64,000 bases of DNA from positions 124,001 to 188,000 of the forward strand of contig CANLWG010000005.1 in the NCBI GenBank assembly GCA_947494715.1, in the 5' to 3' direction. Below, in pieces: positions 1 to 64,000 of this stretch. The position numbers and the translations under genes are program-made. This stretch comes from an uncultured Flavobacteriaceae bacterium (lineage in GTDB: Bacteria > Bacteroidota > Bacteroidia > Flavobacteriales > Flavobacteriaceae). Position 1 is the first letter of the stretch. Each line of letters opens with the position of its first letter. The notes below the pieces were generated by a model. The model had not been told where the DNA came from. It ran no database searches and was given only the letters and a program-made list of their open reading frames with translations.

Positions 1-2
1 AC

Positions 3-83
3 CTGATCTATCTGCAGGACTACAAGATTCCCATTGGTCAAACCTATAAGCGTAGGATTCATGGTTTATTGGGTGGGAAGTAG
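3..83 (+). CDS. C-terminal end of an unidentified protein (cut by window edge)
   Basis: An open frame enters from the left edge and ends at a TAG at 81-83. It gives 26 residues ending in RRIHGLLGGK. The stretch is basic and too short to assign to a family. It could also be chance open frame. Confidence 0.3.
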   Translation: MIYLQDYKIPIGQTYKRRIHGLLGGK

Positions 84-152
84 TATTTTATGTCGGTTTC
101 TAAAATGAAGTTTACGTAATCCACTATTTTATTCAACCCATACGGAATCTAG

Positions 153-317
153 CCCTTAGGTTACCATAAATTTAATTTTACATACAAAACACTCGGAAAG
201 AGAGAAGAGTATCGCGAGAACCCGAGCCGGTTTGGCATTTACCCGCCCTTTGTGGAAAAGTTTTGGAAACCTCCCATAGGAATGCGTAAGAAAAAACAAC
301 GAAAAGCTGTATTTTAG
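153..317 (+). pseudogene. Possible gene remnant without a start codon
   Basis: A 54-codon open frame lies between stop codons, with no ATG until near its end. Its composition looks coding, with a Pro/Arg-rich section followed by a KKKQRK basic tail. Nothing else explains the 84-442 stretch. It may be a relic of the gene ending at 83 or of a mobile-element protein, but I cannot assign a family. Confidence 0.2.
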
Positions 318-496
318 GAGGAAATTTTTACTGAGAGAGGTTGCCCGAGTTATGGATTACAAGTACTTACCATAGGCGGGACTTACAGCCAATTTTAAGC
401 TTATGAAGGTAATCCAGGACATTCATTTTCATTCCCCTGCGGGTGTATAAAGATGTATTTTATAGCTATATAAACAAGTTAGTGGCAATTTCGAAG

Positions 497-1219
497 ATGA
501 AAACCGTCCATAGAATAAATAAAGATGATATTTTTTATTCCTTAAAATATTTGGTCTGGTTTATTTATGCCACACCAATTTTTTTGGTTTTATCTATCCC
601 TTTTGCTCATTACATCAAAGGATGGGATTGGGATAACTCCTTGGAAAAGGCGCCACTTGTGTTTATCATTAGTATATTGTTTTTTATTCTACTCCCCACT
701 ATAATTATACACATCTCCCATTACCATTCGAATAAAAATCTTATTGTTGAAATAGATAAGACCGAACAGAAGATAACTTTCAAAAAAAAGCGGGAGTATA
801 CTTATCAATTTTCTGATCTAAAGGCAGAGTTGTGTACCCCTATTTATCATAAAAACAAAATAGACAAAGCGAGGCTATGGGTTACACCTTGGTCCAACTA
901 TTCATTCCTAAAAGTTCATTCTTCGGATAATAAAGAGTTCAATATTAGTTCAACCTTAATAAAACCAACCGAATTTCCATTAGAAATCAAGAGCACAGAA
1001 TATTCATTATGGCCATCCATCGGCCCTTGGTTCATTGACCATGAAGCAACAAAGACCAAGGAAAGAGAATTGGAAAGGAGTAAGCTAAACGATTGGAAAG
1101 AAAAGTTCTCTCACTTGACCGTAATCCAAATCGAAAAAAAACTAAATAACGCTGATAGTTTAGATTATTATCCAAGAAAAGCACTAATTGAATTAAAAAA
1201 TGAAAAAACAGCCACTTAA
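497..1219 (+). CDS. Hypothetical protein with two transmembrane segments
   Basis: The protein has 240 residues when started at the ATG at 497, which follows a GAAG. The frame is open back to a GTG at 443, but that start has no better ribosome site. Two hydrophobic segments occupy roughly residues 14-38 and 52-75 and are joined by a short charged loop. A soluble, Lys-rich C-terminal half of about 160 residues probably faces the cytoplasm. I see no catalytic motif. It stands alone, with about 170 bp of non-coding DNA after it. Function unknown. Confidence 0.6.
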   Translation: MKTVHRINKDDIFYSLKYLVWFIYATPIFLVLSIPFAHYIKGWDWDNSLEKAPLVFIISILFFILLPTIIIHISHYHSNKNLIVEIDKTEQKITFKKKREYTYQFSDLKAELCTPIYHKNKIDKARLWVTPWSNYSFLKVHSSDNKEFNISSTLIKPTEFPLEIKSTEYSLWPSIGPWFIDHEATKTKERELERSKLNDWKEKFSHLTVIQIEKKLNNADSLDYYPRKALIELKNEKTAT

Positions 1220-1390
1220 AATGGTTATTAGTAATTGCTTCTACTCGCCTACTTCTGAAAATCCACGCGTATTTTCAGTTTAGAGTGACTTACCTGTGCC
1301 AGGCAGGCTTCCAAAGTTAATTGCTAAACCACACAACTATTCATCTACAAAATCGTTAGTTATACTATTGTTAGTAACAATACTATATAC

Positions 1391-2470
1391 ATGAAAAATA
1401 CCATAGTTGGGGCCTTACTTGTATCCCTTCTTACCAACTGCTCAGAGGATAAGCCGGGCGTTGCAGCACTATCGGACAGGGAGTTTAAGATGGGATTTAC
1501 CACATGGAGTTATGGGCCCAATCTACAGGATGTAAATGACACCTATTCATTTATTACGGGTAATGCCGATATATACGCTGAACATATAGATAGCAACATT
1601 CCATGGAATGCATGGATCAACGACCTGGCATTACCATCAGAATTCACCAACGAAATATTTGGGCGGGCCAATAGAAAAATTTCCGGAAAACCCCTATTGC
1701 TCTCCGTCAGCTTGTTAAATTCAAACCGGGATGAACTGGCCTCGGATTTTGACGATACCGTACCCACCTATGATAACCTTGATGATAGCCATATCAGGTA
1801 GGGGAATTTTAAGCATATCAGCTACTTAGTGGGGGCGTTTGCGCCGGATTATCTGGTTATCGCTATTGAAGTCAATGAACTTAGACTTAGGTCTCCGGAA
1901 AAATGGGACTCCTATACCAACTTGATTTTTGATGTTAAAACAAGAATTAAGCAATCCTACCCCGATTTAAAGATTTCAGAATCAATTTCATTACATAATT
2001 TGTACGAACCCGAAGTGTCAGATCCACAAACCTATATTGGGGACATCGTGGATTATATGAATCAAAATGACTTTGTCGCGATCAGCTTCTACCCTTTTTT
2101 GAAAAATCTAAGCTCAAAAACCGAGTTCCAGGAGGCGCTGGACTTTTTACACAGCCAAGCCGTTCCACCGATTGCTTTTGTAGAAACCGCCCATATTGCA
2201 GAAAACTTAGTGATTCCAAATTTAAATGTATCCATTCCCGGCAATGAAAACGAACAAAACGTTTATCTCGAAACGCTATTGGAAAATGCTGACACCCAAG
2301 CTTACGAATTCATCATTTGGTGGACGCACCGAGATTATGATGCCCTTTGGGAAACTTTTCCCGAGGAAGTGAAAGATCTTGGACAGCTATGGAGAGATAC
2401 CGGTCTTCTGGATGAAAATGGAATGGAAAGAGCTGCTTTTTCCGTGTGGAAAGGCAATTATCAAAAATAA
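1391..2470 (+). pseudogene. TIM-barrel glycoside-hydrolase-like lipoprotein, interrupted by in-frame TAG
   Basis: Two open frames, 1391-1801 and 1829-2470, are in the same phase and separated only by a TAG at 1799-1801. Reading through gives one protein of about 359 residues. The N-terminus is a lipoprotein signal with Cys17 (LTNC). The second half looks like a GH-A/GH53-type barrel: the segment VIAIEVNEL could hold the acid/base Glu and FVETAH the nucleophile Glu, with Trp-rich strands near the end (IIWWTH). The stop falls before both candidate catalytic residues, so the product would be inactive unless the codon is suppressed. A CAG-to-TAG or TGG-to-TAG change or a sequencing error would explain it. 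The family assignment is tentative. Confidence 0.6.
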
Positions 2471-2653
2471 TTACAACTAAAGTTCAAATAAAGGATTGAT
2501 TCGAAGTATGCCAAAGGCATGATTTTTATAATCCATTACAGACTCGTCTTTTCTTTTACTATTTATCGAGAAAATATAGTTGCCCATGTCAAAAAATTGC
2601 ATTTGTTCTTGTAATTTTACTTCGAATAATCAACTATCTGAATAACTAAGTTC

Positions 2654-4480
2654 TTGGGAAGTTCCTCTATCAAGTCATTTTTTTCACTTTCCCTATTTGT
2701 CATCTCAGTTCAGGGAATCGCTCAGAATATATCTATAGAAAATAGAGTAGAGGATATCATAATAAAAGAGGACACCTCTTTTGTGAAACATGTAAGTGTA
2801 GTGATAAAAGAGAGTGAGCAAGAAGTTTTGTATCCAATTTTCTACGATAACGAACTTGAAAAAATATCCGATATACAAGTCTATTCCAAAAAGGGAAAAC
2901 GCTTTAAGCATGTAAAAGATAAAGTCATCATAGAAGATGATGTGGAACTTGAATATATTGCGAGCAAAAAAGTAAAAACAATCATTATCCCTCCGGGGTC
3001 CAAGTCAAAAATCTCATATACTGTTGACTGCGACGAGCTGATGTATTTTTCAGATCTTCGATTTTTTTCATACAACAAAGTAGATACCCTAAAATATAAG
3101 CTACAGGTCCCTGACACCTTCCGGTTCGTTCATAATACAATATATAAGGAATCGCTCGAATATGTCAGCATGGATTCCATCAGTACGGATAGTACGACCA
3201 AATGGAACATTGAAGTTGTTCCAGAAAGGATAGAACCCGACCCCTTGGCGTTTTTTGGAATTTATCGAAACAAGAAATCTCCTTTGATGAGGACCATCGT
3301 GGTACCGGCTTCATACAAAGACAATGCGATGAAATATCTGAATGATTGGTATCTGCAAAAAGTACAAGCGAAAAGAGGACTGAACCCAAAAGTGATACGT
3401 AAGATAAACGAACTCACCAAAGGAAAATCAGAACCTTCGGATATACTTGACATTCTATATAATTATGTGAAGAATAATTTTAAATATGTAGCCATTGAAA
3501 TAGGGATGGGCGCTTTTATCCCTACACACGCCAATGAGGTTTTTTCACACAAGGAGGGTGATTGCAAGGATCTATCAAACCTTCTTTCGGAAGCATTAAA
3601 CTACAAAGGGATAAATAGTCATATTGCTCTTGCTGCCACCTATGATCATATTAGCGATTGTGATTTTCCTTCATTGAGTTCTGCAAACCATGTGGTATGC
3701 TTGGCATACTTAAATGATATCCCAATTATTTTGGATCCGACAGACCCAATTCACTCTCCCAAAACACCTGTTCAAAGCATACAAAATCGTTCAATACTGA
3801 TTGTTAATCCAAGTGGTGGAGAATGGCACAAAGCACAGGGGTTTACCCCCCGACAGAATTTAATAGACTATAACATAGAATTAAAAGAAGGTTCGGATAA
3901 AATGTTGGTAGGTGGATTTCAAGTAAGTTATAATGGAATTTCAGGTAATTTTTTAAGGCGTGGGTTCATGCACTTGGATGAGAAAAAAACAAATGCTTCA
4001 ATAGAAAAACATTTCACATCGGTTTTTGGCAATCAGTCAATTGAAGATTTCAGTATATCTCCTCAAACCAATATGGTTGACGCAAAAGGAAAGCTATCGA
4101 TAAATGGAAAAATATTCAATGATTCGGAAAGCCGAGTTCTATTCCTTGATTTTTTACCCCAACCCTTGGAAACACAGGAAAGGGGAGAACTGCTGGAAGG
4201 AACCCACTTGGGAAGCAATTTAAGTAAGAGAGTGCATTTAAAAATTGAAATGAACAAGGTATTTGAGGCTTTTAAACCAATTGAACACATATTTTCCGAC
4301 GAAAGAGTTTCTCTAAAGTTAAAAATCACCAATCCACGCGATTCCATTGTATGGGTCGAATATGAATTTGAATGTGATTACAATTCGGTCAATAAGGAAA
4401 ATTCTAAAGCTATAAACAAGATTTTGACATCCTTCAAAAATGTTATAAATGACCCTATCATTCTTAAGAAAAAAGGTTGA
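2654..4480 (+). CDS. DUF3857 / transglutaminase-like secreted protein
   Basis: The protein has 608 residues: an export signal ending near GIAQ, a DUF3857 beta-rich domain (about 40-230), then a transglutaminase-like cysteine-protease fold (about 260-380). The Cys-His-Asp triad is visible as EGDCKDLSNLL, SANHVVCL and ILDPTDP. A further beta domain forms the C-terminus. The frame has a TGA at 2639-2641, so the only plausible start is the TTG at 2654. Such proteins are common in Bacteroidota, probably act in the periplasm, and their substrate is unknown. The end overlaps the next gene by 32 bp, which indicates a two-gene operon. Confidence 0.85.
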   Translation: MGSSSIKSFFSLSLFVISVQGIAQNISIENRVEDIIIKEDTSFVKHVSVVIKESEQEVLYPIFYDNELEKISDIQVYSKKGKRFKHVKDKVIIEDDVELEYIASKKVKTIIIPPGSKSKISYTVDCDELMYFSDLRFFSYNKVDTLKYKLQVPDTFRFVHNTIYKESLEYVSMDSISTDSTTKWNIEVVPERIEPDPLAFFGIYRNKKSPLMRTIVVPASYKDNAMKYLNDWYLQKVQAKRGLNPKVIRKINELTKGKSEPSDILDILYNYVKNNFKYVAIEIGMGAFIPTHANEVFSHKEGDCKDLSNLLSEALNYKGINSHIALAATYDHISDCDFPSLSSANHVVCLAYLNDIPIILDPTDPIHSPKTPVQSIQNRSILIVNPSGGEWHKAQGFTPRQNLIDYNIELKEGSDKMLVGGFQVSYNGISGNFLRRGFMHLDEKKTNASIEKHFTSVFGNQSIEDFSISPQTNMVDAKGKLSINGKIFNDSESRVLFLDFLPQPLETQERGELLEGTHLGSNLSKRVHLKIEMNKVFEAFKPIEHIFSDERVSLKLKITNPRDSIVWVEYEFECDYNSVNKENSKAINKILTSFKNVINDPIILKKKG

Positions 4481-6476
4481 AAAGCATATTGCTTTCTGTG
4501 TGTTCATTTCGCTACCAATAGGCGCTTTAGCGAATGATAGCATTCCTAATTCCGACTTTCTTGAATATTGCAAAAAATCTGATGCTTATCTAAAGTATTC
4601 TTACACAGATGTTGCCTACGCCAAAGCATGGGGAAGCTATAGAAGATATGTTTCGATAAACAACAAATTGGTTGTTAACAGTAGAGCTGGGGTAAATAGG
4701 TTTGCATACTTAAACTTGAATGAGTACATAAGTGATAACATAGATGAGATTGAGGTTAAGACCTTAAAAGCCGATGGCACAGTTATAGAGCTGGACTCCA
4801 GCAAAGTGTTTCAAACCAGGTCCGGTGACAGGAAATTAGGCCCAATAAACTATCCCATTCCAGGCGTAGAACCTGGAGATACTATTGAAACCTCCTATAC
4901 CTATAGAGACTACGTTAAAGTGCAGGAGATGACGGATTTCGTGAATTTATATTCGGAAGTACCCAGCTTGAACACGGAATACTCCATTAAATCGGACCCG
5001 GAACTCCTTGTACGATATAAGGTATACAATAAGTTTCCCGAACCTCAAATAATATCAAACGATACATTGATTTATTGCTTGTTTAAAATGGAAAAAATCA
5101 AAGGTCTAGAGGAAAATAACAACTCCTGTATACCCTGTGAGTTACCATACATGTATTATTCAATGGAAAAACGGGATAGCGAATTTAGAAAATGGAAAGA
5201 TGTATATAATCAGGAATTCAATCTTATAACGCAGCCCGTTTCTTTGGACAATGAAAATTCATCTTATTATGGTAGATGGAAAAGGAGTGTTATTGGTGAA
5301 GCCAAAGACAGTAGTAAATACCATAAATTCACCCTTTTGCACCAGGATGTTCTGAACAACATCCAAATGGAACCGCCCAAAAAAGACGAACTGTTGAAAT
5401 CCAACGGTTATTTTCTAAAGGAAAAACGATTTAACCCACTTGGTATCCGTAGGTTGTATAGGCAATTGTTAGAGGATTTGGGGATTGAATATTGGGCCGT
5501 ATTCGCCAGAAGTAAGCGGGCTGGGAAAATAGACCCTCATTACATCAGAAAAGGAGAATATGATCATATACTTTTTGCTTACAACGATGATAAAGGCGTT
5601 ATGAATCTGCTTTATCCTCACGAAGCTTACTACAAATATCAAATTAACGAAATCCCGACTTCAATTTATAATACCGATGCTGTTATCGCTAAGCCCTATT
5701 TGACAAAAAAAATTAAGAAAAAAGACAGATTCATTGGTTATGACCTTGAATTGGCCGTTGTGGATTCAGTCACAGTAAACACGGTCAAAATACCTGGAAC
5801 AAGCTCACATCATAATTATGTAAAACAAGTTTTTTACAGTAATGTGAATTTGGAAAAAAAAGAAACACCAATCAAATATAGATTTTCTGTGTCCGGGGGA
5901 TTATATACGGAGTTAAAGGCGTTTTTTGAGCTATTGGCACAAGACGAAGAAGTAAATGATTTTTACAATGCATTGGAAGAATTTGAGGGTGATGAAGACT
6001 TAATAGAGATTGATACAGTTACCAAAACCATCCTAAAGAATGCTAAACCTTTTAGTTTTAGAATGGAAGCCGAGGGAACTCTTAAAGGTGCCATGTCTTT
6101 TTTAACTGATAATATGGTGAGTATTTCTCTTGATAAATTGGTTCAACATAATCAAATTGAAACTGAACAGGACACTGCCGATCTTAATTATTATCTCGAT
6201 TATGGGTATTCAGATTATCTGATGGCAATATTTAAATTTCAAAATAATATTGAAATATTGGATATTGATGGGTACAACATCGATTTTAAAAATGATTATG
6301 GAGAGTACTTTTTTAAATTGGAGTTGGTTGGAAAAAATCAGGTCACACTTCAATCAAACTATGAAATCAATAGGGAAATGATTCCTAAAGATGAATACGT
6401 ACACTTGAAAAAAATAAATCAATTGTTACAAGAAACCAAGAACAAGCGTATTCTCGTAAAGATAAAAAACCTGTAG
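4449..6476 (+). CDS. DUF3857-type secreted protein with degenerate transglutaminase domain
   Basis: The protein has 675 residues with a signal peptide (basic RKKVEKH, then a hydrophobic run ending at GALAND). Its N-terminal half resembles the DUF3857 region of the preceding gene. In the part corresponding to the transglutaminase domain (around residues 320-420) I see DHILFAY and LLYPHEAYY but no EGDCKD-like cysteine segment, so the nucleophile seems lost. It starts inside the preceding gene in another frame, which suggests translational coupling. It may be a non-catalytic partner of its neighbour. Confidence 0.8.
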   Translation: MTLSFLRKKVEKHIAFCVFISLPIGALANDSIPNSDFLEYCKKSDAYLKYSYTDVAYAKAWGSYRRYVSINNKLVVNSRAGVNRFAYLNLNEYISDNIDEIEVKTLKADGTVIELDSSKVFQTRSGDRKLGPINYPIPGVEPGDTIETSYTYRDYVKVQEMTDFVNLYSEVPSLNTEYSIKSDPELLVRYKVYNKFPEPQIISNDTLIYCLFKMEKIKGLEENNNSCIPCELPYMYYSMEKRDSEFRKWKDVYNQEFNLITQPVSLDNENSSYYGRWKRSVIGEAKDSSKYHKFTLLHQDVLNNIQMEPPKKDELLKSNGYFLKEKRFNPLGIRRLYRQLLEDLGIEYWAVFARSKRAGKIDPHYIRKGEYDHILFAYNDDKGVMNLLYPHEAYYKYQINEIPTSIYNTDAVIAKPYLTKKIKKKDRFIGYDLELAVVDSVTVNTVKIPGTSSHHNYVKQVFYSNVNLEKKETPIKYRFSVSGGLYTELKAFFELLAQDEEVNDFYNALEEFEGDEDLIEIDTVTKTILKNAKPFSFRMEAEGTLKGAMSFLTDNMVSISLDKLVQHNQIETEQDTADLNYYLDYGYSDYLMAIFKFQNNIEILDIDGYNIDFKNDYGEYFFKLELVGKNQVTLQSNYEINREMIPKDEYVHLKKINQLLQETKNKRILVKIKNL

Positions 6477-6516
6477 GTTCAGAAACGTTAGTACCAACGA
6501 AATGTGTTAAGGAAAA

Positions 6517-7002
6517 ATGCAAAAAAACGATTGGATGACCAAAAGCCTAATCCATGAAAAATTAAGAAGTCTCGGGCTACAACTACCTGAGGTCTCAACA
6601 CCGGGAGGGAACTATCTTTCCGTTAATATTCGCGGAAGTATCGCCTATGTTGCCATACAGTTCCCGATCTGGAATGGTGAATATCTATATCATGGCCATT
6701 TGGGCAGGGATATATCAACCCAAGAGGGTATCCAAGCCATGGAAATCTGCGCACTACATGTATTGGCACAAATAAACGATAAAATAGGTTTTGAAAACGT
6801 ACTGGGATTAAATCATCTGGATGCCTATTTCCAATCTGTGGAGGGTTGGGACGATTCGCCCTTAGTTGTGGATGGGGCATCAGATCTATTCGTTAAGGTG
6901 TTGGGGAATTCTGGACTTCATAGCAGATCCATTGTTGGTGTGGAACGTTTGCCTCGGAATTTTTGCGCCGGATTAACGGTATCCCTAACCCTAAAAGGAT
7001 GA
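6517..7002 (+). CDS. RidA (YjgF/YER057c/UK114) family protein
   Basis: The protein has 161 residues and matches the longer RidA subfamily: GGNYLSVNIRGS near residue 30, YHGHLGRDIST, a conserved NGAS-like segment (VDGASDLFVKVLG) and a C-terminal LHSRSIVGVERLP. Classical RidA hydrolyses reactive enamine/imine intermediates from PLP enzymes and has a conserved Arg. Here the GRHARSA-like position reads LHSRSIVG, so an Arg is kept nearby. The longer subfamily often has unassigned substrates. It stands alone after the DUF3857 pair. Confidence 0.8.
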   Translation: MQKNDWMTKSLIHEKLRSLGLQLPEVSTPGGNYLSVNIRGSIAYVAIQFPIWNGEYLYHGHLGRDISTQEGIQAMEICALHVLAQINDKIGFENVLGLNHLDAYFQSVEGWDDSPLVVDGASDLFVKVLGNSGLHSRSIVGVERLPRNFCAGLTVSLTLKG

Positions 7003-7121
7003 TTAAATGATAAAATCCTGACGTTCCGTTCAAATACGATATCGTACATTTTGGATGATATGTTAAGAATTTAGATACAGGATTAGAATTCATTAAATTT
7101 AGGTACTAAAAACATTTCGAT

Positions 7122-7484
7122 ATGGAGAAGTTCTTTTATCTCATCGCAATTGCATGGTTGGGAACTTACCCCTTGCATGCTCAGGATCTACAAAAATCCG
7201 TGGATACAGATCGGGGTAGTACCTTGGTTAAGAAACACGCGAGCGATAAAAGTACCGAGCCTTATGCCCTATTGAAAAGAGAATTTGCGAAAACGATTGG
7301 GCCACAAGGGCAACCTACCGAGGCCATTGGGATTTCCATGGGCCAATGTCCACCGACCGATCAGTTATCGCTATCAAACCTATCTGAAATGACGGTTTAC
7401 GAACCAAAAGGCGATTATAAAATGAGGCTTTTTAAAGTGGATAGCACAAAGCAATTCCACCTCAAGATATATAAAGCCCAATAA
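7122..7484 (+). CDS. Small secreted protein of unknown function
   Basis: The protein has 120 residues with a clear signal peptide (MEKFFYLIAIAWLGTYPLHAQ, cleavage after AQ). The mature part of about 100 residues is charged and has one Cys (GQCPPTDQ). I recognise no domain. The ATG follows a short AT-rich leader. Confidence 0.6.
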   Translation: MEKFFYLIAIAWLGTYPLHAQDLQKSVDTDRGSTLVKKHASDKSTEPYALLKREFAKTIGPQGQPTEAIGISMGQCPPTDQLSLSNLSEMTVYEPKGDYKMRLFKVDSTKQFHLKIYKAQ

Positions 7485-7620
7485 GTTTTCGGACTAGATC
7501 CCATATGTGAAATTATGGATAAGGTTGGATTTATCTCATCAATTTTATTTCATCTGGGGATATAGTAATGTAACTTTCATTGCCATAACTTTGCTATACG
7601 TAAAAAATAGTTGTGCTGAA

Positions 7621-8427
7621 ATGAGAAGAACATATACCACTTTTATTCTAGTAATCCTGTACTTACTTTTATCATCTCACGAACTGTTCCTGAAGTCCGA
7701 CCGTTATTTTTTTGAAGAGAATAGCCAGGAGGAACTTTACCTTTTTAATGGAACATTTGACAAAAGTGAAAATGTGATTACCAGAGACCGAATCGTTAAT
7801 CCAAAAATACTTGGCCCTGATTACAATTTTGTACCCACCTCCGATAATTTTTATGATACCGATGACATCACCCATTTAAAATTCAAAACCGGCGAAACCG
7901 GTACTTATGTGGCAGGAATATCTACACTCCCCAGGGCCATAGAACTCAGTGGGAAGGATTTTACAGCCTACCTGGAACACGAAGGATTGACCGGGGTAAT
8001 TTCAGATAGAAAAAATAAGGGAATCTCCAACCAGGCCGCTCATGAAAAATATTCCAAACACGTTAAGGCCATCTTTCAAGTGGACGATACAAGAACGGAC
8101 GACTTTTCAACCCAATTGAATTACCCCATTGAATTCATCCCTTTGAAAAATCCGTATGAACTATCGGTTGGTGATGAAGCATCGTTCAAACTTGTATATC
8201 GGGGTGAGCCACTGGGCAATCAAACCGTTCATATAAGCTCACGTATAAATTTGGAAGAGCAGGGCAAGGAAGAAACTTCCTTAAAAACCAACGAAAAAGG
8301 GGAAGTCAGCTTTACGATCGCTAATTTAGGCCAATGGTATATTGCCACTATTCACATGCAGGAAAGTAAAGAGGAGGAATTTGATTATGAATCCAATTGG
8401 GCCACGCTGACCTTTGAAGTAAAATAG
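7621..8427 (+). CDS. DUF4198 domain-containing protein
   Basis: The protein has 268 residues from the ATG at 7621. The frame opens further up, but only this ATG gives a proper signal segment (MRRTYTTFILVILYLLLSSH). The SHELFLKS start of the mature part, a following beta-rich region and the segments VGDEASFKLVYRGEPL and TNEKGEVSFTI match DUF4198, a periplasmic family related to nickel or metal uptake components and common near TonB-dependent systems. No receptor is next to it here, so the role is open. Confidence 0.75.
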   Translation: MRRTYTTFILVILYLLLSSHELFLKSDRYFFEENSQEELYLFNGTFDKSENVITRDRIVNPKILGPDYNFVPTSDNFYDTDDITHLKFKTGETGTYVAGISTLPRAIELSGKDFTAYLEHEGLTGVISDRKNKGISNQAAHEKYSKHVKAIFQVDDTRTDDFSTQLNYPIEFIPLKNPYELSVGDEASFKLVYRGEPLGNQTVHISSRINLEEQGKEETSLKTNEKGEVSFTIANLGQWYIATIHMQESKEEEFDYESNWATLTFEVK

Positions 8428-8587
8428 AGCGGGACATGGTAAGGCAAACTTCAATAAAAGCCCCAATACGTAAGTTTTGCCAAAGTTAAAATCAATGATT
8501 CCCAACAAAATTCCTTATAGGGATATATAACTACCCCATCAGACAGGTATGCAATACAATATCCCGAATCTAAAGCTAAAAGAAAAA

Positions 8588-9385
8588 ATGACAAACGAAC
8601 AATTCACCAATGAATTTGAAAAGGCAAGACCACAACTTAAGGCCTACATACTAAGGATTACAGCGAGCATTCAGGACTCAGAGGATATTGTTCAGGACAC
8701 TTTTATCAAGGCCTCGGAAAAAATTGATGCGTTCCGCGGCGAAAGTTCTGTTAGGACATGGATCTTTACCATTGCTTCAAACCTTGCAAAGGACAATCTA
8801 CGCACAAAAAAACGTTGGACCGAAAATGTTACGGACATTTGCCGTGAGAAAGCATTGTCCAATCCCAACTATTTTCCGGAAATAATGAAAATCCAACAAA
8901 CATCACAGCAAGCAAAGTTTGAGATCAAGGAGCATATAAATTTTTGCCTTACCTGCATTTCAAAATCATTACCGCTTGAACAACAAATCTGCATCCTGCT
9001 AAAAGAAGTCCATGAATTCAAAGTATCGGAAATCAGTAAAATTTTGGATATCACTGTAGCAATGGTCAAATACTATTTGCATACAGCACGTGCCAAGATG
9101 ATCAAAATTTTCGAAGGGAGATGTGCCTTGATCAACAAGAAGGGAACGTGTCATCAATGTTCGGAACTCAACGGTATATTTAATCCGAAACAAAATTTTG
9201 AGGAGGAAAAGAATAAAATAGAATTTGCTAAGAAAGCGAATGACCCAAACAGAGAGTACCTGTTGGATCTGCGACTTAAAATCGTTAAGAGCGTCGATCC
9301 TTTTAATTCGAACGGCTCAGACCTTCAATTACATCATTTAGAGCATAATAGAAAGGTAATGGACAATATTGCCGAAAAAAAATGA
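8588..9385 (+). CDS. ECF-type RNA polymerase sigma factor with C-terminal extension
   Basis: The protein has 265 residues from the ATG at 8588, which is preceded by AAAGAAAAA; a farther ATG at 8549 is less likely. Region 2 is clear (SIQDSEDIVQDTFIKA, then RTWIFTIASNLAKDNLR). Region 4 is EISKILDITVAMVKYYLHTARAKM. The last 80 residues go beyond a normal ECF factor and contain GTCHQCSEL, a CxxC that could bind metal or sense redox. No anti-sigma gene follows. Instead an SRPBCC protein and a small protein follow in the same direction. Confidence 0.85.
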   Translation: MTNEQFTNEFEKARPQLKAYILRITASIQDSEDIVQDTFIKASEKIDAFRGESSVRTWIFTIASNLAKDNLRTKKRWTENVTDICREKALSNPNYFPEIMKIQQTSQQAKFEIKEHINFCLTCISKSLPLEQQICILLKEVHEFKVSEISKILDITVAMVKYYLHTARAKMIKIFEGRCALINKKGTCHQCSELNGIFNPKQNFEEEKNKIEFAKKANDPNREYLLDLRLKIVKSVDPFNSNGSDLQLHHLEHNRKVMDNIAEKK

Positions 9386-9453
9386 AAAATTGCCTATCGT
9401 TATATCCTGTTCAAACGTCAAAAGAATGTACATGAAACGAAAAAGAACAGAAA

Positions 9454-9921
9454 ATGACAAACGTGGCATCAGATGGCAAGGCCCTAACCAGTAAAAAAAA
9501 CTTTAGTCGAGAAACGGTAGTGAGTATCGACATCCAAGCTAACAAAAGTATTATTTGGGCATTATTGACCAACGCAGAGGACTATAGTCGTTGGAATAGC
9601 ACCATAATATCCATTGAGGGCGATGTAGCCAAAGGCGAAAAAATTAAACTCAAATCGGTACTTGACCCCAAAAGGACCTTTAAGCTAAAAGTAAAGGAAT
9701 TTGGGGCTGAGAACCGCTTGGTCTGGGGCGATGCCATGGGCAAACGTACGTACACCTTAAAAACAGTCGGTGACGAACTTACCAACTTTATGATGACAGA
9801 GAAAATAGGCGGCCCTATGTTTCCTTTGTTCGCCAAAATGATACCACCCTTTGACCAATCCTTTGAAAAATTCGCCAAGGATCTTATGAAAGAAGCGGAA
9901 TTAATCCAAAACTCAAAATAA
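9454..9921 (+). CDS. SRPBCC family protein
   Basis: The protein has 155 residues and shows the START/Bet v1-like pattern: VSIDIQANKSIIWALLTNAEDYSRWNS at the N-terminus, a central beta-sheet section, and a C-terminal helix (FEKFAKDLMKEAELI). Such proteins bind small hydrophobic ligands. It lies 68 bp after the sigma factor gene and 7 bp before the next gene, so the three are probably co-transcribed. Confidence 0.8.
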   Translation: MTNVASDGKALTSKKNFSRETVVSIDIQANKSIIWALLTNAEDYSRWNSTIISIEGDVAKGEKIKLKSVLDPKRTFKLKVKEFGAENRLVWGDAMGKRTYTLKTVGDELTNFMMTEKIGGPMFPLFAKMIPPFDQSFEKFAKDLMKEAELIQNSK

Positions 9922-9928
9922 CAACGAC

Positions 9929-10342
9929 ATGAACTACAGAGAAAAAATCGGAACAAAAGAAAATCCAATGGTGCTCAAAACACCACCGCAATCATCGGAT
10001 TACACAATGCACGTAGACGAGAAGGATGGCAAAGAAATACTGGTATGCACTGTAAAATCAACCGTGCTGCACTATGATATACGCTGCATTGAGGACCTGT
10101 ACCAAATGCTCAAAAAACGTGGAGATTGGATAGAACTTGGCAGTAAAGATGAGAAAGTGGAAACAAAACCCGATACTGTTGAACATTGGGGCCGGTCTCC
10201 TGAAAACCCTGTTGGCGGTTGGTACGGTCTAAGAAAAGGATTTAAGGGTCGGTTCGGCATGTATATTCCACCACTTATGGAGGCTCTGGGACTTGCCGAA
10301 GTGACACATGAAAGGAGGGGAAACAAAATGAGGGCTAAATAA
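9929..10342 (+). CDS. Conserved hypothetical protein in sigma-factor operon
   Basis: The protein has 137 residues, is soluble, and has no signal or membrane segment. The C-terminal half is rich in Gly and Trp (VEHWGRSPENPVGGWYGLRKG) and ends in a basic tail. It begins 7 bp after the SRPBCC gene and so shares its operon. I do not recognise the family. Confidence 0.65.
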   Translation: MNYREKIGTKENPMVLKTPPQSSDYTMHVDEKDGKEILVCTVKSTVLHYDIRCIEDLYQMLKKRGDWIELGSKDEKVETKPDTVEHWGRSPENPVGGWYGLRKGFKGRFGMYIPPLMEALGLAEVTHERRGNKMRAK

Positions 10343-10587
10343 GCAAAGCAGACAATATTGGCTCCTATGAAAAATCTTAGTCCAGTTATCTAAAGTTCAA
10401 ATAAACGATGATTTCCTTTTCTGAAAAGCTCAAGGTATTACAAACAATTATTCAAAGACTACCTATTAGCTGAAATAGTCACACCGAAGTCCTACGAAAA
10501 TCATTTTTACACCCGTTCATCAAACGAAGGGCAAACAATTAGTGAATTTACCTTCACACATAATGATTATAGTCAAATTTGTTTGTT

Positions 10588-10614
10588 TTTGATTCAGTAT
10601 CGAGTTATATTGCA
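10588..10614 (+). promoter_or_regulatory. Putative promoter of the ParDE operon
   Basis: A TTTG at 10588-10591 and TATATTGC at 10607-10614 resemble the Bacteroidota -33 (TTTG) and -7 (TAnnTTTG) elements with 19 bp between their first bases. The antitoxin ATG is about 30 bp downstream. The rest of the 300 bp after the previous gene shows nothing I can name. Confidence 0.4.
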
Positions 10615-10644
10615 CCAATAGTATTACGATTTAATTTTATCCGT

Positions 10645-10902
10645 ATGGCAACAATTCGAAAATCCATAACATTTACCGAACAACAAGACGCTTGGATAAA
10701 GCAGCAAATTGAAAAGGGCGACTTTACCAATGACAGTGAATACATTAGAGATTTGGTACGACAAGATCAAGCTAAGCATCGACAGATAACGGAGTTGGAA
10801 ACCGCGCTACAGGAAGGTTTGGATAGTGGTATTAGTGATAAAAGTGTGTCTGACATTATGCAAGAGGTCGAAGATAGAATGAGAGCCGATGGCCGACTGT
10901 AA
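10645..10902 (+). CDS. parD: ParD-like antitoxin (type II toxin-antitoxin)
   Basis: The protein has 85 residues from the ATG at 10645; the frame extends upstream but that section looks non-coding. The N-terminus (ATIRKSITFTEQQDAWIKQQIEKGDFTNDSEYIRDLVR) is the ribbon-helix-helix of the ParD/CopG group. The C-terminal tail (around ALQEGLDSGI) is the usual toxin-binding region. Its end overlaps the toxin gene by 14 bp, the typical order for this family, and the RHH domain probably autorepresses the operon. Confidence 0.85.
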   Translation: MATIRKSITFTEQQDAWIKQQIEKGDFTNDSEYIRDLVRQDQAKHRQITELETALQEGLDSGISDKSVSDIMQEVEDRMRADGRL

Positions 10903-11179
10903 ACTCTCAAGACTCGCTACTGAAGACATAGCCAGTATTTATGAATATGGCATTCGTAACTTTGGCCTTAAACAGGCTCAATTATACCTGAGAGAAATGG
11001 AGATGAGTTTGGAGGTACTCGCCCAACGACCTGAAATTGGCATTGACTCTTTTTTCCTAACCATACGCCTATTTCGGTTTCGTCAAAAGGCACATGTCAT
11101 ATTTTATAAAAAAGAAGAAAACGGTATTCGAGTCGTTCGAATCTTGGGAAGTAAAATGGATTTCATCCGTCATTTATAA
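10889..11179 (+). CDS. parE: ParE/RelE-fold toxin
   Basis: The protein has 96 residues of the ParE type: KLSRLATEDIASIYEYGIRNFG at the start, QRPEIGID in the middle, and the C-terminal strand IRVVRILGSKMDFIRHL. ParE toxins poison DNA gyrase, but the fold alone cannot separate gyrase poisons from RelE-like ribonucleases. It overlaps the upstream antitoxin by 14 bp, consistent with coupled translation. Confidence 0.85.
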   Translation: MADCKLSRLATEDIASIYEYGIRNFGLKQAQLYLREMEMSLEVLAQRPEIGIDSFFLTIRLFRFRQKAHVIFYKKEENGIRVVRILGSKMDFIRHL

Positions 11180-11299
11180 TACAAGTACAATCCGTTGCGC
11201 TATTTGGTGCGTACTTTGAAAACACGAATTTGCACTTTTTTAATTTCCCCGCATTCCCTTGATATAAATGAAGCTATTGTGCCAAATGCACTTTTAGGA

Positions 11300-12193
11300 C
11301 TAATCATTTTTGTTAAGTCCCCTCAAATCACTTATAGATAGCCCTTTAGGGTCCAAAACTATAGATTGGAATCTCATTTCATGAATCAGCCCCTCCGGCG
11401 TCGGCAGATATCCCAAACGATGTACAAAGGGAATTACCATACCATCAATTTCCCTAAAATCATCAAATACAACAAACCCCACGGCTTTAGGGTCTACCAC
11501 CCTTACGGTGTATTGAACAATTTCCAACAGTTTGGTCTTCTTGTTTATCCAATAGACATACTGGTCAAATGTATGGTTGGCCTTGTGGGTTTTCCAAGTT
11601 CCAAAAACCAAATGATAGGTCTTGTTTTGAAGCACGGTGTCCTTTACATAAACCGTTATGGGAACCTTCTTTATCCAATAGGGTAACTGTATAAAATATT
11701 CTTTTCCAACCAGTGCTGGAACCATATTCGGATCGTCCACCTGGCTGACCTTTCCGTCGATTATCTTGTATGGAACATTATGGTCAATACCCCATATTTC
11801 GTCCTTGGAGGGGCCATTAAGCAATTGAACCCGGGAATGTCCCAGCCGAAAAGACAGAAAATCGTGCTGTAAAGCTTGTTTTGAATGAGGCCAATTGTTG
11901 TACTTGCGCAGAGGTTCTGGAGCAACCGACCAATCATCAACATAGGTTGTAGAAATGATGCTTGAATTTCCCTCGACCCATCCATGTGCGTCAAAACATC
12001 CATTTAAAATTTGCTTTCCCTTTTTGTGCCTGTCCGAAATCTGGGTAGTGCTATCCTCTACCAAATCCATAATCTCCTTCGGTCTAATATCCATTAGATC
12101 AGGGACAGACTGTGCATTGACATTGACCAAAACACCCATTGCCATCGCAAAGAAACAACTAAGAATTTTACGTATTTGAATCCTGTTTTCCAT
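11300..12193 (-). CDS. Secreted protein of unknown function
   Basis: The protein has 297 residues with a signal peptide ending near NVNAQ. The mature part is beta-rich, with alternating hydrophobic strands (PITVYVKDTVLQNKTYHLVF, DQYVYWINKKTKLLEIVQY). This pattern recalls lipoprotein-carrier-like or DUF6503-type periplasmic proteins that follow a LolA-like fold, but no motif is decisive. It is transcribed alone, converging with the toxin operon. Confidence 0.55.
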   Translation of the reverse strand: MENRIQIRKILSCFFAMAMGVLVNVNAQSVPDLMDIRPKEIMDLVEDSTTQISDRHKKGKQILNGCFDAHGWVEGNSSIISTTYVDDWSVAPEPLRKYNNWPHSKQALQHDFLSFRLGHSRVQLLNGPSKDEIWGIDHNVPYKIIDGKVSQVDDPNMVPALVGKEYFIQLPYWIKKVPITVYVKDTVLQNKTYHLVFGTWKTHKANHTFDQYVYWINKKTKLLEIVQYTVRVVDPKAVGFVVFDDFREIDGMVIPFVHRLGYLPTPEGLIHEMRFQSIVLDPKGLSISDLRGLNKND

Positions 12194-12362
12194 TCCATTT
12201 CCTAAGTATTGAATACTGTTTTTTAGACCATTACAAGGACACGATTGCTACCTGCATTATGCATTTCTTCCTAAGGCATTCTACTAGGAAGTTAGCCTCC
12301 ACGGGTTGTTTTCTTTGAAACAAGGGGTTAATCTAACCCGGTTATTTCCCCAGAATTCTTTG

Positions 12363-12764
12363 CTAGGTTATCGTTTTTAACGATTTTCGATACCTGACTA
12401 TTCCAATGGTTTGAAAAATTGCAAATAGGGCAACCATCATATTGGTTACAACGATTAATAACTTACCGCTTGTACTTATTTTGAAGGTTACGGCAAAAAG
12501 ATTATAAAATCCAAGCAGCACGTACAAAATGTCCAGAATGATGATTATCCAAACAAGAAGGGTAGACACCTTTTTTTGATGGGCCGCGAACAAAACTATG
12601 GCAGCAAATACAAACAGTTGAATTGAAAAAGCCATGGGTTGGCCATTGGCCATTTCATAGATAGCCGTAATCGAACTACCCAACATTAGGGTGAGTATGG
12701 CAGTTGCCAAAGAGAAAAAACCGTTCGCCTTAAGGGCGGTTCTTAGTATTGTTAATCCTTCCAT
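12363..12764 (-). CDS. Small integral membrane protein, four predicted TM helices
   Basis: The protein has 133 residues and is almost entirely hydrophobic, with four segments of about 20 residues separated by short polar loops. It has a basic C-terminus (VRYRKSLK). There is no conserved catalytic residue. It is divergent from the AraC-type regulator at 12910 with about 145 bp between them, which may make it a target of that regulator. Confidence 0.6.
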   Translation of the reverse strand: MEGLTILRTALKANGFFSLATAILTLMLGSSITAIYEMANGQPMAFSIQLFVFAAIVLFAAHQKKVSTLLVWIIIILDILYVLLGFYNLFAVTFKISTSGKLLIVVTNMMVALFAIFQTIGIVRYRKSLKTIT

Positions 12765-12909
12765 TGGTTATTGATTTATTCCGGACAAGATTACACCAAA
12801 AAAATAGGTATATGGTATCCCTAGATCGAGAGTGACTCATTTTATGGACCTACCTTGAGAAATGCATGCCAAGACATTACATTTGTATTCTTAAGAAGTA
12901 TTTTTGATT

Positions 12910-14061
12910 ATGGAGAATCAAACAGATATCACATTTGACACCTGGTCGGTACTTCTACTCTTTGGGCTCTTGCAAGGTTTGTTTCTAAGTATTGTACTCA
13001 CGACTGGGGTTCCTAAGAAAAAGTCAAAATACTTCTTGATTTCACTTATTGCGATTCTCTCGTTGAACTTGTTAAACTACCTTGTAATTAATTCGACCCT
13101 ATACACCAAGATTCCGCATTTTACCTACTTGAGCCTCCCTTTCCTCTTTCTGATTGGGCCTTTGTTCATGTATTACATAAAATCCATCTTGAGTGTCCGC
13201 TTCACATTAAAGCTCTCTGACTTCCTGCATGCCCTACCCTTCTTATTGGCCATTGTATACATGCTTCCATTTTTTATACTCCCGGTTGATAAAAAGATTG
13301 CGTTGGTTCAAAATCAAATACGGTCCAATGGTCAGTCTTTTGATTTAGGGACCAAAGTATTTAGCGTAGCCCAAATTGTACAATGCTTAGTTTATGTAGT
13401 TATTTCACTAAGACTTCTTTCCAAAAAAACTCATGGGAACATAGGCAAGGTTTATAAAAACAAACTAATATGGTTAAAGAGATTTGCTATGGGGTTTCTA
13501 GTGTTTTGGCTGATTGATTTTTTGGCTTTGTTATGGTACTTTCAAAAAGGGTTTATTGACATTAGGGCATATTATCTTACCATGTTTTGTTGTGCCCTCG
13601 CGATTCATACTTTGGTAGTCCTTGCCATTAAAAGCAATAAGGCTTTTAATGAGGTTTTCTTGGATACTGCCAAGGAAAAGTACAAAAGCTCAAGCCTTTT
13701 GGAATCCGATCTAAAGAGGCATCTTTCAGAGATCCTTACGTACATGGAGAATGAAAAACCCTATTTACACCACGACCTATCTTTGTCCAAACTTTCCGAA
13801 GACCTCAACAAGCCGAAGTATTTGATATCCCAGGTATTGAACGTTGAATTGGGAAAAAGCTTTTATGAGTTTCTAAATGAACATCGTTTCAAGGAGGTTA
13901 AATCTCGGTTGACCAGTCCTGAATATCAACATCTTACCATATTGGCGGTCGCTTACGATTCCGGTTTCAGCAATAAAAACACGTTCAATAAGGTGTTTAA
14001 AAAGCTCTCCGGTACCACACCTTCAGAATTTCTAAAATCGACTTCAGGGACAGATGTTTAA
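12910..14061 (+). CDS. AraC family regulator with N-terminal membrane domain
   Basis: The protein has 383 residues from the ATG at 12910; a TTG two codons earlier is in frame. The first 240 residues hold about seven transmembrane helices. After a linker comes an AraC-type double helix-turn-helix (about residues 280-378), including LSKLSEDLNKPKYLISQVLN and the signature ILAVAYDSGFSNKNTFNKVFKK. This 7TM-AraC architecture is frequent in flavobacteria and probably couples a membrane signal to transcription. Likely targets are itself and the divergent membrane protein. Confidence 0.85.
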   Translation: MENQTDITFDTWSVLLLFGLLQGLFLSIVLTTGVPKKKSKYFLISLIAILSLNLLNYLVINSTLYTKIPHFTYLSLPFLFLIGPLFMYYIKSILSVRFTLKLSDFLHALPFLLAIVYMLPFFILPVDKKIALVQNQIRSNGQSFDLGTKVFSVAQIVQCLVYVVISLRLLSKKTHGNIGKVYKNKLIWLKRFAMGFLVFWLIDFLALLWYFQKGFIDIRAYYLTMFCCALAIHTLVVLAIKSNKAFNEVFLDTAKEKYKSSSLLESDLKRHLSEILTYMENEKPYLHHDLSLSKLSEDLNKPKYLISQVLNVELGKSFYEFLNEHRFKEVKSRLTSPEYQHLTILAVAYDSGFSNKNTFNKVFKKLSGTTPSEFLKSTSGTDV

Positions 14062-14220
14062 TCGAACCTTATTTAGTACCGCTGTCCAGTTTTATGGTAC
14101 CTTAAAACCAATACGGTAGGAAAGGATTGCACCGGAACGGGAAAGTTCGCCCTTAACCGTTATCCTTGAAAAGTCTTGTGCACTGCTACGAAAATCTTTG
14201 AAACCAGACTTTGCTTGCCA

Positions 14221-14802
14221 TCAAATATCCAGTTTTATGGTCACAGTGACGTCTACCGCTATACCCACCTTAAAATCTACGGGATTGTGCGAAAGTGTAC
14301 CAAAGTAACCAATGATTATACTCGTTGAACCTGCTGCCAATCCTGCTTCTATAGGACTAAAATCATCCTCATGAAAAAAGGCGTCATTCCTAAAATCGGC
14401 TTCAGCTATCCTTATACCACTATCCAAAATTTCCGAAGTAAATATTGACATTGTATTTGGATCTGCAAAAGTAAACCCGGACTCGACCACAAATGCTTCT
14501 TCGTTGCCTTCAAAATCTTTATAGGAATAGCGAATTCTATCGATGGTAACCTTGCTTATCTCGCCCCGATCGTTGATGGCATTGGCAATATCAGGATCAG
14601 ATTCAATTCTATAGGTAGCTAACTCTGTTGCTACCGTAATGGGATCGGTTTCTTCACTAACTGCTGTTTCGCTTACAATCCCTAAATCTCCGGCAAAGGA
14701 AATCGAAACATCAAATTCTTCCTCGATGAGCTCTTCCAATTCTTCACAGCCCATTAAGGGTAATAGTAATGCTAGATACAAAAAAGGCATTAATGCTTTC
14801 AT
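14221..14802 (-). CDS. Putative lipoprotein of unknown function
   Basis: The protein has 193 residues with a lipoprotein signal ending LMGC (Cys19), followed by an acidic stretch (EELEELIEEEFD). The mature part is acidic and Gly/Ser-rich with strand-like segments (VDFKVGIAVDVTVTIKL at the end). I see no enzyme motif. It is divergently arranged to the gene at 14931. Confidence 0.6.
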   Translation of the reverse strand: MKALMPFLYLALLLPLMGCEELEELIEEEFDVSISFAGDLGIVSETAVSEETDPITVATELATYRIESDPDIANAINDRGEISKVTIDRIRYSYKDFEGNEEAFVVESGFTFADPNTMSIFTSEILDSGIRIAEADFRNDAFFHEDDFSPIEAGLAAGSTSIIIGYFGTLSHNPVDFKVGIAVDVTVTIKLDI

Positions 14803-14930
14803 AACTTGTTGGCTTTTAGATTTAATCGAAAATTACAAGCTCTGCAAAAGACTCAAAATACCTAACGTTAGGTATTTGTTTAAAAATAAAAGGGGGGTAG
14901 GTTTGACCGAACCTTAAAACGTGGACAATC

Positions 14931-15764
14931 ATGAAAAAAGCCCTATTAATTCTATTATGGCCCATTTTTTCCATTGGGCAATCCATTGGATTTATTGATG
15001 TAGTACATGAGAAAAAAAATGAACCTTATATTGAATTGAGCGCCAACAAAAATGGTGGAACCGCAGTTTTTAACCGAACGTATCGCTCAGGTTGTATAGG
15101 GACCTACGAAATTCGGTGGACATTTTCAAAAGATCTAAGCCTTCTCCAACCTGGTGAGACCTTTGGGGTTACCCTACAATGTGCAAGTTGCCGAACCCCT
15201 TGTGGCTATAAATGGGGCATCGCCGATGTTATGGCTTCCAACAACGTGCTGAAGATACCGGGCTATCCAGAGTACGCCTACAATGGCAATATAGGTTTTG
15301 TAGGAACATCAGGAAGCAGTTCCGGGGTTTTTGACTGGCAGCCCGCACAGCTCTCAAACACGTATACCTTTACTTATCAACCTAAAAAGTCGGCAAAATT
15401 TACAGCAATTACATTCTCCATTGCCGGACATCGTATCTACTATGTGTTTGGTGAAGCTACAAGACCTTCTTCAAATGGCATAAATTGCCACACCCTTTTG
15501 GGCCTGGGCAAACTAGTCAATAGTCTGGAACTTGGTGCTTACGAGGGTTACCCTTGGGATTGGATGGACAAGACCATAGGATATGCCCTAAATCATATAA
15601 GTGCTTCAAACTGCCTTAGCGACACCTATTTAAAAGGTTTAAAATCAAGAATGTACGGGGCTGGTGATACCAGTCTATTCTATACAGAAATACGGACCTA
15701 TTCACAGAAGCTTGAATCGGAAGTGGCATCCTCATGTTCAGCCTGTTCAAGCTGTGCCCAATAG
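14931..15764 (+). CDS. Secreted Cys-rich protein of unknown function
   Basis: The protein has 277 residues with a signal peptide ending at IGQS. The mature protein has about a dozen cysteines, in pairs such as CASCRTPC near residue 85 and SSCSACSSCAQ at the very C-terminus, suggesting disulfide bonds outside the cytoplasm or a modified tail. No family is recognised. It lies just upstream of the histidine kinase in the same direction, with 121 bp between them. Confidence 0.6.
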   Translation: MKKALLILLWPIFSIGQSIGFIDVVHEKKNEPYIELSANKNGGTAVFNRTYRSGCIGTYEIRWTFSKDLSLLQPGETFGVTLQCASCRTPCGYKWGIADVMASNNVLKIPGYPEYAYNGNIGFVGTSGSSSGVFDWQPAQLSNTYTFTYQPKKSAKFTAITFSIAGHRIYYVFGEATRPSSNGINCHTLLGLGKLVNSLELGAYEGYPWDWMDKTIGYALNHISASNCLSDTYLKGLKSRMYGAGDTSLFYTEIRTYSQKLESEVASSCSACSSCAQ

Positions 15765-15885
15765 AGAAGTCTTTGTCCAATCTATCGCATCGTTCAATCG
15801 CGATCAAAAAAAGAGTTTGAAACGTTCAATCGGTTAAAAAAAATTAAGGCAGCGCTGTAAAGCAAAAATTGATACCTTTAAAGTA

Positions 15886-17817
15886 ATGACCACCAAGCAA
15901 TTGCATATCATTACCATCTTCCTATACCTGTTGATGTCGATTCAGGTTTTTGGCCAGACGACCCGGATAGATAGCCTGTTGGCCGCTTTGCAACAGACCG
16001 ATTCAAAAGAAGGGAAGGCCAAACTTCATATACAACTATCGAAAATTTTTGAGCGCACCGAAATAGCGCAAAGCAAGGAATTCGCAAAAAAAGTATTGCT
16101 TTTTGATAACGACTCCTTAAAAAGTGAGGCACATAACCAGCTGGGCAGGGCCAACTTCTATCAAAATCAGTTGGATTCTGCATCGTTTCATTTCACAGAG
16201 TCCATTAACCTGCTCAATGAACTGGGCTACCAAGACCAGGCCGCTTCTGTTAGAATCAGCCTTGGGGCCGTACATCTCAGAAAAGGGGAGTATAGAAATG
16301 CCGTGGCCACCTTGATCAAAAGTGCACAGTATTTCGAAAATAAGGGTGACAGCATTAATATGGCCAAATGCTTTAGTAATGTATCAACTGCATTCGGTGA
16401 ACTGGGAGATTCTCAAAAGGCCATTGCCTACGGCGAAAGGGCACTTGCCATCTTCACCCGAAAAAGCATACTGCCCTTCAAGGCCATCACATTACCCAAT
16501 CTCGCTGGCGAATTTTTAAAACTGGGCGACACCCTAAAGGCAAAATCCTATTTTTTACAAGCGGAGGCCTTGGCAAAACAACGTAATGATCAGTTCTCTC
16601 TGGCCAGAATTTACAACAACCTTGGCAATATGTACCTTGAGACCGATCACGACCAATCCGAAAACTATCTCATGAGGTCACTTGACCTACGGAAGGAAAC
16701 CAAAAGCAATGACGGAATTGGTACTCTCTACAACAATCTGGGCTATTTACAATTAAAAAAGGGAAATGCGCAAAAAGCCATCCCTCATTTGAGAACCGCC
16801 CTGCAGTATGGCAAAGGTTCGAACGCTAGTACCACTTATAACAATTTGGCAAAGGCTTATCAGCAACTGGGCGACTATAAAACAGCACTATTCTTTGAGG
16901 AAAAAAAGAGTACCCTGAACGATAGTATCCTAAAAATTGAGAACCAAAAGGCCATTGCCGAGATTTCAACCAAATACGAAACTGAAAAAAAGGAAAAAGA
17001 AATTTTAAATCTGCAGAACGTCAATCTACAGACTGACATCAAAAGGAGGCAGAACAGAAACCTCATGTACATGGCCTTTGTCCTTTTGCTAATTGGCAGT
17101 GTCCTTACTTATGCATATATCAAAAACTCAAGAAAAAGAAGAGTGATTGCCGAGCAAATGCAAGATCTGGAAAGCCAAAAAGTTGAAAAACTTCTCAAAG
17201 AACAGGAATTGATAGGGATCGATGCCATGATTGAGGGTCAGGAAAAAGAACGGCAGCGCATCGCTGAAGATCTGCATGATAGCTTGGGCGGAAAACTTTC
17301 GGCCCTGAAGCTGTTTGTTGAGGATATCAAAAAGAGTGACCAAGCACTATATGACAAAATAAAGATGGTTTTAGATGAATCCTATGACGATGTGCGCCAT
17401 ATTTCACATCAAAAGAATGCATCGGCCATGATAGAAAAAGGGCTCATTCCTGCAGTCAATAGGGTAGCTAACCGATTGAAATCGACCAAAAAACTACAAG
17501 TTGAGGTCACCAATATCGATTTTAAAAAGAAAATTCAGAACTTCATTGAATTACAACTTTTCAGAATCATACAAGAACTGCTAGCGAATACTATAAAACA
17601 TGCCGAGGCAAAAAATGTAAACATTCAGTTTTCAGAAGAAAATGACACCTTGAACGTTCTATATGAAGATGACGGTATTGGTTTTGACAGCAAAAAAACC
17701 AATTTCGGGGTTGGCCTGAAAAACATTGGAAACCGAATTCAAAAAATGGGGGGTTCACTAACAGTAGATTCGAATCCCGGTAACGGTACCACCGTCATTT
17801 TAAACGTACCCATATGA
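15886..17817 (+). CDS. TPR-containing sensor histidine kinase (HisKA_3 / NarX-type)
   Basis: The protein has 643 residues: signal peptide (1-24), tetratricopeptide repeats (about 40-350, with repeated LGN-type and YNNLG segments), a transmembrane helix (about 388-412), a coiled coil, then the HisKA_3 dimerisation box with phospho-acceptor His464 (ERQRIAEDLHDSLGGKLSALK). The HATPase domain follows (IIQELLANTIKHAEA as N box, DDGIGFD as G1). The periplasmic TPR sensor is typical of Bacteroidota two-component systems. Its stop overlaps the response-regulator start (ATGA), so the two form one operon. Confidence 0.92.
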   Translation: MTTKQLHIITIFLYLLMSIQVFGQTTRIDSLLAALQQTDSKEGKAKLHIQLSKIFERTEIAQSKEFAKKVLLFDNDSLKSEAHNQLGRANFYQNQLDSASFHFTESINLLNELGYQDQAASVRISLGAVHLRKGEYRNAVATLIKSAQYFENKGDSINMAKCFSNVSTAFGELGDSQKAIAYGERALAIFTRKSILPFKAITLPNLAGEFLKLGDTLKAKSYFLQAEALAKQRNDQFSLARIYNNLGNMYLETDHDQSENYLMRSLDLRKETKSNDGIGTLYNNLGYLQLKKGNAQKAIPHLRTALQYGKGSNASTTYNNLAKAYQQLGDYKTALFFEEKKSTLNDSILKIENQKAIAEISTKYETEKKEKEILNLQNVNLQTDIKRRQNRNLMYMAFVLLLIGSVLTYAYIKNSRKRRVIAEQMQDLESQKVEKLLKEQELIGIDAMIEGQEKERQRIAEDLHDSLGGKLSALKLFVEDIKKSDQALYDKIKMVLDESYDDVRHISHQKNASAMIEKGLIPAVNRVANRLKSTKKLQVEVTNIDFKKKIQNFIELQLFRIIQELLANTIKHAEAKNVNIQFSEENDTLNVLYEDDGIGFDSKKTNFGVGLKNIGNRIQKMGGSLTVDSNPGNGTTVILNVPI

Positions 17818-18446
17818 GCGTGAAAATTGTCCTGGTCGATGATCACAAATTGTTTTTGAATGGGCTGGAATCCATTTTGAAGAATGAGCTGGGTATTGAT
17901 GTAATCGGTACGGCGACCAATGGCCTTGAATTATTGGAGCTTATGGAAAGGCATAGCCCGCAGATTATCCTTACCGATATCCGGATGCCCATCATGGACG
18001 GTATTGCCATCACCAAACTCTTCCAAAAAAAGTATCCTAGGACATCCATAATTGCCCTGAGCATGTTCGACCAGGAAGACGATGTTGTTGAAATGTTGGA
18101 TGCCGGGGCCAAGGGGTATGTTATAAAGAATGCCGAGAAGAGAGAACTAGTGGAGGCCATCCATGCCGTTTCCAATGGTATGCACTATTTCAGTCCGAAA
18201 TTTAAAGGAATCCATGAAAAGTGGACGGCCATGGAAAGGCAATCCAAAGATTTGAAACTAACACGCCGGGAGCGACAAATATTGACCCTTCTTGCAAAAG
18301 GAAGAACTAGTCAGCAAATGGCCCAAGAATTAAACCTAAGCCGGTTCACCATTGACACCCATAGAAAGAACATTCATAAAAAATTGGGCATCAAGAGCAA
18401 TCTGATTTTGGCTAAAGAAGCTAGTAAGTACCTTAACGATAACTAG
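17814..18446 (+). CDS. NarL/LuxR-type response regulator
   Basis: The protein has 210 residues. The receiver domain (about 1-120) has acidic residues Asp9/Asp10, phospho-acceptor Asp55 (ILTDIRMP) and Lys near VIKNAEK. The C-terminal LuxR helix-turn-helix (about 145-205) contains LTRREREILTLL-like and SRFTIDTHRKNIHKKLGI sequences. The start overlaps the kinase by 4 bp, so this is the cognate regulator. Targets are not evident from the sequence. Confidence 0.92.
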   Translation: MSVKIVLVDDHKLFLNGLESILKNELGIDVIGTATNGLELLELMERHSPQIILTDIRMPIMDGIAITKLFQKKYPRTSIIALSMFDQEDDVVEMLDAGAKGYVIKNAEKRELVEAIHAVSNGMHYFSPKFKGIHEKWTAMERQSKDLKLTRRERQILTLLAKGRTSQQMAQELNLSRFTIDTHRKNIHKKLGIKSNLILAKEASKYLNDN

Positions 18447-18931
18447 AAGCAAAAAACGGGCAATGGTGCCCAATAAAAACCGCTTAGGCCTTAGCGGAAT
18501 TGTTCGTAACCATACATGAAAAGTGTTTCCTTATAACCCATTAGCTATGGATTCAACAATAATTGTGTTCTTTATAACACGTATAAAATTCATTGGAAGC
18601 TATAACCTATAGACTGTTTCTTAAGACGTTTCCTTAGAAACACCTTTTTAATATCAATAGAAAAGCCTTGTAGCATTAGGTATCATTGACTAATGCATAA
18701 TTGTTTAATCAACGATGCACTTAATCAAGAGACTTCCATTGTTAGGTATTTAAAATCAAATAGTTACTAAATGTTTTAATAGAACCAAAATTGCGTTAGA
18801 ACAAGTAAACATTCATTTAGAAAATTCACAGTTTCTAATAAAAGTAAGTCCTCGGAGCAAAGAGCAAGAACATTTAAAAACTTCAGAAAACACCGTGAAA
18901 TACTCATTTTTTTGAAATCACATAATCCTTA
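18447..18931. other. 485 bp non-coding stretch between convergent genes
   Basis: This AT-rich stretch lies between the response regulator and the GH140-like gene, whose 3' ends face each other. Two hairpins near its start, GGGC-AATGGT-GCCC (18459-18472) and CCGCT-N8-AGCGG (18480-18497), may end the two-component transcript. I see no gene, repeat or binding site in the rest. Confidence 0.4.
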
Positions 18932-20380
18932 CTATTTGTCCGAAGTAGATTTTACTTCCAGTATAAGCACTGCATCTTCCCATCCTTCCGGGGAAATCAT
19001 ATTATAGATATGATTTTTTTCAAATGTGCCTATATAAGTTGTAGTACCATTTCTTGGATCAAACCACCTGCCTTGTGCTGGAAAACCGAGTGTGTTCTTG
19101 ATGGATACGGTATGTCGCCTTGGATAGTAAACAAGTATTCTGGTGTCGTCATTTGATTTAACCGCGGTCACGGGATCTGACCCATTTCCTGTCTTGCTAG
19201 TGATAATACTTTGATCGGGCACCCATTTCCACCATTCTTGTTGAATTAGTAGAGGTTTCATAATAGATGTAATCTGCTTTACTCCCGGGGCGGACAAAGC
19301 TTGCTGCCAAGTTATACCACACACCGGAAGAAACCGCCAGAGGACGGTATGGCCATAGGTATGGCCGCCCCCGCCAAAAAAAGAGTGATACGCCTGTTGA
19401 CGTACCACCAAAGGAGTAATTAAACCACACTCTTTACCATAGGCCCCATACTCATAGGCACCCTCCCCTAAAATAGTTGGTTTAATAGGTTTGGTTTTTT
19501 CATAGTCCTCCTTGACCAAAGAATAGACTTTATATGTCCATTTATAGGTTTCGATCATGTTGATATCCAACCAAGGATCATTGTTAAACCAGATAGATGA
19601 AGAACCTCCCTCCTGATGAGTTGCTTTTGGTGTTCCAACCGCATGAAATGTCATCATAAGCTGATTCCATGAATCGCTAGGTTTATTCCATTGTAGGCCG
19701 TCATCGCCAGTTGCTCCCCGCCCAATACCCTCAGCCATTGAACGATATACACTTCTTTTATCCCCTACACCACTATTCTGTGGATCTACATCACCGCCCA
19801 ATACCCAGATAATATGACTTTCATTTTTATATCGATTTCCGAGAAAATGGCCGTAAGCCTTAGCTTCAGAGGAAGTATATTCCACACTAGCCTTTGAAAA
19901 GCGTCTATTTATAAAGGCACTTCCCCAAGTGGGCAGTAATGCCAGATACATCCCACGCCGTTTTGTTTCGCGTACAATAAAATCCAAATGATCCCAATAA
20001 TCATTTGGATTGTCGGGACCGCCTCCTTCGACAACAAGTGGAGCTGCAGTATCCGGATCGTTGCCCCGCCCTTCAAAAGGACGATGTCCATAAGCATTAA
20101 CGGCGTTAAGTGGCCCACGTTTTTTCTGGGCACCGTGAGGGTACCAGTGTGCAACAGATTGAATTATAGTAAAACCTTTTTCTTGACGATCATTCAGATA
20201 GGCTAGGGCTTCAGATCTTGTGAGCCTGTGTGCCAAAGACCACGATGTATCTCCCAGCCACAAAAATGGCGTTCCATTCATTTTCTCTAGATAATGACCG
20301 TTGTATGAAACCCGAAGATCGGTTTGAGCAAATGAAATAATCCAGGTTAAAGTCAAAAAAATAAATGATATATGTTTCAT
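18932..20380 (-). CDS. DUF4038 / GH140-like glycoside hydrolase
   Basis: The protein has 482 residues from the ATG at 20380, which begins the signal peptide (MKHISFIFLTLTWIISFAQ); an upstream in-frame TTG or ATG would place 33 unlikely residues before it. The DUF4038 catalytic barrel shows GTPFLWLGDTSWSLAHRL, HIIWVLGGDVDP and ILGEGAYEYGAYG. The C-terminal about 90 residues resemble the collagen-binding-like beta domain that follows it in the family. GH140 founder enzymes are apiosidases acting on rhamnogalacturonan II, but DUF4038 proteins occur in many loci. A GntR-type operator lies 22 bp upstream. Confidence 0.8.
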   Translation of the reverse strand: MKHISFIFLTLTWIISFAQTDLRVSYNGHYLEKMNGTPFLWLGDTSWSLAHRLTRSEALAYLNDRQEKGFTIIQSVAHWYPHGAQKKRGPLNAVNAYGHRPFEGRGNDPDTAAPLVVEGGGPDNPNDYWDHLDFIVRETKRRGMYLALLPTWGSAFINRRFSKASVEYTSSEAKAYGHFLGNRYKNESHIIWVLGGDVDPQNSGVGDKRSVYRSMAEGIGRGATGDDGLQWNKPSDSWNQLMMTFHAVGTPKATHQEGGSSSIWFNNDPWLDINMIETYKWTYKVYSLVKEDYEKTKPIKPTILGEGAYEYGAYGKECGLITPLVVRQQAYHSFFGGGGHTYGHTVLWRFLPVCGITWQQALSAPGVKQITSIMKPLLIQQEWWKWVPDQSIITSKTGNGSDPVTAVKSNDDTRILVYYPRRHTVSIKNTLGFPAQGRWFDPRNGTTTYIGTFEKNHIYNMISPEGWEDAVLILEVKSTSDK

Positions 20381-20401
20381 TCTAAATTGGGTATTTATTA
20401 A

Positions 20402-20412
20402 ATGTCCTACAG
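20402..20412 (-). promoter_or_regulatory. Putative GntR operator before the GH140-like gene
   Basis: On the minus strand the site reads CTGTAGGACAT, ten of eleven matching ATGTAnGACAT found at three other promoters of this locus. It is followed by the GH140-like start codon 22 bp away and preceded by a weak -7-like TAATTGCT. Binding would block the transcription start. Confidence 0.5.
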
Positions 20413-20531
20413 GTAAGAAGCAATTAATGGTGCCTTGAACCAACTTTTGAAGTTGGCGAGTTTTCAGCACGTGATTCACAAAACAGTACTTTTAATGTAA
20501 TATCCAAAATGGTATTAAATCTCCGGCAACC

Positions 20532-22034
20532 TTAACGCGATTCATTATTATCCATTTTTAGTGCTCCCTCTCTAATGTTATAGCCTTTTAATTTTTGCCA
20601 CATTTGAATCATCTCGATATTCTCTCGGGGGGTAGGAGGATCCATTTGGAAACCTGTTTCTATTTTTAGCCTTTCAAGTTCATTTTTTAGGTCTTCTTTG
20701 ACTAAAGCGTATTTGTGTTCATTAAAAAGATTACGAAGTTCCTCCGGATCATTTTTGAGGTCATAAAGTTCCTCAGTAGCATTTGCTAAACCGGGATAGG
20801 TAATGTATTTATAGCTTTCTGTTCTTACAGCTAGTACGGTAGGTCTTTCAGAATAGTCATACTCCTCAAAAAAATACTCGTAAAGAAAGCTTTTTCGCCC
20901 CTCGGCCTTCTCTTTGATTAGAGGCATGATGCTTTTTCCCTGAACAGTTTCAGGTATGGGTAATCCGCCTAAATCTAAAAAAGTAGGCATCAAATCGATA
21001 TTAAGAATCATTTGATCGAAATTGGATTTTTTTGGAATTAATTCAGGATATCGCATAAGCAACGGAACCCGCATACTGGGTTCATAAGCATGCCTCTTGT
21101 CCGTCATTCCTCCATGTTCACCTTGAAAAAACCCGTTGTCAGAGGAAAAGGCCACTAAAGTGTTCTCAAGTAGTCCTTGGGTTTCCAACTGTTCCAGTAT
21201 CTTGCCAAGACTCTCATCTACAGCTTTTATGGCTCGGGCATAATTTCTAAATGCCTCCTGTCTTATTGCTCCCTCTGAATTCCTCTCCTTATGTTTTCTC
21301 CATTTTTGTTTAGTTGTCAGATTATCGTTCGGGTCATGGTTTGAATTTACTTCTACCTCCTCATATAAGCTTTTATGGCGTGACGAAGGTGTAAAAGGAC
21401 TATGTACGGCCTTATGGCTCAAATAAAGCATAAATGGTCTGTCTCTTTTCCGTTTGAGGAATTTTAATGAATACTCCGTCAAAACATCCGTTATGTAATC
21501 ATCCGTCCAAACCAGTTCCCCATCGACGTTTAATTCATTTCCGTAATAATTGCCCTGGTTATAAAAACTGACCCAATGGCTAAATCCCTCTCTGGGTCTT
21601 TTATGGCGGGCCATATGCCATTTTCCGATAAAAGCGGTTTCGTAACCTTCATCTAGTAACATTTTCGGGAAGGTTGGCCATCCGGGATCCGGATCTGTAA
21701 GGTGTTCATTTGTAGGGACACCACTGTGGTGTGCATACATTCCTGTTAATATACTGCTCCTTGATGGACTACAAAGGGAAGTGGTGACAAAAGTATTGGA
21801 AAAAGTTGCCCCTTCATTGGCAAGCCTATCCAAATTAGGGGTGTCCAAAAAAGGATGGCCTGCCGCGGAATAGGCATCATAACGTTGATCGTCCGTTAAT
21901 ATAAATACTATATTGGGTTTTTCCCCATCCTTTTTATCTTTATCTGCCGGGCCTTTGGTTTCCATAATCCTTTCACAGGATAAACAAACCAAGGCCATAG
22001 CAACAACCGATATCGATGATATTTTCATTACCAT
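20532..22034 (-). CDS. Sulfatase (formylglycine-dependent, S1 family), lipoprotein
   Basis: The protein has 500 residues with a lipoprotein signal (CLSC, Cys20); an ATG two codons later is equally possible as start. Alkaline-phosphatase-superfamily residues are present: TDDQRYD (metal Asp pair), the sulfatase signature CSPSRSSILTG with Cys88 to be oxidised to formylglycine, GKWHMARH, and FSSDNGFFQGEHGG near the second metal site. The maturase is not in the window. It probably removes sulfate esters from the glycan imported by the adjacent SusC/SusD pair. The exact S1 subfamily and linkage cannot be told from the sequence. Confidence 0.9.
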   Translation of the reverse strand: MVMKISSISVVAMALVCLSCERIMETKGPADKDKKDGEKPNIVFILTDDQRYDAYSAAGHPFLDTPNLDRLANEGATFSNTFVTTSLCSPSRSSILTGMYAHHSGVPTNEHLTDPDPGWPTFPKMLLDEGYETAFIGKWHMARHKRPREGFSHWVSFYNQGNYYGNELNVDGELVWTDDYITDVLTEYSLKFLKRKRDRPFMLYLSHKAVHSPFTPSSRHKSLYEEVEVNSNHDPNDNLTTKQKWRKHKERNSEGAIRQEAFRNYARAIKAVDESLGKILEQLETQGLLENTLVAFSSDNGFFQGEHGGMTDKRHAYEPSMRVPLLMRYPELIPKKSNFDQMILNIDLMPTFLDLGGLPIPETVQGKSIMPLIKEKAEGRKSFLYEYFFEEYDYSERPTVLAVRTESYKYITYPGLANATEELYDLKNDPEELRNLFNEHKYALVKEDLKNELERLKIETGFQMDPPTPRENIEMIQMWQKLKGYNIREGALKMDNNESR

Positions 22035-22075
22035 GATCTTCTAGAAAATTTAGGTCGTTGAAGTTTTATATTTTT

Positions 22076-22086
22076 TTGTCTTACAT
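22076..22086 (-). promoter_or_regulatory. Putative GntR operator before the sulfatase gene
   Basis: The minus strand reads ATGTAAGACAA, overlapping a -7-like TAAATATG. It is nearly identical to the site upstream of the GntR gene. It lies about 42 bp before the sulfatase start. Confidence 0.5.
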
Positions 22087-22131
22087 ATTTAAATTCAATG
22101 GTACCTCCTTATAAGAATTTTCTTTTTATTG

Positions 22132-22863
22132 TTACTCTTCCAATTCCTTGTTCCTTTCCTTGTAAAAAACTAGAGCCTCAAAATGAGGTCTCAAATGTTC
22201 TTGCATCGCCACCTTAAAGTCCATTGGCTTTCCATCACGAAGAATGTTCAAAAGATCTTGGTGTGAAACCGTAGTCTTTTTTAAAGGTTTCTCCAATTCG
22301 GCCTCATTTTTCACCACAAAATCGAAAATGGGCAACAGTAAATTTTGAAAGCCTTTCAAGCTTTTGTTTTGGGTGATGTCATAAAGTTTACTATGAAATT
22401 TTACTTCTTCATCCAATTTCCACGTTGTATCGTCGCTATTCTTATGACTGTCCAATATCCTCTGCAGTTCATCAAGATCCTCCTGTGTCTTTCTTAGGTA
22501 TAGAAAATCGGCAAGTCCCAGTTCTATGATCATCCGCATCTCGAATATTTCCAAAATTGTGTTTTTGTCCAGAAAAGACGGGTATAAGACCCGTTCAAGA
22601 CCGTTCAATATATTAGGGGAGGTAAGAATCATTCCTCTTTTCTTTCTAGATTCGATTAATCCCAGCATCCTGAATCGACTCAAGGCCTCCCGAATTGCAC
22701 TTCTGCTTACCCCTAAATATTCTGCCAACTCCATCTCCTTGGGAATGGCATCTCCGGGCTTCAAGTCCCTTTTCTTGAAAAACTTTTTCAATTCTTCCTC
22801 TACACGTTCAGGTACGGAAGGCAGGTTTATCGGGACAAAATTGTAGCCACTTTTTTTGCTCAT
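22132..22863 (-). CDS. GntR family transcriptional regulator (FadR/UxuR subfamily)
   Basis: The protein has 243 residues. The winged-helix domain (about 15-85) contains ELAEYLGVSRSAIREALSRFRMLGLIES, a textbook GntR helix-turn-helix. The all-helical FCD ligand domain (about 95-235) includes EMRMIIELGLADFL and HSKLYDITQNKSL, with metal-coordinating His/Asp positions. Members sense sugar acids or other carboxylates. It sits between the symporter and the sulfatase and has its own palindrome upstream, so it probably autoregulates and represses the whole locus. Confidence 0.9.
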   Translation of the reverse strand: MSKKSGYNFVPINLPSVPERVEEELKKFFKKRDLKPGDAIPKEMELAEYLGVSRSAIREALSRFRMLGLIESRKKRGMILTSPNILNGLERVLYPSFLDKNTILEIFEMRMIIELGLADFLYLRKTQEDLDELQRILDSHKNSDDTTWKLDEEVKFHSKLYDITQNKSLKGFQNLLLPIFDFVVKNEAELEKPLKKTTVSHQDLLNILRDGKPMDFKVAMQEHLRPHFEALVFYKERNKELEE

Positions 22864-22919
22864 AACTTGTACTTTGTTGTCTTAATCCAAATATAAATAT
22901 TAAATACTTATTATGTTTT

Positions 22920-22930
22920 ATGTAAGACAT
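22920..22930 (-). promoter_or_regulatory. Putative GntR operator before its own gene
   Basis: The plus strand reads ATGTAAGACAT, a near-palindrome (ATGT-AAG-ACAT). A second partial copy, TGTCTTA, lies at 22878-22884, closer to the GntR start at 22863. Two sites would fit autoregulation. Confidence 0.55.
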
Positions 22931-22976
22931 CATATAATCGGCCTATATTATATGCCATGCTACAATTCACCTAAAT

Positions 22977-25448
22977 CTATTTGGTTTTGCCTTTATTAAT
23001 CATATAAATATTCCACTTTTCCTTATCACCATTTTTGCTAGGAAATAGCAGACTGGCCATGTAGCCTATAGCATAACAAGAAGCTAAACCAGTGGTCGAA
23101 TACAGCAGAAAATGAAAATCAGTATGGAAGCTAATGGCATATTGTATAATACAACTTGCCACAAAACCAATAAAAACACCAACCGTATTGGCGCGATTGG
23201 TCAACATTCCCAACAAGAATACACCAGCCAAACCACCACCAGTAAGTCCCATGAAAAGCAAAAGCTGGTCAAAAAGGGATTTTATTTCAAAACTGGCCAT
23301 TAGAATTGCAGAAGCAGTCCCCAAAACACCTAATATGCCTACCAGATACTTTGCGATGGTAAATAGTTTAGATTCTGGAATTTTTGGTTTAAAACGCTTA
23401 TAAAAATCAGTGATAACGACCGTGGACATACTGTTCATGGCGCTGTCCAAACTGGACATCGCAGCAGCAAATATTGCCGCAATTACCAATCCAATGATTC
23501 CATTAGGCAATTGTGTAATAAAAAAAGTAGGCAATATGGCATCAGTCTGTTCCATAGTTGGGTTCAAATCCTGCGAAAATTCCTGATAATATAGATATAA
23601 CGCTGTACCGACTACATAAAAGATAATGACTACTGGAATGGATACCAGGGCAGAAATCCACATGCTTTTGGCAGCTGCTTTTTCATTTTTGGTCGTCATG
23701 AACCGTTGTACAATTGATTGGGTAGAAACGTATTCCTGTATCCTTCCGACCCAACCCAGAACTATGACCAAGACCGTGGCACGGGTAAGGTCCAAATCCC
23801 AATCGAAGGCTTTTAACTTTCCTTGTGCACTTGCGGATTCATATAGTTCCAAAAGGCTACCATCTGTTCGGTTTATCATAATGAATAGTGCTATAAGAAT
23901 CCCCAACATCATTACAAATACTTGTATGACATCTGTCCATATTACTGCCTCTATACCCCCGATTAGTGTATAAATAGTTGCCACAAAACCAATGAGAAGA
24001 ATACAGAAGTGGAGATCGATATTAGTCACGACTGAAATTACTATTGCCGGAAGCAATAGCAATACCCCCACTCTCCCTATTTCCCAAAGTAAATATGAAA
24101 TACTGCCCAAAATTCGTATGGTTACGTTAAAGCGCACCTCCAGATATTCATAAGCCGAGGTAAGGTTCAACCGCTGAAAAAATGGTAATACCACTTTGAC
24201 AACAAAGTAGGCCAACACAATGGAATTGAAAGGAATCAAAAAGTACAACCAATCCGTAGCGAATACCTTTGCCGGAATGGACATAAAAGTTACGGCACTT
24301 AACTTCGTGGCCACAATGCTTATCCCCGCCGCCCAGGCGGGAACCCGTTTTCCTCCCCTAAAATAATCATCGGTGTTCTTAATTCTTTTGGAAAACCAGT
24401 ATCCCATGTATAAAAGCACGATGAAATAGACGCAAAAGGTGAAAATGTCCAAAATACGTAATCCGGTTGCATCTTTTATAGGAGTACCCCTATAAAATTG
24501 TAGTTCTCCCTTTTCAGAAGTAGCGACTATTTTTTTTCCAGATACTGAAACCAGCCCATTTTGAATGGGCCATACATCTGTTTTCTCAATTTTGACCCAT
24601 CTATCAGTGATTGTATGATAAATTGCTGCATAGGGTTTTTTGGCAAAACCTTCAGTATTCCGGTTAGTATCCAAATACATGATATGGGAACTGCCCACTT
24701 TAAATCCAATTGGATTTTCCAATTGATCAGGAACTGGACCCAACGACTCCCAAGTCTCTGAATCCAAGTTGAAACGAAGTAAATTAACGCTGTTACGGGA
24801 GTGCACAAAGAGGGCATCGGACTCCCCCTCGTTCTGTGCCACCAACGAGGGGCCCGCATCTATTTTTATCGGGGCGTTAGGCAATGCTTTCCAAGAATTC
24901 TCATTTAAATCATAGGCAAAGAACTCACCGGATGCCGTGTTTTCTAAATCGGTATAACCCCCGCCGACATAAAGTGTGTTGTTGGATATGCATGCCCCAG
25001 ATTTATGTAAGGGTGTAGGCATAGTTTCGAATTCCGTCAACGTCCAAGTATTGGAAACGTCATGACTTAATAGGTATATCTCTTGTAATACCGACGATTC
25101 GGTTCGGCCACCAATACAAAGAATCCCATCTTCCAAAACCACTGTGGCTCCAAAGGCCATAGGCCGGGGTAAGGTTATATCGAGTTTTTCCCATCTCCCT
25201 GTATCCAGGCTAAATTTATGAATGGTACTTGTAAAGACTCCTTGGGCGGATACTCCCCCTGCAACCAGTAAATGATTCTTATACCCACCAATAAACGCCC
25301 CTTCCTTTACTTTCATTGGGGAAGACCCCACTAATCGCTCCCAACTATAGGGATTCTGAATTTCTGTATCTTCAACTTGTGAAAAACCAAAGCTGAAAAA
25401 TGCTATGCAAATTAATGCGTTAAAGAACTTTGTCTTTAATTTTCCCAT
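22977..25448 (-). CDS. Kelch-mutarotase domain fused to sodium:solute symporter
   Basis: The protein has 823 residues from the ATG at 25448, which overlaps the stop of the FAD oxidoreductase as TAATG. After a signal-like helix, residues about 30-310 form kelch repeats of the NanM type (GGYKNHLLVAGGVS, GILCIGGRTES, NTLYVGGGYTD). From about residue 335 on come 13 or more helices of the SSS family, with GGISIVATKLSAVTFMSIP-like and FAAAMSSLDSAMNSMSTV segments. NanM equilibrates sialic acid anomers and SSS members include sialic acid transporters. The fusion would put anomerisation directly at the permease. The true substrate is inferred. Confidence 0.85.
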   Translation of the reverse strand: MGKLKTKFFNALICIAFFSFGFSQVEDTEIQNPYSWERLVGSSPMKVKEGAFIGGYKNHLLVAGGVSAQGVFTSTIHKFSLDTGRWEKLDITLPRPMAFGATVVLEDGILCIGGRTESSVLQEIYLLSHDVSNTWTLTEFETMPTPLHKSGACISNNTLYVGGGYTDLENTASGEFFAYDLNENSWKALPNAPIKIDAGPSLVAQNEGESDALFVHSRNSVNLLRFNLDSETWESLGPVPDQLENPIGFKVGSSHIMYLDTNRNTEGFAKKPYAAIYHTITDRWVKIEKTDVWPIQNGLVSVSGKKIVATSEKGELQFYRGTPIKDATGLRILDIFTFCVYFIVLLYMGYWFSKRIKNTDDYFRGGKRVPAWAAGISIVATKLSAVTFMSIPAKVFATDWLYFLIPFNSIVLAYFVVKVVLPFFQRLNLTSAYEYLEVRFNVTIRILGSISYLLWEIGRVGVLLLLPAIVISVVTNIDLHFCILLIGFVATIYTLIGGIEAVIWTDVIQVFVMMLGILIALFIMINRTDGSLLELYESASAQGKLKAFDWDLDLTRATVLVIVLGWVGRIQEYVSTQSIVQRFMTTKNEKAAAKSMWISALVSIPVVIIFYVVGTALYLYYQEFSQDLNPTMEQTDAILPTFFITQLPNGIIGLVIAAIFAAAMSSLDSAMNSMSTVVITDFYKRFKPKIPESKLFTIAKYLVGILGVLGTASAILMASFEIKSLFDQLLLFMGLTGGGLAGVFLLGMLTNRANTVGVFIGFVASCIIQYAISFHTDFHFLLYSTTGLASCYAIGYMASLLFPSKNGDKEKWNIYMINKGKTK

Positions 25449-26923
25449 TACTTGATCCAATGTTTTTGGTCGGTGGTCACCGCATCCATCTCACCTTCGG
25501 TAGGAGGCTCCTCCATGGGCAATTGTCCGTATTCGTCAATGGCCCGTTGATTGGGTTCTCCTATGGATTGCCCGAATTCGGCTCCCTGTAAATGTAGTTG
25601 ATCCTGTAACCCTTCAATAGAAATATCCCGAATTGCCTTTCTGCCCTTTACGGCCATCGCAGCAGCGGTACCTGTGGCTTCCCCTTGTCCCATACAAATA
25701 GGAATCACCCTCGTGGATGCAACTGCCTCATGTGAAGCGGATAAACACTTGCCGGCCATCATTAACCCATCTACATCCTTGGCAATAAGACTTCGCAACG
25801 GTATGGTATAGGCTTTTACGTTTCTAGAATCTACCCAACTGCCAGAAGGCCTATGGATATCAATATGATAACCTCCCATGCTTACCGCATCATCAAACAC
25901 TTTGCCTTCCAAAAGGTCTTCGGCCTCCAAAACATAGTCGCCCATAATCCTTCTACTTTCCCTTACGCCCAACATTGGTGCAATTTCAAGTAAATAGGAA
26001 TTTTTACATCCTGGAACGTATTTCTTAAAGAATTCCAGTAGCTGTGGTATCTGGTCGTATATCTTGATATACGCATTGCTCATACTTTCCACATTGGTAG
26101 GGTCCAGACCCAAGACCCGTGTCATAACTACTTGAAACTGGTCTGCTTGATGTAATTTTACACCGACAACCCTGGTTTGGGGAACGTCTAAAACACCATC
26201 CCTTCTAGCTTTTTCCATAAGACCTGCAAATCCCCCAAGGATGAAGACATCGGTAGTATCCAATCGTTGCCGCATCTTTTTCCACAATTCGGGATAGGGA
26301 GTGATCCATTCCCTGTAATTAAGACTCTTATCCTTGCATCCTTTGACAAAGGCGACCTTGTCCATACCCCCAATTCTGAACACCAATGTAGGGGCCTGTA
26401 CTAAACCGTCAGCCGTTCTTCCTTTTTCCCAAGGTACGCCACCTCTTGCTGCAACATCCCCATCACCACTACAATCAATAGTAACCCTTGCCATTATCCT
26501 TTGCCTACCGGATTTATGCTCCACGATGATACCTGCTATTCTATCATCTTCCCGGACGGTGTCTACCATATGGGTATGAAGCATAACATCTACCCCAGCT
26601 TCTTGCGCCATTTGCATTGCCAAAATCTTCCATACATGGCTATTGATGCTTACCAAAGAACTGCATTTGGGATCCATAACATATTTGGAACTACCTCCCA
26701 TCCGGAGAAGCCGGGTCACATATTCATGACTGAGCCCTTTGACGACCTGGCGATAATCCCTGTCATGAAATCCGAGCCACGGCAGGGTAGCCGATATGCC
26801 GCCCAAAAAGCCATTGTATTCTACGAGTAATGTCCGGGCACCATTTCTGGCAGCGGCAATGGCGGCTGTTATCCCGGCGGCTCCTGACCCCACGACTAAA
26901 ACTTCTGTTTTTATATCTTTCAT
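25448..26923 (-). CDS. FAD-dependent oxidoreductase (FAD_oxidored family)
   Basis: The protein has 491 residues starting with a Rossmann FAD motif (VLVVGSGAAGITAAIAAARNGA, Gly12/14/17) and continuing with GGISATLPWLG and TIDCSGDGDVAARGGVPW, marks of PF12831 proteins. The C-terminal section holds VDGLMMAGKCLSASHEAVASTRVIP, a second FAD contact typical of the family. There is no signal peptide, so it is cytoplasmic. It is tightly packed between the BNR protein (7 bp) and the symporter (overlap). It probably oxidises the imported sugar or sugar acid; no member close enough to name the substrate. Confidence 0.85.
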   Translation of the reverse strand: MKDIKTEVLVVGSGAAGITAAIAAARNGARTLLVEYNGFLGGISATLPWLGFHDRDYRQVVKGLSHEYVTRLLRMGGSSKYVMDPKCSSLVSINSHVWKILAMQMAQEAGVDVMLHTHMVDTVREDDRIAGIIVEHKSGRQRIMARVTIDCSGDGDVAARGGVPWEKGRTADGLVQAPTLVFRIGGMDKVAFVKGCKDKSLNYREWITPYPELWKKMRQRLDTTDVFILGGFAGLMEKARRDGVLDVPQTRVVGVKLHQADQFQVVMTRVLGLDPTNVESMSNAYIKIYDQIPQLLEFFKKYVPGCKNSYLLEIAPMLGVRESRRIMGDYVLEAEDLLEGKVFDDAVSMGGYHIDIHRPSGSWVDSRNVKAYTIPLRSLIAKDVDGLMMAGKCLSASHEAVASTRVIPICMGQGEATGTAAAMAVKGRKAIRDISIEGLQDQLHLQGAEFGQSIGEPNQRAIDEYGQLPMEEPPTEGEMDAVTTDQKHWIK

Positions 26924-26930
26924 CTAAGGT

Positions 26931-28442
26931 TTATTCTGTTAAGAACCATCCAATCGATTCTTGGCGATAAGCCAGTTCAATCTTTTTCCATTTGTTATTT
27001 TTCAAGGTAGTTTTCCAATACGCCAAATGTGCTATTTCATCATCAAAAAATATCGTAGGATATGCATAATGATGGATTCCGTCATATTCCAATTGCTTGT
27101 AGTTTTTCCAGGTAAGTCCACCATCGTCACTGATGCGAGAGGCCAAAACAAATCTGGGGCCGTTTCCCCAACTTCCAAAAAAATCCACATGGGGACATTG
27201 CAACAGCAAAATTGAATTTGAATTTGGAACTTTTGCAACTCGTATCGGTGCCAATGGATTTTGGATGCCTGCGGATTTTGGTTTGCTCCAAGTCTTTCCA
27301 AAATCTTGAGAACGAGATACATATAGGAATCCCGTAGCGTTCCTTCCGAATATAGCCAGTTGTCCGGGCTTCCATTCTACCAAAGAAGCCTCATAGAATC
27401 CATATTCTCCCAATCCGTATGGGTTTTCATAGGTTAAGATGGTTTCTTCATTTACCTTATACCAAGTTTGCCCCATATCATTTGTGGAATAAATATCAGT
27501 ACCAAGCTGTCTGCCCTTGGGATGTTCTTTGTAGGCACCAACACCATAGCCTTCCTCGTGTTTCCATTCTATAGCCTCATTAGGTGTTTTCCACACTTGT
27601 TTGGGTATTCGCCCATGTACAATATGTAAAATCCTTCCATTGCTCAGTTGTACGAAACGGTCATGAGAACCAGTTGTATATGGATACGAATCATCACTAA
27701 TCGGAATCTCCTTGCTCCATGTTTTCCCTTCATCTTTTGAATATCGAAATACTTTTTGTGCTTTCCATTTATCCATGACTTTTTTGGAATAGGCCACACC
27801 GATTATATTGTCTGAAAACCGAATCGCCGATGGATGGAACAGAGACAAGGAGTCATCTTCAAACAAAATCCCCTGCTTACTCCATGATTTCCCGTTGTCC
27901 GAGGATACTTTTAGCGCTATTCTTGATTTGCTCCGGTCACCTACCCCAGAAAATAACCCGAAATAGATGTGTAACTTTCCATCGGCAGTTTTAATAAACG
28001 TACTTTCCCCTTGTCGCTGGTTGGAAGATTCTATTACCTTGCTACGCTGACTATACACTTCATTTTTGGTTCTTGCCGCTACTATATTGCTATAATCGCT
28101 ATAAAGTTTTCCTTTATAGGCCCGTATCCTAATCTGATACTCATGGTTGGAAAGACACCCGCCAAGCTGAAATTCAACCGTATTTGCAGGGACAAGGCCA
28201 ACTTCTTCCCAATGTTTTCTTCCACTAATTTTTCTTTCGATAACAAATCCCTCTTCTGCGTTTGAATTTTCTATCCAACTAATATTGATATGCGACCCGG
28301 AACCACCTTCTGCCTTAAGCTCGAAAGGAGCTTCCAGTATAGGAGTTCCATTCCTTTGAGCAATCATTAAAAAAATGGAGGAAAAGAATGTAAGGTACGC
28401 GGCCAAAATTTTGTGCAAAGCCCTATTTACTTTTAGAACCAT
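26931..28442 (-). CDS. Fn3 plus BNR-repeat sialidase-like protein
   Basis: The protein has 503 residues: signal segment (1-30), fibronectin type III domain (about 36-125), then a six-bladed propeller with five Asp-boxes (SSDNGKSW, SKDEGKTW, STNDMGQTW, RSQDFGKTW, SDDGGLTW). A canonical sialidase FRIP motif is missing. In its place RQGESTFIKTADGK is found, as in many PUL-encoded BNR proteins. It could be a GH33-like glycosidase for sialic or other ulosonic acids, or a different propeller enzyme. It probably acts at the cell surface or in the periplasm on the glycan bound by SusC/SusD. Confidence 0.75.
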   Translation of the reverse strand: MVLKVNRALHKILAAYLTFFSSIFLMIAQRNGTPILEAPFELKAEGGSGSHINISWIENSNAEEGFVIERKISGRKHWEEVGLVPANTVEFQLGGCLSNHEYQIRIRAYKGKLYSDYSNIVAARTKNEVYSQRSKVIESSNQRQGESTFIKTADGKLHIYFGLFSGVGDRSKSRIALKVSSDNGKSWSKQGILFEDDSLSLFHPSAIRFSDNIIGVAYSKKVMDKWKAQKVFRYSKDEGKTWSKEIPISDDSYPYTTGSHDRFVQLSNGRILHIVHGRIPKQVWKTPNEAIEWKHEEGYGVGAYKEHPKGRQLGTDIYSTNDMGQTWYKVNEETILTYENPYGLGEYGFYEASLVEWKPGQLAIFGRNATGFLYVSRSQDFGKTWSKPKSAGIQNPLAPIRVAKVPNSNSILLLQCPHVDFFGSWGNGPRFVLASRISDDGGLTWKNYKQLEYDGIHHYAYPTIFFDDEIAHLAYWKTTLKNNKWKKIELAYRQESIGWFLTE

Positions 28443-28515
28443 AGTTTTAATCTGACTTTTTTATGAAGAACACTTCACTGACTGTTACAATTTGAAATTT
28501 AAAGGATTCCTATGA

Positions 28516-29118
28516 CTAAAGGCCCAAAGGTTGGGATTCGCTGTTATTGGCCCGTGTACGGGCCGTGCCATAGGTATGTACCACTCCATCCGTGAACTGC
28601 AAATCCGCCGATTGCACAAGGGCAGCATCTATCCTTATATTCAATCCGCGGCCCGTAGCACCAATATTCGTGACCGATACATTTATGCTATTACCCGATA
28701 AAGTCTGATAACTTCCAGGGGCCATTCGAAAATCTTCCCTTAAAAATCTTCCTGACAGTATATGGGTTTCCATTATTTCGGTAAGCGTGTCCACTGGGAT
28801 ATCATTTATTGTACTCCAACTATCATCAGAGTCCAGGATACGTTGCATTGTTACGCTTCCCGGAACGAATATGGTATTGTTCTTTCCGTTTACCGCGCTT
28901 TCGTTCAAGCCTGTTCTTTCCAAAGCCTGGATGAAAAGGGCATAATCATCGCTAGCGAAGGTTTCATTGAAAAACAGGACCTGGCCCGGATCTGTAAGAA
29001 ATTGCGCTATGGAGATGTCGTACGCGGTGGGGGGAACATCAAGAGGTTCAAGACTGGTTTCTTCGCAAGAAGAAAATAACGTTACAGCTATCAAGAAATA
29101 AAAAAATCTAGTTTTCAT
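28516..29118 (-). CDS. Fasciclin (FAS1) domain lipoprotein
   Basis: The protein has 200 residues with lipoprotein Cys18 (LFSSC). One FAS1 domain (about 40-190) is recognisable from TIFVPGSVTMQRIL, THILSGRFLREDF and DGVVHTYGT-like segments. FAS1 proteins in PULs may act as surface adhesion or glycan-binding partners. It lies 12 bp from SusD on one side. A 73 bp gap follows before the BNR gene. Confidence 0.8.
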   Translation of the reverse strand: MKTRFFYFLIAVTLFSSCEETSLEPLDVPPTAYDISIAQFLTDPGQVLFFNETFASDDYALFIQALERTGLNESAVNGKNNTIFVPGSVTMQRILDSDDSWSTINDIPVDTLTEIMETHILSGRFLREDFRMAPGSYQTLSGNSINVSVTNIGATGRGLNIRIDAALVQSADLQFTDGVVHTYGTARTRANNSESQPLGL

Positions 29119-29130
29119 CGGTTCAATTTT

Positions 29131-30543
29131 TTAATAAAATGAGTTTTGTATCAAGTTGGGATTTTGGGTAAGTTCCTGGACCGATATCGGCCAAAGTAAA
29201 TGCTCTTCGTTTACGATATCATCCAGTTGTGTTGCCTTTCCATTACGAATCAGGTCGAACCATCGATGTCCTTCGGCAAACAATTCGATATAGCGCTCAT
29301 CGAGTACTGCGTTGAGAACTTCATCTTGTGTTGTTGCCGTGCTATTTGTAAGCCCGGCCCTTGTCCTCACATCATTCACAATGGTCAGTGCTCCCCCCAA
29401 ATCTCCCTGTATGGCCAATATTTCGGCTTTTAACAACTGTATTCCCGTAGTCCTGAATAATGGAATGTTATCGTCGGAAGTGCTAAAGCCCTGTGCGGTC
29501 TGTCCCTTACCTTTATATTTTACAATGAAAGGATCATTTACTAAATCGGAAGATCTAGCTTCTTGTTTTATCACATTTATCCTAGCATCATCTGGTCTTG
29601 TTTCGATGAAGGCCATAAACAAAGGGTCAAATTCCGTGGCAGCCCTTAATCTCTCATTATAAGGTTCTTTTAAGAAAGAGTTAGATAGGTTGTTATCGTC
29701 AAAAACATCCAGATTGAATTGCACGGAAAATACAGTTTCCGGAGTATTCTCATCCGCGAAAACGGCTTCGTAGTCGTTCCAGGGCGAATAGTTCCCATTT
29801 CCTAAAACTTTATTTGTCGCCAACAGGGCAGCCTGTAGATCTGCATCCCCCCCATTCTCAACTCGTGCCCTCCACACAAATACATGTGCCTGTAGCGCAT
29901 TAACCGCACCGATTGTCGCCCTACCGCGAGTGGCATCATTGTTTGAATAAGCATTGGGAACCAAGCTTTCAGCCGTTGCCAAATCAGACAGAATCTGATC
30001 CAACACCTGCGTTTTTGGGGTCTGACTCACTTGAAACTCATCATTAGAAGAGGTAAAAGGAGTCAGAATCAAGGGTACGTCTCCCCATAACCGTACCAAA
30101 TAGAAATAGGCCAAACCTCTTAAAAACAATGCCTCACCGACTATTTGATTTTGCATTTCTTGGGAGATATTATCAATAAGAGGAACATTCACGATGGTCG
30201 TATTGGTGTTGTTTATCAAACGATATAACACGGACCAATCCACATAGCCATTGGTCGTGGTCAACAAGTTTTCCGAAATCTCGAGGATGGGGCCACCTGT
30301 ATCGTTGTTTAAAATCCCATCGGCCCTGGCGTCTCCCCAAGCAATGAAGTTAGCCACTGGACGTGAACTGGTCATGGCCTCTTGCAATTGATTGTAACAT
30401 CCTATGATTGCCGACTCGGCATCATCTTCGTTCTGAAAGGCATTCGCCTGTGTAATATCACTTACCGGAGCTTGTTGCAATGCTGTTTCACAAGAAGTAA
30501 AACCTACGATAAAGACGATTAAAAGATATGTGTTGATTTTCAT
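29131..30543 (-). CDS. susD: SusD/RagB family outer-membrane glycan-binding lipoprotein
   Basis: The protein has 470 residues with lipoprotein Cys18 (FTSC). The N-terminal SusD segment (AFQNEDDAESAIIGCYNQLQ), the TPR-like core (LFLRGLAYFYLVRLWGDVPLIL) and the C-terminal hallmark (LDERYIELFAEGHRWFDLIRNGKA) are all present. It works as the lid on the SusC pore. It is 11 bp downstream of susC in the operon. Which glycan it binds cannot be told from sequence. Confidence 0.95.
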   Translation of the reverse strand: MKINTYLLIVFIVGFTSCETALQQAPVSDITQANAFQNEDDAESAIIGCYNQLQEAMTSSRPVANFIAWGDARADGILNNDTGGPILEISENLLTTTNGYVDWSVLYRLINNTNTTIVNVPLIDNISQEMQNQIVGEALFLRGLAYFYLVRLWGDVPLILTPFTSSNDEFQVSQTPKTQVLDQILSDLATAESLVPNAYSNNDATRGRATIGAVNALQAHVFVWRARVENGGDADLQAALLATNKVLGNGNYSPWNDYEAVFADENTPETVFSVQFNLDVFDDNNLSNSFLKEPYNERLRAATEFDPLFMAFIETRPDDARINVIKQEARSSDLVNDPFIVKYKGKGQTAQGFSTSDDNIPLFRTTGIQLLKAEILAIQGDLGGALTIVNDVRTRAGLTNSTATTQDEVLNAVLDERYIELFAEGHRWFDLIRNGKATQLDDIVNEEHLLWPISVQELTQNPNLIQNSFY

Positions 30544-30554
30544 TTTGTTAAATT

Positions 30555-33500
30555 TTATAATCCTAGATTTACTCCAAAAATGACTGACTTGGATAGTGGA
30601 AATAAAAACTCATCCACACCAAAAATACCTGCATTGTTCGCCGAAGATGAAACGGCTTCTGGATCATAGCCGGAATAGTCGGTCAATGTCCATAGATTCT
30701 GTCCTGTTACATAGAACCTCAATTTGTTAATGTGAAGTTTTTCCAGCACTTCGGGTTGAAAATTGTATCCCAAGGTTATTGTTTTCAAGCGAAGAAATGA
30801 GCCATTCTCGATCCATCGTGATGTATTGCCTCTACCATTAACAGTGGGACCCCTAAAAATATTCTTGGGAACATTTGTAATATCACCTGGCTGCCGCCAC
30901 CTATTATTGTACGTATCAAGATCGGGTTGTACATACAGGCCGTTCCAACCATTTCTATATTGACTTGCAGCATTATAGATGTCATTGCCATAGGAAAAAT
31001 TAAAGAACACGTTCAAATCAAAACCTTTGTATGAAAAGTTGTTCGTAATACCCCCTGTAAAATCCGGAAGGGCTTGTCCTATTATTGTCCTGTCATCTTC
31101 GTCAATGATTCCATTATTGTCCAGGTCTCTAAAAATGGCGTCACCACCTTCAAATTCCGGCCCGTTCTCACCACCAGAACGCAATCTTCCTTGACCATTG
31201 GGGCCCGCTGGAACATCTTCGGTAGTTGGGTAAACACCATCAAACTGAAGCCCAAAAAAAGAACCGAGGGGCTCGCCTTCCCTCAAGATAGCCAAACCGT
31301 TTCCTCCTCGTCCAAAGATGAAGAAATCCTCGCCGTTCGGTAGTTGCGTAATCTTATTTGTATTGAAAGAAACATTAATGCTAGTGGACCATTTGAAATT
31401 ATTTCCATCAAAATTTTGAGTGGTCAAGTTAAGGTCCACGCCTCTGTTCTCTACACGGCCCAAGTTGGTTGTCAATGTTCGAAAGCCAGAGGTTCCCGGG
31501 AGTTGCACATTAAATAACAAATCTTCTGTTTTCTTCACATAGTACTCGGCAGTTAGGTTAACTCGGTTGTTGAAGAATGCCATATCTGTACCCACATTAA
31601 ATTGGTTGGTTCTTTCCCATGACAATAATCTGTTTGGGATACCATTAGTTGCCGGTGCAAAACCTCCGACACCCAAATAAGTGGGATTACTTGTAAACAA
31701 CCCTTGGGAAACAAAGTTGCCGATGCCTTCCTGATTACCCGTAGAGCCATAACTTACCCTAATCTTCCACTCGTCCATAAAGGAATCTGCCATAAATGGT
31801 TCTTGGGAGACCCTCCAAGCAAATGAACCTGAAGGAAACGTACCGTACCTTGAATCCTCACCGAATCTTGATGATCCGTCCGTTCTGATTGTTCCCGTTA
31901 GCAAATACTTGTTCATAAAACCGTAGTTGATCCTCCCAAAATAGGATACCAGCCCCCAACTGGTTTCGGTAGTACTGGCATCTTCTATAACCGCACTGGC
32001 ATTAACCGTTGGAATCTTATCCGACGGAGCTTGACTACCTCTGACAAAGATCGTGTTGATTTTGTTTACCTGTTGGCTAAACCCCAAGAGTACATCCAGT
32101 GAGTGTTTATTGTTAAATAACTTGTTATAGTTCAATGTGTTCTCGTTTATCCAACCGAGATCCTGAAAGTCACGCGCCGTTGCTCCTCTAAATGAGCCAA
32201 TATTTCTGACCGTAGAAGGAACAAACAGATTTTCTTTTAGACTTAACAGATCCAATCCGAGATTGGACCTGAACTTAAGCCCTTTGGCAATATCTACTTC
32301 TGCAAAAATGTTTCCGATGATACGATTGGTTTGGGATTCGAACAGGGGGTCTTCCAATAAACTGACGGGATTCCGTATCCAAGTGGGTTCTCCTTCGATA
32401 GGAAAGAGCGTTTGGTAAGAAGGAGTATTCATCCATACCTGTACCGGGTTGTTGTTGCCAGGGGACTGTACCGCCAAATTGTTAAATCCATTGGAGTACG
32501 AAACACTTGCTCCCAATTTGATGTTTTCATAGGCCTGATAGTCAACATTCAATCGGGAAGTGACTCTTTTATAACCCGTATCCAACAAAATCCCTTCTTG
32601 GTTAAAGTAGTTGGCACTGATGGCAAATTTTAACTTTTCGGAGCCTCCGGACAGGGATAGATCAACGTTCTGGATCGGCGCATCCTCAAAAATCAGGTCT
32701 TGCCAATTGGTATTGTTGTCCCCTCCCGTCGTTGGGTTCAAAATATCGGCTATCTCGGGACGCATCTGCCTACCTGCGTTCAACCATCCTTCATAGAAGA
32801 TTTCCCTGAACTGTTGACCATTGACCGCAGGTAAAAAATCTATTATTTTTTGAACTCCGTAATAGGTGCTTACACTTAGGGAGGGTTTTCCCGCTGACCC
32901 TCGTTTTGTGGTAATCAATACCACACCATTGGAAGCCCTGGACCCATAAATTGAGGCTGCCGATGCATCCTTGAGAACTTCGATAGATGCAATATCGTTG
33001 GGGTTGATATCGGCCAAGGCGTTGAGCCCTACTGATCCGAGTTGGCCAGACGTGGCGAAGTTTCCACTTTTAATGGGAACCCCATCTATAACATACAAAG
33101 GTTCGTTCCCACCACTAATGGAGGCAATACCCCTAATACGAACTGTTGCGCCACCCCCGGGGGAACCAGTGTTCTGTACAACCTGTACCCCAGCGGCTTT
33201 ACCCTGCAAGGCGTTGTCAAAACTGGAAACAGGTCTATTCTCAAAATCTTCGGCCTTGACCGAGGTTATGGAACCTGTAACCTTGGCCTTGGACTGCTCG
33301 CCGTAACCCACAACCACAACCTCCTCCAGTTCGGTGGAACTTGTTGCCAAGCTAACGTTTATGGAGGTTTGACTCGCAACTGGCACTTCTTGGGTCTGAA
33401 AACCCAAGTAGCTGAATACCAACACTGCACTATTCGGTTCTGATATGCTAATAGAGTAGTTCCCATCGAAATCAGCAACTACACCATTAGTAGTCCCCTT

Positions 33501-33626
33501 AACAATAACGTTTACTCCCGGTAAGGGATCGCCTTCGGCGGAAGTTACCGTACCTGTAACGTTGGTCTGTGCACTAGACAAAGCTATACCCCCTAAGACC
33601 AACAAAAATGAAACAAAATACTTCAT
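30555..33626 (-). CDS. susC: SusC/RagA family TonB-dependent receptor
   Basis: The protein has 1023 residues: signal peptide, carboxypeptidase-D-like domain (about 20-100, with VKGTTNGVVADFDGNY), TonB-box region (ELEEVVVVGYGEQ), plug (about 115-230) and a 22-strand barrel to a C-terminal strand. It imports oligosaccharides through the outer membrane in partnership with the adjacent SusD. It sits 18 bp after the lyase gene and is transcribed with it. Family and role are certain; specificity is inferred from neighbours. Confidence 0.96.
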   Translation of the reverse strand: MKYFVSFLLVLGGIALSSAQTNVTGTVTSAEGDPLPGVNVIVKGTTNGVVADFDGNYSISISEPNSAVLVFSYLGFQTQEVPVASQTSINVSLATSSTELEEVVVVGYGEQSKAKVTGSITSVKAEDFENRPVSSFDNALQGKAAGVQVVQNTGSPGGGATVRIRGIASISGGNEPLYVIDGVPIKSGNFATSGQLGSVGLNALADINPNDIASIEVLKDASAASIYGSRASNGVVLITTKRGSAGKPSLSVSTYYGVQKIIDFLPAVNGQQFREIFYEGWLNAGRQMRPEIADILNPTTGGDNNTNWQDLIFEDAPIQNVDLSLSGGSEKLKFAISANYFNQEGILLDTGYKRVTSRLNVDYQAYENIKLGASVSYSNGFNNLAVQSPGNNNPVQVWMNTPSYQTLFPIEGEPTWIRNPVSLLEDPLFESQTNRIIGNIFAEVDIAKGLKFRSNLGLDLLSLKENLFVPSTVRNIGSFRGATARDFQDLGWINENTLNYNKLFNNKHSLDVLLGFSQQVNKINTIFVRGSQAPSDKIPTVNASAVIEDASTTETSWGLVSYFGRINYGFMNKYLLTGTIRTDGSSRFGEDSRYGTFPSGSFAWRVSQEPFMADSFMDEWKIRVSYGSTGNQEGIGNFVSQGLFTSNPTYLGVGGFAPATNGIPNRLLSWERTNQFNVGTDMAFFNNRVNLTAEYYVKKTEDLLFNVQLPGTSGFRTLTTNLGRVENRGVDLNLTTQNFDGNNFKWSTSINVSFNTNKITQLPNGEDFFIFGRGGNGLAILREGEPLGSFFGLQFDGVYPTTEDVPAGPNGQGRLRSGGENGPEFEGGDAIFRDLDNNGIIDEDDRTIIGQALPDFTGGITNNFSYKGFDLNVFFNFSYGNDIYNAASQYRNGWNGLYVQPDLDTYNNRWRQPGDITNVPKNIFRGPTVNGRGNTSRWIENGSFLRLKTITLGYNFQPEVLEKLHINKLRFYVTGQNLWTLTDYSGYDPEAVSSSANNAGIFGVDEFLFPLSKSVIFGVNLGL

Positions 33627-33644
33627 GATGTTTAGTTTAATTAT

Positions 33645-34568
33645 TTAAGTTATTAGTGGTTGATGTGAATAATCAAAGAATTTGGTTTTGCTAAGTTGTT
33701 TCTCCATAGTTCGAATTGTCTTTGAATCTAGGTTTCTAAGAGGTAACCTTACCGGACCTAAATCGAGACCAGTAAACTGCATCATGGCCTTGCCGGCAAT
33801 TACACCTCCTCCAAAATTGATTAGGACATCTATGATTTCGTTAATTTCCCTATCAATATGAACCGCTTGTTCCATGTCACCCTTTTTGAAGGATTCAATC
33901 AATTTCATAAAAATTGGCGCCATAAAATTGTAAGTACTCCCTAAAGCAGATATGGCTCCTACTTTCAAGGCTTCGAACAGTAGCTCATCCCTTCCAAAAA
34001 TCATATCAAAATGTTGATTTCCATTTTTTATGTTATCCGAATATTCCAAAATGTCTTCATGGGTATATTTGATTCCTTTAAGGTTGACGCCCCGCTGCGT
34101 TATGCGATTCAAAAATTGAGTCATGGGGAATTCCACTCCGGTCATGGATGGTATATGGTAATAGTAAAAATTGTTGCTTTTTGTATTTCCGATACATTCG
34201 GAAAGAAAATCGATTAGATTTTCAATATCCGCGGGTTTGAAAAAAATGGGAGGGGACAGTACGATTGCGGAGGAATTCAAACTAACAAAACTCTCAACTA
34301 GTTTTTTTATCTCTGTAATGGAATTATGACCGACATGAACCATAAGTTCAAAATCGTCTTCTATTACCGAATTCCATTCTCGAGCCAACTCAATGCGTTC
34401 TTCTGTGGAAAGAGAATAGCCCTCTCCGGTAGTTCCGCAAATCATAGTCCCCTTTACCCCATTTGCCTTTAGTGTTTTATAGTAAATCCCTATTTTGTTA
34501 AAGTTTATAGCATTGCCATTATCCTTTAGAGGAGTGAAGGCAGCAGAGATTAATTTTATCGTATTCAT
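33645..34568 (-). CDS. N-acetylneuraminate lyase-like aldolase (DHDPS/NAL family)
   Basis: The protein has 307 residues, an (alpha/beta)8 class I aldolase. Catalytic residues are visible: CGTTGEG (44-50) binding the keto-acid carboxylate, Tyr137 in YYHIPSMTGVEF, and Schiff-base Lys167 in LKGIKYTHED. The Y-[NH]-I-P-x-[LM] [TS]-G segment and ALGSTYNF favour NAL over DHDPS or KDG aldolases. It probably splits a nine- or eight-carbon ulosonic acid into pyruvate and a sugar. It heads the PUL operon. NanE and NanK homologues are not in the window. Confidence 0.85.
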   Translation of the reverse strand: MNTIKLISAAFTPLKDNGNAINFNKIGIYYKTLKANGVKGTMICGTTGEGYSLSTEERIELAREWNSVIEDDFELMVHVGHNSITEIKKLVESFVSLNSSAIVLSPPIFFKPADIENLIDFLSECIGNTKSNNFYYYHIPSMTGVEFPMTQFLNRITQRGVNLKGIKYTHEDILEYSDNIKNGNQHFDMIFGRDELLFEALKVGAISALGSTYNFMAPIFMKLIESFKKGDMEQAVHIDREINEIIDVLINFGGGVIAGKAMMQFTGLDLGPVRLPLRNLDSKTIRTMEKQLSKTKFFDYSHQPLIT

Positions 34569-34577
34569 ATATTGTTT

Positions 34578-34603
34578 TTATGTAGTACATAATGACAAAT
34601 ATA
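34578..34603 (-). promoter_or_regulatory. Promoter and GntR operator of the main PUL operon
   Basis: The minus strand has a perfect -7 element TATATTTG (34603-34596). Immediately after it is the perfect palindrome TTATGTA-G-TACATAA (34578-34592), which would cover the predicted start point near 34591. The lyase ATG follows 10 bp later. Its core ATGTAGTACAT matches the sites upstream of the GntR, sulfatase and GH140-like genes. This is the expected geometry of a repressor operator. Confidence 0.65.
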
Positions 34604-34733
34604 TAAAATATTTGCATCTTTGAAATAAAAACAATAAAAAAGCAATGATTTTTTTGGCCGATCCTTAATCAGATCTCATAGGATTAGCCATTGTCTATAT
34701 TCGAAAACTTTAAACCAACCAAATTGTAATGAT

Positions 34734-35300
34734 ATGGAAATTGTTATTTTGGACACTGAATACACTAGTTGGGCAGGGTCGTTGGAGAGAAATTGGAGCG
34801 GCCCCAGAGAACACAAAGAGATTGTTCAAATTGCAGCAATTGCGGTTGATGCTAATAATTTGACCGAACTTGGTCATTGTTCTCTACTAACCAGACCAAT
34901 CATTAATCCAAACTTATCAAACTATTTTATTGAATTGACAGGTATTACCAATGAAATAATAGCTAAGGAAAAACTATTTCATGAAACTATTATGGAGTAT
35001 AGGAATTTCTTAGGAGGAAGACCTGTTTATGCCTGTGGCGAGGAAGGAGAAATCATAGCGGCGAATCTATATATTAATAAAATCAATGATTTGTTAGAAT
35101 TAACTAGGGTTCATAATTTAAGACCTTGGTTTTGTAGTAATGGGTTAAATGCCGAAGAAATTCCCTCCGGGAAACTACACGAACATGTGGGTATACCTTT
35201 GAATGGTCGTACTCACGATGCACTTCATGATGTACGTTCCATTCTGGTTTCTATAAAATATTTGGTCCAAAATGGTGCGCCCACTCCATTTGTTCTTTAA
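34734..35300 (+). CDS. DEDDh-type 3'-5' exonuclease family protein
   Basis: The protein has 188 residues. Exo I is MEIVILDTEYTSW (Asp7, Glu9) and Exo III is RTHDALHDVRSIL (HxAxxD), giving a DEDDh family similar to RNase T/ERI-type nucleases. The Exo II acid position reads CGEEGEI, so Glu may stand for the usual Asp. Substrate (DNA, RNA or small nucleotides) is not clear. It is divergent from the PUL and transcribed alone. Confidence 0.75.
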   Translation: MEIVILDTEYTSWAGSLERNWSGPREHKEIVQIAAIAVDANNLTELGHCSLLTRPIINPNLSNYFIELTGITNEIIAKEKLFHETIMEYRNFLGGRPVYACGEEGEIIAANLYINKINDLLELTRVHNLRPWFCSNGLNAEEIPSGKLHEHVGIPLNGRTHDALHDVRSILVSIKYLVQNGAPTPFVL

Positions 35301-35576
35301 CGGAAGAAGGAATAAAATGACTATGCGCTTAATCAAAACCTACTTCCGAAAGCTATCAAATATAAAATCCCACCTTTTTAAGTAAAATAACGTTGATAAA
35401 AACTTCCAACCCCTCAAACCATGCTTCAAGCTGTCCAAAATTAAAATGAGGTAGCCAAATTAATTAAGGGTTACTAGAAATGGAAGGTAATAGATACGAT
35501 TGGATATTATTTGAATAAAGCTAAGAGCGGTTACGGCTTTGGCAGGAATGTCATTGAGACTTCAAAGTAAACACCC

Positions 35577-36512
35577 TTAGTCCGTTAAAGGTTCGAGATC
35601 ATAAATATCCCTTAGCACCTTTTCGTTTCCATCTTCATCCTTAACTTTTAAATCATAACGGATAGTTATAGGCGTGCCAATTGGTGCATGATAGTAGATG
35701 ATCCATGCATCCACCTCTCTTACACCTATACATCCATTTGAATAAGCCTTTCCCAAGGTTCCAGGATTAGTGGTAGGATGTATCATCTGCCCATTCCGGA
35801 TTCCATCGATTTCGGTTTCCAGCCAAGGTATTTGGGGCATTAAGGTCGTTTTTTCATCGTCCCTTTTAGTTAGATAAAATCGTTTGCCATCCACGGGATT
35901 ATAGAAATCAGGATCTCTTACGTGTTTTATGATCACACCCTTTCCCTGTTTGGTCCGCAAATCCGTTTGTCTATCGCCCATGACCAAATAACGCTTCCTA
36001 TTTTGCCCTACCCTTATAGGAAATGTATACAACAATGAGGAGTCTTGATAGATCCGTAATTTGAATTCGGGAATATTCACATCGATGCTGGTATTTTCAA
36101 AATTCTGTAAGAGATTACATGCCATTAGGGAATCAGGGATTCTCAGTACATTTCCTTTGGGTAATACGATCAGTTGTTTTTGGTCGTACACAAAGGAATC
36201 CCGTGCTGTCAATCTGTAATAATCCGTATTTGCCAAAGTATCGATAATCCATGGATTGGCCCTTACAAGCAAGTGTTCCGATAATGGATATTCCGTCAAA
36301 CTATCATAGGTGGTGACTAACGAATCCATAAAATGGAAATAGTCCCGTATCCGAACGGCATCCTTTATATAAACCTGTTTAGGAAAATCTTGTTTTTGAA
36401 CCGTTTCCAAAAAACCATAAGCCATCAAAAAACCATCTTTGGAGATCGTTGCGATTAAGGCTACCCTTACCAGCAGTGCTAGAATAATCATGAATTTTAG
36501 CCAGTTACTCAT
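35577..36512 (-). CDS. L,D-transpeptidase (YkuD domain)
   Basis: The protein has 311 residues with an N-terminal signal-anchor helix (about 7-25). The YkuD catalytic domain (about 150-290) ends in the H-x(n)-SNGCIGVRE motif with its nucleophilic Cys, preceded by MIHPTTNPGTLGKAY. The usual ShGCxR is slightly altered (SNGC). Such enzymes make 3-3 crosslinks in peptidoglycan or anchor proteins to it. It starts 13 bp after a small upstream gene in the same operon. Confidence 0.88.
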   Translation of the reverse strand: MSNWLKFMIILALLVRVALIATISKDGFLMAYGFLETVQKQDFPKQVYIKDAVRIRDYFHFMDSLVTTYDSLTEYPLSEHLLVRANPWIIDTLANTDYYRLTARDSFVYDQKQLIVLPKGNVLRIPDSLMACNLLQNFENTSIDVNIPEFKLRIYQDSSLLYTFPIRVGQNRKRYLVMGDRQTDLRTKQGKGVIIKHVRDPDFYNPVDGKRFYLTKRDDEKTTLMPQIPWLETEIDGIRNGQMIHPTTNPGTLGKAYSNGCIGVREVDAWIIYYHAPIGTPITIRYDLKVKDEDGNEKVLRDIYDLEPLTD

Positions 36513-36525
36513 TTTTAAGGCCGTT

Positions 36526-36765
36526 TTAAGGACGATTCTCAGGGGTATCGAAACGTCCAGTATCGTTAATTACCGAACATCCCATCTCGTGAAGTTCCCT
36601 ACGTACGACCTCCAAATCGTTGGTTGTTAAGTATTCGAAGGAAATACTTGCATTATCCATATCCAGCGTAGTATTCCAGATGTTCGGCAGATTATGCAGC
36701 TTGTCCAGTATAGCTCTTTCGTTAATCCCTGATTTTTTAGGTTGAAACTCAAATGTCGTTCGCAT
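36526..36765 (-). CDS. Small HMA-like protein lacking metal-binding cysteines
   Basis: The protein has 79 residues with a beta-alpha-beta pattern like heavy-metal-associated domains (TTFEFQPKKSGINERAILDKLHNLPNIWNTTLDMDNASISFEY, with VVRRELHEMGCSV), but the CxxC is absent. It is co-transcribed with the L,D-transpeptidase. A degenerate FNR-type site with correctly spaced -7 TAATTTTA lies upstream, so it probably belongs to the stress island. Function unknown. Confidence 0.55.
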   Translation of the reverse strand: MRTTFEFQPKKSGINERAILDKLHNLPNIWNTTLDMDNASISFEYLTTNDLEVVRRELHEMGCSVINDTGRFDTPENRP

Positions 36766-36816
36766 GATTTCCTCGGTTTACTTTCTAAAATTAAGCAGCT
36801 TCGCATTGATTAAAAA

Positions 36817-36830
36817 TGAGCGGGATCAGT
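36817..36830 (-). promoter_or_regulatory. FNR/CRP-type site for the HMA-like/transpeptidase operon
   Basis: The plus strand reads ATGAG-CGGG-ATCAG, one base weaker than the other sites. On the minus strand its centre is 29.5 bp from the first base of a -7 element TAATTTTA (36794-36787). The spacing equals that of the stronger sites. Confidence 0.5.
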
Positions 36831-36855
36831 CTCCTCTAGATCCCTCCTACGACAT

Positions 36856-36869
36856 ATGACCGCCGTCAT
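36856..36869 (+). promoter_or_regulatory. FNR/CRP-type site for the MlaEFD operon
   Basis: This is a perfect palindrome ATGAC-CGCC-GTCAT. The -7 element TAATTTTA (36892-36899) begins 29.5 bp from its centre, so the site is at about -41.5 to a start near 36904. The mlaE ATG is 25 bp further. Confidence 0.65.
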
Positions 36870-36928
36870 TTCCAATGACCCCATTGCTTTTTAATTTTAA
36901 GGTCGGACGTGTCCACGAAAACTGAAAC

Positions 36929-37711
36929 ATGGCACAGGTATTTCAAGTACCAAAAAAGATACGACGGTTCTTTATCGAAATCGGGGAGCTTTCCTTTTTC
37001 GCCGGTCGCTTTTTTAAGGAAACCCTACGGCAGCCGTTCGAATTCAAGGAACTGCTACGGCAATGCTATCAGATGGGAAACCGCTCCATGACCTTGGTCC
37101 TGGTCACAGGTTTTATCATTGGATTGGTATTGACCTTACAATCAAGGCCCACCATGATCCAATTTGGTGCCGAATCATGGATGCCCAATATGGTAGGTAT
37201 TTCCATTGTTAGGGAATTGGGACCTGTTATTACGGCCCTAGTATGTGCAGGTCGGATTGCTTCTGGCATCGGGGCGGAGTTGGGTTCTATGCGGGTAACG
37301 GAACAGATAGATGCCATGGAAGTCTCTGGCACCAATCCTTTCAAATATTTGGTGGTTACACGCATTTTGGCAACGACCTTGATGCTTCCGTTATTGGTCA
37401 TTTTGGGCGATGCCGTGGCCCTTTACGGATCGGCTTTGGTAGAATATTTTAAAGGTGAGGTTTCCTTTCGACTCTATTTCAATACAGTTTTCGATGCCTT
37501 ATCCTATGGCGATTTGATACCCGCCACCATTAAGTCGTTCTTTTTTGGATTTGCCATTGGGTTGGTGGGTTGCTTTAAGGGGTATTACTGTAAAAAGGGA
37601 ACTGCAGGAGTAGGTTTGGCAGCAAATACGGCGGTGGTTTTCACATCGATGTTGCTGTTTGTCATCGATTTTGTAGCGGTTTTTATATCCGATATTTTTT
37701 ATGAACTATGA
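36929..37711 (+). CDS. mlaE: MlaE-type ABC transporter permease
   Basis: The protein has 260 residues with an N-terminal amphipathic part and about five transmembrane helices. Segment VRELGPVITALVCAGRIASGIGAELGSM with a following EQIDAMEVSGTNPF is the MlaE signature. It is the membrane part of the intermembrane phospholipid transport system that keeps outer-membrane lipid asymmetry. Its stop overlaps the ATPase gene by 4 bp. MlaD follows, so this is an mlaEFD operon. No mlaB or mlaC gene is here. Confidence 0.92.
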   Translation: MAQVFQVPKKIRRFFIEIGELSFFAGRFFKETLRQPFEFKELLRQCYQMGNRSMTLVLVTGFIIGLVLTLQSRPTMIQFGAESWMPNMVGISIVRELGPVITALVCAGRIASGIGAELGSMRVTEQIDAMEVSGTNPFKYLVVTRILATTLMLPLLVILGDAVALYGSALVEYFKGEVSFRLYFNTVFDALSYGDLIPATIKSFFFGFAIGLVGCFKGYYCKKGTAGVGLAANTAVVFTSMLLFVIDFVAVFISDIFYEL

Positions 37712-38493
37712 TGAAAGCTCAAAAGGACAAACTGCTACAGGAACAAGGAACCGATACTAGGAAGGTAATGCTGGAAATTAAAGACCTATACAAAAGTTTT
37801 GGCGACAATCATGTTTTAAATGGGTTCAACCTAAAGTTGTACCAGGGGGAAAATTTGGTAGTCATGGGAAAATCGGGCTCTGGAAAATCGGTAATGATCA
37901 AATGCTTGGTCGGTTTAATGCAACCGGACAGGGGCTTTATCTCGGTCATGGGACAGGAAATAAAGACCTTGGATCGCGAAACCTTGGATGTATTACGTTC
38001 CGATATTGGTTTTCTATTTCAGGGAAGTGCCCTCTACGACTCCATGACCGTACGTGAAAATCTGGAATTTCCCTTAAGAAGGCATACTGAGAAAGTGGGT
38101 GTGGTCGCGGACACTGGACCTTTGGTACTGGAAGCTTTGGAAAGTGTGGGTTTGGCCCAAACCATGAACTTGATGCCCGAGGAACTTTCCGGCGGCATGA
38201 AACGTCGCGTAGCACTTGCACGCGCTTTGATCCTAAGACCGAAAATTATTCTTTACGATGAACCCACAAGCGGATTGGATCCTATTACGGCAAAGGAAAT
38301 CATTGAACTTATGCGGCACATACAAAAAAAGTATGACACGTCATCCCTAATCATTACGCATGATGTGGATTGCGCAAGGGTCATCTCCGAACGGATGATT
38401 TTATTGGTAGACGGAATCAATTATGCCGAAGGGTCTTATGAAGAACTTATAACATCAAAGGATCCAAAGGTCGAGGCGTTTTTTAAAAAATAA
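37708..38493 (+). CDS. mlaF: MlaF-type ABC transporter ATP-binding protein
   Basis: The protein has 261 residues. Walker A is GKSGSGKSV, Q-loop LFQGSALYDSM, signature LSGGMKRRVALARAL, Walker B IILYDEPTSGLDP and switch His ITHDVDCA. The 20-residue leader before the nucleotide-binding fold is charged. It energises the MlaE permease encoded in the overlapping upstream gene. Confidence 0.92.
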   Translation: MMKAQKDKLLQEQGTDTRKVMLEIKDLYKSFGDNHVLNGFNLKLYQGENLVVMGKSGSGKSVMIKCLVGLMQPDRGFISVMGQEIKTLDRETLDVLRSDIGFLFQGSALYDSMTVRENLEFPLRRHTEKVGVVADTGPLVLEALESVGLAQTMNLMPEELSGGMKRRVALARALILRPKIILYDEPTSGLDPITAKEIIELMRHIQKKYDTSSLIITHDVDCARVISERMILLVDGINYAEGSYEELITSKDPKVEAFFKK

Positions 38494-38496
38494 ACC

Positions 38497-39480
38497 ATGG
38501 AAAAGACTACTTCAGAAAAAATCAGATTGGGTATTTTTGTCATTTTAGGAACCATTTTGTTGGTACTTGCCGCATACCTCATTGGCAACCAACAAAATCT
38601 ATTCGGTAATACCTATACCATCAATGCGGTCTTTAAAAACGTTAACGGACTTCAAAAAGGCAACAATGTAAGGTATGCGGGCATCAACATCGGTACAGTA
38701 AGCGGTATTGAGATGCAGAACGATACGGCCATACGCGTTTCCATGTTAATACAGGAAAAAATGCGAAAACATATCAAAACTAATGCAATTGCCACTATAG
38801 GTTCCGACGGACTTGTAGGCAGTATGGTCATAAATGTAGTCCCGGGCAATGGTACGGCACCCTTGATACAATCCGGTGATGAGATTCTTGCCATGAGCAA
38901 GATTGCCACCGTTGATATGTTGAATACTTTGAGTGTCACCAACGAAAACGCGGCCCAACTTACCCAAGACCTGCTTAACGTAACCGCTTCCCTCAATAGA
39001 GGGGAGGGCACCTTGGGGCGATTATTGAACGACACCCTCATGGCCAACGATCTACAACAGATGTTGGTCAATCTTAAGAGCGCTAGCCTTGGAGCAAATA
39101 CGACCATAAGTCAACTCAACGACATAGCTAAAAAATTCAATTCCAATGAAAGCATAATGGGCGTGCTCTTGGACGATAGCATTTCTGCGGTTAAAATGCA
39201 GAACATTATTGCACATTTGGAAACTTCGAGCATCGAAATCAAAGATATGTCAAAAGACCTCAACAGGGTGGTCGGAGATATCAAGGGTGGAAAAGGAGCC
39301 CTCAATTATTTGGCAACGGATACCATTTTTGTTTCTCGACTACAAAATACCATGCAAAATGTGGAACAGGGCGTGGAAAGATTCAATCAGAATATGGAGG
39401 CCTTAAAGCATAATTTTTTGACCCGGGGGTATTTTAGGAAGCAGGAAAAACAGGAAAGAAAGGATAAGCGCGAGGAATAA
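38497..39480 (+). CDS. mlaD: MlaD-type MCE domain protein
   Basis: The protein has 327 residues: one N-terminal transmembrane helix (about 10-30), an MCE domain (about 38-118, with VFKNVNGLQKGNNVRYAGINIGTV), then helical repeats and a charged Lys-rich tail. It forms the periplasmic substrate-binding ring of the Mla complex. It starts 3 bp after mlaF. Confidence 0.9.
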   Translation: MEKTTSEKIRLGIFVILGTILLVLAAYLIGNQQNLFGNTYTINAVFKNVNGLQKGNNVRYAGINIGTVSGIEMQNDTAIRVSMLIQEKMRKHIKTNAIATIGSDGLVGSMVINVVPGNGTAPLIQSGDEILAMSKIATVDMLNTLSVTNENAAQLTQDLLNVTASLNRGEGTLGRLLNDTLMANDLQQMLVNLKSASLGANTTISQLNDIAKKFNSNESIMGVLLDDSISAVKMQNIIAHLETSSIEIKDMSKDLNRVVGDIKGGKGALNYLATDTIFVSRLQNTMQNVEQGVERFNQNMEALKHNFLTRGYFRKQEKQERKDKREE

Positions 39481-39606
39481 TCCTTCAAAACAAAAACAGC
39501 TATATCATTAATCAATTTTATTACTATTACTTTGCCACCACATGATAGTATTAAAAATCCTCAAGGAAAAACCGTTCATGATTTCCGAGGTTAAAAGACT
39601 TGTTGG

Positions 39607-40608
39607 CTATTCTTGCTCCTCTTTAAGGAAAAAATCAAAAAATCGATGTTTGGCATGGTCAAGTTCTTCCGTGAATATGGAGGATTTCCTCGAAAGGCCA
39701 TCTTCCATAAGATAGCTTAAAGGTGCCAGGACATCAAAACTTCTGAACACTTCCTTTGAAATAGCCAAAATGGGCAGTGCCAGTATCATTCCGGAAATAC
39801 CCCACATAATCCCTCCTAAAAAAAGTCCGAGTATGATGAACAAAGGATTGATCCTAATACTCGGTCCCATGACATTGGGCGAAATCAAGTTACCTTCTAT
39901 TTGTTGTACCAAAACATATAGGCCTAACACGGCCCATGGTTGCCATAGGGTATCGGAAATCATCAGCATGTAGGTAAAAGGTAAAATGCCGCCGATCGTA
40001 GTGCCCACATAAGGGATGATTTCAAGAAATCCCGCCAAAAATCCCCAAAAAAAGGGATATGGAACACCGATCAACCACAAACCCGACCCAATAAGAACAC
40101 CCAGAATAATGATGACCAACCCCTGCCCTATCATATAGCGTTTGGTAAGCTTTTGTACCTCGACAAACAACTGTTCCAATACTTTCCTTCTCTTCGGATT
40201 TACCTGGGACAAAATATAGTTCTTAAACGCGGTCCGGTACAATAGGATAAAATAAGTCATGAGGACAACCAATACCATATTTGCCAAAACCGTTGTACCT
40301 GATTGGAAACCCTCCTGTAACAGACCCATGGGAATATCTAGTGCCTCGTTCAAATTTTCGGAGACCCAACTCAATGAGGCTTCCGGATCCAACCGGAATT
40401 TCTGATTCAGCCAATCCATAAATTGGGCCGTAAGCGTACTCATTTTTTCTTTGGCCGACGGCAACTTTCCAAACAAGATTCGAGATTGATTGAAGAAAAA
40501 GAAAAGAAGAGCCAATAATGGTACAACTGCAATAAGGTAAGAGGTAAATATGGCCAATATCCTGTTATGAAGTTTAAGTTCAAAAAAGGAAACAATAGGA
40601 TTTAGCAT
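39607..40608 (-). CDS. AI-2E family (PerM-type) transporter, main body
   Basis: The protein has 333 residues with at least six transmembrane helices and the family segments IPYVGTTIGGILPF and VQQIEGNLISPNVMG. The usual N-terminus is missing and the first residues MLNPIVSFF match the point just after transmembrane helix 1 of normal members. The missing part lies directly upstream in another frame (40608-40736). The two frames meet as TAATG, so coupled translation of two pieces is also conceivable. Substrate of the family is disputed. Confidence 0.75.
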   Translation of the reverse strand: MLNPIVSFFELKLHNRILAIFTSYLIAVVPLLALLFFFFNQSRILFGKLPSAKEKMSTLTAQFMDWLNQKFRLDPEASLSWVSENLNEALDIPMGLLQEGFQSGTTVLANMVLVVLMTYFILLYRTAFKNYILSQVNPKRRKVLEQLFVEVQKLTKRYMIGQGLVIIILGVLIGSGLWLIGVPYPFFWGFLAGFLEIIPYVGTTIGGILPFTYMLMISDTLWQPWAVLGLYVLVQQIEGNLISPNVMGPSIRINPLFIILGLFLGGIMWGISGMILALPILAISKEVFRSFDVLAPLSYLMEDGLSRKSSIFTEELDHAKHRFFDFFLKEEQE

Positions 40609-40736
40609 TAGCGCAAAAAAAAACTAAAACATACCGGTACAAGGACTATTTTGGCGGCAATAAGTATGTATACCATTAAAACCACTATACCAAGGAAATA
40701 AAAAACATTGGGAAGGTTTACGGTATATCTTTTCAT
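40608..40736 (-). pseudogene. N-terminal fragment of the AI-2E transporter, out of frame
   Basis: This is a 42-residue frame with a typical first transmembrane helix (VFYFLGIVVLMVYILIAAKI) that ends at TAA. Adding one base in the A9 run at 40615-40623 would join it to the main body as SFFFALMLNPIVSFF, exactly the expected PerM order. It is therefore a one-base deletion in a homopolymer. Confidence 0.7.
40615..40623 (+). repeat. Nine-A homopolymer at the frameshift point
   Basis: Nine consecutive A (T9 on the coding strand) sit where the two frames of the AI-2E transporter separate. Such tracts mutate by slippage and are also error-prone in sequencing. Confidence 0.8.
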
Positions 40737-40899
40737 GTGCTGCTACATTCGGCTTATTGAAAAAGGGCTTAAACCCTATTGAGGCTTTTGGATTCCTGTC
40801 TTCAAAATCTGTTATTCTTTGCTCTTTTTTTTGAAGAGCTTAAGGCAAAACATACAGATATGATTTGAAAATAAAGCTCTACCCTCTATGGATTTTACC

Positions 40900-41790
40900 C
40901 TAAAGAGCAAGAGAATACACATTGTTTTCCTGTTCCTTTATTTCCATTCGAATCCTTTTTTGGTTGAACGCCAATAACGGAATGGACACCTCACCTTCCA
41001 TAGTACGTACCAAATCCCTACGGAACAATTTATCATATATTGAGGAATGTTCCCGTTCCATCATCACCAGCATATCGGCACGTTCTTTCCTAATGTAGGA
41101 ATGTAATCCGGATTCCACATCCTCGGCTTCGGACATACTAAAAACAATTTCAGGATACGATATTCGTTGTCTTACCTCGCGCTCAAACCATTTCATATAC
41201 TGATCTGCATCGGATTCGGTCTTAAGCGGTATATGTACCACTTTGATGAGAGCACCATAGGACTCTGCAATTTTCACCAAACTATCAAGTGCGTAAATAT
41301 CGGCTTCCTCAAAATCCGTAGCGTAGATAAGGGTAGAAAGCCCGTGATAATAAATATCATTTGGCAATACCAATAAAGGAATATCTATTTTGTTCAGAAG
41401 CTCGTTTGCAATGTTTCCCGAAAAAATCCCCCTAAGGGTATATTCATCTTTCATGCCCACAATAATAAGATCCGGTTCCAAGGTCCATGCAGCCGATAGT
41501 ATGCTCTTGGCCACAAAATTACTTTCGACAACCTGTATTTTCACTGGATCCAAATACAGTTCATTTTTTAAATGGGTGCTACAGTAATTTGTAACGATTT
41601 CCTTTTGTTCTTGATGCAGTCTTTCTTTCAATTGTTTAGGAGGTCGTATCGTCGCGACTGTAACGGGAGGAAGTTCGTATACATGGAAAACATGTAGCTC
41701 AGCGTCCATAGCACTGCTAAGGCGGTACGCATAGCGCAATGCAGGAGCGGAATTCCGAGAACAATCCGTAGCGTATAGTACTGTTTTCAT
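40900..41790 (-). CDS. Universal stress protein, two tandem UspA domains
   Basis: The protein has 296 residues from the ATG at 41790 (MKTVLYATDCS); 25 extra in-frame residues upstream have no start in context. Both halves begin with a YATD motif: VLYATDCSRNS (first) and LIYATDFEEADIYALDS (second). The G-x2-G-x9-G(S/T) ATP motif is not intact in the first domain (VGMKDEYTLRGIFSGN). Its promoter carries a perfect FNR-type palindrome. Confidence 0.88.
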   Translation of the reverse strand: MKTVLYATDCSRNSAPALRYAYRLSSAMDAELHVFHVYELPPVTVATIRPPKQLKERLHQEQKEIVTNYCSTHLKNELYLDPVKIQVVESNFVAKSILSAAWTLEPDLIIVGMKDEYTLRGIFSGNIANELLNKIDIPLLVLPNDIYYHGLSTLIYATDFEEADIYALDSLVKIAESYGALIKVVHIPLKTESDADQYMKWFEREVRQRISYPEIVFSMSEAEDVESGLHSYIRKERADMLVMMEREHSSIYDKLFRRDLVRTMEGEVSIPLLAFNQKRIRMEIKEQENNVYSLAL

Positions 41791-41841
41791 TGCTGATATA
41801 TTTAAGTAGTGTAAAATTATGCCACAGCAAACTATCCGTAA

Positions 41842-41855
41842 ATGACCATGGTCAT
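41842..41855 (-). promoter_or_regulatory. FNR/CRP-type site for a universal stress protein
   Basis: This is the perfect palindrome ATGAC-CATG-GTCAT. On the minus strand the -7 element TAATTTTA (41819-41812) begins 29.5 bp from its centre. The start codon follows 17 bp after the predicted start point near 41807. Confidence 0.65.
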
Positions 41856-41883
41856 TTAGGCGCATTTTTTAGGTTGACCTCAC

Positions 41884-42900
41884 CTATCCGTGATCCAACA
41901 ATTCCAGATAACTTTTCATTAGGGCCAAATACTTTTTAACCTCGGCAAGTGCCTTCTTTTTCTCTCCTTCATTCGATGCGCTCTTGGCTCGAAGACTATT
42001 GACCTTTGCCCGTATATTGGCACGGTAACATTTATAATAAATAAAAAATTTGCGCTCTTTCTGTGTCCTCATTGCTGGGAACTTAAGGTTATAGTGTTCG
42101 ATACATAGATCGGACAACTCCCTTTTGCCAAACGCATCCAGGTCCATACACAAAAAAGCGATTTCGTTCAGCACATCAATATGCCGGTAATCATCATTGA
42201 ACTCCAAACAGTCAAACAGTTGTGGAGCAGGCAGTAAAAAGATATTCCGGCTGTGCAAGTCGCCATGGCAATCCCTAAAAAATCCGAAGCTTAACCTATT
42301 CTCCAACAGCTTTTTGTTTTTGTTCAGGAAGGTATCGGAAGTACCAATCGCATGGTCAATGATCCTAGCACTGTCAACACCAAGGCACTCGGATAGGAAT
42401 TCCTTTTCGGCTACCAAATCGTTGAACCTATCCTTAATGTCCAACACGTCCTTTTTATAAATTATCGTTGTGTTCTTATGAAATTGTGCGATCCGTTCGG
42501 CCAAGTTTCTTATATCCAACGGGGTTACCTTGTCCTTCGTTAAAAGTACATCCATTTGCTTTTCAGGATTCATTTTACGCATCTTTACCGCATAATCCAA
42601 AATGGTTCCTTTAGTACCCCCTATTGCCAAAGAGTCCTGTATTTGACAGATGGGCAAAACCTCCAGATACACATTTTTTGCAAATCTTTGGTTCAGTTCA
42701 ACTTCCTTGTGGCAATAGTGTTTTCGAAGCTCAAGAGTGGAAAAATCAAGGAATGAATACTGAATGGGTTTTTTAATCTTGTACACAAATCTGTCACATA
42801 CGATTACCCAAGATATATGGGTTTCGACCAATTCCCGTTGACGTGTAATCTCGGGAAAATCACCTTTAGAAAGCAAGATATCAATCTGGTTTTTTGTCAT
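41884..42900 (-). CDS. Aminoglycoside-phosphotransferase-like protein
   Basis: The protein has 338 residues of the protein-kinase-like fold. Visible are a YKIKKPIQYSFLDF region, the catalytic loop DCHGDLHSRNIFLL and LFDCLEFND. It resembles the N-terminal part of the APH/AAA fusion protein Rv2004c of mycobacteria. Here the ATPase part is a separate upstream gene that overlaps this one by 20 bp. Natural substrate unknown; resistance is not implied. Confidence 0.8.
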   Translation of the reverse strand: MTKNQIDILLSKGDFPEITRQRELVETHISWVIVCDRFVYKIKKPIQYSFLDFSTLELRKHYCHKEVELNQRFAKNVYLEVLPICQIQDSLAIGGTKGTILDYAVKMRKMNPEKQMDVLLTKDKVTPLDIRNLAERIAQFHKNTTIIYKKDVLDIKDRFNDLVAEKEFLSECLGVDSARIIDHAIGTSDTFLNKNKKLLENRLSFGFFRDCHGDLHSRNIFLLPAPQLFDCLEFNDDYRHIDVLNEIAFLCMDLDAFGKRELSDLCIEHYNLKFPAMRTQKERKFFIYYKCYRANIRAKVNSLRAKSASNEGEKKKALAEVKKYLALMKSYLELLDHG

Positions 42901-43384
42901 TGTTCCATCCGAGGTATTGTGCAGCTTTTTGAAGCATGCTATGGATATTCCCGTCCGAGGATTCCAGTAACAAATGGGGCTCTTTTAAAGGCTCCCATTG
43001 CTGTTGTATACGTTGATACACTTCAAAGTTGGCATCACTATAGGGCCTATTTCTTTTTAACCGTTCCTTGATAATAGATTCATCGGCCCATACCTTGACA
43101 AAAAATAGTTTCCCTTTTGCCTGCTCAATAAAAGGTCTTCTGGTTTTATTTTTATGGAACGTGGCATCCAGTACCAAATTTTTATGGTGCTGGATGGCAT
43201 CCTTCATTTTTTGAAGCATTATATCATAGACCTTCGCCTTTTCCTTGTCCGAATACATGTATATCCGGAATATTTCTTTCCGCAACCGATCACTATTAAT
43301 GTAGTCGGCATGAATCATTTTTGCCAGTCTTTCGGCGAAAAAGCTTTTACCGGAACCGGGTAGGCCTAAAATGATTACAACCAT
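42881..43384 (-). CDS. AAA/zeta-type ATP-binding kinase
   Basis: The protein has 167 residues with P-loop LGLPGSGKSFFAERLA at 6-21, NSDRLRKEIF and the lid region IKERLKRNR. It corresponds to the C-terminal half of the fused APH/ATP-binding proteins found near universal stress proteins in other phyla. Translation is coupled to the downstream phosphotransferase by overlap. Substrate not known. Confidence 0.8.
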   Translation of the reverse strand: MVVIILGLPGSGKSFFAERLAKMIHADYINSDRLRKEIFRIYMYSDKEKAKVYDIMLQKMKDAIQHHKNLVLDATFHKNKTRRPFIEQAKGKLFFVKVWADESIIKERLKRNRPYSDANFEVYQRIQQQWEPLKEPHLLLESSDGNIHSMLQKAAQYLGWNNDKKPD

Positions 43385-43396
43385 AATATTGTTGTT

Positions 43397-43993
43397 TTAC
43401 ATTGTATTTTCAACTCGCCGTTTATCCTTCAATGCCCAATAAATGCCTTTCACATCCTCCACCCAAAAGTCGTACATAAAAATAAGCGTGATTTCCTCTA
43501 TTGTTTCCAAAACCCCGATGATGATCATGACGTAAAAAAGCCAATACACAGGTCCCAAAAACAAGGTCCATAAAATAAAACCAGCCTGTATCACAGCGGA
43601 AGCTTTCGCCAAATAGGTATGAAAGGCTGTTGCCTTGCCATACTTTTTCAAGGCAATCAACATTTGGACAATATAGGGTACGAACGCTACAGCGATAAGC
43701 AACAGATTGTCCCTGATAAATGTATTTTCAAAGACCCATAGCCCGATCAGACCCAACACAAGGGTAATTTGATCGCCTATGGAATCCAATTGTGAACCCC
43801 TGGCACTTGTAATCTTCAATTTCCTGGCCAAATAACCATCAATGGCATCGGTACTATAACTTATGAGCAAAAACCAGGTGAACAATCTCCGCTCCTCAAA
43901 CCAAATTAGCAACAATAACAGAGGTACTGCCAAGATGCGGTAAAATGAAAACCAATCGGCTATATTAAAATTTTTAAATGTGGGTATTTTCAT
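43397..43993 (-). CDS. CDP-alcohol phosphatidyltransferase
   Basis: The protein has 198 residues with six or so helices. The catalytic motif D-x2-D-G-x2-A-R-x8-G-x3-D-x3-D is complete (TDAIDGYLARK followed by RGSQLDSIGD). It makes a phospholipid from CDP-diacylglycerol and an alcohol such as glycerol-3-phosphate or inositol. It heads a three-gene operon with the kinase and the phosphotransferase (12 bp gap, then overlap). Upstream lies an FNR-type palindrome. Confidence 0.85.
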   Translation of the reverse strand: MKIPTFKNFNIADWFSFYRILAVPLLLLLIWFEERRLFTWFLLISYSTDAIDGYLARKLKITSARGSQLDSIGDQITLVLGLIGLWVFENTFIRDNLLLIAVAFVPYIVQMLIALKKYGKATAFHTYLAKASAVIQAGFILWTLFLGPVYWLFYVMIIIGVLETIEEITLIFMYDFWVEDVKGIYWALKDKRRVENTM

Positions 43994-44130
43994 TTTTTGG
44001 ATTCAAATGTGGCATCTACCTTTTTTGTTTTTTGATAAATTGTGAGCCCTCACGATGTTGGATTCTCCTGCCAAGGCATCTCAATAAATGTTAACACGTT
44101 TAAAGGTAATTGAGGGAGTTCTTAATCAAA

Positions 44131-44144
44131 ATGACCAAAATCAT
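44131..44144. promoter_or_regulatory. FNR/CRP-type site between divergent operons
   Basis: The site is ATGAC-CAAA-ATCAT. Towards the CDP-alcohol transferase the -7 TACCTTTA (44108-44101) begins exactly 29.5 bp from its centre. Towards the universal stress protein the candidate TACCCATC (44168) is weaker and 30.5 bp away. One site may serve both directions. Confidence 0.55.
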
Positions 44145-44224
44145 TTGGACAATTATTCCCAAACTGATACCCATCATTTTCATCTTGAAATCATTTTTTT
44201 AGCTTCATATTAAATTTAAAAGTG

Positions 44225-45076
44225 ATGGATACTATTCTATATGCAACCGACTATTCCCAGAATTCCGTAGCGGCCCTGCATTTTGCCTATGCGTTGAGCA
44301 AGGAACTGAATGCGGAACTGATGGCCCTTCATGTATTTGATTTACCCCTAACTTTGGCCAGCACCATCTCCTATACCTATTCACGCAAAGAAGTAAGAGC
44401 CTTCGGGGACCATCGTGAAAAACTGATCGCCTTTTGTAACGAACATTTAAGAAACGAAAATGAACCCCTTGCCATTACCTGGAAAGTGGACGAAGGAAAG
44501 CCTGCCTCCGAAGTCATCATCAAAAATGCCAAAGAACTGGAGGTGAACCTCATTGTAGTGGGGACTAGAGGTGGAAGTCGTATCAAGGAAGTATTTTTGG
44601 GAAGTACCACCAGCGCATTGATCAATTCCGCGCCCTGTCCTATTTTAGCCATACCCGAAGATGCCGATTTCCATGGAATCAGAAAAATGGTATATGCTAC
44701 TGATTTTGAAGGAACCGATATCTTCGCCATCGAAAAAACGGTAGAATTGGCAGAACCTTTTGAAGCCGATATCCATCTGGTGCATGTATCTGAAAAGCCC
44801 CGTCATACCAGCGAGGACCAAATGAAATGGTTCAGGAATATGTTACGACATAAAGTGTCCTACGAGAACATCCAATTTGAACTTCGTTTTGGTGAGGATG
44901 TTTTTTTGACCCTACAAAAATATGTCGATGAAATTGAGCCCGATTTGGTCGCCATGTTGGAACGGGAAGGTCATAGCCTTATTAAAAGCCTTCGCCATCG
45001 CGATTTGGTCAAACGTATGAAAAGTGAAGGGCATATACCACTATTGAGTTATCATAAGAAGAATGTTGTGGTTTAA
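44225..45076 (+). CDS. Universal stress protein, two tandem UspA domains
   Basis: The protein has 283 residues from the ATG at 44225 (an in-frame GTG precedes it by one codon). The first domain has the full ATP motif GTRGGSRIKEVFLGST; the second begins MVYATDFEGTDIFAIEK. It is homologous to the neighbour at 40900-41790. Such proteins bind ATP and support survival under starvation or oxygen limitation. Confidence 0.88.
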   Translation: MDTILYATDYSQNSVAALHFAYALSKELNAELMALHVFDLPLTLASTISYTYSRKEVRAFGDHREKLIAFCNEHLRNENEPLAITWKVDEGKPASEVIIKNAKELEVNLIVVGTRGGSRIKEVFLGSTTSALINSAPCPILAIPEDADFHGIRKMVYATDFEGTDIFAIEKTVELAEPFEADIHLVHVSEKPRHTSEDQMKWFRNMLRHKVSYENIQFELRFGEDVFLTLQKYVDEIEPDLVAMLEREGHSLIKSLRHRDLVKRMKSEGHIPLLSYHKKNVVV

Positions 45077-45176
45077 TACTTTTCCATTCAACAGATTGAA
45101 TTGGTAAAGTCTTGATCTAGACAATATACCAGCATAAAACTGTAAGACTTTTTGTTTTAAAACAAAGATCGCAAAG

Positions 45177-45809
45177 ATGTTCAAGAATAGAATTGACGCG
45201 GGAATTCAATTAGCGGAAAAACTGCTCAGGTTCAAAAATGAAAATGTAGTGGTCTTGGCCATACCTAGAGGTGGACTCCCCATAGGTTCTATTGTCGCCA
45301 AAACCTTAAACGCTCCTTTGGATGTAGCCTTGACCAAAAAAATAGGACACCCTGACCATAAAGAATACGCCATTGGAGCGGTTAGCCTGGACGATGTTAT
45401 ACTCACCAATGCCTTTGGAGTGCCCCAAGATTACATTGATAAGGAAATTGTACGAATACGAAAAAGACTTGGACAACGCTACGAGCAATATTATGTGAAT
45501 AGGTGCCCACAAAGCCTAAAGGATAAAACAGTGATCATTGTCGATGATGGTGTAGCAACGGGTAATACCATTCTTGCCACAATAGAACTGGTAGCCCATC
45601 AAAAGCCCAAAAAAATAATAGTCGCCGTACCCGTGGCACCGAGCGTTGTCATCAGAAAATTTGAAACTATTCCCGATGTTACCGAAACCATCTGCTTACA
45701 GACCCCCTATAATTTTCAGGCCGTAGGACAGTTCTATAAAGTGTTCGGGCAGGTATTCGATCAAAGGGCCGTACAATTGTTGGAAGAAACTAATAATGTT
45801 AACCTTTAA
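45177..45809 (+). CDS. Phosphoribosyltransferase family protein
   Basis: The protein has 210 residues with the PRPP-binding motif VIIVDDGVATGNT (about 120-132) and the N-terminal PRGGLPIGSIVA segment. It is the type found in universal-stress clusters (similar to the mycobacterial Rv0571c). Acceptor base unknown. Its last 11 bp overlap the 3' end of the convergent rtcB gene. Confidence 0.85.
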   Translation: MFKNRIDAGIQLAEKLLRFKNENVVVLAIPRGGLPIGSIVAKTLNAPLDVALTKKIGHPDHKEYAIGAVSLDDVILTNAFGVPQDYIDKEIVRIRKRLGQRYEQYYVNRCPQSLKDKTVIIVDDGVATGNTILATIELVAHQKPKKIIVAVPVAPSVVIRKFETIPDVTETICLQTPYNFQAVGQFYKVFGQVFDQRAVQLLEETNNVNL

Positions 45810-47250
45810 TAACCGCTACCGGCTTCAATTTTGCTACTTTTTTTGCTATCCCCGAAGCACTTACAACATCAACTACCGCGCCTACGTCCTTGTAAGCTAT
45901 CGGAGCTTCTTCCGCAATGCCCCTAAAGGAACCAGCTTCGACAAAAATACCCTGTTCCCTAAGCTTTTCTTTTAGTACAGGAGCATTTACCTGTCGTTTG
46001 GCCGCACTTCTTGAAAGTCGTCTTCCCGCACCATGACAACATGATCCAAAGGTCATTTCATGACTTTTGGAAGTGCCCGCAAGAACATAGGAACAAGTGC
46101 CCATGCTTCCTGGAATGATTACCGGTTGTCCGACTTCCCTATACTCAGGCGGTAACCCTTCGGATCCTGGACCAAAGGCACGTGTTGCACCTTTACGATG
46201 AACAATAACCTTTTGAGGTGTACCTTCAATAGTATGCATCTCGATCTTTGCAATGTTATGGGCCACATCATAAAGCAGCCCTAAGTCCCCTACCTTTTTG
46301 CCAAAAACATTTTCCCAGGCTTTTTTAACTTCCCAGGAAATGATTTGTCTGTTGCACCAGGCAAAATTAGCAGCTGCACACATCGCTTTAAAGTATTCCT
46401 GCCCTTCCTTTGAATTAAAAGGGACACATGTTAATTCCCTATCCGGTACATTTATCCCATATCGTGACATGACCATCATCATTTTGCGAATATGGTCCGT
46501 TGCTACTTGATGTCCCAGACCTCGGGAACCTGTATGAATCAAAAGGACTATCTGACCTTTTTGCAAACCATAGGTCTCGGCAATTGTGTCATTGTATGTT
46601 TCTTCCACAAAATCGACCTCAACAAAATGATTGCCCGAACCTATGGTACCCAATTGGTCCAACCCTCTATTTTTGGCCATTGTGGAAACAAAAGCGGGAT
46701 CTGCATCGCTCAATTTTCCATTACTCTCCATACGGGATAGGCTTTCCCTTGTTCCATATCCGTTATCTACGGCCCATTTGGCACCCTCCGCAAGTACTTC
46801 GTCCAGTTGTTCAGTAGTGAGTTTAATTTTTCCTCCCTTTCCCATTCCTGCAGGGACATGCGCATACAATTCCTTCGATAGAGCTTCTATGGCTTCCCTA
46901 TTGTCCTTTATCTGAAGTTGGGATGTAAGTAGCTGTACCCCACAGTTGATATCATAGCCTATTCCTCCTGGCGAAATAACCCCTTCCGGATACTCCATTG
47001 CCGCTACCCCCCCAATTGGAAAACCATAGCCCTCATGCACATCTGGCATCACCATTGATGCCTTTCTAATGCCCGGAAGTGTAGCAACGTTGACTAACTG
47101 ATTAAGCGACCTATCCTCGATAATGGCATCAAGAAGGCTTTCCGAGGCAAGGATTTGGGCAGGAACACGCATGCCTTCCCTAAAGGATTTTGGAATCTCC
47201 CACAGATAGTCCTCCAACTTGGTTATATGTTCTTTTTGGACTTTTTTCAC
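45799..47250 (-). CDS. rtcB: RtcB-type RNA ligase
   Basis: The protein has 483 residues. Family segments include VMPDVHEGYGFPIGGVAA, GGIGYDINCGVQLL (metal ligands), SGNHFVEVDFVEE and GTCSYVLAGTSKSHEMTFGSCCHGAGRRLSR, which holds the guanylylated His region. It joins 2',3'-cyclic-phosphate or 3'-phosphate ends with 5'-OH ends and needs GTP and Mn. It follows an archease gene by 76 bp in the same direction, and archease is its activator. Confidence 0.92.
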   Translation of the reverse strand: MKKVQKEHITKLEDYLWEIPKSFREGMRVPAQILASESLLDAIIEDRSLNQLVNVATLPGIRKASMVMPDVHEGYGFPIGGVAAMEYPEGVISPGGIGYDINCGVQLLTSQLQIKDNREAIEALSKELYAHVPAGMGKGGKIKLTTEQLDEVLAEGAKWAVDNGYGTRESLSRMESNGKLSDADPAFVSTMAKNRGLDQLGTIGSGNHFVEVDFVEETYNDTIAETYGLQKGQIVLLIHTGSRGLGHQVATDHIRKMMMVMSRYGINVPDRELTCVPFNSKEGQEYFKAMCAAANFAWCNRQIISWEVKKAWENVFGKKVGDLGLLYDVAHNIAKIEMHTIEGTPQKVIVHRKGATRAFGPGSEGLPPEYREVGQPVIIPGSMGTCSYVLAGTSKSHEMTFGSCCHGAGRRLSRSAAKRQVNAPVLKEKLREQGIFVEAGSFRGIAEEAPIAYKDVGAVVDVVSASGIAKKVAKLKPVAVIKG

Positions 47251-47326
47251 ATCTCTAAATCCTATTAATTACTTTTTTAAAGAAAAAGTGCACCCAAATA
47301 GCGTTCCCGTTTTGGCACTAAAAAAT

Positions 47327-47737
47327 TTAAAGATCAAAAATGATACTGGTTTCCAAACAACCCTGGGTATTTCTTGATATGGCCGCCTCGTGATAGGTCA
47401 CTCCCTTGATTTCCTCATCAAAATGGTCAAACCATATACCATATAACTGGGCATCGACTTTTGTGGGGGAGAGTTCCGAAAAGTAAACATGGCAGAAAAG
47501 GGTCTTCTGTATATAGGAAAGGGCCAGCACATCGGATAAAAAATCAATCAATAGGCAGGTAGTATCATTGGAGGATATCACTATTCTCATGGAACAATCA
47601 TAATGATTAACGGCATCGCAACACCCTTCTTTGAGAATTTGGGCCATTTCCTTTAGGCTATTCTTAAAAAGTTCTTGGAGTGTATACCCTTTTACCTGTA
47701 TCCCAATATCCGCTATATGTTCCATGGATTGTCCCAT
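47327..47737 (-). CDS. Archease
   Basis: The protein has 136 residues. MEHIADIGIQVKGYTLQELFKNSLKEM (the HxADxGI segment) and VTYHEAAISR near the C-terminus are archease hallmarks, and the acidic SIIFDL end keeps the metal-binding Asp. Archease helps RtcB guanylylation and turnover. Start could be residue 1 or 5. A weak FNR-like site (47810-47823) precedes it. Confidence 0.85.
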   Translation of the reverse strand: MGQSMEHIADIGIQVKGYTLQELFKNSLKEMAQILKEGCCDAVNHYDCSMRIVISSNDTTCLLIDFLSDVLALSYIQKTLFCHVYFSELSPTKVDAQLYGIWFDHFDEEIKGVTYHEAAISRNTQGCLETSIIFDL

Positions 47738-47965
47738 TGTTCAGTTATTTTTGTTCACAACATTTGATTTCCGCTTTGTATGAATATGACAAAATGTGTT
47801 GAACCCACAATGATCCAAATCAGTCTCATGGATTTTAACGTTTGACCATGCCTTTTTTTGGGAGAAAGCTCAAAAATTCTGTGGATTATAAAATAAAAAA
47901 GTACTGCCAGAGGGGATGAGTAGTTTTGACAGTACCAATAGGTATTCCTTAATCCAAAAAAAGGA

Positions 47966-48172
47966 CTATACTTCCATAATACCAAAAGTAACTTTGGCAT
48001 TTACGCGATATTCCACAATTTGATTGTCGCTTACGGTTACCTGCATATCTTGGATATAAACAGATTTGATATTCTTTACGGTTTTGGATGCCTCATCAAT
48101 AATATTCTGGATGGCGTCTTCAAAATCCTTGGTGCTATTGCCCAAGACTTCGATTACTTTTAAAACGGACAT
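47966..48172 (-). CDS. Dodecin family protein
   Basis: The protein has 68 residues with the beta-alpha-beta-beta pattern of dodecin (VLKVIEVLGNSTKDFEDAIQ, then VTVSDNQIVEYRVNAKVTFGI). Dodecins form dodecamers that store flavin or bind CoA. It is 32 bp downstream of the PepSY-like gene and probably in the same transcript. Confidence 0.9.
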   Translation of the reverse strand: MSVLKVIEVLGNSTKDFEDAIQNIIDEASKTVKNIKSVYIQDMQVTVSDNQIVEYRVNAKVTFGIMEV

Positions 48173-48204
48173 AATATATATTTTTTAAGTGATTAATGAT
48201 TTAT

Positions 48205-48714
48205 TTATAAAAATTCTCCTGTTTCATCAATTTTTACGCGTATGGTCTCGTCCCCATTTTCCAATTTAAGCTTGTACTTTTTGGTTGCACCCTTTTTCTC
48301 ATGGTAGTTGACCAAATAAATGTCCTTGGTTACGGTCCATCCTGGGAAACGTTTTAGGACCGCCTCCCGTATTGGGTTTGGTAAATTAATGTCCTTGAAC
48401 TTTTCGGCAGTACGAATCAAATTTCCATCTTTGTCATAAGCTGCAAGAATTTTACCTTCCGGAAGGTAAAAACTGATTTGGTACAGATCATATTCGTCTT
48501 GATAAAAATCAAAACCCTTTGGATTATAGGCAGCTACTTTGCGTTCTAACAATTCAACAGGAATGGAAGCTACTTCTTGTGTGTTTACATCCTTTAGGTA
48601 TTTATAATTCGTCGCATATACTATTACCTCGGAGAGCTTTTTCGTATCTACTGTCTGTGCATAAGTGGGGAAGGTGAAGCCGATGGCCAATAGGCCCAAA
48701 ACAACTTTTTTCAT
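48205..48714 (-). CDS. Secreted PepSY-like domain protein
   Basis: The protein has 169 residues with a signal peptide (ending FPTYAQ). The mature part repeats a pattern of strand, helix and strand with INLPNPIREAVLKRFPGWTVTKD and KKYKLKLENGDETIRVKIDETGEFL, like the PepSY-like inhibitor fold. It heads the operon with dodecin. A site ATGAC-TTGA-ATCAT lies upstream with an ideal -7 TACATTTG. Confidence 0.7.
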   Translation of the reverse strand: MKKVVLGLLAIGFTFPTYAQTVDTKKLSEVIVYATNYKYLKDVNTQEVASIPVELLERKVAAYNPKGFDFYQDEYDLYQISFYLPEGKILAAYDKDGNLIRTAEKFKDINLPNPIREAVLKRFPGWTVTKDIYLVNYHEKKGATKKYKLKLENGDETIRVKIDETGEFL

Positions 48715-48812
48715 AACTATGGATTTATGTTAATACTACTTAAGTAAATACTGGATGAACGTTCTTCCTATGTTCGCCGGATCAAATGTATTCCGGTTGT
48801 GATGGTCCCACA

Positions 48813-48826
48813 ATGACTTGAATCAT
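48813..48826 (-). promoter_or_regulatory. FNR/CRP-type site for the PepSY-like/dodecin operon
   Basis: ATGAC-TTGA-ATCAT is centred 29.5 bp from a perfect -7 TACATTTG (48790-48783) on the minus strand. The predicted start point is near 48778, leaving a leader of about 63 bp. Confidence 0.65.
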
Positions 48827-48903
48827 TCTGGTTGTTATTCACTCACGATGCTCAAAAAGGGAATGGAAAGATCAAGTGTTTTAAAAGATTATGGATAGGA
48901 AGT

Positions 48904-49281
48904 TTAGGAAAGCTTTTTTCTTAGTAAACACTTTTTAATCGAAGTCAAAAGATCCTCAAGTTCCAAAGGTTTTATCAAGTAATCATCTGCGCCTAGATCC
49001 AGTCCTTTTTGGACATCCGTCTTTTCAGCCTTGGCGCTAAAGAAAATGAAAGGAATTCTCTTATGGTTAGGGTGCTTCCCCAAAGTGGCAAGTAAAGTTA
49101 GTCCATCCATTTCGGGCATTAAGATATCACATATAATAAGATCCGGAATAAAACTGGCAAGTTCTTTAAGACCTTCCCTTCCGTTTTTGGCCTTAATGAC
49201 TTTGTAACCTTCAAGCTCTAAAAGTTCAGCTGTATTCTCCAATATACCGATATGATCTTCAATAAGTAAGATAGTGGTCAT
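48904..49281 (-). CDS. Single-domain response regulator (CheY-like receiver)
   Basis: The protein has 125 residues from the ATG at 49281; a TTG 21 bp upstream is in frame. Acidic pair Glu8/Asp9, phospho-acceptor Asp52 (LIICDILMP) and Lys in YLIKPLELE are intact. It lacks an output domain. No kinase is adjacent. Confidence 0.88.
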   Translation of the reverse strand: MTTILLIEDHIGILENTAELLELEGYKVIKAKNGREGLKELASFIPDLIICDILMPEMDGLTLLATLGKHPNHKRIPFIFFSAKAEKTDVQKGLDLGADDYLIKPLELEDLLTSIKKCLLRKKLS

Positions 49282-49445
49282 TGGCCGGCGATTTTCATGC
49301 AATCAAATCCTAAGAAAGTAAGTAGCATTCCATAAATATAATATTTCTCGAAAGAATAATCCTTTGTTTAAGTAAGACTCCTTTACGGCAAATCATACAA
49401 TACCAAAATAAAACCAAATATTTCTTCGGTAAAGAAGCTATTTTA

Positions 49446-49459
49446 CTGATCTACGTCAT
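49446..49459 (+). promoter_or_regulatory. FNR/CRP-type site for the PNPOx-like gene
   Basis: CTGAT-CTAC-GTCAT. The -7 TACTTTTA (49482-49489) begins 29.5 bp from its centre, and the ATG at 49520 is about 26 bp after the predicted start. It also resembles canonical FNR sequence. Confidence 0.6.
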
Positions 49460-49519
49460 ATTGAAAGAAATTCTTCTCCCCTACTTTTATTTCATAAATA
49501 ATACAATTATCGAAGGGTT

Positions 49520-49978
49520 ATGATAAAAGATTTAGGTTCTGGGGAATGCATTCAACTGCTCTGCAACAATTACATTGGCCATTTGGCCTACATTGCCGGC
49601 GAAAGCCCTTTTGTAATTCCCATTACCTATTACTATGATCAATCGCACAACAGTATTATCAGTTATTCTTTGGAAGGACATAAAATTGATGCGATGCGAA
49701 AAAACCGATCAGTATCCTTGGAAGTCGATGAAATTGAATCCGTAAATCAATGGAAATCCGTTTTGGCCCATGGCAAATTTGAAGAACTCAGCGGTATCGA
49801 TGCCAAGAACCTACTTCATGAATTTTCAAAAGGGGTAAAGGAAATCATCAACCGTAAGGAGACAAAGAAGTTGCAATTCATTTCTGAATTCTCAAGCAAA
49901 CTTGAGTCAGAAGGTACCTCCCCGATAGTGTATCGAATTCAACTATTGGAAATTACGGGAAAACAAAGAGTAGACTAA
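49520..49978 (+). CDS. Pyridoxamine 5'-phosphate oxidase-like flavin-binding protein
   Basis: The protein has 152 residues of the FMN-binding split barrel, of the NimA-like group (IGHLAYIAGESPFVIPITYYYDQ, then ISYSLEGHKIDAMRKNRSVSLEVDEI). Such proteins may reduce nitro-compounds or act as flavin/deazaflavin enzymes. Transcribed alone from an FNR-type promoter. Confidence 0.85.
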   Translation: MIKDLGSGECIQLLCNNYIGHLAYIAGESPFVIPITYYYDQSHNSIISYSLEGHKIDAMRKNRSVSLEVDEIESVNQWKSVLAHGKFEELSGIDAKNLLHEFSKGVKEIINRKETKKLQFISEFSSKLESEGTSPIVYRIQLLEITGKQRVD

Positions 49979-50102
49979 TAGCGTTTGATAGTCAATTAGC
50001 ATTGTCATTAAAAAGGTTTGCCCCTTAAAATTAAAAGGCGAATCCAAAGCAATATACCTATGAAGCTCTTTAGCACTGAATCCTCATGACCTTGGGAAGG
50101 AT

Positions 50103-50116
50103 ATGACACAGGTCAT
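50103..50116 (+). promoter_or_regulatory. FNR/CRP-type site for the OmpA/PfkB operon
   Basis: ATGAC-ACAG-GTCAT. The -7 TTCCTTTG (50139-50146) begins 29.5 bp from its centre. Predicted start near 50151 and the ATG at 50181. Confidence 0.6.
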
Positions 50117-50180
50117 TGTACAAAACCCCTACCCCATTTTCCTTTGCAAAAGCATTTATGGTAAACTAAAATCCAAAGCG

Positions 50181-51044
50181 ATGAACATTTTAAAAATTAT
50201 GGCAATGCTAGCGATATTGGCATTGGCCTCTTGCGTAAGCCAGAAAAAGTATATTGCCCTTCAGGAAAAGGCAGAATTATGTGAAAACACTTTGAACGAC
50301 GGCCGGAACGAGATTGCCGTGCTTGAAAACAATTTGGCGAACGAAAAAAATCGTGTAAAATCATTGGAGCAACAAATGGAATATTTCAAAAGTACCAATA
50401 CCGATTTGTTGGCCAGACTTTCCGATCTTTCCGTGGTAAGCAAATCAGGGGCGGAAAGTATCAAACAATCCTTGGAGGCACTGAACGAACAGAACAAATA
50501 CATCAAGGATCTGACCACTTCTATGCAGCGAAAAGATTCCATTAATCTGGTTCTGGTCATGAATCTAAAGCGTTCCTTGGACGATTTTAACGATGAGGAT
50601 ATCAATATCGAAGTAAAGAAAGGTGTAGTCTATGTCTCCATTTCGGATAAGATGTTATTCCGTTCGGGAAGTTACCAAATTAGTAACCGGGCCGAAGAAG
50701 TCATTGGTAAAATAGCCAAGATCGTAAATGACCACAATGAACTGGACATTTTGGTAGAAGGCCATACGGACAATGTTCCCATTGCTAACGAATGCATGGT
50801 AGATAATTGGGATTTGAGCGTTAAGCGGGCCACTTCGATAGTTAGATTGATGCAAACCGAATTTGGTGTTCAGCCTTCACGGATGACCGCCGGTGGCCGT
50901 TCCGAATATCTTCCCAAGACCACTAACGAAACTGTGGAAGGACGTGCCAAAAACCGTAGAACGGAAATCGTAATCCTGCCCAAACTGGATCAGTTTTTTG
51001 AGCTTTTGGAACCCCCTACAGCTAGCATTCAAGAAAAAAGATAG
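50181..51044 (+). CDS. OmpA-family peptidoglycan-binding lipoprotein
   Basis: The protein has 287 residues from the ATG at 50181, which starts a lipoprotein signal (LALASC, Cys18); the longer frame to 50103 overlaps the promoter. A coiled coil (about 28-110) is followed by the OmpA C-terminal domain with EGHTDNVPI, NWDLSVKRATSIVRLM and NRRTEIVILPK. It probably ties the outer membrane to peptidoglycan. It ends 7 bp before the PfkB gene. Confidence 0.88.
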   Translation: MNILKIMAMLAILALASCVSQKKYIALQEKAELCENTLNDGRNEIAVLENNLANEKNRVKSLEQQMEYFKSTNTDLLARLSDLSVVSKSGAESIKQSLEALNEQNKYIKDLTTSMQRKDSINLVLVMNLKRSLDDFNDEDINIEVKKGVVYVSISDKMLFRSGSYQISNRAEEVIGKIAKIVNDHNELDILVEGHTDNVPIANECMVDNWDLSVKRATSIVRLMQTEFGVQPSRMTAGGRSEYLPKTTNETVEGRAKNRRTEIVILPKLDQFFELLEPPTASIQEKR

Positions 51045-51051
51045 CATTGGA

Positions 51052-52014
51052 ATGAACAAGACCATAACCCTTACCATGAATCCCGTAGTGGATAAAAACA
51101 CTTCCGTAGCTGGTATTATGCCCAATAAAAAACTGCGTTGTGCTTCGCCTGCCTATTTCGCTGGCGGAGGTGGCATTAATGTATCCCGAGCTCTTAAAAA
51201 ATTAGGAGGAGAATCGCTTTGCATATATATGGCAGGCGGGCCAACGGGTACTCATTTGCAGAAACTGATATCCGATGAAGGTATTGAACAAAACGTAATC
51301 CAAATCGAGGGGTGGACGCGTGAAAACCTTTCCGTAACAGATACCAACACGAATTTGCAATACCGTTTTGGGGTGCCGGGACCAGAGATAAAAAAAGAAG
51401 AGTGGGAACGAGTGCTATCACTGCTGGAAAGGCGGTTAAAACAAGACGATTTTTTAGTCGCCAGTGGTAAATTACCTCCAGGTGCGCCCAATGATTTTTA
51501 TGTGAGAGCTTCAAAAATCGTAGACACAGTTGGTGCAAAACTTATTTTGGACACTTCTGGTGATGCACTACTGCCAAGTATGCAGGCCAACATATTTTTA
51601 ATGAAACCCAATTTGGGGGAATTAAGTACAGTTTTATGGGTGAAATCCATTTCGGCGATGCAACTGGAATCCCTTGCCGAGCGTTTTTTGAGGGAAAATA
51701 CTTGTGAGATACTTGTGGTGTCGCTGGGTGCAAAAGGTGCTTTATGGGCTACCCCTACCGAAATGGAGCACATACCGGCACCGACCGTACAACAAAAAAG
51801 CACTATTGGTGCCGGGGACAGTATGGTGGCGGGTATGCTATTCAGCTTAATGCATGGTAAATCGTTAAGTGATACCGTAAAATACGGAGTAGCCTGTGGT
51901 ACGGCGGCCACCCTACATCCCGGCACACAACTGTGCAATAAAAAAGATGCGGACGCACTATACGATTGGATAAAAAACAATAGTGTTAAAAAAGTAATAA
52001 AAGTCCCAAACTGA
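51052..52014 (+). CDS. PfkB-type sugar kinase (1-phosphofructokinase family)
   Basis: The protein has 320 residues from the ATG at 51052. Sugar-binding GGGGINVSRALKKLGG, and the C-terminal anion hole and base KSTIGAGDSMVAGMLFSL are intact. Members phosphorylate fructose-1-P, fructose-6-P or tagatose-6-P. It is coupled to the OmpA gene (7 bp). PfkB kinases are part of dormancy regulons elsewhere. Its stop codon lies within the FNR-type site that precedes the non-coding array. Confidence 0.88.
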   Translation: MNKTITLTMNPVVDKNTSVAGIMPNKKLRCASPAYFAGGGGINVSRALKKLGGESLCIYMAGGPTGTHLQKLISDEGIEQNVIQIEGWTRENLSVTDTNTNLQYRFGVPGPEIKKEEWERVLSLLERRLKQDDFLVASGKLPPGAPNDFYVRASKIVDTVGAKLILDTSGDALLPSMQANIFLMKPNLGELSTVLWVKSISAMQLESLAERFLRENTCEILVVSLGAKGALWATPTEMEHIPAPTVQQKSTIGAGDSMVAGMLFSLMHGKSLSDTVKYGVACGTAATLHPGTQLCNKKDADALYDWIKNNSVKKVIKVPN

Positions 52015-52024
52015 CCTGGGTCAT
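52011..52024 (+). promoter_or_regulatory. FNR/CRP-type site before the first small RNA
   Basis: CTGAC-CTGG-GTCAT overlaps the pfkB stop. The -7 TATCTTAG (52047-52054) begins 29.5 bp from its centre, giving a predicted start near 52059. No gene follows for over 800 bp. Confidence 0.6.
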
Positions 52025-52058
52025 TTTGAATAGGGATATGCTACCCTATCTTAGCCTT

Positions 52059-52277
52059 CGATTAAAAGTGATATAGTTCTTTGAAAATGGTAAACAGACT
52101 TATTATTCGTGGGGAGTAGTAAGGTCAAGCAAAGGAAGAGGTTACAGATACCCGTTATACCTTTTGAGTGCTGAAAGGATTTAGCAATAAATTCAAGTAA
52201 GGGCCAGTGTAAGTGGTCATCAGGTTGAATAACATCTTCTAGGAGACCGGAATATTTCGGTATTCCGGTTTCTTTTT
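52059..52277 (+). ncRNA. Putative FNR-regulated small RNA 1
   Basis: About 219 nt run from the predicted start to a strong terminator. No open frame longer than ten codons with a plausible start fits (ATG at 52087 ends after MVNRLIIRGE). The promoter arrangement is the same as for neighbouring protein genes, so the transcript should be induced together with them. Sequence family unknown. Confidence 0.5.
52246..52277 (+). terminator. Intrinsic terminator of small RNA 1
   Basis: Nine-base-pair stem ACCGGAATA / TATTCCGGT with loop TTTCGG, followed by TTCTTTTT. No coding region crosses it. Confidence 0.75.
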
Positions 52278-52291
52278 AGAAATACAGGGCA

Positions 52292-52471
52292 TTGATCGAT
52301 AGCATCGTTAGGTGGTAGCGATCATAGTAGAGAAAAGGATGCTGTCAATACCCAAATTAATAGATTAACCCATTTTAGCGATAAAGTGGTTTAAAAGATT
52401 GATAGAGAGTATTGATGAATTTCATTTTTTTATGGGAAAACAGGAAGTTTCGGCTTCCTGTTTTTTTGGCT
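52292..52471 (+). ncRNA. Putative small RNA 2 (start uncertain)
   Basis: The stretch between the first and second terminators has no gene. A degenerate site TTGAT-CGAT-AGCAT (52292-52305) has a TA at the expected 29.5 bp (52328), but the rest of the -7 is poor, so the start (near 52340) is uncertain. It could also be read through from small RNA 1. Confidence 0.35.
52437..52467 (+). terminator. Intrinsic terminator of small RNA 2
   Basis: Eleven-base-pair stem AAAACAGGAAG / CTTCCTGTTTT with loop TTTCGG, the same loop as the first terminator, followed by a T run. Confidence 0.8.
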
Positions 52472-52485
52472 TTGATCAAGATCAA
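52472..52485 (+). promoter_or_regulatory. Canonical FNR-type box before the third non-coding segment
   Basis: TTGAT-CAAG-ATCAA is the textbook FNR palindrome. The nearest -7-like TAATGCCT begins 28.5 bp from its centre, one base off the other promoters. Confidence 0.55.
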
Positions 52486-52519
52486 ATGATTAAGGTTTCC
52501 TAATGATAATGCCTTGGCA

Positions 52520-52823
52520 ATCATAAAATGGGTACTCAACGACTTCCCTAATCTTCAAATTCCGGATTTTATGTAGTTAGTGCATTTCCATAAAGATTCC
52601 ATTCAAAACTGAGGATAGCTGGACGCCGGATGAAGATTCTTAGGGAAAGGTCTTTTTGGTCACAAGACGATAAAGGCCGGAAAGGTTCGAGTTATTTTTT
52701 GCCAAGACCATACCCCATAGCATTCTTAGTGATAAGATGACCTAAGGATAAATCGGAAGCATAAAATGAATCGAACATTTCAAAAGGAAACAGGAGGCCT
52801 ATGGTCTCCTGTTTCTGTTTTTT
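52520..52823 (+). ncRNA. Putative small RNA 3 or regulated leader of the DUF302 gene
   Basis: About 300 nt without a convincing gene, ending in a strong terminator 72 bp before the DUF302 start. Two short frames (at 52529 and 52766) have no conserved look. The transcript may be an independent small RNA or a long leader with attenuation in front of DUF302. Confidence 0.4.
52787..52823 (+). terminator. Intrinsic terminator of the third segment
   Basis: Perfect ten-base-pair stem GAAACAGGAG / CTCCTGTTTC with a nine-base loop, followed by TGTTTTTT. Confidence 0.8.
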
Positions 52824-52894
52824 AGTTTCCCCTAGCCTTACCAAAAGAGGGAGATCATTATCGAATTAAACAATCTTTGATCGCAAAAAAATAT

Positions 52895-53290
52895 ATGAAA
52901 ATGGGCTACTATTTTAACAAAACACTTACAGATATCACTTTTAAAGAGGCCGTTGAAAAAACAACGCAGGCCCTAAAAAAGGAAGGCTTTGGAATTCTTG
53001 CCGAAATAGACATCAAAACTACTTTAAAGAAAAAGCTGGACGTAAATTTCCCCAACTACATCATTCTAGGGGCCTGTAATCCGCCATTTGCCTATAAAGC
53101 CTTACAGGTCGAGGATAAGATTGGTACCATGTTACCCTGTAATGTCATTGTCCGTGAAATCGCAAACGGTAGTGTTGAAATAGCCGCAGTAAATCCCATT
53201 GCATCAATGATGGCAATACAAAATGAGGCATTGACCGGAATCGCCGAAGAAGTTCGGGATAAACTGAAAAAGGCGGTCAGTAGTCTTTAA
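52895..53290 (+). CDS. DUF302 domain-containing protein
   Basis: The protein has 131 residues from the ATG at 52895; the upstream TTG in frame is unlikely. Family segments FKEAVEKTTQALKKEGFGILAEIDIK, ILGACNPPFAYKALQ and LPCNVIVRE match DUF302, which is frequent in redox and low-oxygen clusters. The function is not known. It follows a terminator by 72 bp. Confidence 0.88.
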   Translation: MKMGYYFNKTLTDITFKEAVEKTTQALKKEGFGILAEIDIKTTLKKKLDVNFPNYIILGACNPPFAYKALQVEDKIGTMLPCNVIVREIANGSVEIAAVNPIASMMAIQNEALTGIAEEVRDKLKKAVSSL

Positions 53291-53351
53291 GTCATAGGTC
53301 GCTAAAACCGGTCTTCCAAATTCGAGACACGATCTTTATACATCTTGTGAC

Positions 53352-53365
53352 CTGACCAAAATCAT
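53352..53365 (+). promoter_or_regulatory. FNR/CRP-type site before the flavin reductase operon
   Basis: CTGAC-CAAA-ATCAT. The -7 TAATTTCA (53388-53395) begins 29.5 bp from its centre, so the predicted start point coincides with the ATG at 53400. Confidence 0.6.
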
Positions 53366-53399
53366 TACAAAACCCCATCCATAGCCATAATTTCATGGT

Positions 53400-54011
53400 A
53401 TGGAAACATTACGAAAAGACCTATTCACTTCCTTGGACTTGAACCTTCCTATTTGGGAACGCGTATTTACAGTTGCTCCATTGGTTATCATAGGCACCAA
53501 GGAGGATAAAGGATACAATCTTGCACCAAAACACATGGCTACTCCCCTGGGTTTTGGTAATTATTTTGGTTTTGTATGTACCCCAAGGCATGGCACCTAT
53601 AACAATGTAAAAGAAAATAGAGGATTTACCGTAAGTTTTCCCAAACCGGACCAAATCATAACTACTTCTTTGAGCGCATCCCCCAGGAAAGATATCATTT
53701 CAAAATCACAGGGTATCGTGGAGGCACTATCCATTGTAAAAGCCAACGGTATGGATGCCCCGTTGATCAAGGATGCCTATTTATATTTAGAATGCGAACT
53801 ATACAAAATTATTGATGGTTTTGACCAAAATAGCATCATTACAGGTATTGTAAAGGTGGCCTATATAGATAAGGACTATCTACGGGTATCGGAAAGGGAC
53901 GAACAGGAGCAATTATATAAACATCCCTTATTGGTCTACATAGCTCCTGGCCGTTTCGCCAAGGTTTCCGAAACCTTCAATTTCCCGTTTCCCAAAGATT
54001 TCAAAAAATGA
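53400..54011 (+). CDS. Flavin reductase-like split-barrel protein
   Basis: The protein has 203 residues of the flavin reductase/DIM6-NTAB fold (APKHMATPLGFGNYFGFVCTPRHGTYNNVKENRGFTVSFPKPDQ, and LECELYKIIDGF). It likely binds FMN and reduces flavin or an unknown substrate. The start coincides with the predicted transcription start, so the mRNA may be leaderless. The stop overlaps the peptidase start by 4 bp. Confidence 0.85.
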   Translation: METLRKDLFTSLDLNLPIWERVFTVAPLVIIGTKEDKGYNLAPKHMATPLGFGNYFGFVCTPRHGTYNNVKENRGFTVSFPKPDQIITTSLSASPRKDIISKSQGIVEALSIVKANGMDAPLIKDAYLYLECELYKIIDGFDQNSIITGIVKVAYIDKDYLRVSERDEQEQLYKHPLLVYIAPGRFAKVSETFNFPFPKDFKK

Positions 54012-55177
54012 AAGGTATGGCCGTAGATATCGCCTCGGAAGTGTTGAACTATCTTAAAATGCACCAGAATGAACAGATTGAACTGCTCGAACAATTGGTG
54101 CGTCTGGAATCGCCCTCACATGATGTCGTATCCCAAAGGAAAATTTTGGAATTCCTTGGCAAAAAACTTGAGGAGCTTGGCTTTTTTGTCCACCACGCCC
54201 TAGGCAAGGAAACCGGTGGCCATCTCTATGCACGTCCCGGAAAAAGGGATAGAAGCAAACCTTTACAACTGTTATTGGGACATTGTGATACGGTCTGGAA
54301 AAAAGAAACCCTCAAGACAATGCCCATTTCCAAAAATGATGATAAAATGAAAGGGCCGGGCATCTACGATATGAAAGCAGGACTTTCCCAATTGATCTTT
54401 GCTTTGAAGGTCATTAAGGAACACGCCATTGAACTACCCTTGACACCCATCGTTTTGATCAATTCCGATGAGGAAATTGGAAGCTATGAATCGCGTGACA
54501 CCATTAAGCGATTGGCAAAAATTTGTGAACGGGCATTTGTCATGGAGCCTCCTTTGGGTATTGATGGAAAACTTAAGACTGCGAGAAAAGGACTTGGCCG
54601 TTTTACAATAACCGTAAAAGGTAAGGCAGCCCACGCCGGACTAGATCCGGGCAAAGGCATCAATGCCATTATAGAACTTTCGCATCAGGTACAACAGTTG
54701 TACGCCATGAACGATTTTAAAAAAGGTATTACAGTAAATGTGGGTACTATCCAAGGTGGCATCTCTCCTAACGTAGTGGCCCCGGAAAGTAAGGCCGTAG
54801 TTGATGTTCGTGTGCTCAATAGAGAAGACGGTGAAGCCATTACCAAAAAAATATATGGGCTTAGACCGAGTATCCCCAATGTGCAGGTTATGGTAGAAGG
54901 GGGCATGGGCAGACCTCCGATGGAGCGAACATTCAGAAACCGAAGACTGTGGCGAATGGCAAAGGCCAAAGCCTTGTTATTGGGACTGGAATTGGAGGAG
55001 GCAACAGCAGGCGGAGGTTCTGATGGTAACACAACCAGCAGCTATACGGCAACTTTGGACGGATTAGGTACTACTGGCGATGGCGCCCATGCCATGCACG
55101 AATTTATTTACGTGGAGCAACTACCACAAAGGACCGCTTTACTGACCTTATTGTTGTTATCCAAATCGACAAATTGA
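54008..55177 (+). CDS. M20 family metallopeptidase, glutamate-carboxypeptidase-like
   Basis: The protein has 389 residues. Metal ligands and catalytic residues are visible: LLGHCDTVW, GPGIYDMKAGL and INSDEEIGSYESRD, with a dimerisation domain (about 190-300). The pattern fits the carboxypeptidase G2 group that releases glutamate from N-acyl compounds. It is coupled to the flavin reductase gene and followed 7 bp later by DUF1611, suggesting metabolism of N-acyl-glutamate or a similar amide. Confidence 0.85.
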   Translation: MKGMAVDIASEVLNYLKMHQNEQIELLEQLVRLESPSHDVVSQRKILEFLGKKLEELGFFVHHALGKETGGHLYARPGKRDRSKPLQLLLGHCDTVWKKETLKTMPISKNDDKMKGPGIYDMKAGLSQLIFALKVIKEHAIELPLTPIVLINSDEEIGSYESRDTIKRLAKICERAFVMEPPLGIDGKLKTARKGLGRFTITVKGKAAHAGLDPGKGINAIIELSHQVQQLYAMNDFKKGITVNVGTIQGGISPNVVAPESKAVVDVRVLNREDGEAITKKIYGLRPSIPNVQVMVEGGMGRPPMERTFRNRRLWRMAKAKALLLGLELEEATAGGGSDGNTTSSYTATLDGLGTTGDGAHAMHEFIYVEQLPQRTALLTLLLLSKSTN

Positions 55178-55184
55178 TCTAGAT

Positions 55185-56204
55185 ATGGACCAAAAATATA
55201 TTTATACCTCACTCACCCGTATTTCCGATTTATCGGAAATGGGTTTCAGTACCCGGAAACTTCCCCGAATGAAATGGGAAACCGGTGACTATGTTGTCTG
55301 CAAAATTATCGATGCCGGTAGTAACACCCTGAATCTTGAACTTCCCAATGGGCGGATGCGTGGGGTCATCGGCGGTGAGTTCATTGTTGGCGCCTTGGGC
55401 GAACGCTTTGCTACCTTGGAGGCCACAGGTACTTGGCGGGAGGTAGAAAACGACCTTAGAATGCACGTGTTGACTGGAGCTGGACTAATGGGGAAATTGA
55501 CCTCAAAATCGGCCTTTATTCCCAATATGATAGAATTGCAATATCAAGGTCATGCCCAAAGACATGGCAAAAAATTGAATATGCAGGATTTTGTGGAGCC
55601 CATAGCGGAAATTCCATTCGACACGCCCGTTGTTCTTTTTGTGGGTACCTCTATGTCTGCCGGTAAGACTACCTCTGCTCGTATCGTTACTCATCTCTTT
55701 AAATTGGCCGGATATTCCGTAGTGGGGGCAAAACTTACCGGAGCGGGACGGTTTAAGGATATTTTGGCCCTAAAGGATGTTGGCGCGGATGCCGTCATGG
55801 ACTTTGTGGACGTAGGACTTCCCTCCTCCATTTTTCCGGAAGAAAAGTACCGGACAGCAATAGGGCAGCTATTTAGCAGGATTCAATCACAAAAATCCGA
55901 TATTGCCGTTATCGAGATCGGGGCTTCACCGTTGGAACCTTATAATGGGGATATCGCGATCAATATGTTAAGGGAGCATATAAAATGTACCGTATTGGCC
56001 GCCTCGGATCCCTATGCAGTTTATGGGTTGATGAAAGCTTTTGAAGTTGTTCCGGATATCGTCACCGGAATTGCTTCCAATACGCTGGCGGGAATTCAAA
56101 TGGTACATCGGCTTTGTGGGGTAAGGGCATTGAACCTCATTGACTGGAATACAACAGAAGAGCTAAAACAAATATTGATGGCAAAAACAGGGCTTTTACT
56201 CTAG
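55185..56204 (+). CDS. DUF1611 family protein (DgcN-like, possible D-glutamate N-acetyltransferase)
   Basis: The protein has 339 residues with a P-loop-like VGTSMSAGKTTSARIVTHLF and GAKLTGAGRFKD in the C-terminal domain. DUF1611 includes the D-glutamate N-acetyltransferase DgcN of marine bacteria, and this identity is an inference. The partner racemase DgcA is not in the window. The adjacent M20 deacylase would suit an N-acyl intermediate. Confidence 0.75.
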   Translation: MDQKYIYTSLTRISDLSEMGFSTRKLPRMKWETGDYVVCKIIDAGSNTLNLELPNGRMRGVIGGEFIVGALGERFATLEATGTWREVENDLRMHVLTGAGLMGKLTSKSAFIPNMIELQYQGHAQRHGKKLNMQDFVEPIAEIPFDTPVVLFVGTSMSAGKTTSARIVTHLFKLAGYSVVGAKLTGAGRFKDILALKDVGADAVMDFVDVGLPSSIFPEEKYRTAIGQLFSRIQSQKSDIAVIEIGASPLEPYNGDIAINMLREHIKCTVLAASDPYAVYGLMKAFEVVPDIVTGIASNTLAGIQMVHRLCGVRALNLIDWNTTEELKQILMAKTGLLL

Positions 56205-56355
56205 CAGGGGTGCTTAAAAATTTTCGTTTTTTGCCGATGTAAAGAAGCTTTTTGCGAGTTATTTTTAAGTAAGTTTAATGGAACCCGGACTATTGAAATC
56301 AGTATGGTTTTCGTAGGTTTCAGAAATTTCCTGTTCCAAACCATTGTTGTTGACA

Positions 56356-57015
56356 ATGAATTTTAGCATAGATACACCCAAACCGGTTATTCTGTTACTT
56401 CCCTTACTGGGTATGGGCCTGTTCGTTGTTTTATACATCATTGCCGCCTTGAACTATCCAGGGGGATCCTTTGCCATGCCGGATAAAAACGGCTTTAGTT
56501 TTTGGAACAATTACCTGTGCGACCTATTGGATCACTATGCAATTAATGGAGAACTAAATTCCGCTCGCTATTTTGCAAGGGCCTCTTTGGCCGTACTTTG
56601 TGCAAGCTTGCTACTATTATGGGCTTATTTACCTCTATTTTTTACGGCTAAAAGTTATAACAGAAGTATTATGTGGCTATCGGGCATCCTATCCTTGGGG
56701 ACTACTTTTTTTTTGACTTCCGGAACCCATGATATTGCCTTACGAATAGCAGGTATTTTTGGGGTTTTGGCATTTATAACCTGTTTTGTAGAGCTTTTTA
56801 AGATGGGATACTTCAAGCTTTTCATATTTGGAGTTGTCTGCCTGTTTATTTTTTTGGTCAATTACTACAGTTATGAAACCGGTGCCTTTATACGTTTGCT
56901 TCCCATCATCCAGAAATTGACTTTTATCTGTTGCATTCTTTGGTTTTTGTTTTTGGATATTTCCTTTTACAAAAAACTAAAATCTACTTCCGCTGAATAT
57001 AATAACCCAAATTAA
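56356..57015 (+). CDS. Integral membrane protein, six predicted TM helices
   Basis: The protein has 219 residues from the ATG at 56356 (TTG codons precede it). Six hydrophobic helices, with a polar section (PGGSFAMPDKNGFSFWNNYLCDLLDHYAIN) between the first two that may be extracellular. It resembles DUF998-type proteins in layout only. No FNR-type site is visible upstream. Confidence 0.6.
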   Translation: MNFSIDTPKPVILLLPLLGMGLFVVLYIIAALNYPGGSFAMPDKNGFSFWNNYLCDLLDHYAINGELNSARYFARASLAVLCASLLLLWAYLPLFFTAKSYNRSIMWLSGILSLGTTFFLTSGTHDIALRIAGIFGVLAFITCFVELFKMGYFKLFIFGVVCLFIFLVNYYSYETGAFIRLLPIIQKLTFICCILWFLFLDISFYKKLKSTSAEYNNPN

Positions 57016-57260
57016 CTTACATTAAGCAACATCTTTCCAAATCCCTATAAAATAAGTACTTTTAACGGTTTTTTCGAGTCCGATTTTTTTTGTTCTCCCA
57101 AGTAATTTTCGTAACTTTAAAAGACCAACCCCTCTACCTTAGGGAAGCGTTACGACTCTATTCCTAAAAGAGCATCCAGGGCCAAGGCCTCCATTACATG
57201 AACATTCAATTGTTCGGAATTTTCGTAAAAAATTGATTTATCTAACTTAAGTATATCGCC
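57016..57260. other. Intergenic stretch before the SPFH gene
   Basis: This 245 bp is AT-rich with TAACTTTA near 57112 as a possible -7 element. I see no palindrome, gene or repeat in it. Confidence 0.3.
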
Positions 57261-58007
57261 ATGAACCCCTTGTTCCTATTTTCCATCATTCTCGTCCTAT
57301 TCCTGTTGGCAGGAATACGCATTGTATTCGAATATAAAAGAGCCTTAAAATTCCGTTTTGGCAAGTACATTAAAACTTTGCAACCTGGATTTCGATGGAT
57401 TATTCCCCTTGTGGAGACCATACAAGTTGTAGATATCCGGGTAATTACTATCAACGTTGTTTCCCAAGAAGTCATGACCGAGGACAATGTGCCTTGTAGT
57501 ATTGACGGCGTGGTCTTCTTTAAGATCAATGACCCCGAAAAAGCCGTATTGGAAGTTGAGGAATTCTCCTTTGCGATTACGCAACTTTCACAGGCCGCCC
57601 TAAGGGATGTATGTGGAAAGGTAGAGCTGGACACCATCCTTTCCAAAAGGGAAGAAATGGGTAAGAACATCAAATCCATAGTAGAACAGGAAACCCATGA
57701 ATGGGGTATAGAGATAATCGATGTAAAAATAAAGGACATCCAATTGCCTGAAAACATGAGAAGGATGATGGCGAACCAGGCCGAAGCGGAACGATCCAGA
57801 AGGGCCAGGATTATTTTAGCGGTAGCGGAACAACAGGCAGCTGGGAAATTACTGGAGGCAGGAAAGCTTATAGACCAATCTCCCTCTGCCATTAAGCTAA
57901 GACTGTATCAGACGCTATCCAATATTGCTGCCGAAAAGAATTCCACAATCTTGTTCCCATTTCCAGAGGAGGTACTTCCGCGAAAGTCCAAAGAGACGGA
58001 TTCGTGA
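57261..58007 (+). CDS. SPFH/Band 7 (slipin-type) membrane protein
   Basis: The protein has 248 residues: one N-terminal membrane helix (about 3-20), SPFH domain (about 25-190, with EYKRALKFRFGKYIKTLQPGFRWIIPLVE and ISVVSQEVMTEDNV-like strands), then the coiled coil typical of stomatin/slipin (MMANQAEAERSRRARIILAVAEQQA). These form membrane microdomain rings and often work with an NfeD protease, which is not present here. A long minus-strand open frame in the same place is a shadow. Confidence 0.88.
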   Translation: MNPLFLFSIILVLFLLAGIRIVFEYKRALKFRFGKYIKTLQPGFRWIIPLVETIQVVDIRVITINVVSQEVMTEDNVPCSIDGVVFFKINDPEKAVLEVEEFSFAITQLSQAALRDVCGKVELDTILSKREEMGKNIKSIVEQETHEWGIEIIDVKIKDIQLPENMRRMMANQAEAERSRRARIILAVAEQQAAGKLLEAGKLIDQSPSAIKLRLYQTLSNIAAEKNSTILFPFPEEVLPRKSKETDS

Positions 58008-58060
58008 TAAACGGTATCCGTTCCGTTTTTCATTCACTTCGTCCCGAATTACAATACATC

Positions 58061-58522
58061 CTAGGGGATGAAATATACTTTTTTTGTACTTGACAGGTGT
58101 GCGACAAAAACTATGAGCACCCCGAGTACCGAATAGACAAAATGAAGAATACCGAATCCGATGCCGAACAAAAGCTGCATATCGATCCAAAGTATGAGCA
58201 AAAGACCTATATGGTAGGAAAACGTCCAGGACCAGTGCCGATTTTTATAGGGATTCAATTTTTTGACCCATTTCAAGTCCCTTTTTGTAATCAACCCATA
58301 AGTAGTAATCATCGGGAAAATCCCAAGGAATAGGAATAGAAACAATCCTGGAACCAAAAAATTTGAAAAAGGCGATTGCTCCAACTGCTCTAGAATTTCA
58401 GGAGGAAATCCTATGCCCACACCGGAGGGATCCATCACCAAGCTTAATCCACCCCAAATTGCACCAATTGCAAGAAAAAAGACCAATCCTATCAACAGGT
58501 AACTTGAAAACGTTTTTTTCAT
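58061..58522 (-). CDS. Hypothetical membrane protein, four TM helices
   Basis: The protein has 153 residues with helices at about 7-30, 55-80, 100-120 and 125-145 and short charged ends. It follows the flavodoxin gene by 32 bp in the same direction and is probably co-transcribed, so it is likely part of the FNR-type regulon. No motif is recognised. Confidence 0.6.
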   Translation of the reverse strand: MKKTFSSYLLIGLVFFLAIGAIWGGLSLVMDPSGVGIGFPPEILEQLEQSPFSNFLVPGLFLFLFLGIFPMITTYGLITKRDLKWVKKLNPYKNRHWSWTFSYHIGLLLILWIDMQLLFGIGFGILHFVYSVLGVLIVFVAHLSSTKKVYFIP

Positions 58523-58554
58523 TTTGATTTATTCATGAAAATGGAAAGCCCTCT

Positions 58555-59085
58555 TTAAATGACAAGTTGTACCTCATACTCATCTGTTTGTTTTTCTCCG
58601 ATCCATTCCAAAATGGGGCCAATACTCGATTTATCCATATAATTGAACCCCTCGGACATACGTTTTTTGATGTCCGGATCTTTCTCGACCCGGGCCGTAA
58701 ATTTCAAGGAAAATCGAATATACCAAGGTAACTCTTCCAATGCCAACCTCCCTCGCAAGGGCACATAGTCTATTTGCCTCAAAATTTCCTTGGAAAAACT
58801 ATTTTCCAGCCATTTTCGCAAATCGGGATGGCCTGGTTCGGCACCGGAGACAGTAAATAACAAAATAGGCTTGTTTTTGATCTTAGGCCAATTCTTATTT
58901 AGCCATTTTTGAATTGTGGGCCTCGAAATCATAATGGAACTACCTAAAACAAGAAGATCATACTCCTCGGGGTTTGGATTTTCCTTGTTCAAATCAAAAA
59001 CAGGAAAACTACATCTTTCGTTTATCCAATAGGCATACTTTTTTGTACTTCCGAACTTTCCGGTATAGAATATCGCTGCTTTCAT
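58555..59085 (-). CDS. Flavodoxin-fold protein, HemG-like
   Basis: The protein has 176 residues. The N-terminal FMN loop is YTGKFGSTKKYAYWI, followed by VLGSSIMISRPTIQKWL and LLFTVSGAEPGHPD. This pattern matches menaquinone-dependent protoporphyrinogen oxidase HemG and related flavodoxins, though haem genes are not nearby. Regulation by an FNR-type site with -7 TATATTGT fits an anaerobic redox role. Confidence 0.8.
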   Translation of the reverse strand: MKAAIFYTGKFGSTKKYAYWINERCSFPVFDLNKENPNPEEYDLLVLGSSIMISRPTIQKWLNKNWPKIKNKPILLFTVSGAEPGHPDLRKWLENSFSKEILRQIDYVPLRGRLALEELPWYIRFSLKFTARVEKDPDIKKRMSEGFNYMDKSSIGPILEWIGEKQTDEYEVQLVI

Positions 59086-59140
59086 CGGTTTGACCTTATA
59101 ATTAAACAGTACAATATATTGATATCAGTATGCCTTTAAA

Positions 59141-59154
59141 ATGACCTTGATCAT
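59141..59154 (-). promoter_or_regulatory. FNR/CRP-type site for the flavodoxin operon
   Basis: ATGAC-CTTG-ATCAT. On the minus strand TATATTGT (59118-59111) begins 29.5 bp from its centre. The start codon at 59085 is about 21 bp after the predicted start. Confidence 0.6.
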
Positions 59155-59188
59155 CCAAACCCACTTATATGAAGTTGATTGAAGGTCA

Positions 59189-59202
59189 TTGACTAAAATC
59201 AT
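59189..59202 (+). promoter_or_regulatory. FNR/CRP-type site for the serine hydrolase unit
   Basis: TTGAC-TAAA-ATCAT. TACCTTAC (59225-59232) begins 29.5 bp from its centre, giving a predicted start near 59237. It lies back to back with the site at 59141. Confidence 0.55.
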
Positions 59203-59263
59203 TTCGAAGGCCCTAAAATCAAATTACCTTACGGCTGTTAAATCCGTTCATATAAAAACAGTA

Positions 59264-59446
59264 ATGATCAAACATGTTTGTAAAAAGCACGGTATTCCTA
59301 TGCATCATTTATCCGACTCTGACACCAACAAACACAGTACCGTAAATACCGAATTTTTCCGTTATAACTTTCAATCCGGGAGATTTACTGATTACAGTAC
59401 ACTTTTGAAGGGAAGATCAACATGTTATGAGTACTATGGAAATTAG
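59264..59446 (+). CDS. Possible small upstream protein (60 aa)
   Basis: An ATG lies 27 bp after the predicted start point, a leader length equal to other genes of this regulon. The product is basic with His, Cys and Tyr residues (MIKHVCKKHGIPMHHL). Its stop overlaps the possible early start of the next gene at 59427, which suggests coupling. No family is recognised, and it may be a chance frame. Confidence 0.35.
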   Translation: MIKHVCKKHGIPMHHLSDSDTNKHSTVNTEFFRYNFQSGRFTDYSTLLKGRSTCYEYYGN

Positions 59447-59465
59447 TAAACCATATCCAAAACAA

Positions 59466-60635
59466 ATGAAAGCAATTCAGATACTATTATTTTTTGCCTT
59501 TTTTATCGTTAGTTGTGGACCCAACACTTCCGGTCAATACAAATATGAGCCCCCGGAAGTAATCAATGATGGGTTAAGTACCGGCAACTTGAATGAGGTA
59601 GGTATGGATTCAATCACCATAGATAAAGCTGTTAAAAAAACACGCCAAGGCAAGTTTAGGCAAATCCATTCCATCCTTATTTATAAGGACAATACATTGG
59701 TATTGGAGGAATATTTTCCAGGGCATAAATACCAATGGGATGCCCCCAAACATGAAGGGGAATGGGTGAATTGGGACAGGAATATGCTCCATAGTATCAT
59801 GTCCGATACCAAGAGCATCACCTCGGCCTGTATTGGTATTGCCATAGACCAAGGTTTTATCAAAAGTGTACATCAATCCATTTTCGATTATTTACCGAAG
59901 CATCAGCATCTCAAAACCGGGGACAAATCCAAAATTACGATAGAACATCTTCTGACCATGACCTCGGGTCTTGAATGGTCCGAGTGGGAATCTCCCTATA
60001 GTAATCTGGAGAACCCGATAATAGCAATTTGGTATTCCAAAAAAGATCCCATTAGTTTTATTTTGGAAGGACAGCTTTTACATGAGCCGGGAACATACTA
60101 TTCCTATTATGGGGGAAACATGATCATATTGGGAGAAATAATTCGGAATGCCACAAAAATGGCAATGGATGAATTTTCAGCTAAGTATTTATTTGATCCC
60201 CTGGGAATTGAGGAATTCGATTGGTCCGTGCAATTTGACAATGGTGTATTTGAGGCAGCCGGGGGATTACGGTTGAAGCCTAGGGATATGCTAAAGATCG
60301 GGATAACCTTTCTCCATAATGGTGTTTGGGAAGGCAATCGGATAATTTCCGAACAGTGGGTGGAAAAAAGTACGACCCCATTTCGCGGCAATACCGCAAT
60401 CAAAGTTCCTGGCGAGGATTCCGATAAAATTGCGTATTCCTATTCTTGGTGGATAGACCAATTTTCCTACTCTGGTAAAACCGCAGAAGGTTTCTATGCC
60501 GGTGGCTGGGGTGGCCAAAAAATCATAGTGATTCCGAAGTTGAATACCGTAGTAGTCTTCACGGGAGGTAACTACACTTCAAAACTTCGGCAATTCAAAC
60601 TTCTTGAAAAGTATATTTTGCCCTCCATGCCATGA
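59466..60635 (+). CDS. Serine hydrolase, class C beta-lactamase-like lipoprotein
   Basis: The protein has 389 residues from the ATG at 59466, which gives a lipoprotein signal (FFIVSC); an ATG at 59427 adds 13 unlikely residues. The SxxK motif is SDTKSITSA, the YxN-like element YSYYGGN, and the C-terminal GGWGGQKIIVIPK matches the KTG region. It is a penicillin-binding-protein-like hydrolase; resistance is not implied. Transcribed from an FNR-type promoter. Confidence 0.85.
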   Translation: MKAIQILLFFAFFIVSCGPNTSGQYKYEPPEVINDGLSTGNLNEVGMDSITIDKAVKKTRQGKFRQIHSILIYKDNTLVLEEYFPGHKYQWDAPKHEGEWVNWDRNMLHSIMSDTKSITSACIGIAIDQGFIKSVHQSIFDYLPKHQHLKTGDKSKITIEHLLTMTSGLEWSEWESPYSNLENPIIAIWYSKKDPISFILEGQLLHEPGTYYSYYGGNMIILGEIIRNATKMAMDEFSAKYLFDPLGIEEFDWSVQFDNGVFEAAGGLRLKPRDMLKIGITFLHNGVWEGNRIISEQWVEKSTTPFRGNTAIKVPGEDSDKIAYSYSWWIDQFSYSGKTAEGFYAGGWGGQKIIVIPKLNTVVVFTGGNYTSKLRQFKLLEKYILPSMP

Positions 60636-60786
60636 AACGAATCCGAAAAAGTCTTTGGTAACAACAAATATAGATTTGCAGATCAACTTATCTGGCACGG
60701 TAAAATCAAATTGAAAATCCATCCTCCACTAACGAGGGTCTCGAAGAAAAAAAATTGAAGGACTTGATTATTTTTTTCTACGCCAA

Positions 60787-61479
60787 CTACAACAACCTAA
60801 ACCGTTCCTTTGCCTTGAATAATATCCTTTGTATTACCTCCTCCGGCACTTCCAATATCTGGGATATCTCCGAAGTGTCCTGGTTACCGAAGACAAGCAG
60901 CTCCACCACCAATTTGCTTCTTGGCGGTATGGTTGAATACAAAAAACCCAGCAAACGTCTTTTTTCATCGGAAAGTAAGGAAGCTTCATTGAGTCCAAGT
61001 TTCTGGACCATCAACTGTTCTAGGGAGGCATCCAAATATATTTGTTTTGACCAGCCTTGTTTTTGTTGATATGAGATGTCGTCCAATTCCTCATTAAGTA
61101 TCAGATCACCATCGCCATCAGTGGTAAAATCTTCATTTAATAATTTCATTTCCGCTTTCAGTAGGGCATGCGTATTGACATCATCGGGAATCTCCTGGGC
61201 CCTTTTCTCGTCCATTTTTTGAATGGCCTTCTTAAAAAGAGATCTGCGCAATCTTTTTTCGTCCATCTCTCCGGAAAAAACTTTAAAGGCCTCCAAATAA
61301 ACTTCATTTAGCATGCCCTCGGCATCATAAAACCCTACATCCAAATCACCTTGCTTTTCTGCAGCTTTGAGACTTCCGGTCATGAACTTCTTCAATTCCG
61401 GAAGAAAAGCTTCCAATTTTTCATAAAACTGTTCAAAATCATTTTCTTGCTTATGCCTATACAGTTCTTTAGTACTCAT
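60787..61479 (-). CDS. Sigma-70 family-like RNA polymerase factor
   Basis: The protein has 230 residues with a helical N-terminal part and a C-terminal region-4-like helix-turn-helix (VVELLVFGNQDTSEISQILEVPEEVIQRILFKAKERFRLL). Region 2 looks diverged (DAEGMLNEVYLEAFKVF), so the promoter specificity is unclear. It is transcribed alone, convergent with the serine hydrolase. Confidence 0.65.
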   Translation of the reverse strand: MSTKELYRHKQENDFEQFYEKLEAFLPELKKFMTGSLKAAEKQGDLDVGFYDAEGMLNEVYLEAFKVFSGEMDEKRLRRSLFKKAIQKMDEKRAQEIPDDVNTHALLKAEMKLLNEDFTTDGDGDLILNEELDDISYQQKQGWSKQIYLDASLEQLMVQKLGLNEASLLSDEKRRLLGFLYSTIPPRSKLVVELLVFGNQDTSEISQILEVPEEVIQRILFKAKERFRLL

Positions 61480-61691
61480 ACTATTTAAAATTAATAGGTT
61501 GATGACATATATTTATCCGCTATAGTATTATATCAACTTTATACACTTTTACCCTTTTGATTTGAATCCATGTTTTTAGTTCAAATAATCAAATATAATT
61601 CTGGAACTTGACAAAACAAATGTCCATTGTCATAGGTTAAGTGGAAAAAATCACAGTTTGATTTTCTATACTGTTTTCTGTATGTCTTACC

Positions 61692-62186
61692 CTATTCCTT
61701 CACCTTGGCAAACAACACCATATAATTATGTCCCTTTTCTTTTGCACATTTTGGGCAATAGGCATAATGCACATAATAGTTTTTTGCCTTTTCTCCGGAC
61801 TTGTCCAGGTAAGAATCCATCTGTTTCATGAATTTGGGAACCGCATTAAAAGGCCCATCAAAGACCTTGCTGATAAAGGTTCCCGATAGTGTTGTATTTT
61901 CAGCATCAGGTACGGTATCGATAACGGATAGACGCATTTCCGTTTTAAACGCGTTTGGATCCATGAACAGCAAAAGGATATCTTCTTTATCCTTTGACAA
62001 TTTTTGGGCCTCTTCGGCTAGCTTCATCATCTTGGTAACCTTCTTCCCTATCATAGGTGGTAGGGGAATATGAAAAAGTGTAGGTACCGATGCCCTGATA
62101 AATTTCTTACGGTCCCAATTAAATGTTTTTTCTTCCCATTTTTCCGGATGAAAGGTCGGGCAACATTCCTCTTTTACTTGTTTCAT
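61692..62186 (-). CDS. Conserved hypothetical protein with CxxC
   Basis: The protein has 164 residues, soluble. It has EECCP at the N-terminus and YCPKCAKEKGH near the C-terminus, so a metal site is possible. There is no signal peptide. It lies 62 bp after the GNAT/YoaP gene in the same direction. No family is recognised. Confidence 0.55.
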   Translation of the reverse strand: MKQVKEECCPTFHPEKWEEKTFNWDRKKFIRASVPTLFHIPLPPMIGKKVTKMMKLAEEAQKLSKDKEDILLLFMDPNAFKTEMRLSVIDTVPDAENTTLSGTFISKVFDGPFNAVPKFMKQMDSYLDKSGEKAKNYYVHYAYCPKCAKEKGHNYMVLFAKVKE

Positions 62187-62248
62187 GGTTCATGTTTTAA
62201 AACTTAATTCACTTTTTCTATCGACAATGGATTGATTGAGACACTTGT

Positions 62249-63031
62249 TTACGATTCAACCTGTTCATTACCTTTAAGTTCTTTTTTTAGAATATTCCTG
62301 AATCGTGTTGCACTGATATAGTGGTCCTCAATCAGCTTTCCGTCATGCAGCAGATTGAATACTCCATAACCCGAGGGAGCATTTTTTGCTTCCTTGGCCG
62401 TTTTTATTTTGGTCACTTTTAAGTCAATATTAAAATCCATTGCGGTATGCAACATAGCTTCAACAGATTTCTCGTGCCAAGGGCATTGGTCTGCATAGAG
62501 CAAATGCCAACCTCGGTATTTTTCCTGCTGTACCGTCCAATTCAATAATTTTGGGTCCGTTGCCGTAGCCTTCCATTTTTTGGATAGCAATTCAAACCTT
62601 CCGCGGCAATCTACCTGTTTGAACCCATTTTTCTCGAAAATACTTTTGCCCGCTATCCAACTACCCTTGCTGGTCATTACACAAACTCCAGCCATATTCT
62701 TGTCCTGGGCTTCTTTCTCAGCCTCTTCAATAAGCATAGACCCATAGCCTTTGTTCCTATCCTTTTTGGAATAGACGTACATACAATGGATAAACATATA
62801 ATTGTCCGCATCTACAGGTCGCCATGCATTCTTGGCGGGTGTGTATTCCACAAACCCTATCATTTGGTCATCCTCATTTTTTAGGATTTTTAACTTTAGG
62901 CCTTCTCTGTGACGTTTTTCAAACCATTTTCGTTTGCTTTCAAATGCCGAATTGGTAATATCCTTGACACAAAAAAGAGTTTCCTTTTGGACATTCTCCG
63001 AGGTTACCTCTACTATTTTTAACGAATCCAT
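62249..63031 (-). CDS. GNAT acetyltransferase with YoaP-like C-terminal domain
   Basis: The protein has 260 residues. GNAT core (about 1-155) with the CoA loop RNKGYGSMLIEEAEKEA. The C-terminal 100 residues contain YADQCPWHEKSVEAML (CxxH) and GVFNLLHDGKLIEDHYISATRFRNIL, the YoaP-type thioredoxin-like domain. Its acceptor is unknown. It is 6 bp from the GyrI-like gene, in one operon. Confidence 0.85.
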   Translation of the reverse strand: MDSLKIVEVTSENVQKETLFCVKDITNSAFESKRKWFEKRHREGLKLKILKNEDDQMIGFVEYTPAKNAWRPVDADNYMFIHCMYVYSKKDRNKGYGSMLIEEAEKEAQDKNMAGVCVMTSKGSWIAGKSIFEKNGFKQVDCRGRFELLSKKWKATATDPKLLNWTVQQEKYRGWHLLYADQCPWHEKSVEAMLHTAMDFNIDLKVTKIKTAKEAKNAPSGYGVFNLLHDGKLIEDHYISATRFRNILKKELKGNEQVES

Positions 63032-63037
63032 TACTGC

Positions 63038-63601
63038 TTAGATTTTTTCAGTTTTCACCAGTGCCTTTCGATAATTTATCTTCTTATTCGGAACGTCCCA
63101 AATCTCCATAACCGGGGCATCTACCGCATAACCCTTTTGCTTCGCATAAGCATTTAGGGCCGGATAAACCCTTCGGATCCCAATAAGTACCGATGGCATC
63201 CCCTTAAACGGAAACTCTACGACAATGTATTTGTCCTCGGGATATTCCATTATTTCAAAATCCTTTCTCAAGGCTTCTATCTTATCAAAATCAGATTCCA
63301 AAATACATCCTATGTCCGCTCTCAACTTATCTTTTTCAGTAACCTTTGGATTATCATAGTAGATTCCAAAACCTTTTGTAGTGGCTATTTGATAATCTTC
63401 CAATAACTTTTGGTAGACTCTATCGGAAGCAGCGGCGCTTTGACTATAATCTCCGGTTATTTTTTCATAGACCAGGGTCTCGCCACCAACTTCCTTGATC
63501 TCAGGAGAGATATTGACAAAACCACCATAGTACGTATATGCCGAAGCTATTACCACTACAAGTACCACAATAATCCACAATACGATTTGGAGAGTTTTCA
63601 T
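63038..63601 (-). CDS. GyrI-like small-molecule-binding protein, membrane-anchored
   Basis: The protein has 187 residues: an N-terminal membrane helix (4-26) and a GyrI-like/AraC effector-binding domain (about 35-180), with GIYYDNPKVTEKDKLRADIG and WDVPNKKINYR, as in SOUL/GyrI-like proteins. It probably binds a small ligand outside the membrane or on its inner face. Same operon as the GNAT gene. Confidence 0.8.
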   Translation of the reverse strand: MKTLQIVLWIIVVLVVVIASAYTYYGGFVNISPEIKEVGGETLVYEKITGDYSQSAAASDRVYQKLLEDYQIATTKGFGIYYDNPKVTEKDKLRADIGCILESDFDKIEALRKDFEIMEYPEDKYIVVEFPFKGMPSVLIGIRRVYPALNAYAKQKGYAVDAPVMEIWDVPNKKINYRKALVKTEKI

Positions 63602-63644
63602 ACGTTCAAATCTTTTTATTTATTTTCAGAAGTCGGTCCGGCCA

Positions 63645-64000
63645 TTATGCAATAAGCATACCCCCATCCACAACATAGGTGCAGCCCGTACAATACTTGC
63701 TCTCGTCCGAAGCTAAAAACAGGGCCGTGTCCGCTATTTCCCGCGACTCGGCATATCGTCCAAAGAGAACGGAAGATTCAAAGTTCCCTAATGCCTCACT
63801 AGGATCTTCGGGTGATATGTCCTTTTCAATACGCCGCATCATATCCGTGTTCACGGGACCTGGGTGTATCGTATTCACTCGGATTTTTTTATCCGCAAAT
63901 TCAAGGGCGGCTACCCGCATGATACCAACGACTCCATGTTTGCTGGCCACATAGGCCCCGAGGCCAGAAAAACCCTTTAACCCTGCCACGGATGAAGTAA
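63645..64000 (-). CDS. SDR family oxidoreductase, C-terminal part (cut by window edge)
   Basis: About 118 residues are visible. The catalytic Ser region SSVAGLKGFSGLGAYVASKHGVVG carries the Y-x3-K (YVASK), then VRVNTIHPGPVNTDM-like and CTGCTYVVDGGMLIA at the end. The N-terminal Rossmann motif lies outside. The substrate cannot be told. It lies 43 bp upstream of the GyrI-like gene in the same direction and may belong to its operon. Confidence 0.88.
   Translation of the reverse strand, partial: TSSVAGLKGFSGLGAYVASKHGVVGIMRVAALEFADKKIRVNTIHPGPVNTDMMRRIEKDISPEDPSEALGNFESSVLFGRYAESREIADTALFLASDESKYCTGCTYVVDGGMLIA

Follow-up and report, generated by a model that had tools for sequence, protein, structure and literature searches.

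What protein reads the CRP/FNR-type palindromes in the promoters of a flavobacterial stress island, and how does it act there? We analyzed a 64-kb window, the whole stretch C5:124001-188000, in which the original prediction had placed twelve palindromes between positions 36817 and 59202 and, in ten promoters, a -7 element at a distance of exactly 29.5 bp from the centre of the palindrome.

Palindromes at a fixed distance from the -7 element

The window contained 11 TGAYN4RTCA sites (one mismatch or fewer) with exactly 29.5 bp between the palindrome centre and TAnnTTTR, compared with a mean of 0.83 over 35 other spacings (Poisson P 1.5e-9). Ten sites with at most one mismatch in total to TGAYN4RTCA plus TANNTTTR fell in the interval 36817-59202; the eleventh, at 61633 on the minus strand, lay beyond it. 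Two weaker sites (59154, minus strand; 59189, plus strand) had the correct spacing and two mismatches in the -7 element. These cannot be paired singly with the predicted twelve, whose positions were not listed. A chance-spacing check, close to the one that the original prediction had set for itself and run genome-wide, left the claim standing: 44 of the 78 spaced matches over 27 spacings lay at 29.5 bp, compared with a mean of 1.31 per other spacing (P 4e-42), as for a dyad operator of the TGA..TCA type. The fixed promoter geometry is thus confirmed. The palindrome alone (RTGAYN4RTCAY, one mismatch or fewer) showed no significant excess in the window, with 31 found, 24.3 expected and 31 reached in 9 of 100 shuffles, so the case rests on the spacing. 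A reversed-pattern control gave 0-3 matches per genome.

Gene distances and first bases were taken from 48 sites, located in 14 fetched stretches and in the window itself. In 29 of the 48, the -7 T preceded a start codon by 20-50 bp; widening the limit to 60 bp raised the number to 34. The rule applied assigned no ORF to four sites, although a 281-aa ORF does lie 20 bp behind one of them. The first arm base was A in 27 sites, C in 20, G in one and T in none, unlike the TTGAT-N4-ATCAA arms of a strict FNR regulon; the weak site at 59189 begins with T. TTG occurred anywhere in -34 to -30 in only 8 of the 48 sites, and we saw no G consensus in the -33 region.

Start mapping in Flavobacterium psychrophilum places TAnnTTTG at -12 to -5 (PMC9723704). 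Combined with the 29.5 bp spacing, this would put the palindrome centre at -41.5, with start positions borrowed from a related organism, and supports the predicted class II activator geometry. The further suggestion that the activator takes the place of the -33 element is in keeping with the lack of that element in most sites.

Sites and genes in the window

The MlaE permease gene (36929-37711) had a site in its promoter (ATGACCGCCGTCAT with TAATTTTA at 29.5 bp; 36856..36899, plus strand) whose core and -7 element are identical in the congener G002. A weaker site on the minus strand (36786..36829; CTGATCCCGCTCAT, one mismatch, with TAATTTTA at 29.5 bp) was found 281 bp upstream of the YkuD gene (36512-35577). 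Two Usp genes had promoter sites, one starting at 41790 (ATGACCATGGTCAT with TAATTTTA; 41812..41855, minus strand) and one at 44222-45076 (CTGATACCCATCAT with TAGCTTCA, one mismatch; 44164..44207, plus strand). The site at 44101..44144 (minus strand; ATGATTTTGGTCAT with TACCTTTA) lay 115 bp before a CDP-alcohol phosphatidyltransferase gene starting at 43993. Further promoter sites belonged to gene 48714-48205, which has no Pfam match (ATGATTCAAGTCAT with TACATTTG; 48783..48826, minus strand), to a pyridoxamine-phosphate-oxidase-like gene at 49520-49978 (CTGATCTACGTCAT with TACTTTTA; 49446..49489, plus strand; kept in G013) and to an OmpA gene starting at 50181, perhaps serving PfkB behind it as well (ATGACACAGGTCAT with TTCCTTTG, one mismatch; 50103..50146, plus strand).

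At the pfkB stop, a plus-strand site (52011..52054; CTGACCTGGGTCAT with TATCTTAG, one mismatch) had no ORF longer than 36 aa starting within the next ~650 bp; a non-coding RNA may lie there, but the window gave no Rfam match. The -7 T of CTGACCAAAATCAT with TAATTTCA (one mismatch; 53352..53395, plus strand) lay 12 bp before a flavin-reductase-like gene (53400-54011). The two sites with two -7 mismatches were ATGATCAAGGTCAT with TATATTGT (59111..59154, minus strand), in the promoter of a flavodoxin gene starting at 59085, and the weak TTGACTAAAATCAT with TACCTTAC (59189..59232, plus strand), before a 60-aa ORF and a beta-lactamase-family gene (59427-60635); the -7 element of this weak site is altered in G002. 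Outside the predicted range, ATGACAATGGACAT (one mismatch) with TATATTTG (61590..61633, minus strand) lay 118 bp before gene 61479-60787. An orphan receiver domain gene (48904..49302, minus strand) encodes a product 53% identical to the REC domain of the fusion described below. This gene and those for RtcB, PRTase and DUF302 had no site of the 29.5 bp geometry within ~220 bp upstream (two mismatches or fewer), and none of the 48 sites was assigned to the archease gene.

Conservation in related genomes

Aligned with G002, all 23 island sites compared (23 of 23) lacked indels. Substitutions affected 2 of 207 positions in the palindrome core and 2 of 138 in the -7 element (~1%), compared with 64 of 506 in the spacer, 13 of 92 in N4 and 13-14% in the flanks (~13% for spacer and flanks). 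The geometry preceded 7 of 7 MlaE copies, one with a mismatch, which came from 6 of 31 genomes and included that of G010, a genome without fusions. Orthologous promoters (MlaE, Hsp20, PPOX and others) kept the site in at least one of G003, G013 and G009. Fusion 1 and the MlaE gene are both absent from the congener G001, as are the island's sites, judging by eye from the 25 sites of that genome; fusion 2 with its site cluster is kept.

Candidate regulators

None of the genome's 21 PF00027 matches fell in the window, so the original prediction that the regulator acts in trans from outside it was literally right. A response regulator with the domains REC, cNMP_binding and HTH_Crp (PF00072, PF00027 and PF13545; fusion 1) is encoded only ~22 kb past the right end (C5:209735-210802), on the same contig and within the same site cluster as the island, and is therefore better viewed as local; judging by gene position, the regulator of the window sites is probably not remote. 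A histidine kinase gene with PAS/GAF/HisKA/HATPase domains precedes it and Hsp20 adjoins it. A second fusion (fusion 2, C1) lies within a second site cluster. Both join a REC domain with Asp and Lys to CNB and HTH_Crp, and the phospho-acceptor D52 and K104 were kept in seven aligned fusions and 14 named homologues. Of 14 loci around fusions in named Bacteroidota, 7 held exact sites at the 29.5 bp spacing, 14 in all, compared with 0.17 per other spacing; the control, 66 loci from many phyla, is a weak one. The prediction of a distinct regulator is supported by the [A/C]TGAY rather than TTGAT arms, with fusion 1 as the best candidate.

The genome also encodes an FNR-like protein (C20) near cbb3 oxidase genes. 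It has three of the four FNR cluster cysteines: C-x2-C and the C122 equivalent were found in 20 of 20 aligned orthologues, and the third N-terminal Cys position is not Cys. In the tree, the fusions grouped with the FNR-like proteins, and the recognition helices of the two are alike. An I-R recognition helix was rejected as a universal mark of the fusions, being present in only 11 of 14 named fusions, with S-R in the other three.

Regulators and sites among genomes

We counted sites in 118 genomes of the order, requiring TCAT and thus more strictly than in the other genome scan, which includes G004; some genomes are in both sets. Genomes with both regulator types had 258 sites in 64.1 Mb (4.0 sites/Mb), those with fusions only 16 in 6.3 Mb (2.5 sites/Mb; two genomes) and those with the FNR-like protein only 198 in 165.6 Mb (1.2 sites/Mb). 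Genomes with neither had 6 in 72.6 Mb (0.08 sites/Mb), a comparison confounded by ancestry because they are small and mostly of other families. The geometry was present in 59 of the 62 genomes with either regulator, and 3 of the 46 FNR-like-only genomes lacked any site. G004 has an FNR-like protein (47%), yet only 5 sites compared with 3 in the control.

Fusions occurred without an FNR-like match in only three genomes, a set from which a divergent FNR below the cut-off could have been missed: G054 and G096, with 7 and 9 sites, respectively, and G009, with two fusions, FNR-like matches that are distant paralogues only, and 24 sites. One G009 site cluster also contains the gene of another stand-alone CNB protein (C24:155436-155969), which scored 25% against the FNR-like query and has an E-T-V-I-R helix, so the G009 sites cannot be attributed to fusions alone.

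Composition of the N4 spacer

The N4 bases were G or C at 19 of 48 positions in the window island, 14 of 32 in the G003 fusion-1 island and 36 of 96 in G009, whereas N4 was A/T-rich in the genome's remaining sites (7 of 96) and in nine FNR-like-only genomes (25 of 424). The cluster around fusion 2 on C1 (4 of 32) and the G013 island (15 of 76) were also low; spacer composition therefore fails to tell the sites of every fusion apart from FNR-like ones, and we rejected it as an unambiguous fusion marker. Dual control of sites by a fusion and the FNR-like protein is possible. These counts cover genomes with matches written out in full or part: all 44 own sites, 24 of G009, 36 of G007 and G010, seven more FNR-like-only genomes, all 27 of G003 and 19 G013 island sites (five other G013 sites were dropped and the rest of its 36 not counted). 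They leave out G008, G011, G019-G022 and G024, G015 (both regulators), G006, G012 and G028 (neither), and the G001 and G002 sites.

Alternative explanations

One stand-alone CRP/FNR paralogue, such as the FNR-like protein, might bind all sites, leaving the fusions as bystanders or with other targets. Half-site and geometry would be common to both protein kinds, FNR-like-only genomes keep their 1.2 sites/Mb, the MlaE site of G010 occurs without any fusion, and the extra CNB protein of G009, with its like helix, sits in a site cluster. We nevertheless consider this explanation unlikely: sites persist in the three genomes without an FNR-like match, the island's N4 contains the G and C that FNR-like-only genomes avoid, and G001 lacks both fusion 1 and the island.

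Operators near -41.5 can repress in some families, and activation here is predicted from sequence, so the palindromes might serve a repressor or another factor class, with constant spacing arising from overlap with -33. We regard this as very improbable, since few sites have a TTG there to overlap, site presence tracks CRP/FNR genes, and spacing exact to the base pair without indels is a demand of activation through polymerase contacts. Chance, or the base composition of AT-rich promoters, might also have produced the pattern, and the unenriched palindrome might speak for such an artefact. This reading has practically no probability left; it is refuted by the spike at one of 27 spacings, the reversed-pattern control and the contrast between 1% and 13% substitution.

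Proposed mechanism and comparison with known systems

Our preferred reading, which we consider probable, is that the sites are class II operators, that the FNR-like protein and the fusions share a half-site, and that the island is mainly under fusion 1. The analysis establishes the geometry, its conservation, the co-occurrence of sites with regulators and the domain composition of the fusions, whereas binding, signal, phosphorylation and activation are steps that we infer. The promoters would be of the Bacteroidota sigma-A type, with the sites serving as activator operators centred at -41.5. There, a regulator dimer would replace the -33 contact, which would fix the spacing to the -7 element. 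Two related CRP/FNR protein kinds would share half-site and geometry. The FNR-like protein, with its C-x2-C and C122-equivalent cysteine, would run the cbb3 oxidase and other genes through A/T N4 sites. The fusion response regulators, each encoded behind a histidine kinase and inside its own site cluster, would form the other kind; fusion 1 would be the main regulator of the window island (USPs, Hsp20, FtsH, BON and flavoproteins). Its kinase would probably switch it on by phosphorylating REC, and the signal is likely to be low oxygen or low energy.

More tentatively, and with somewhat less than even confidence, we propose that Bacteroidota have a widespread phosphorylation-gated CRP in which the steps of FixJ and FixK are combined. 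It would accompany a DosR/lxa-like stress island and use the same half-site as the FNR-like protein, in the same exact -41.5 geometry, and the N4 bases would help to decide which of the two proteins binds. The work offers a testable Bacteroidota promoter code, in which the activator has an exact position relative to an unusual -7 element, and names REC-CNB-HTH as a regulator type. Genomes with the FNR-like protein only, fusions only, both or neither form a natural set for how related regulators split one half-site. The titles and abstracts listed in our literature searches contained no description of a REC-CNB-HTH regulator or of the exact -41.5 geometry.

FNR and ANR class II promoters of the Pseudomonadota have a palindromic N4 operator at -41.5, and the activator replaces the upstream sigma contact. 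Our sites share this N4 palindrome and probably its position, and the genome has its own FNR-like protein near cbb3 oxidase genes; by contrast, the arms are [A/C]TGAY, the promoters combine a Bacteroidota sigma with TAnnTTTG, and one FNR cysteine is missing. Among PDB structures, the FNR-like protein matched 2gau best (E 4e-28), a Crp/Fnr protein with CNB and HTH_Crp for which we know of no function or DNA site; the match covers no REC domain. In PMC8510549, Flavobacteriales CRP/FNR homologues are assigned instead to a MalR-like carbon response.

The island also resembles dormancy-type gene sets. DosR is a NarL-type response regulator, and both DosR and OsdR have a DNA-binding type other than that of fusion 1. 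A DosR-type regulon is thus not what we found: the effector here is HTH_Crp and the site is another one. The likeness is one of gene content: the low-oxygen-activated (lxa) locus of Burkholderia and the DosR/DevR and OsdR regulons are all rich in USP genes and include one for a small heat-shock protein (PMC6127331, PMC5069765). Among the other products of lxa are phosphofructokinase, a BON protein and a flavin/nitro reductase (PMC6127331), and OsdR and its kinase are encoded among their USP targets (PMC5069765).

FixLJ-FixK leads from an oxygen kinase through a response regulator to a CRP/FNR activator. In Burkholderia, a FixK homologue is placed under FixLJ (PMC6127331). Here too, a kinase and response regulator are tied to an activator of the CRP/FNR type, which would likewise serve low-oxygen genes. 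Unlike FixLJ, no heme-PAS has been shown for our system, and, unlike in FixLJ-FixK, REC and CRP output are joined here in one polypeptide, which would skip one transcription step.

Promoter sites and class II geometry

We scanned both strands of the window (C5:124001-188000, 40% G+C) for the palindrome NTGAYN4RTCAN and a TANNTTTR -7 element, allowing at most one mismatch. At a spacing of exactly 29.5 bp from the palindrome centre to the -7 element there were 11 sites, whereas the 35 other spacings averaged 0.83 each; the palindrome alone was not over-represented in the window (31 found, 24.3 expected). Ten of the 11 lie within 36817-59202, for which the original prediction had proposed a CRP/FNR-type regulon, and two further sites in this interval have the 29.5-bp spacing but match the -7 element less well. 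Across the genome (5.97 Mb), a search covering spacings N10 to N36 returned 78 matches, 44 at 29.5 bp, five at one base more and four at one base less, with an average of 1.3 per other spacing. Given this excess in both window and genome, the predicted sites and spacing are real.

According to transcription-start mapping in Flavobacterium psychrophilum (PMC9723704), the sigma-A box TAnnTTTG spans -12 to -5. The palindrome centre, 29.5 bp upstream of -12, would thus fall at -41.5 in that numbering, the geometry of a class II activator. We examined 48 sites, drawn from the window and from 14 fetched stretches. The -7 T lies 20-50 bp upstream of a start codon in 29 of them, and TTG occurs within -34 to -30 in only eight, so the -33 element is usually absent. 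The class II reading is therefore well supported by the spacing, this published box position and the mostly missing -33 element.

Candidate regulators

The cNMP-binding domain (PF00027) occurs at 21 places in the genome, none within the window, as predicted for a regulator encoded elsewhere. The recognition-helix motif ATE-[ST]-x-I-R is common to three proteins and was found in no other protein among those translated, a subset of the 21. Two are response regulators joining REC, cNMP_binding and HTH_Crp domains: fusion 1 (356 aa, C5:209735-210802, on the window's own contig) and fusion 2 (C1:555476-556519). The third is a stand-alone FNR-like protein (234 aa, C20:77750-78451). The probable regulator type, a REC-CNB-HTH fusion, and its gene's position are new beyond the original prediction. 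Both fusions lie inside site clusters (C5:160-212 kb, the stress island, and C1:543-562 kb), each preceded by a histidine-kinase gene; the C5 kinase carries several PAS domains, a GAF, HisKA and HATPase, and the C1 kinase was identified by eye. The window also encodes an orphan receiver protein (48904-49302) that shares 53% identity with the fusion's REC and is a possible competitor for the fusion's kinase. Adjoining fusion 1 and Hsp20 beyond the window, L049:6422-13917 (C5:212.4-220 kb) encodes an 844-aa protein with HExxH and OTU-like stretches and an AAA-like ATPase, which by eye resembles a contractile-injection-system neighbourhood.

Near the FNR-like gene, a site with one mismatch precedes a heavy-metal P-type ATPase gene, and another lies 255 bp ahead of a COX1-FixO cbb3 oxidase gene. 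Like FNR, the FNR-like protein has C-x2-C and the C122 equivalent, but FNR's third N-terminal cysteine is absent, both in 20 out of 20 aligned orthologues; a three-cysteine cluster ligand set is possible (L001:1429-2133 and 19 orthologues, L081-L099). In a 51-row tree, made by quick search and with long branches among nine other paralogues, the fusions (22) and the FNR-like proteins (20) each formed one group, and the two groups joined each other with support of 82.

Among the best 80 loci kept from a longer list of matches, 14 carried full-length fusions, all from Bacteroidota (families including Flavobacteriaceae, Crocinitomicaceae, Sphingobacteriaceae, Chitinophagaceae and Leadbetterellaceae). 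In the 234 kb around these fusions, the 29.5-bp spacing accounted for 14 exact sites, spread over seven of the 14 loci, against 0.17 per other spacing; 66 receiver-only control loci from many phyla (1.1 Mb) held one. In five of the 14, a site begins at most 36 bp behind the fusion gene (two with a mismatch), followed in two of these five by a USP-like gene, judged by eye. Our genome's C1 cluster has a comparable arrangement.

Regulators and site numbers in relatives

Eight of 31 relatives (G006, G012, G023 and G025-G029) had neither regulator, defined as no full-length fusion and no FNR-like match of at least 36% identity, and contained 0-3 sites. G004, with an FNR-like protein, had five sites versus three in the control. 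Relative G009, with two fusions and no FNR-like match at that threshold, had 24 sites; it also encodes, inside one of its site clusters, a CNB/CRP-like protein that stands alone and has an E-T-V-I-R helix (L190:11436-11969; G009:C24:155436-155969), with a site 73 bp behind its gene. This protein may be a third regulator type acting on such sites. In a second, partly overlapping set of 118 genomes searched with a stricter pattern, site density per Mb was 0.08 with neither regulator (56 genomes), 1.20 with the FNR-like protein only (46), 2.54 with a fusion only (2) and 4.03 with both (14), a correlation, because the first group consists of small genomes, mostly of other families. In congener G001, fusion 1, the MlaE gene and the island's sites (judged by eye on its 25) are all missing together, and fusion 2 and its site cluster are retained.

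The four bases between the half-sites (N4) also varied in G+C content: 19/48 in the island and its continuation, 4/32 in the C1 cluster and 7/96 at our genome's remaining sites; 36/96 in G009; 2/144 in G007 and G010 together; 23/280 in seven further FNR-like-only genomes; and, in G003, 14/32 in the fusion-1 island versus 10/76 elsewhere. Low values are not mere composition, since the 23 bp preceding the -7 element in the same promoters have 23-45% G+C, although G016 and G030, tested singly, showed no significant difference between N4 and these 23 bp. On a simple reading of these sequences, the FNR-like protein would want A/T in N4 and fusion 1 would not; as a clean rule this is ruled out by the C1 cluster and by the G013 island (15/76).

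Conservation of sites

We aligned 23 island sites to congener G002; in every one, the stretch from palindrome to -7 element was free of indels. Changes numbered 2/207 in the palindrome core and 2/138 in the -7 element, compared with 13/92 in N4, 64/506 in the 22-bp spacer and 63/456 and 81/635 in the flanks (core plus -7 versus spacer plus N4, P = 8e-12). At greater evolutionary distance, sites persist at the corresponding position of some genes, with differing inner bases: MlaE in G003, G013 and G009 (one mismatch in the last), Hsp20 in all three (one mismatch in each), YtxH and a WG-repeat gene in G003 and G013 (these two genes identified by eye), and PPOX in G013. Sites were absent or doubtful at the orthologues of FtsH and REC in G003, DUF302 and UPRTase in G013, and PRTase in G009. 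MlaE occurs in six of the 31 genomes, in seven copies altogether, six with the exact geometry and one with a mismatch. Two equal-scoring copies with an identical promoter site, on G013:C16 and G013:C33 (L196, L200), reflect either duplication or assembly redundancy.

Target genes and likely signal

Within the stress island, adjacent RtcB RNA ligase and archease genes (45799-47737) have no 29.5-bp site of their own. At 52047-52877, a site and -7 element kept in G002 lead into some 800 bp that lack a clear open reading frame and gave no Rfam match, possibly a non-coding RNA or leader. Targets in the window and its neighbourhood include USPs, OmpA (with PfkB behind), PPOX-like, flavin reductase, flavodoxin, MlaE, CDP-alcohol transferase, FtsH, BON, DUF2267 and Hsp20 genes. 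Low oxygen or energy stress would be the likeliest signal, because this set resembles both the Burkholderia low-oxygen locus (PMC6127331) and the DosR set, a likeness drawn there for the Burkholderia locus itself.
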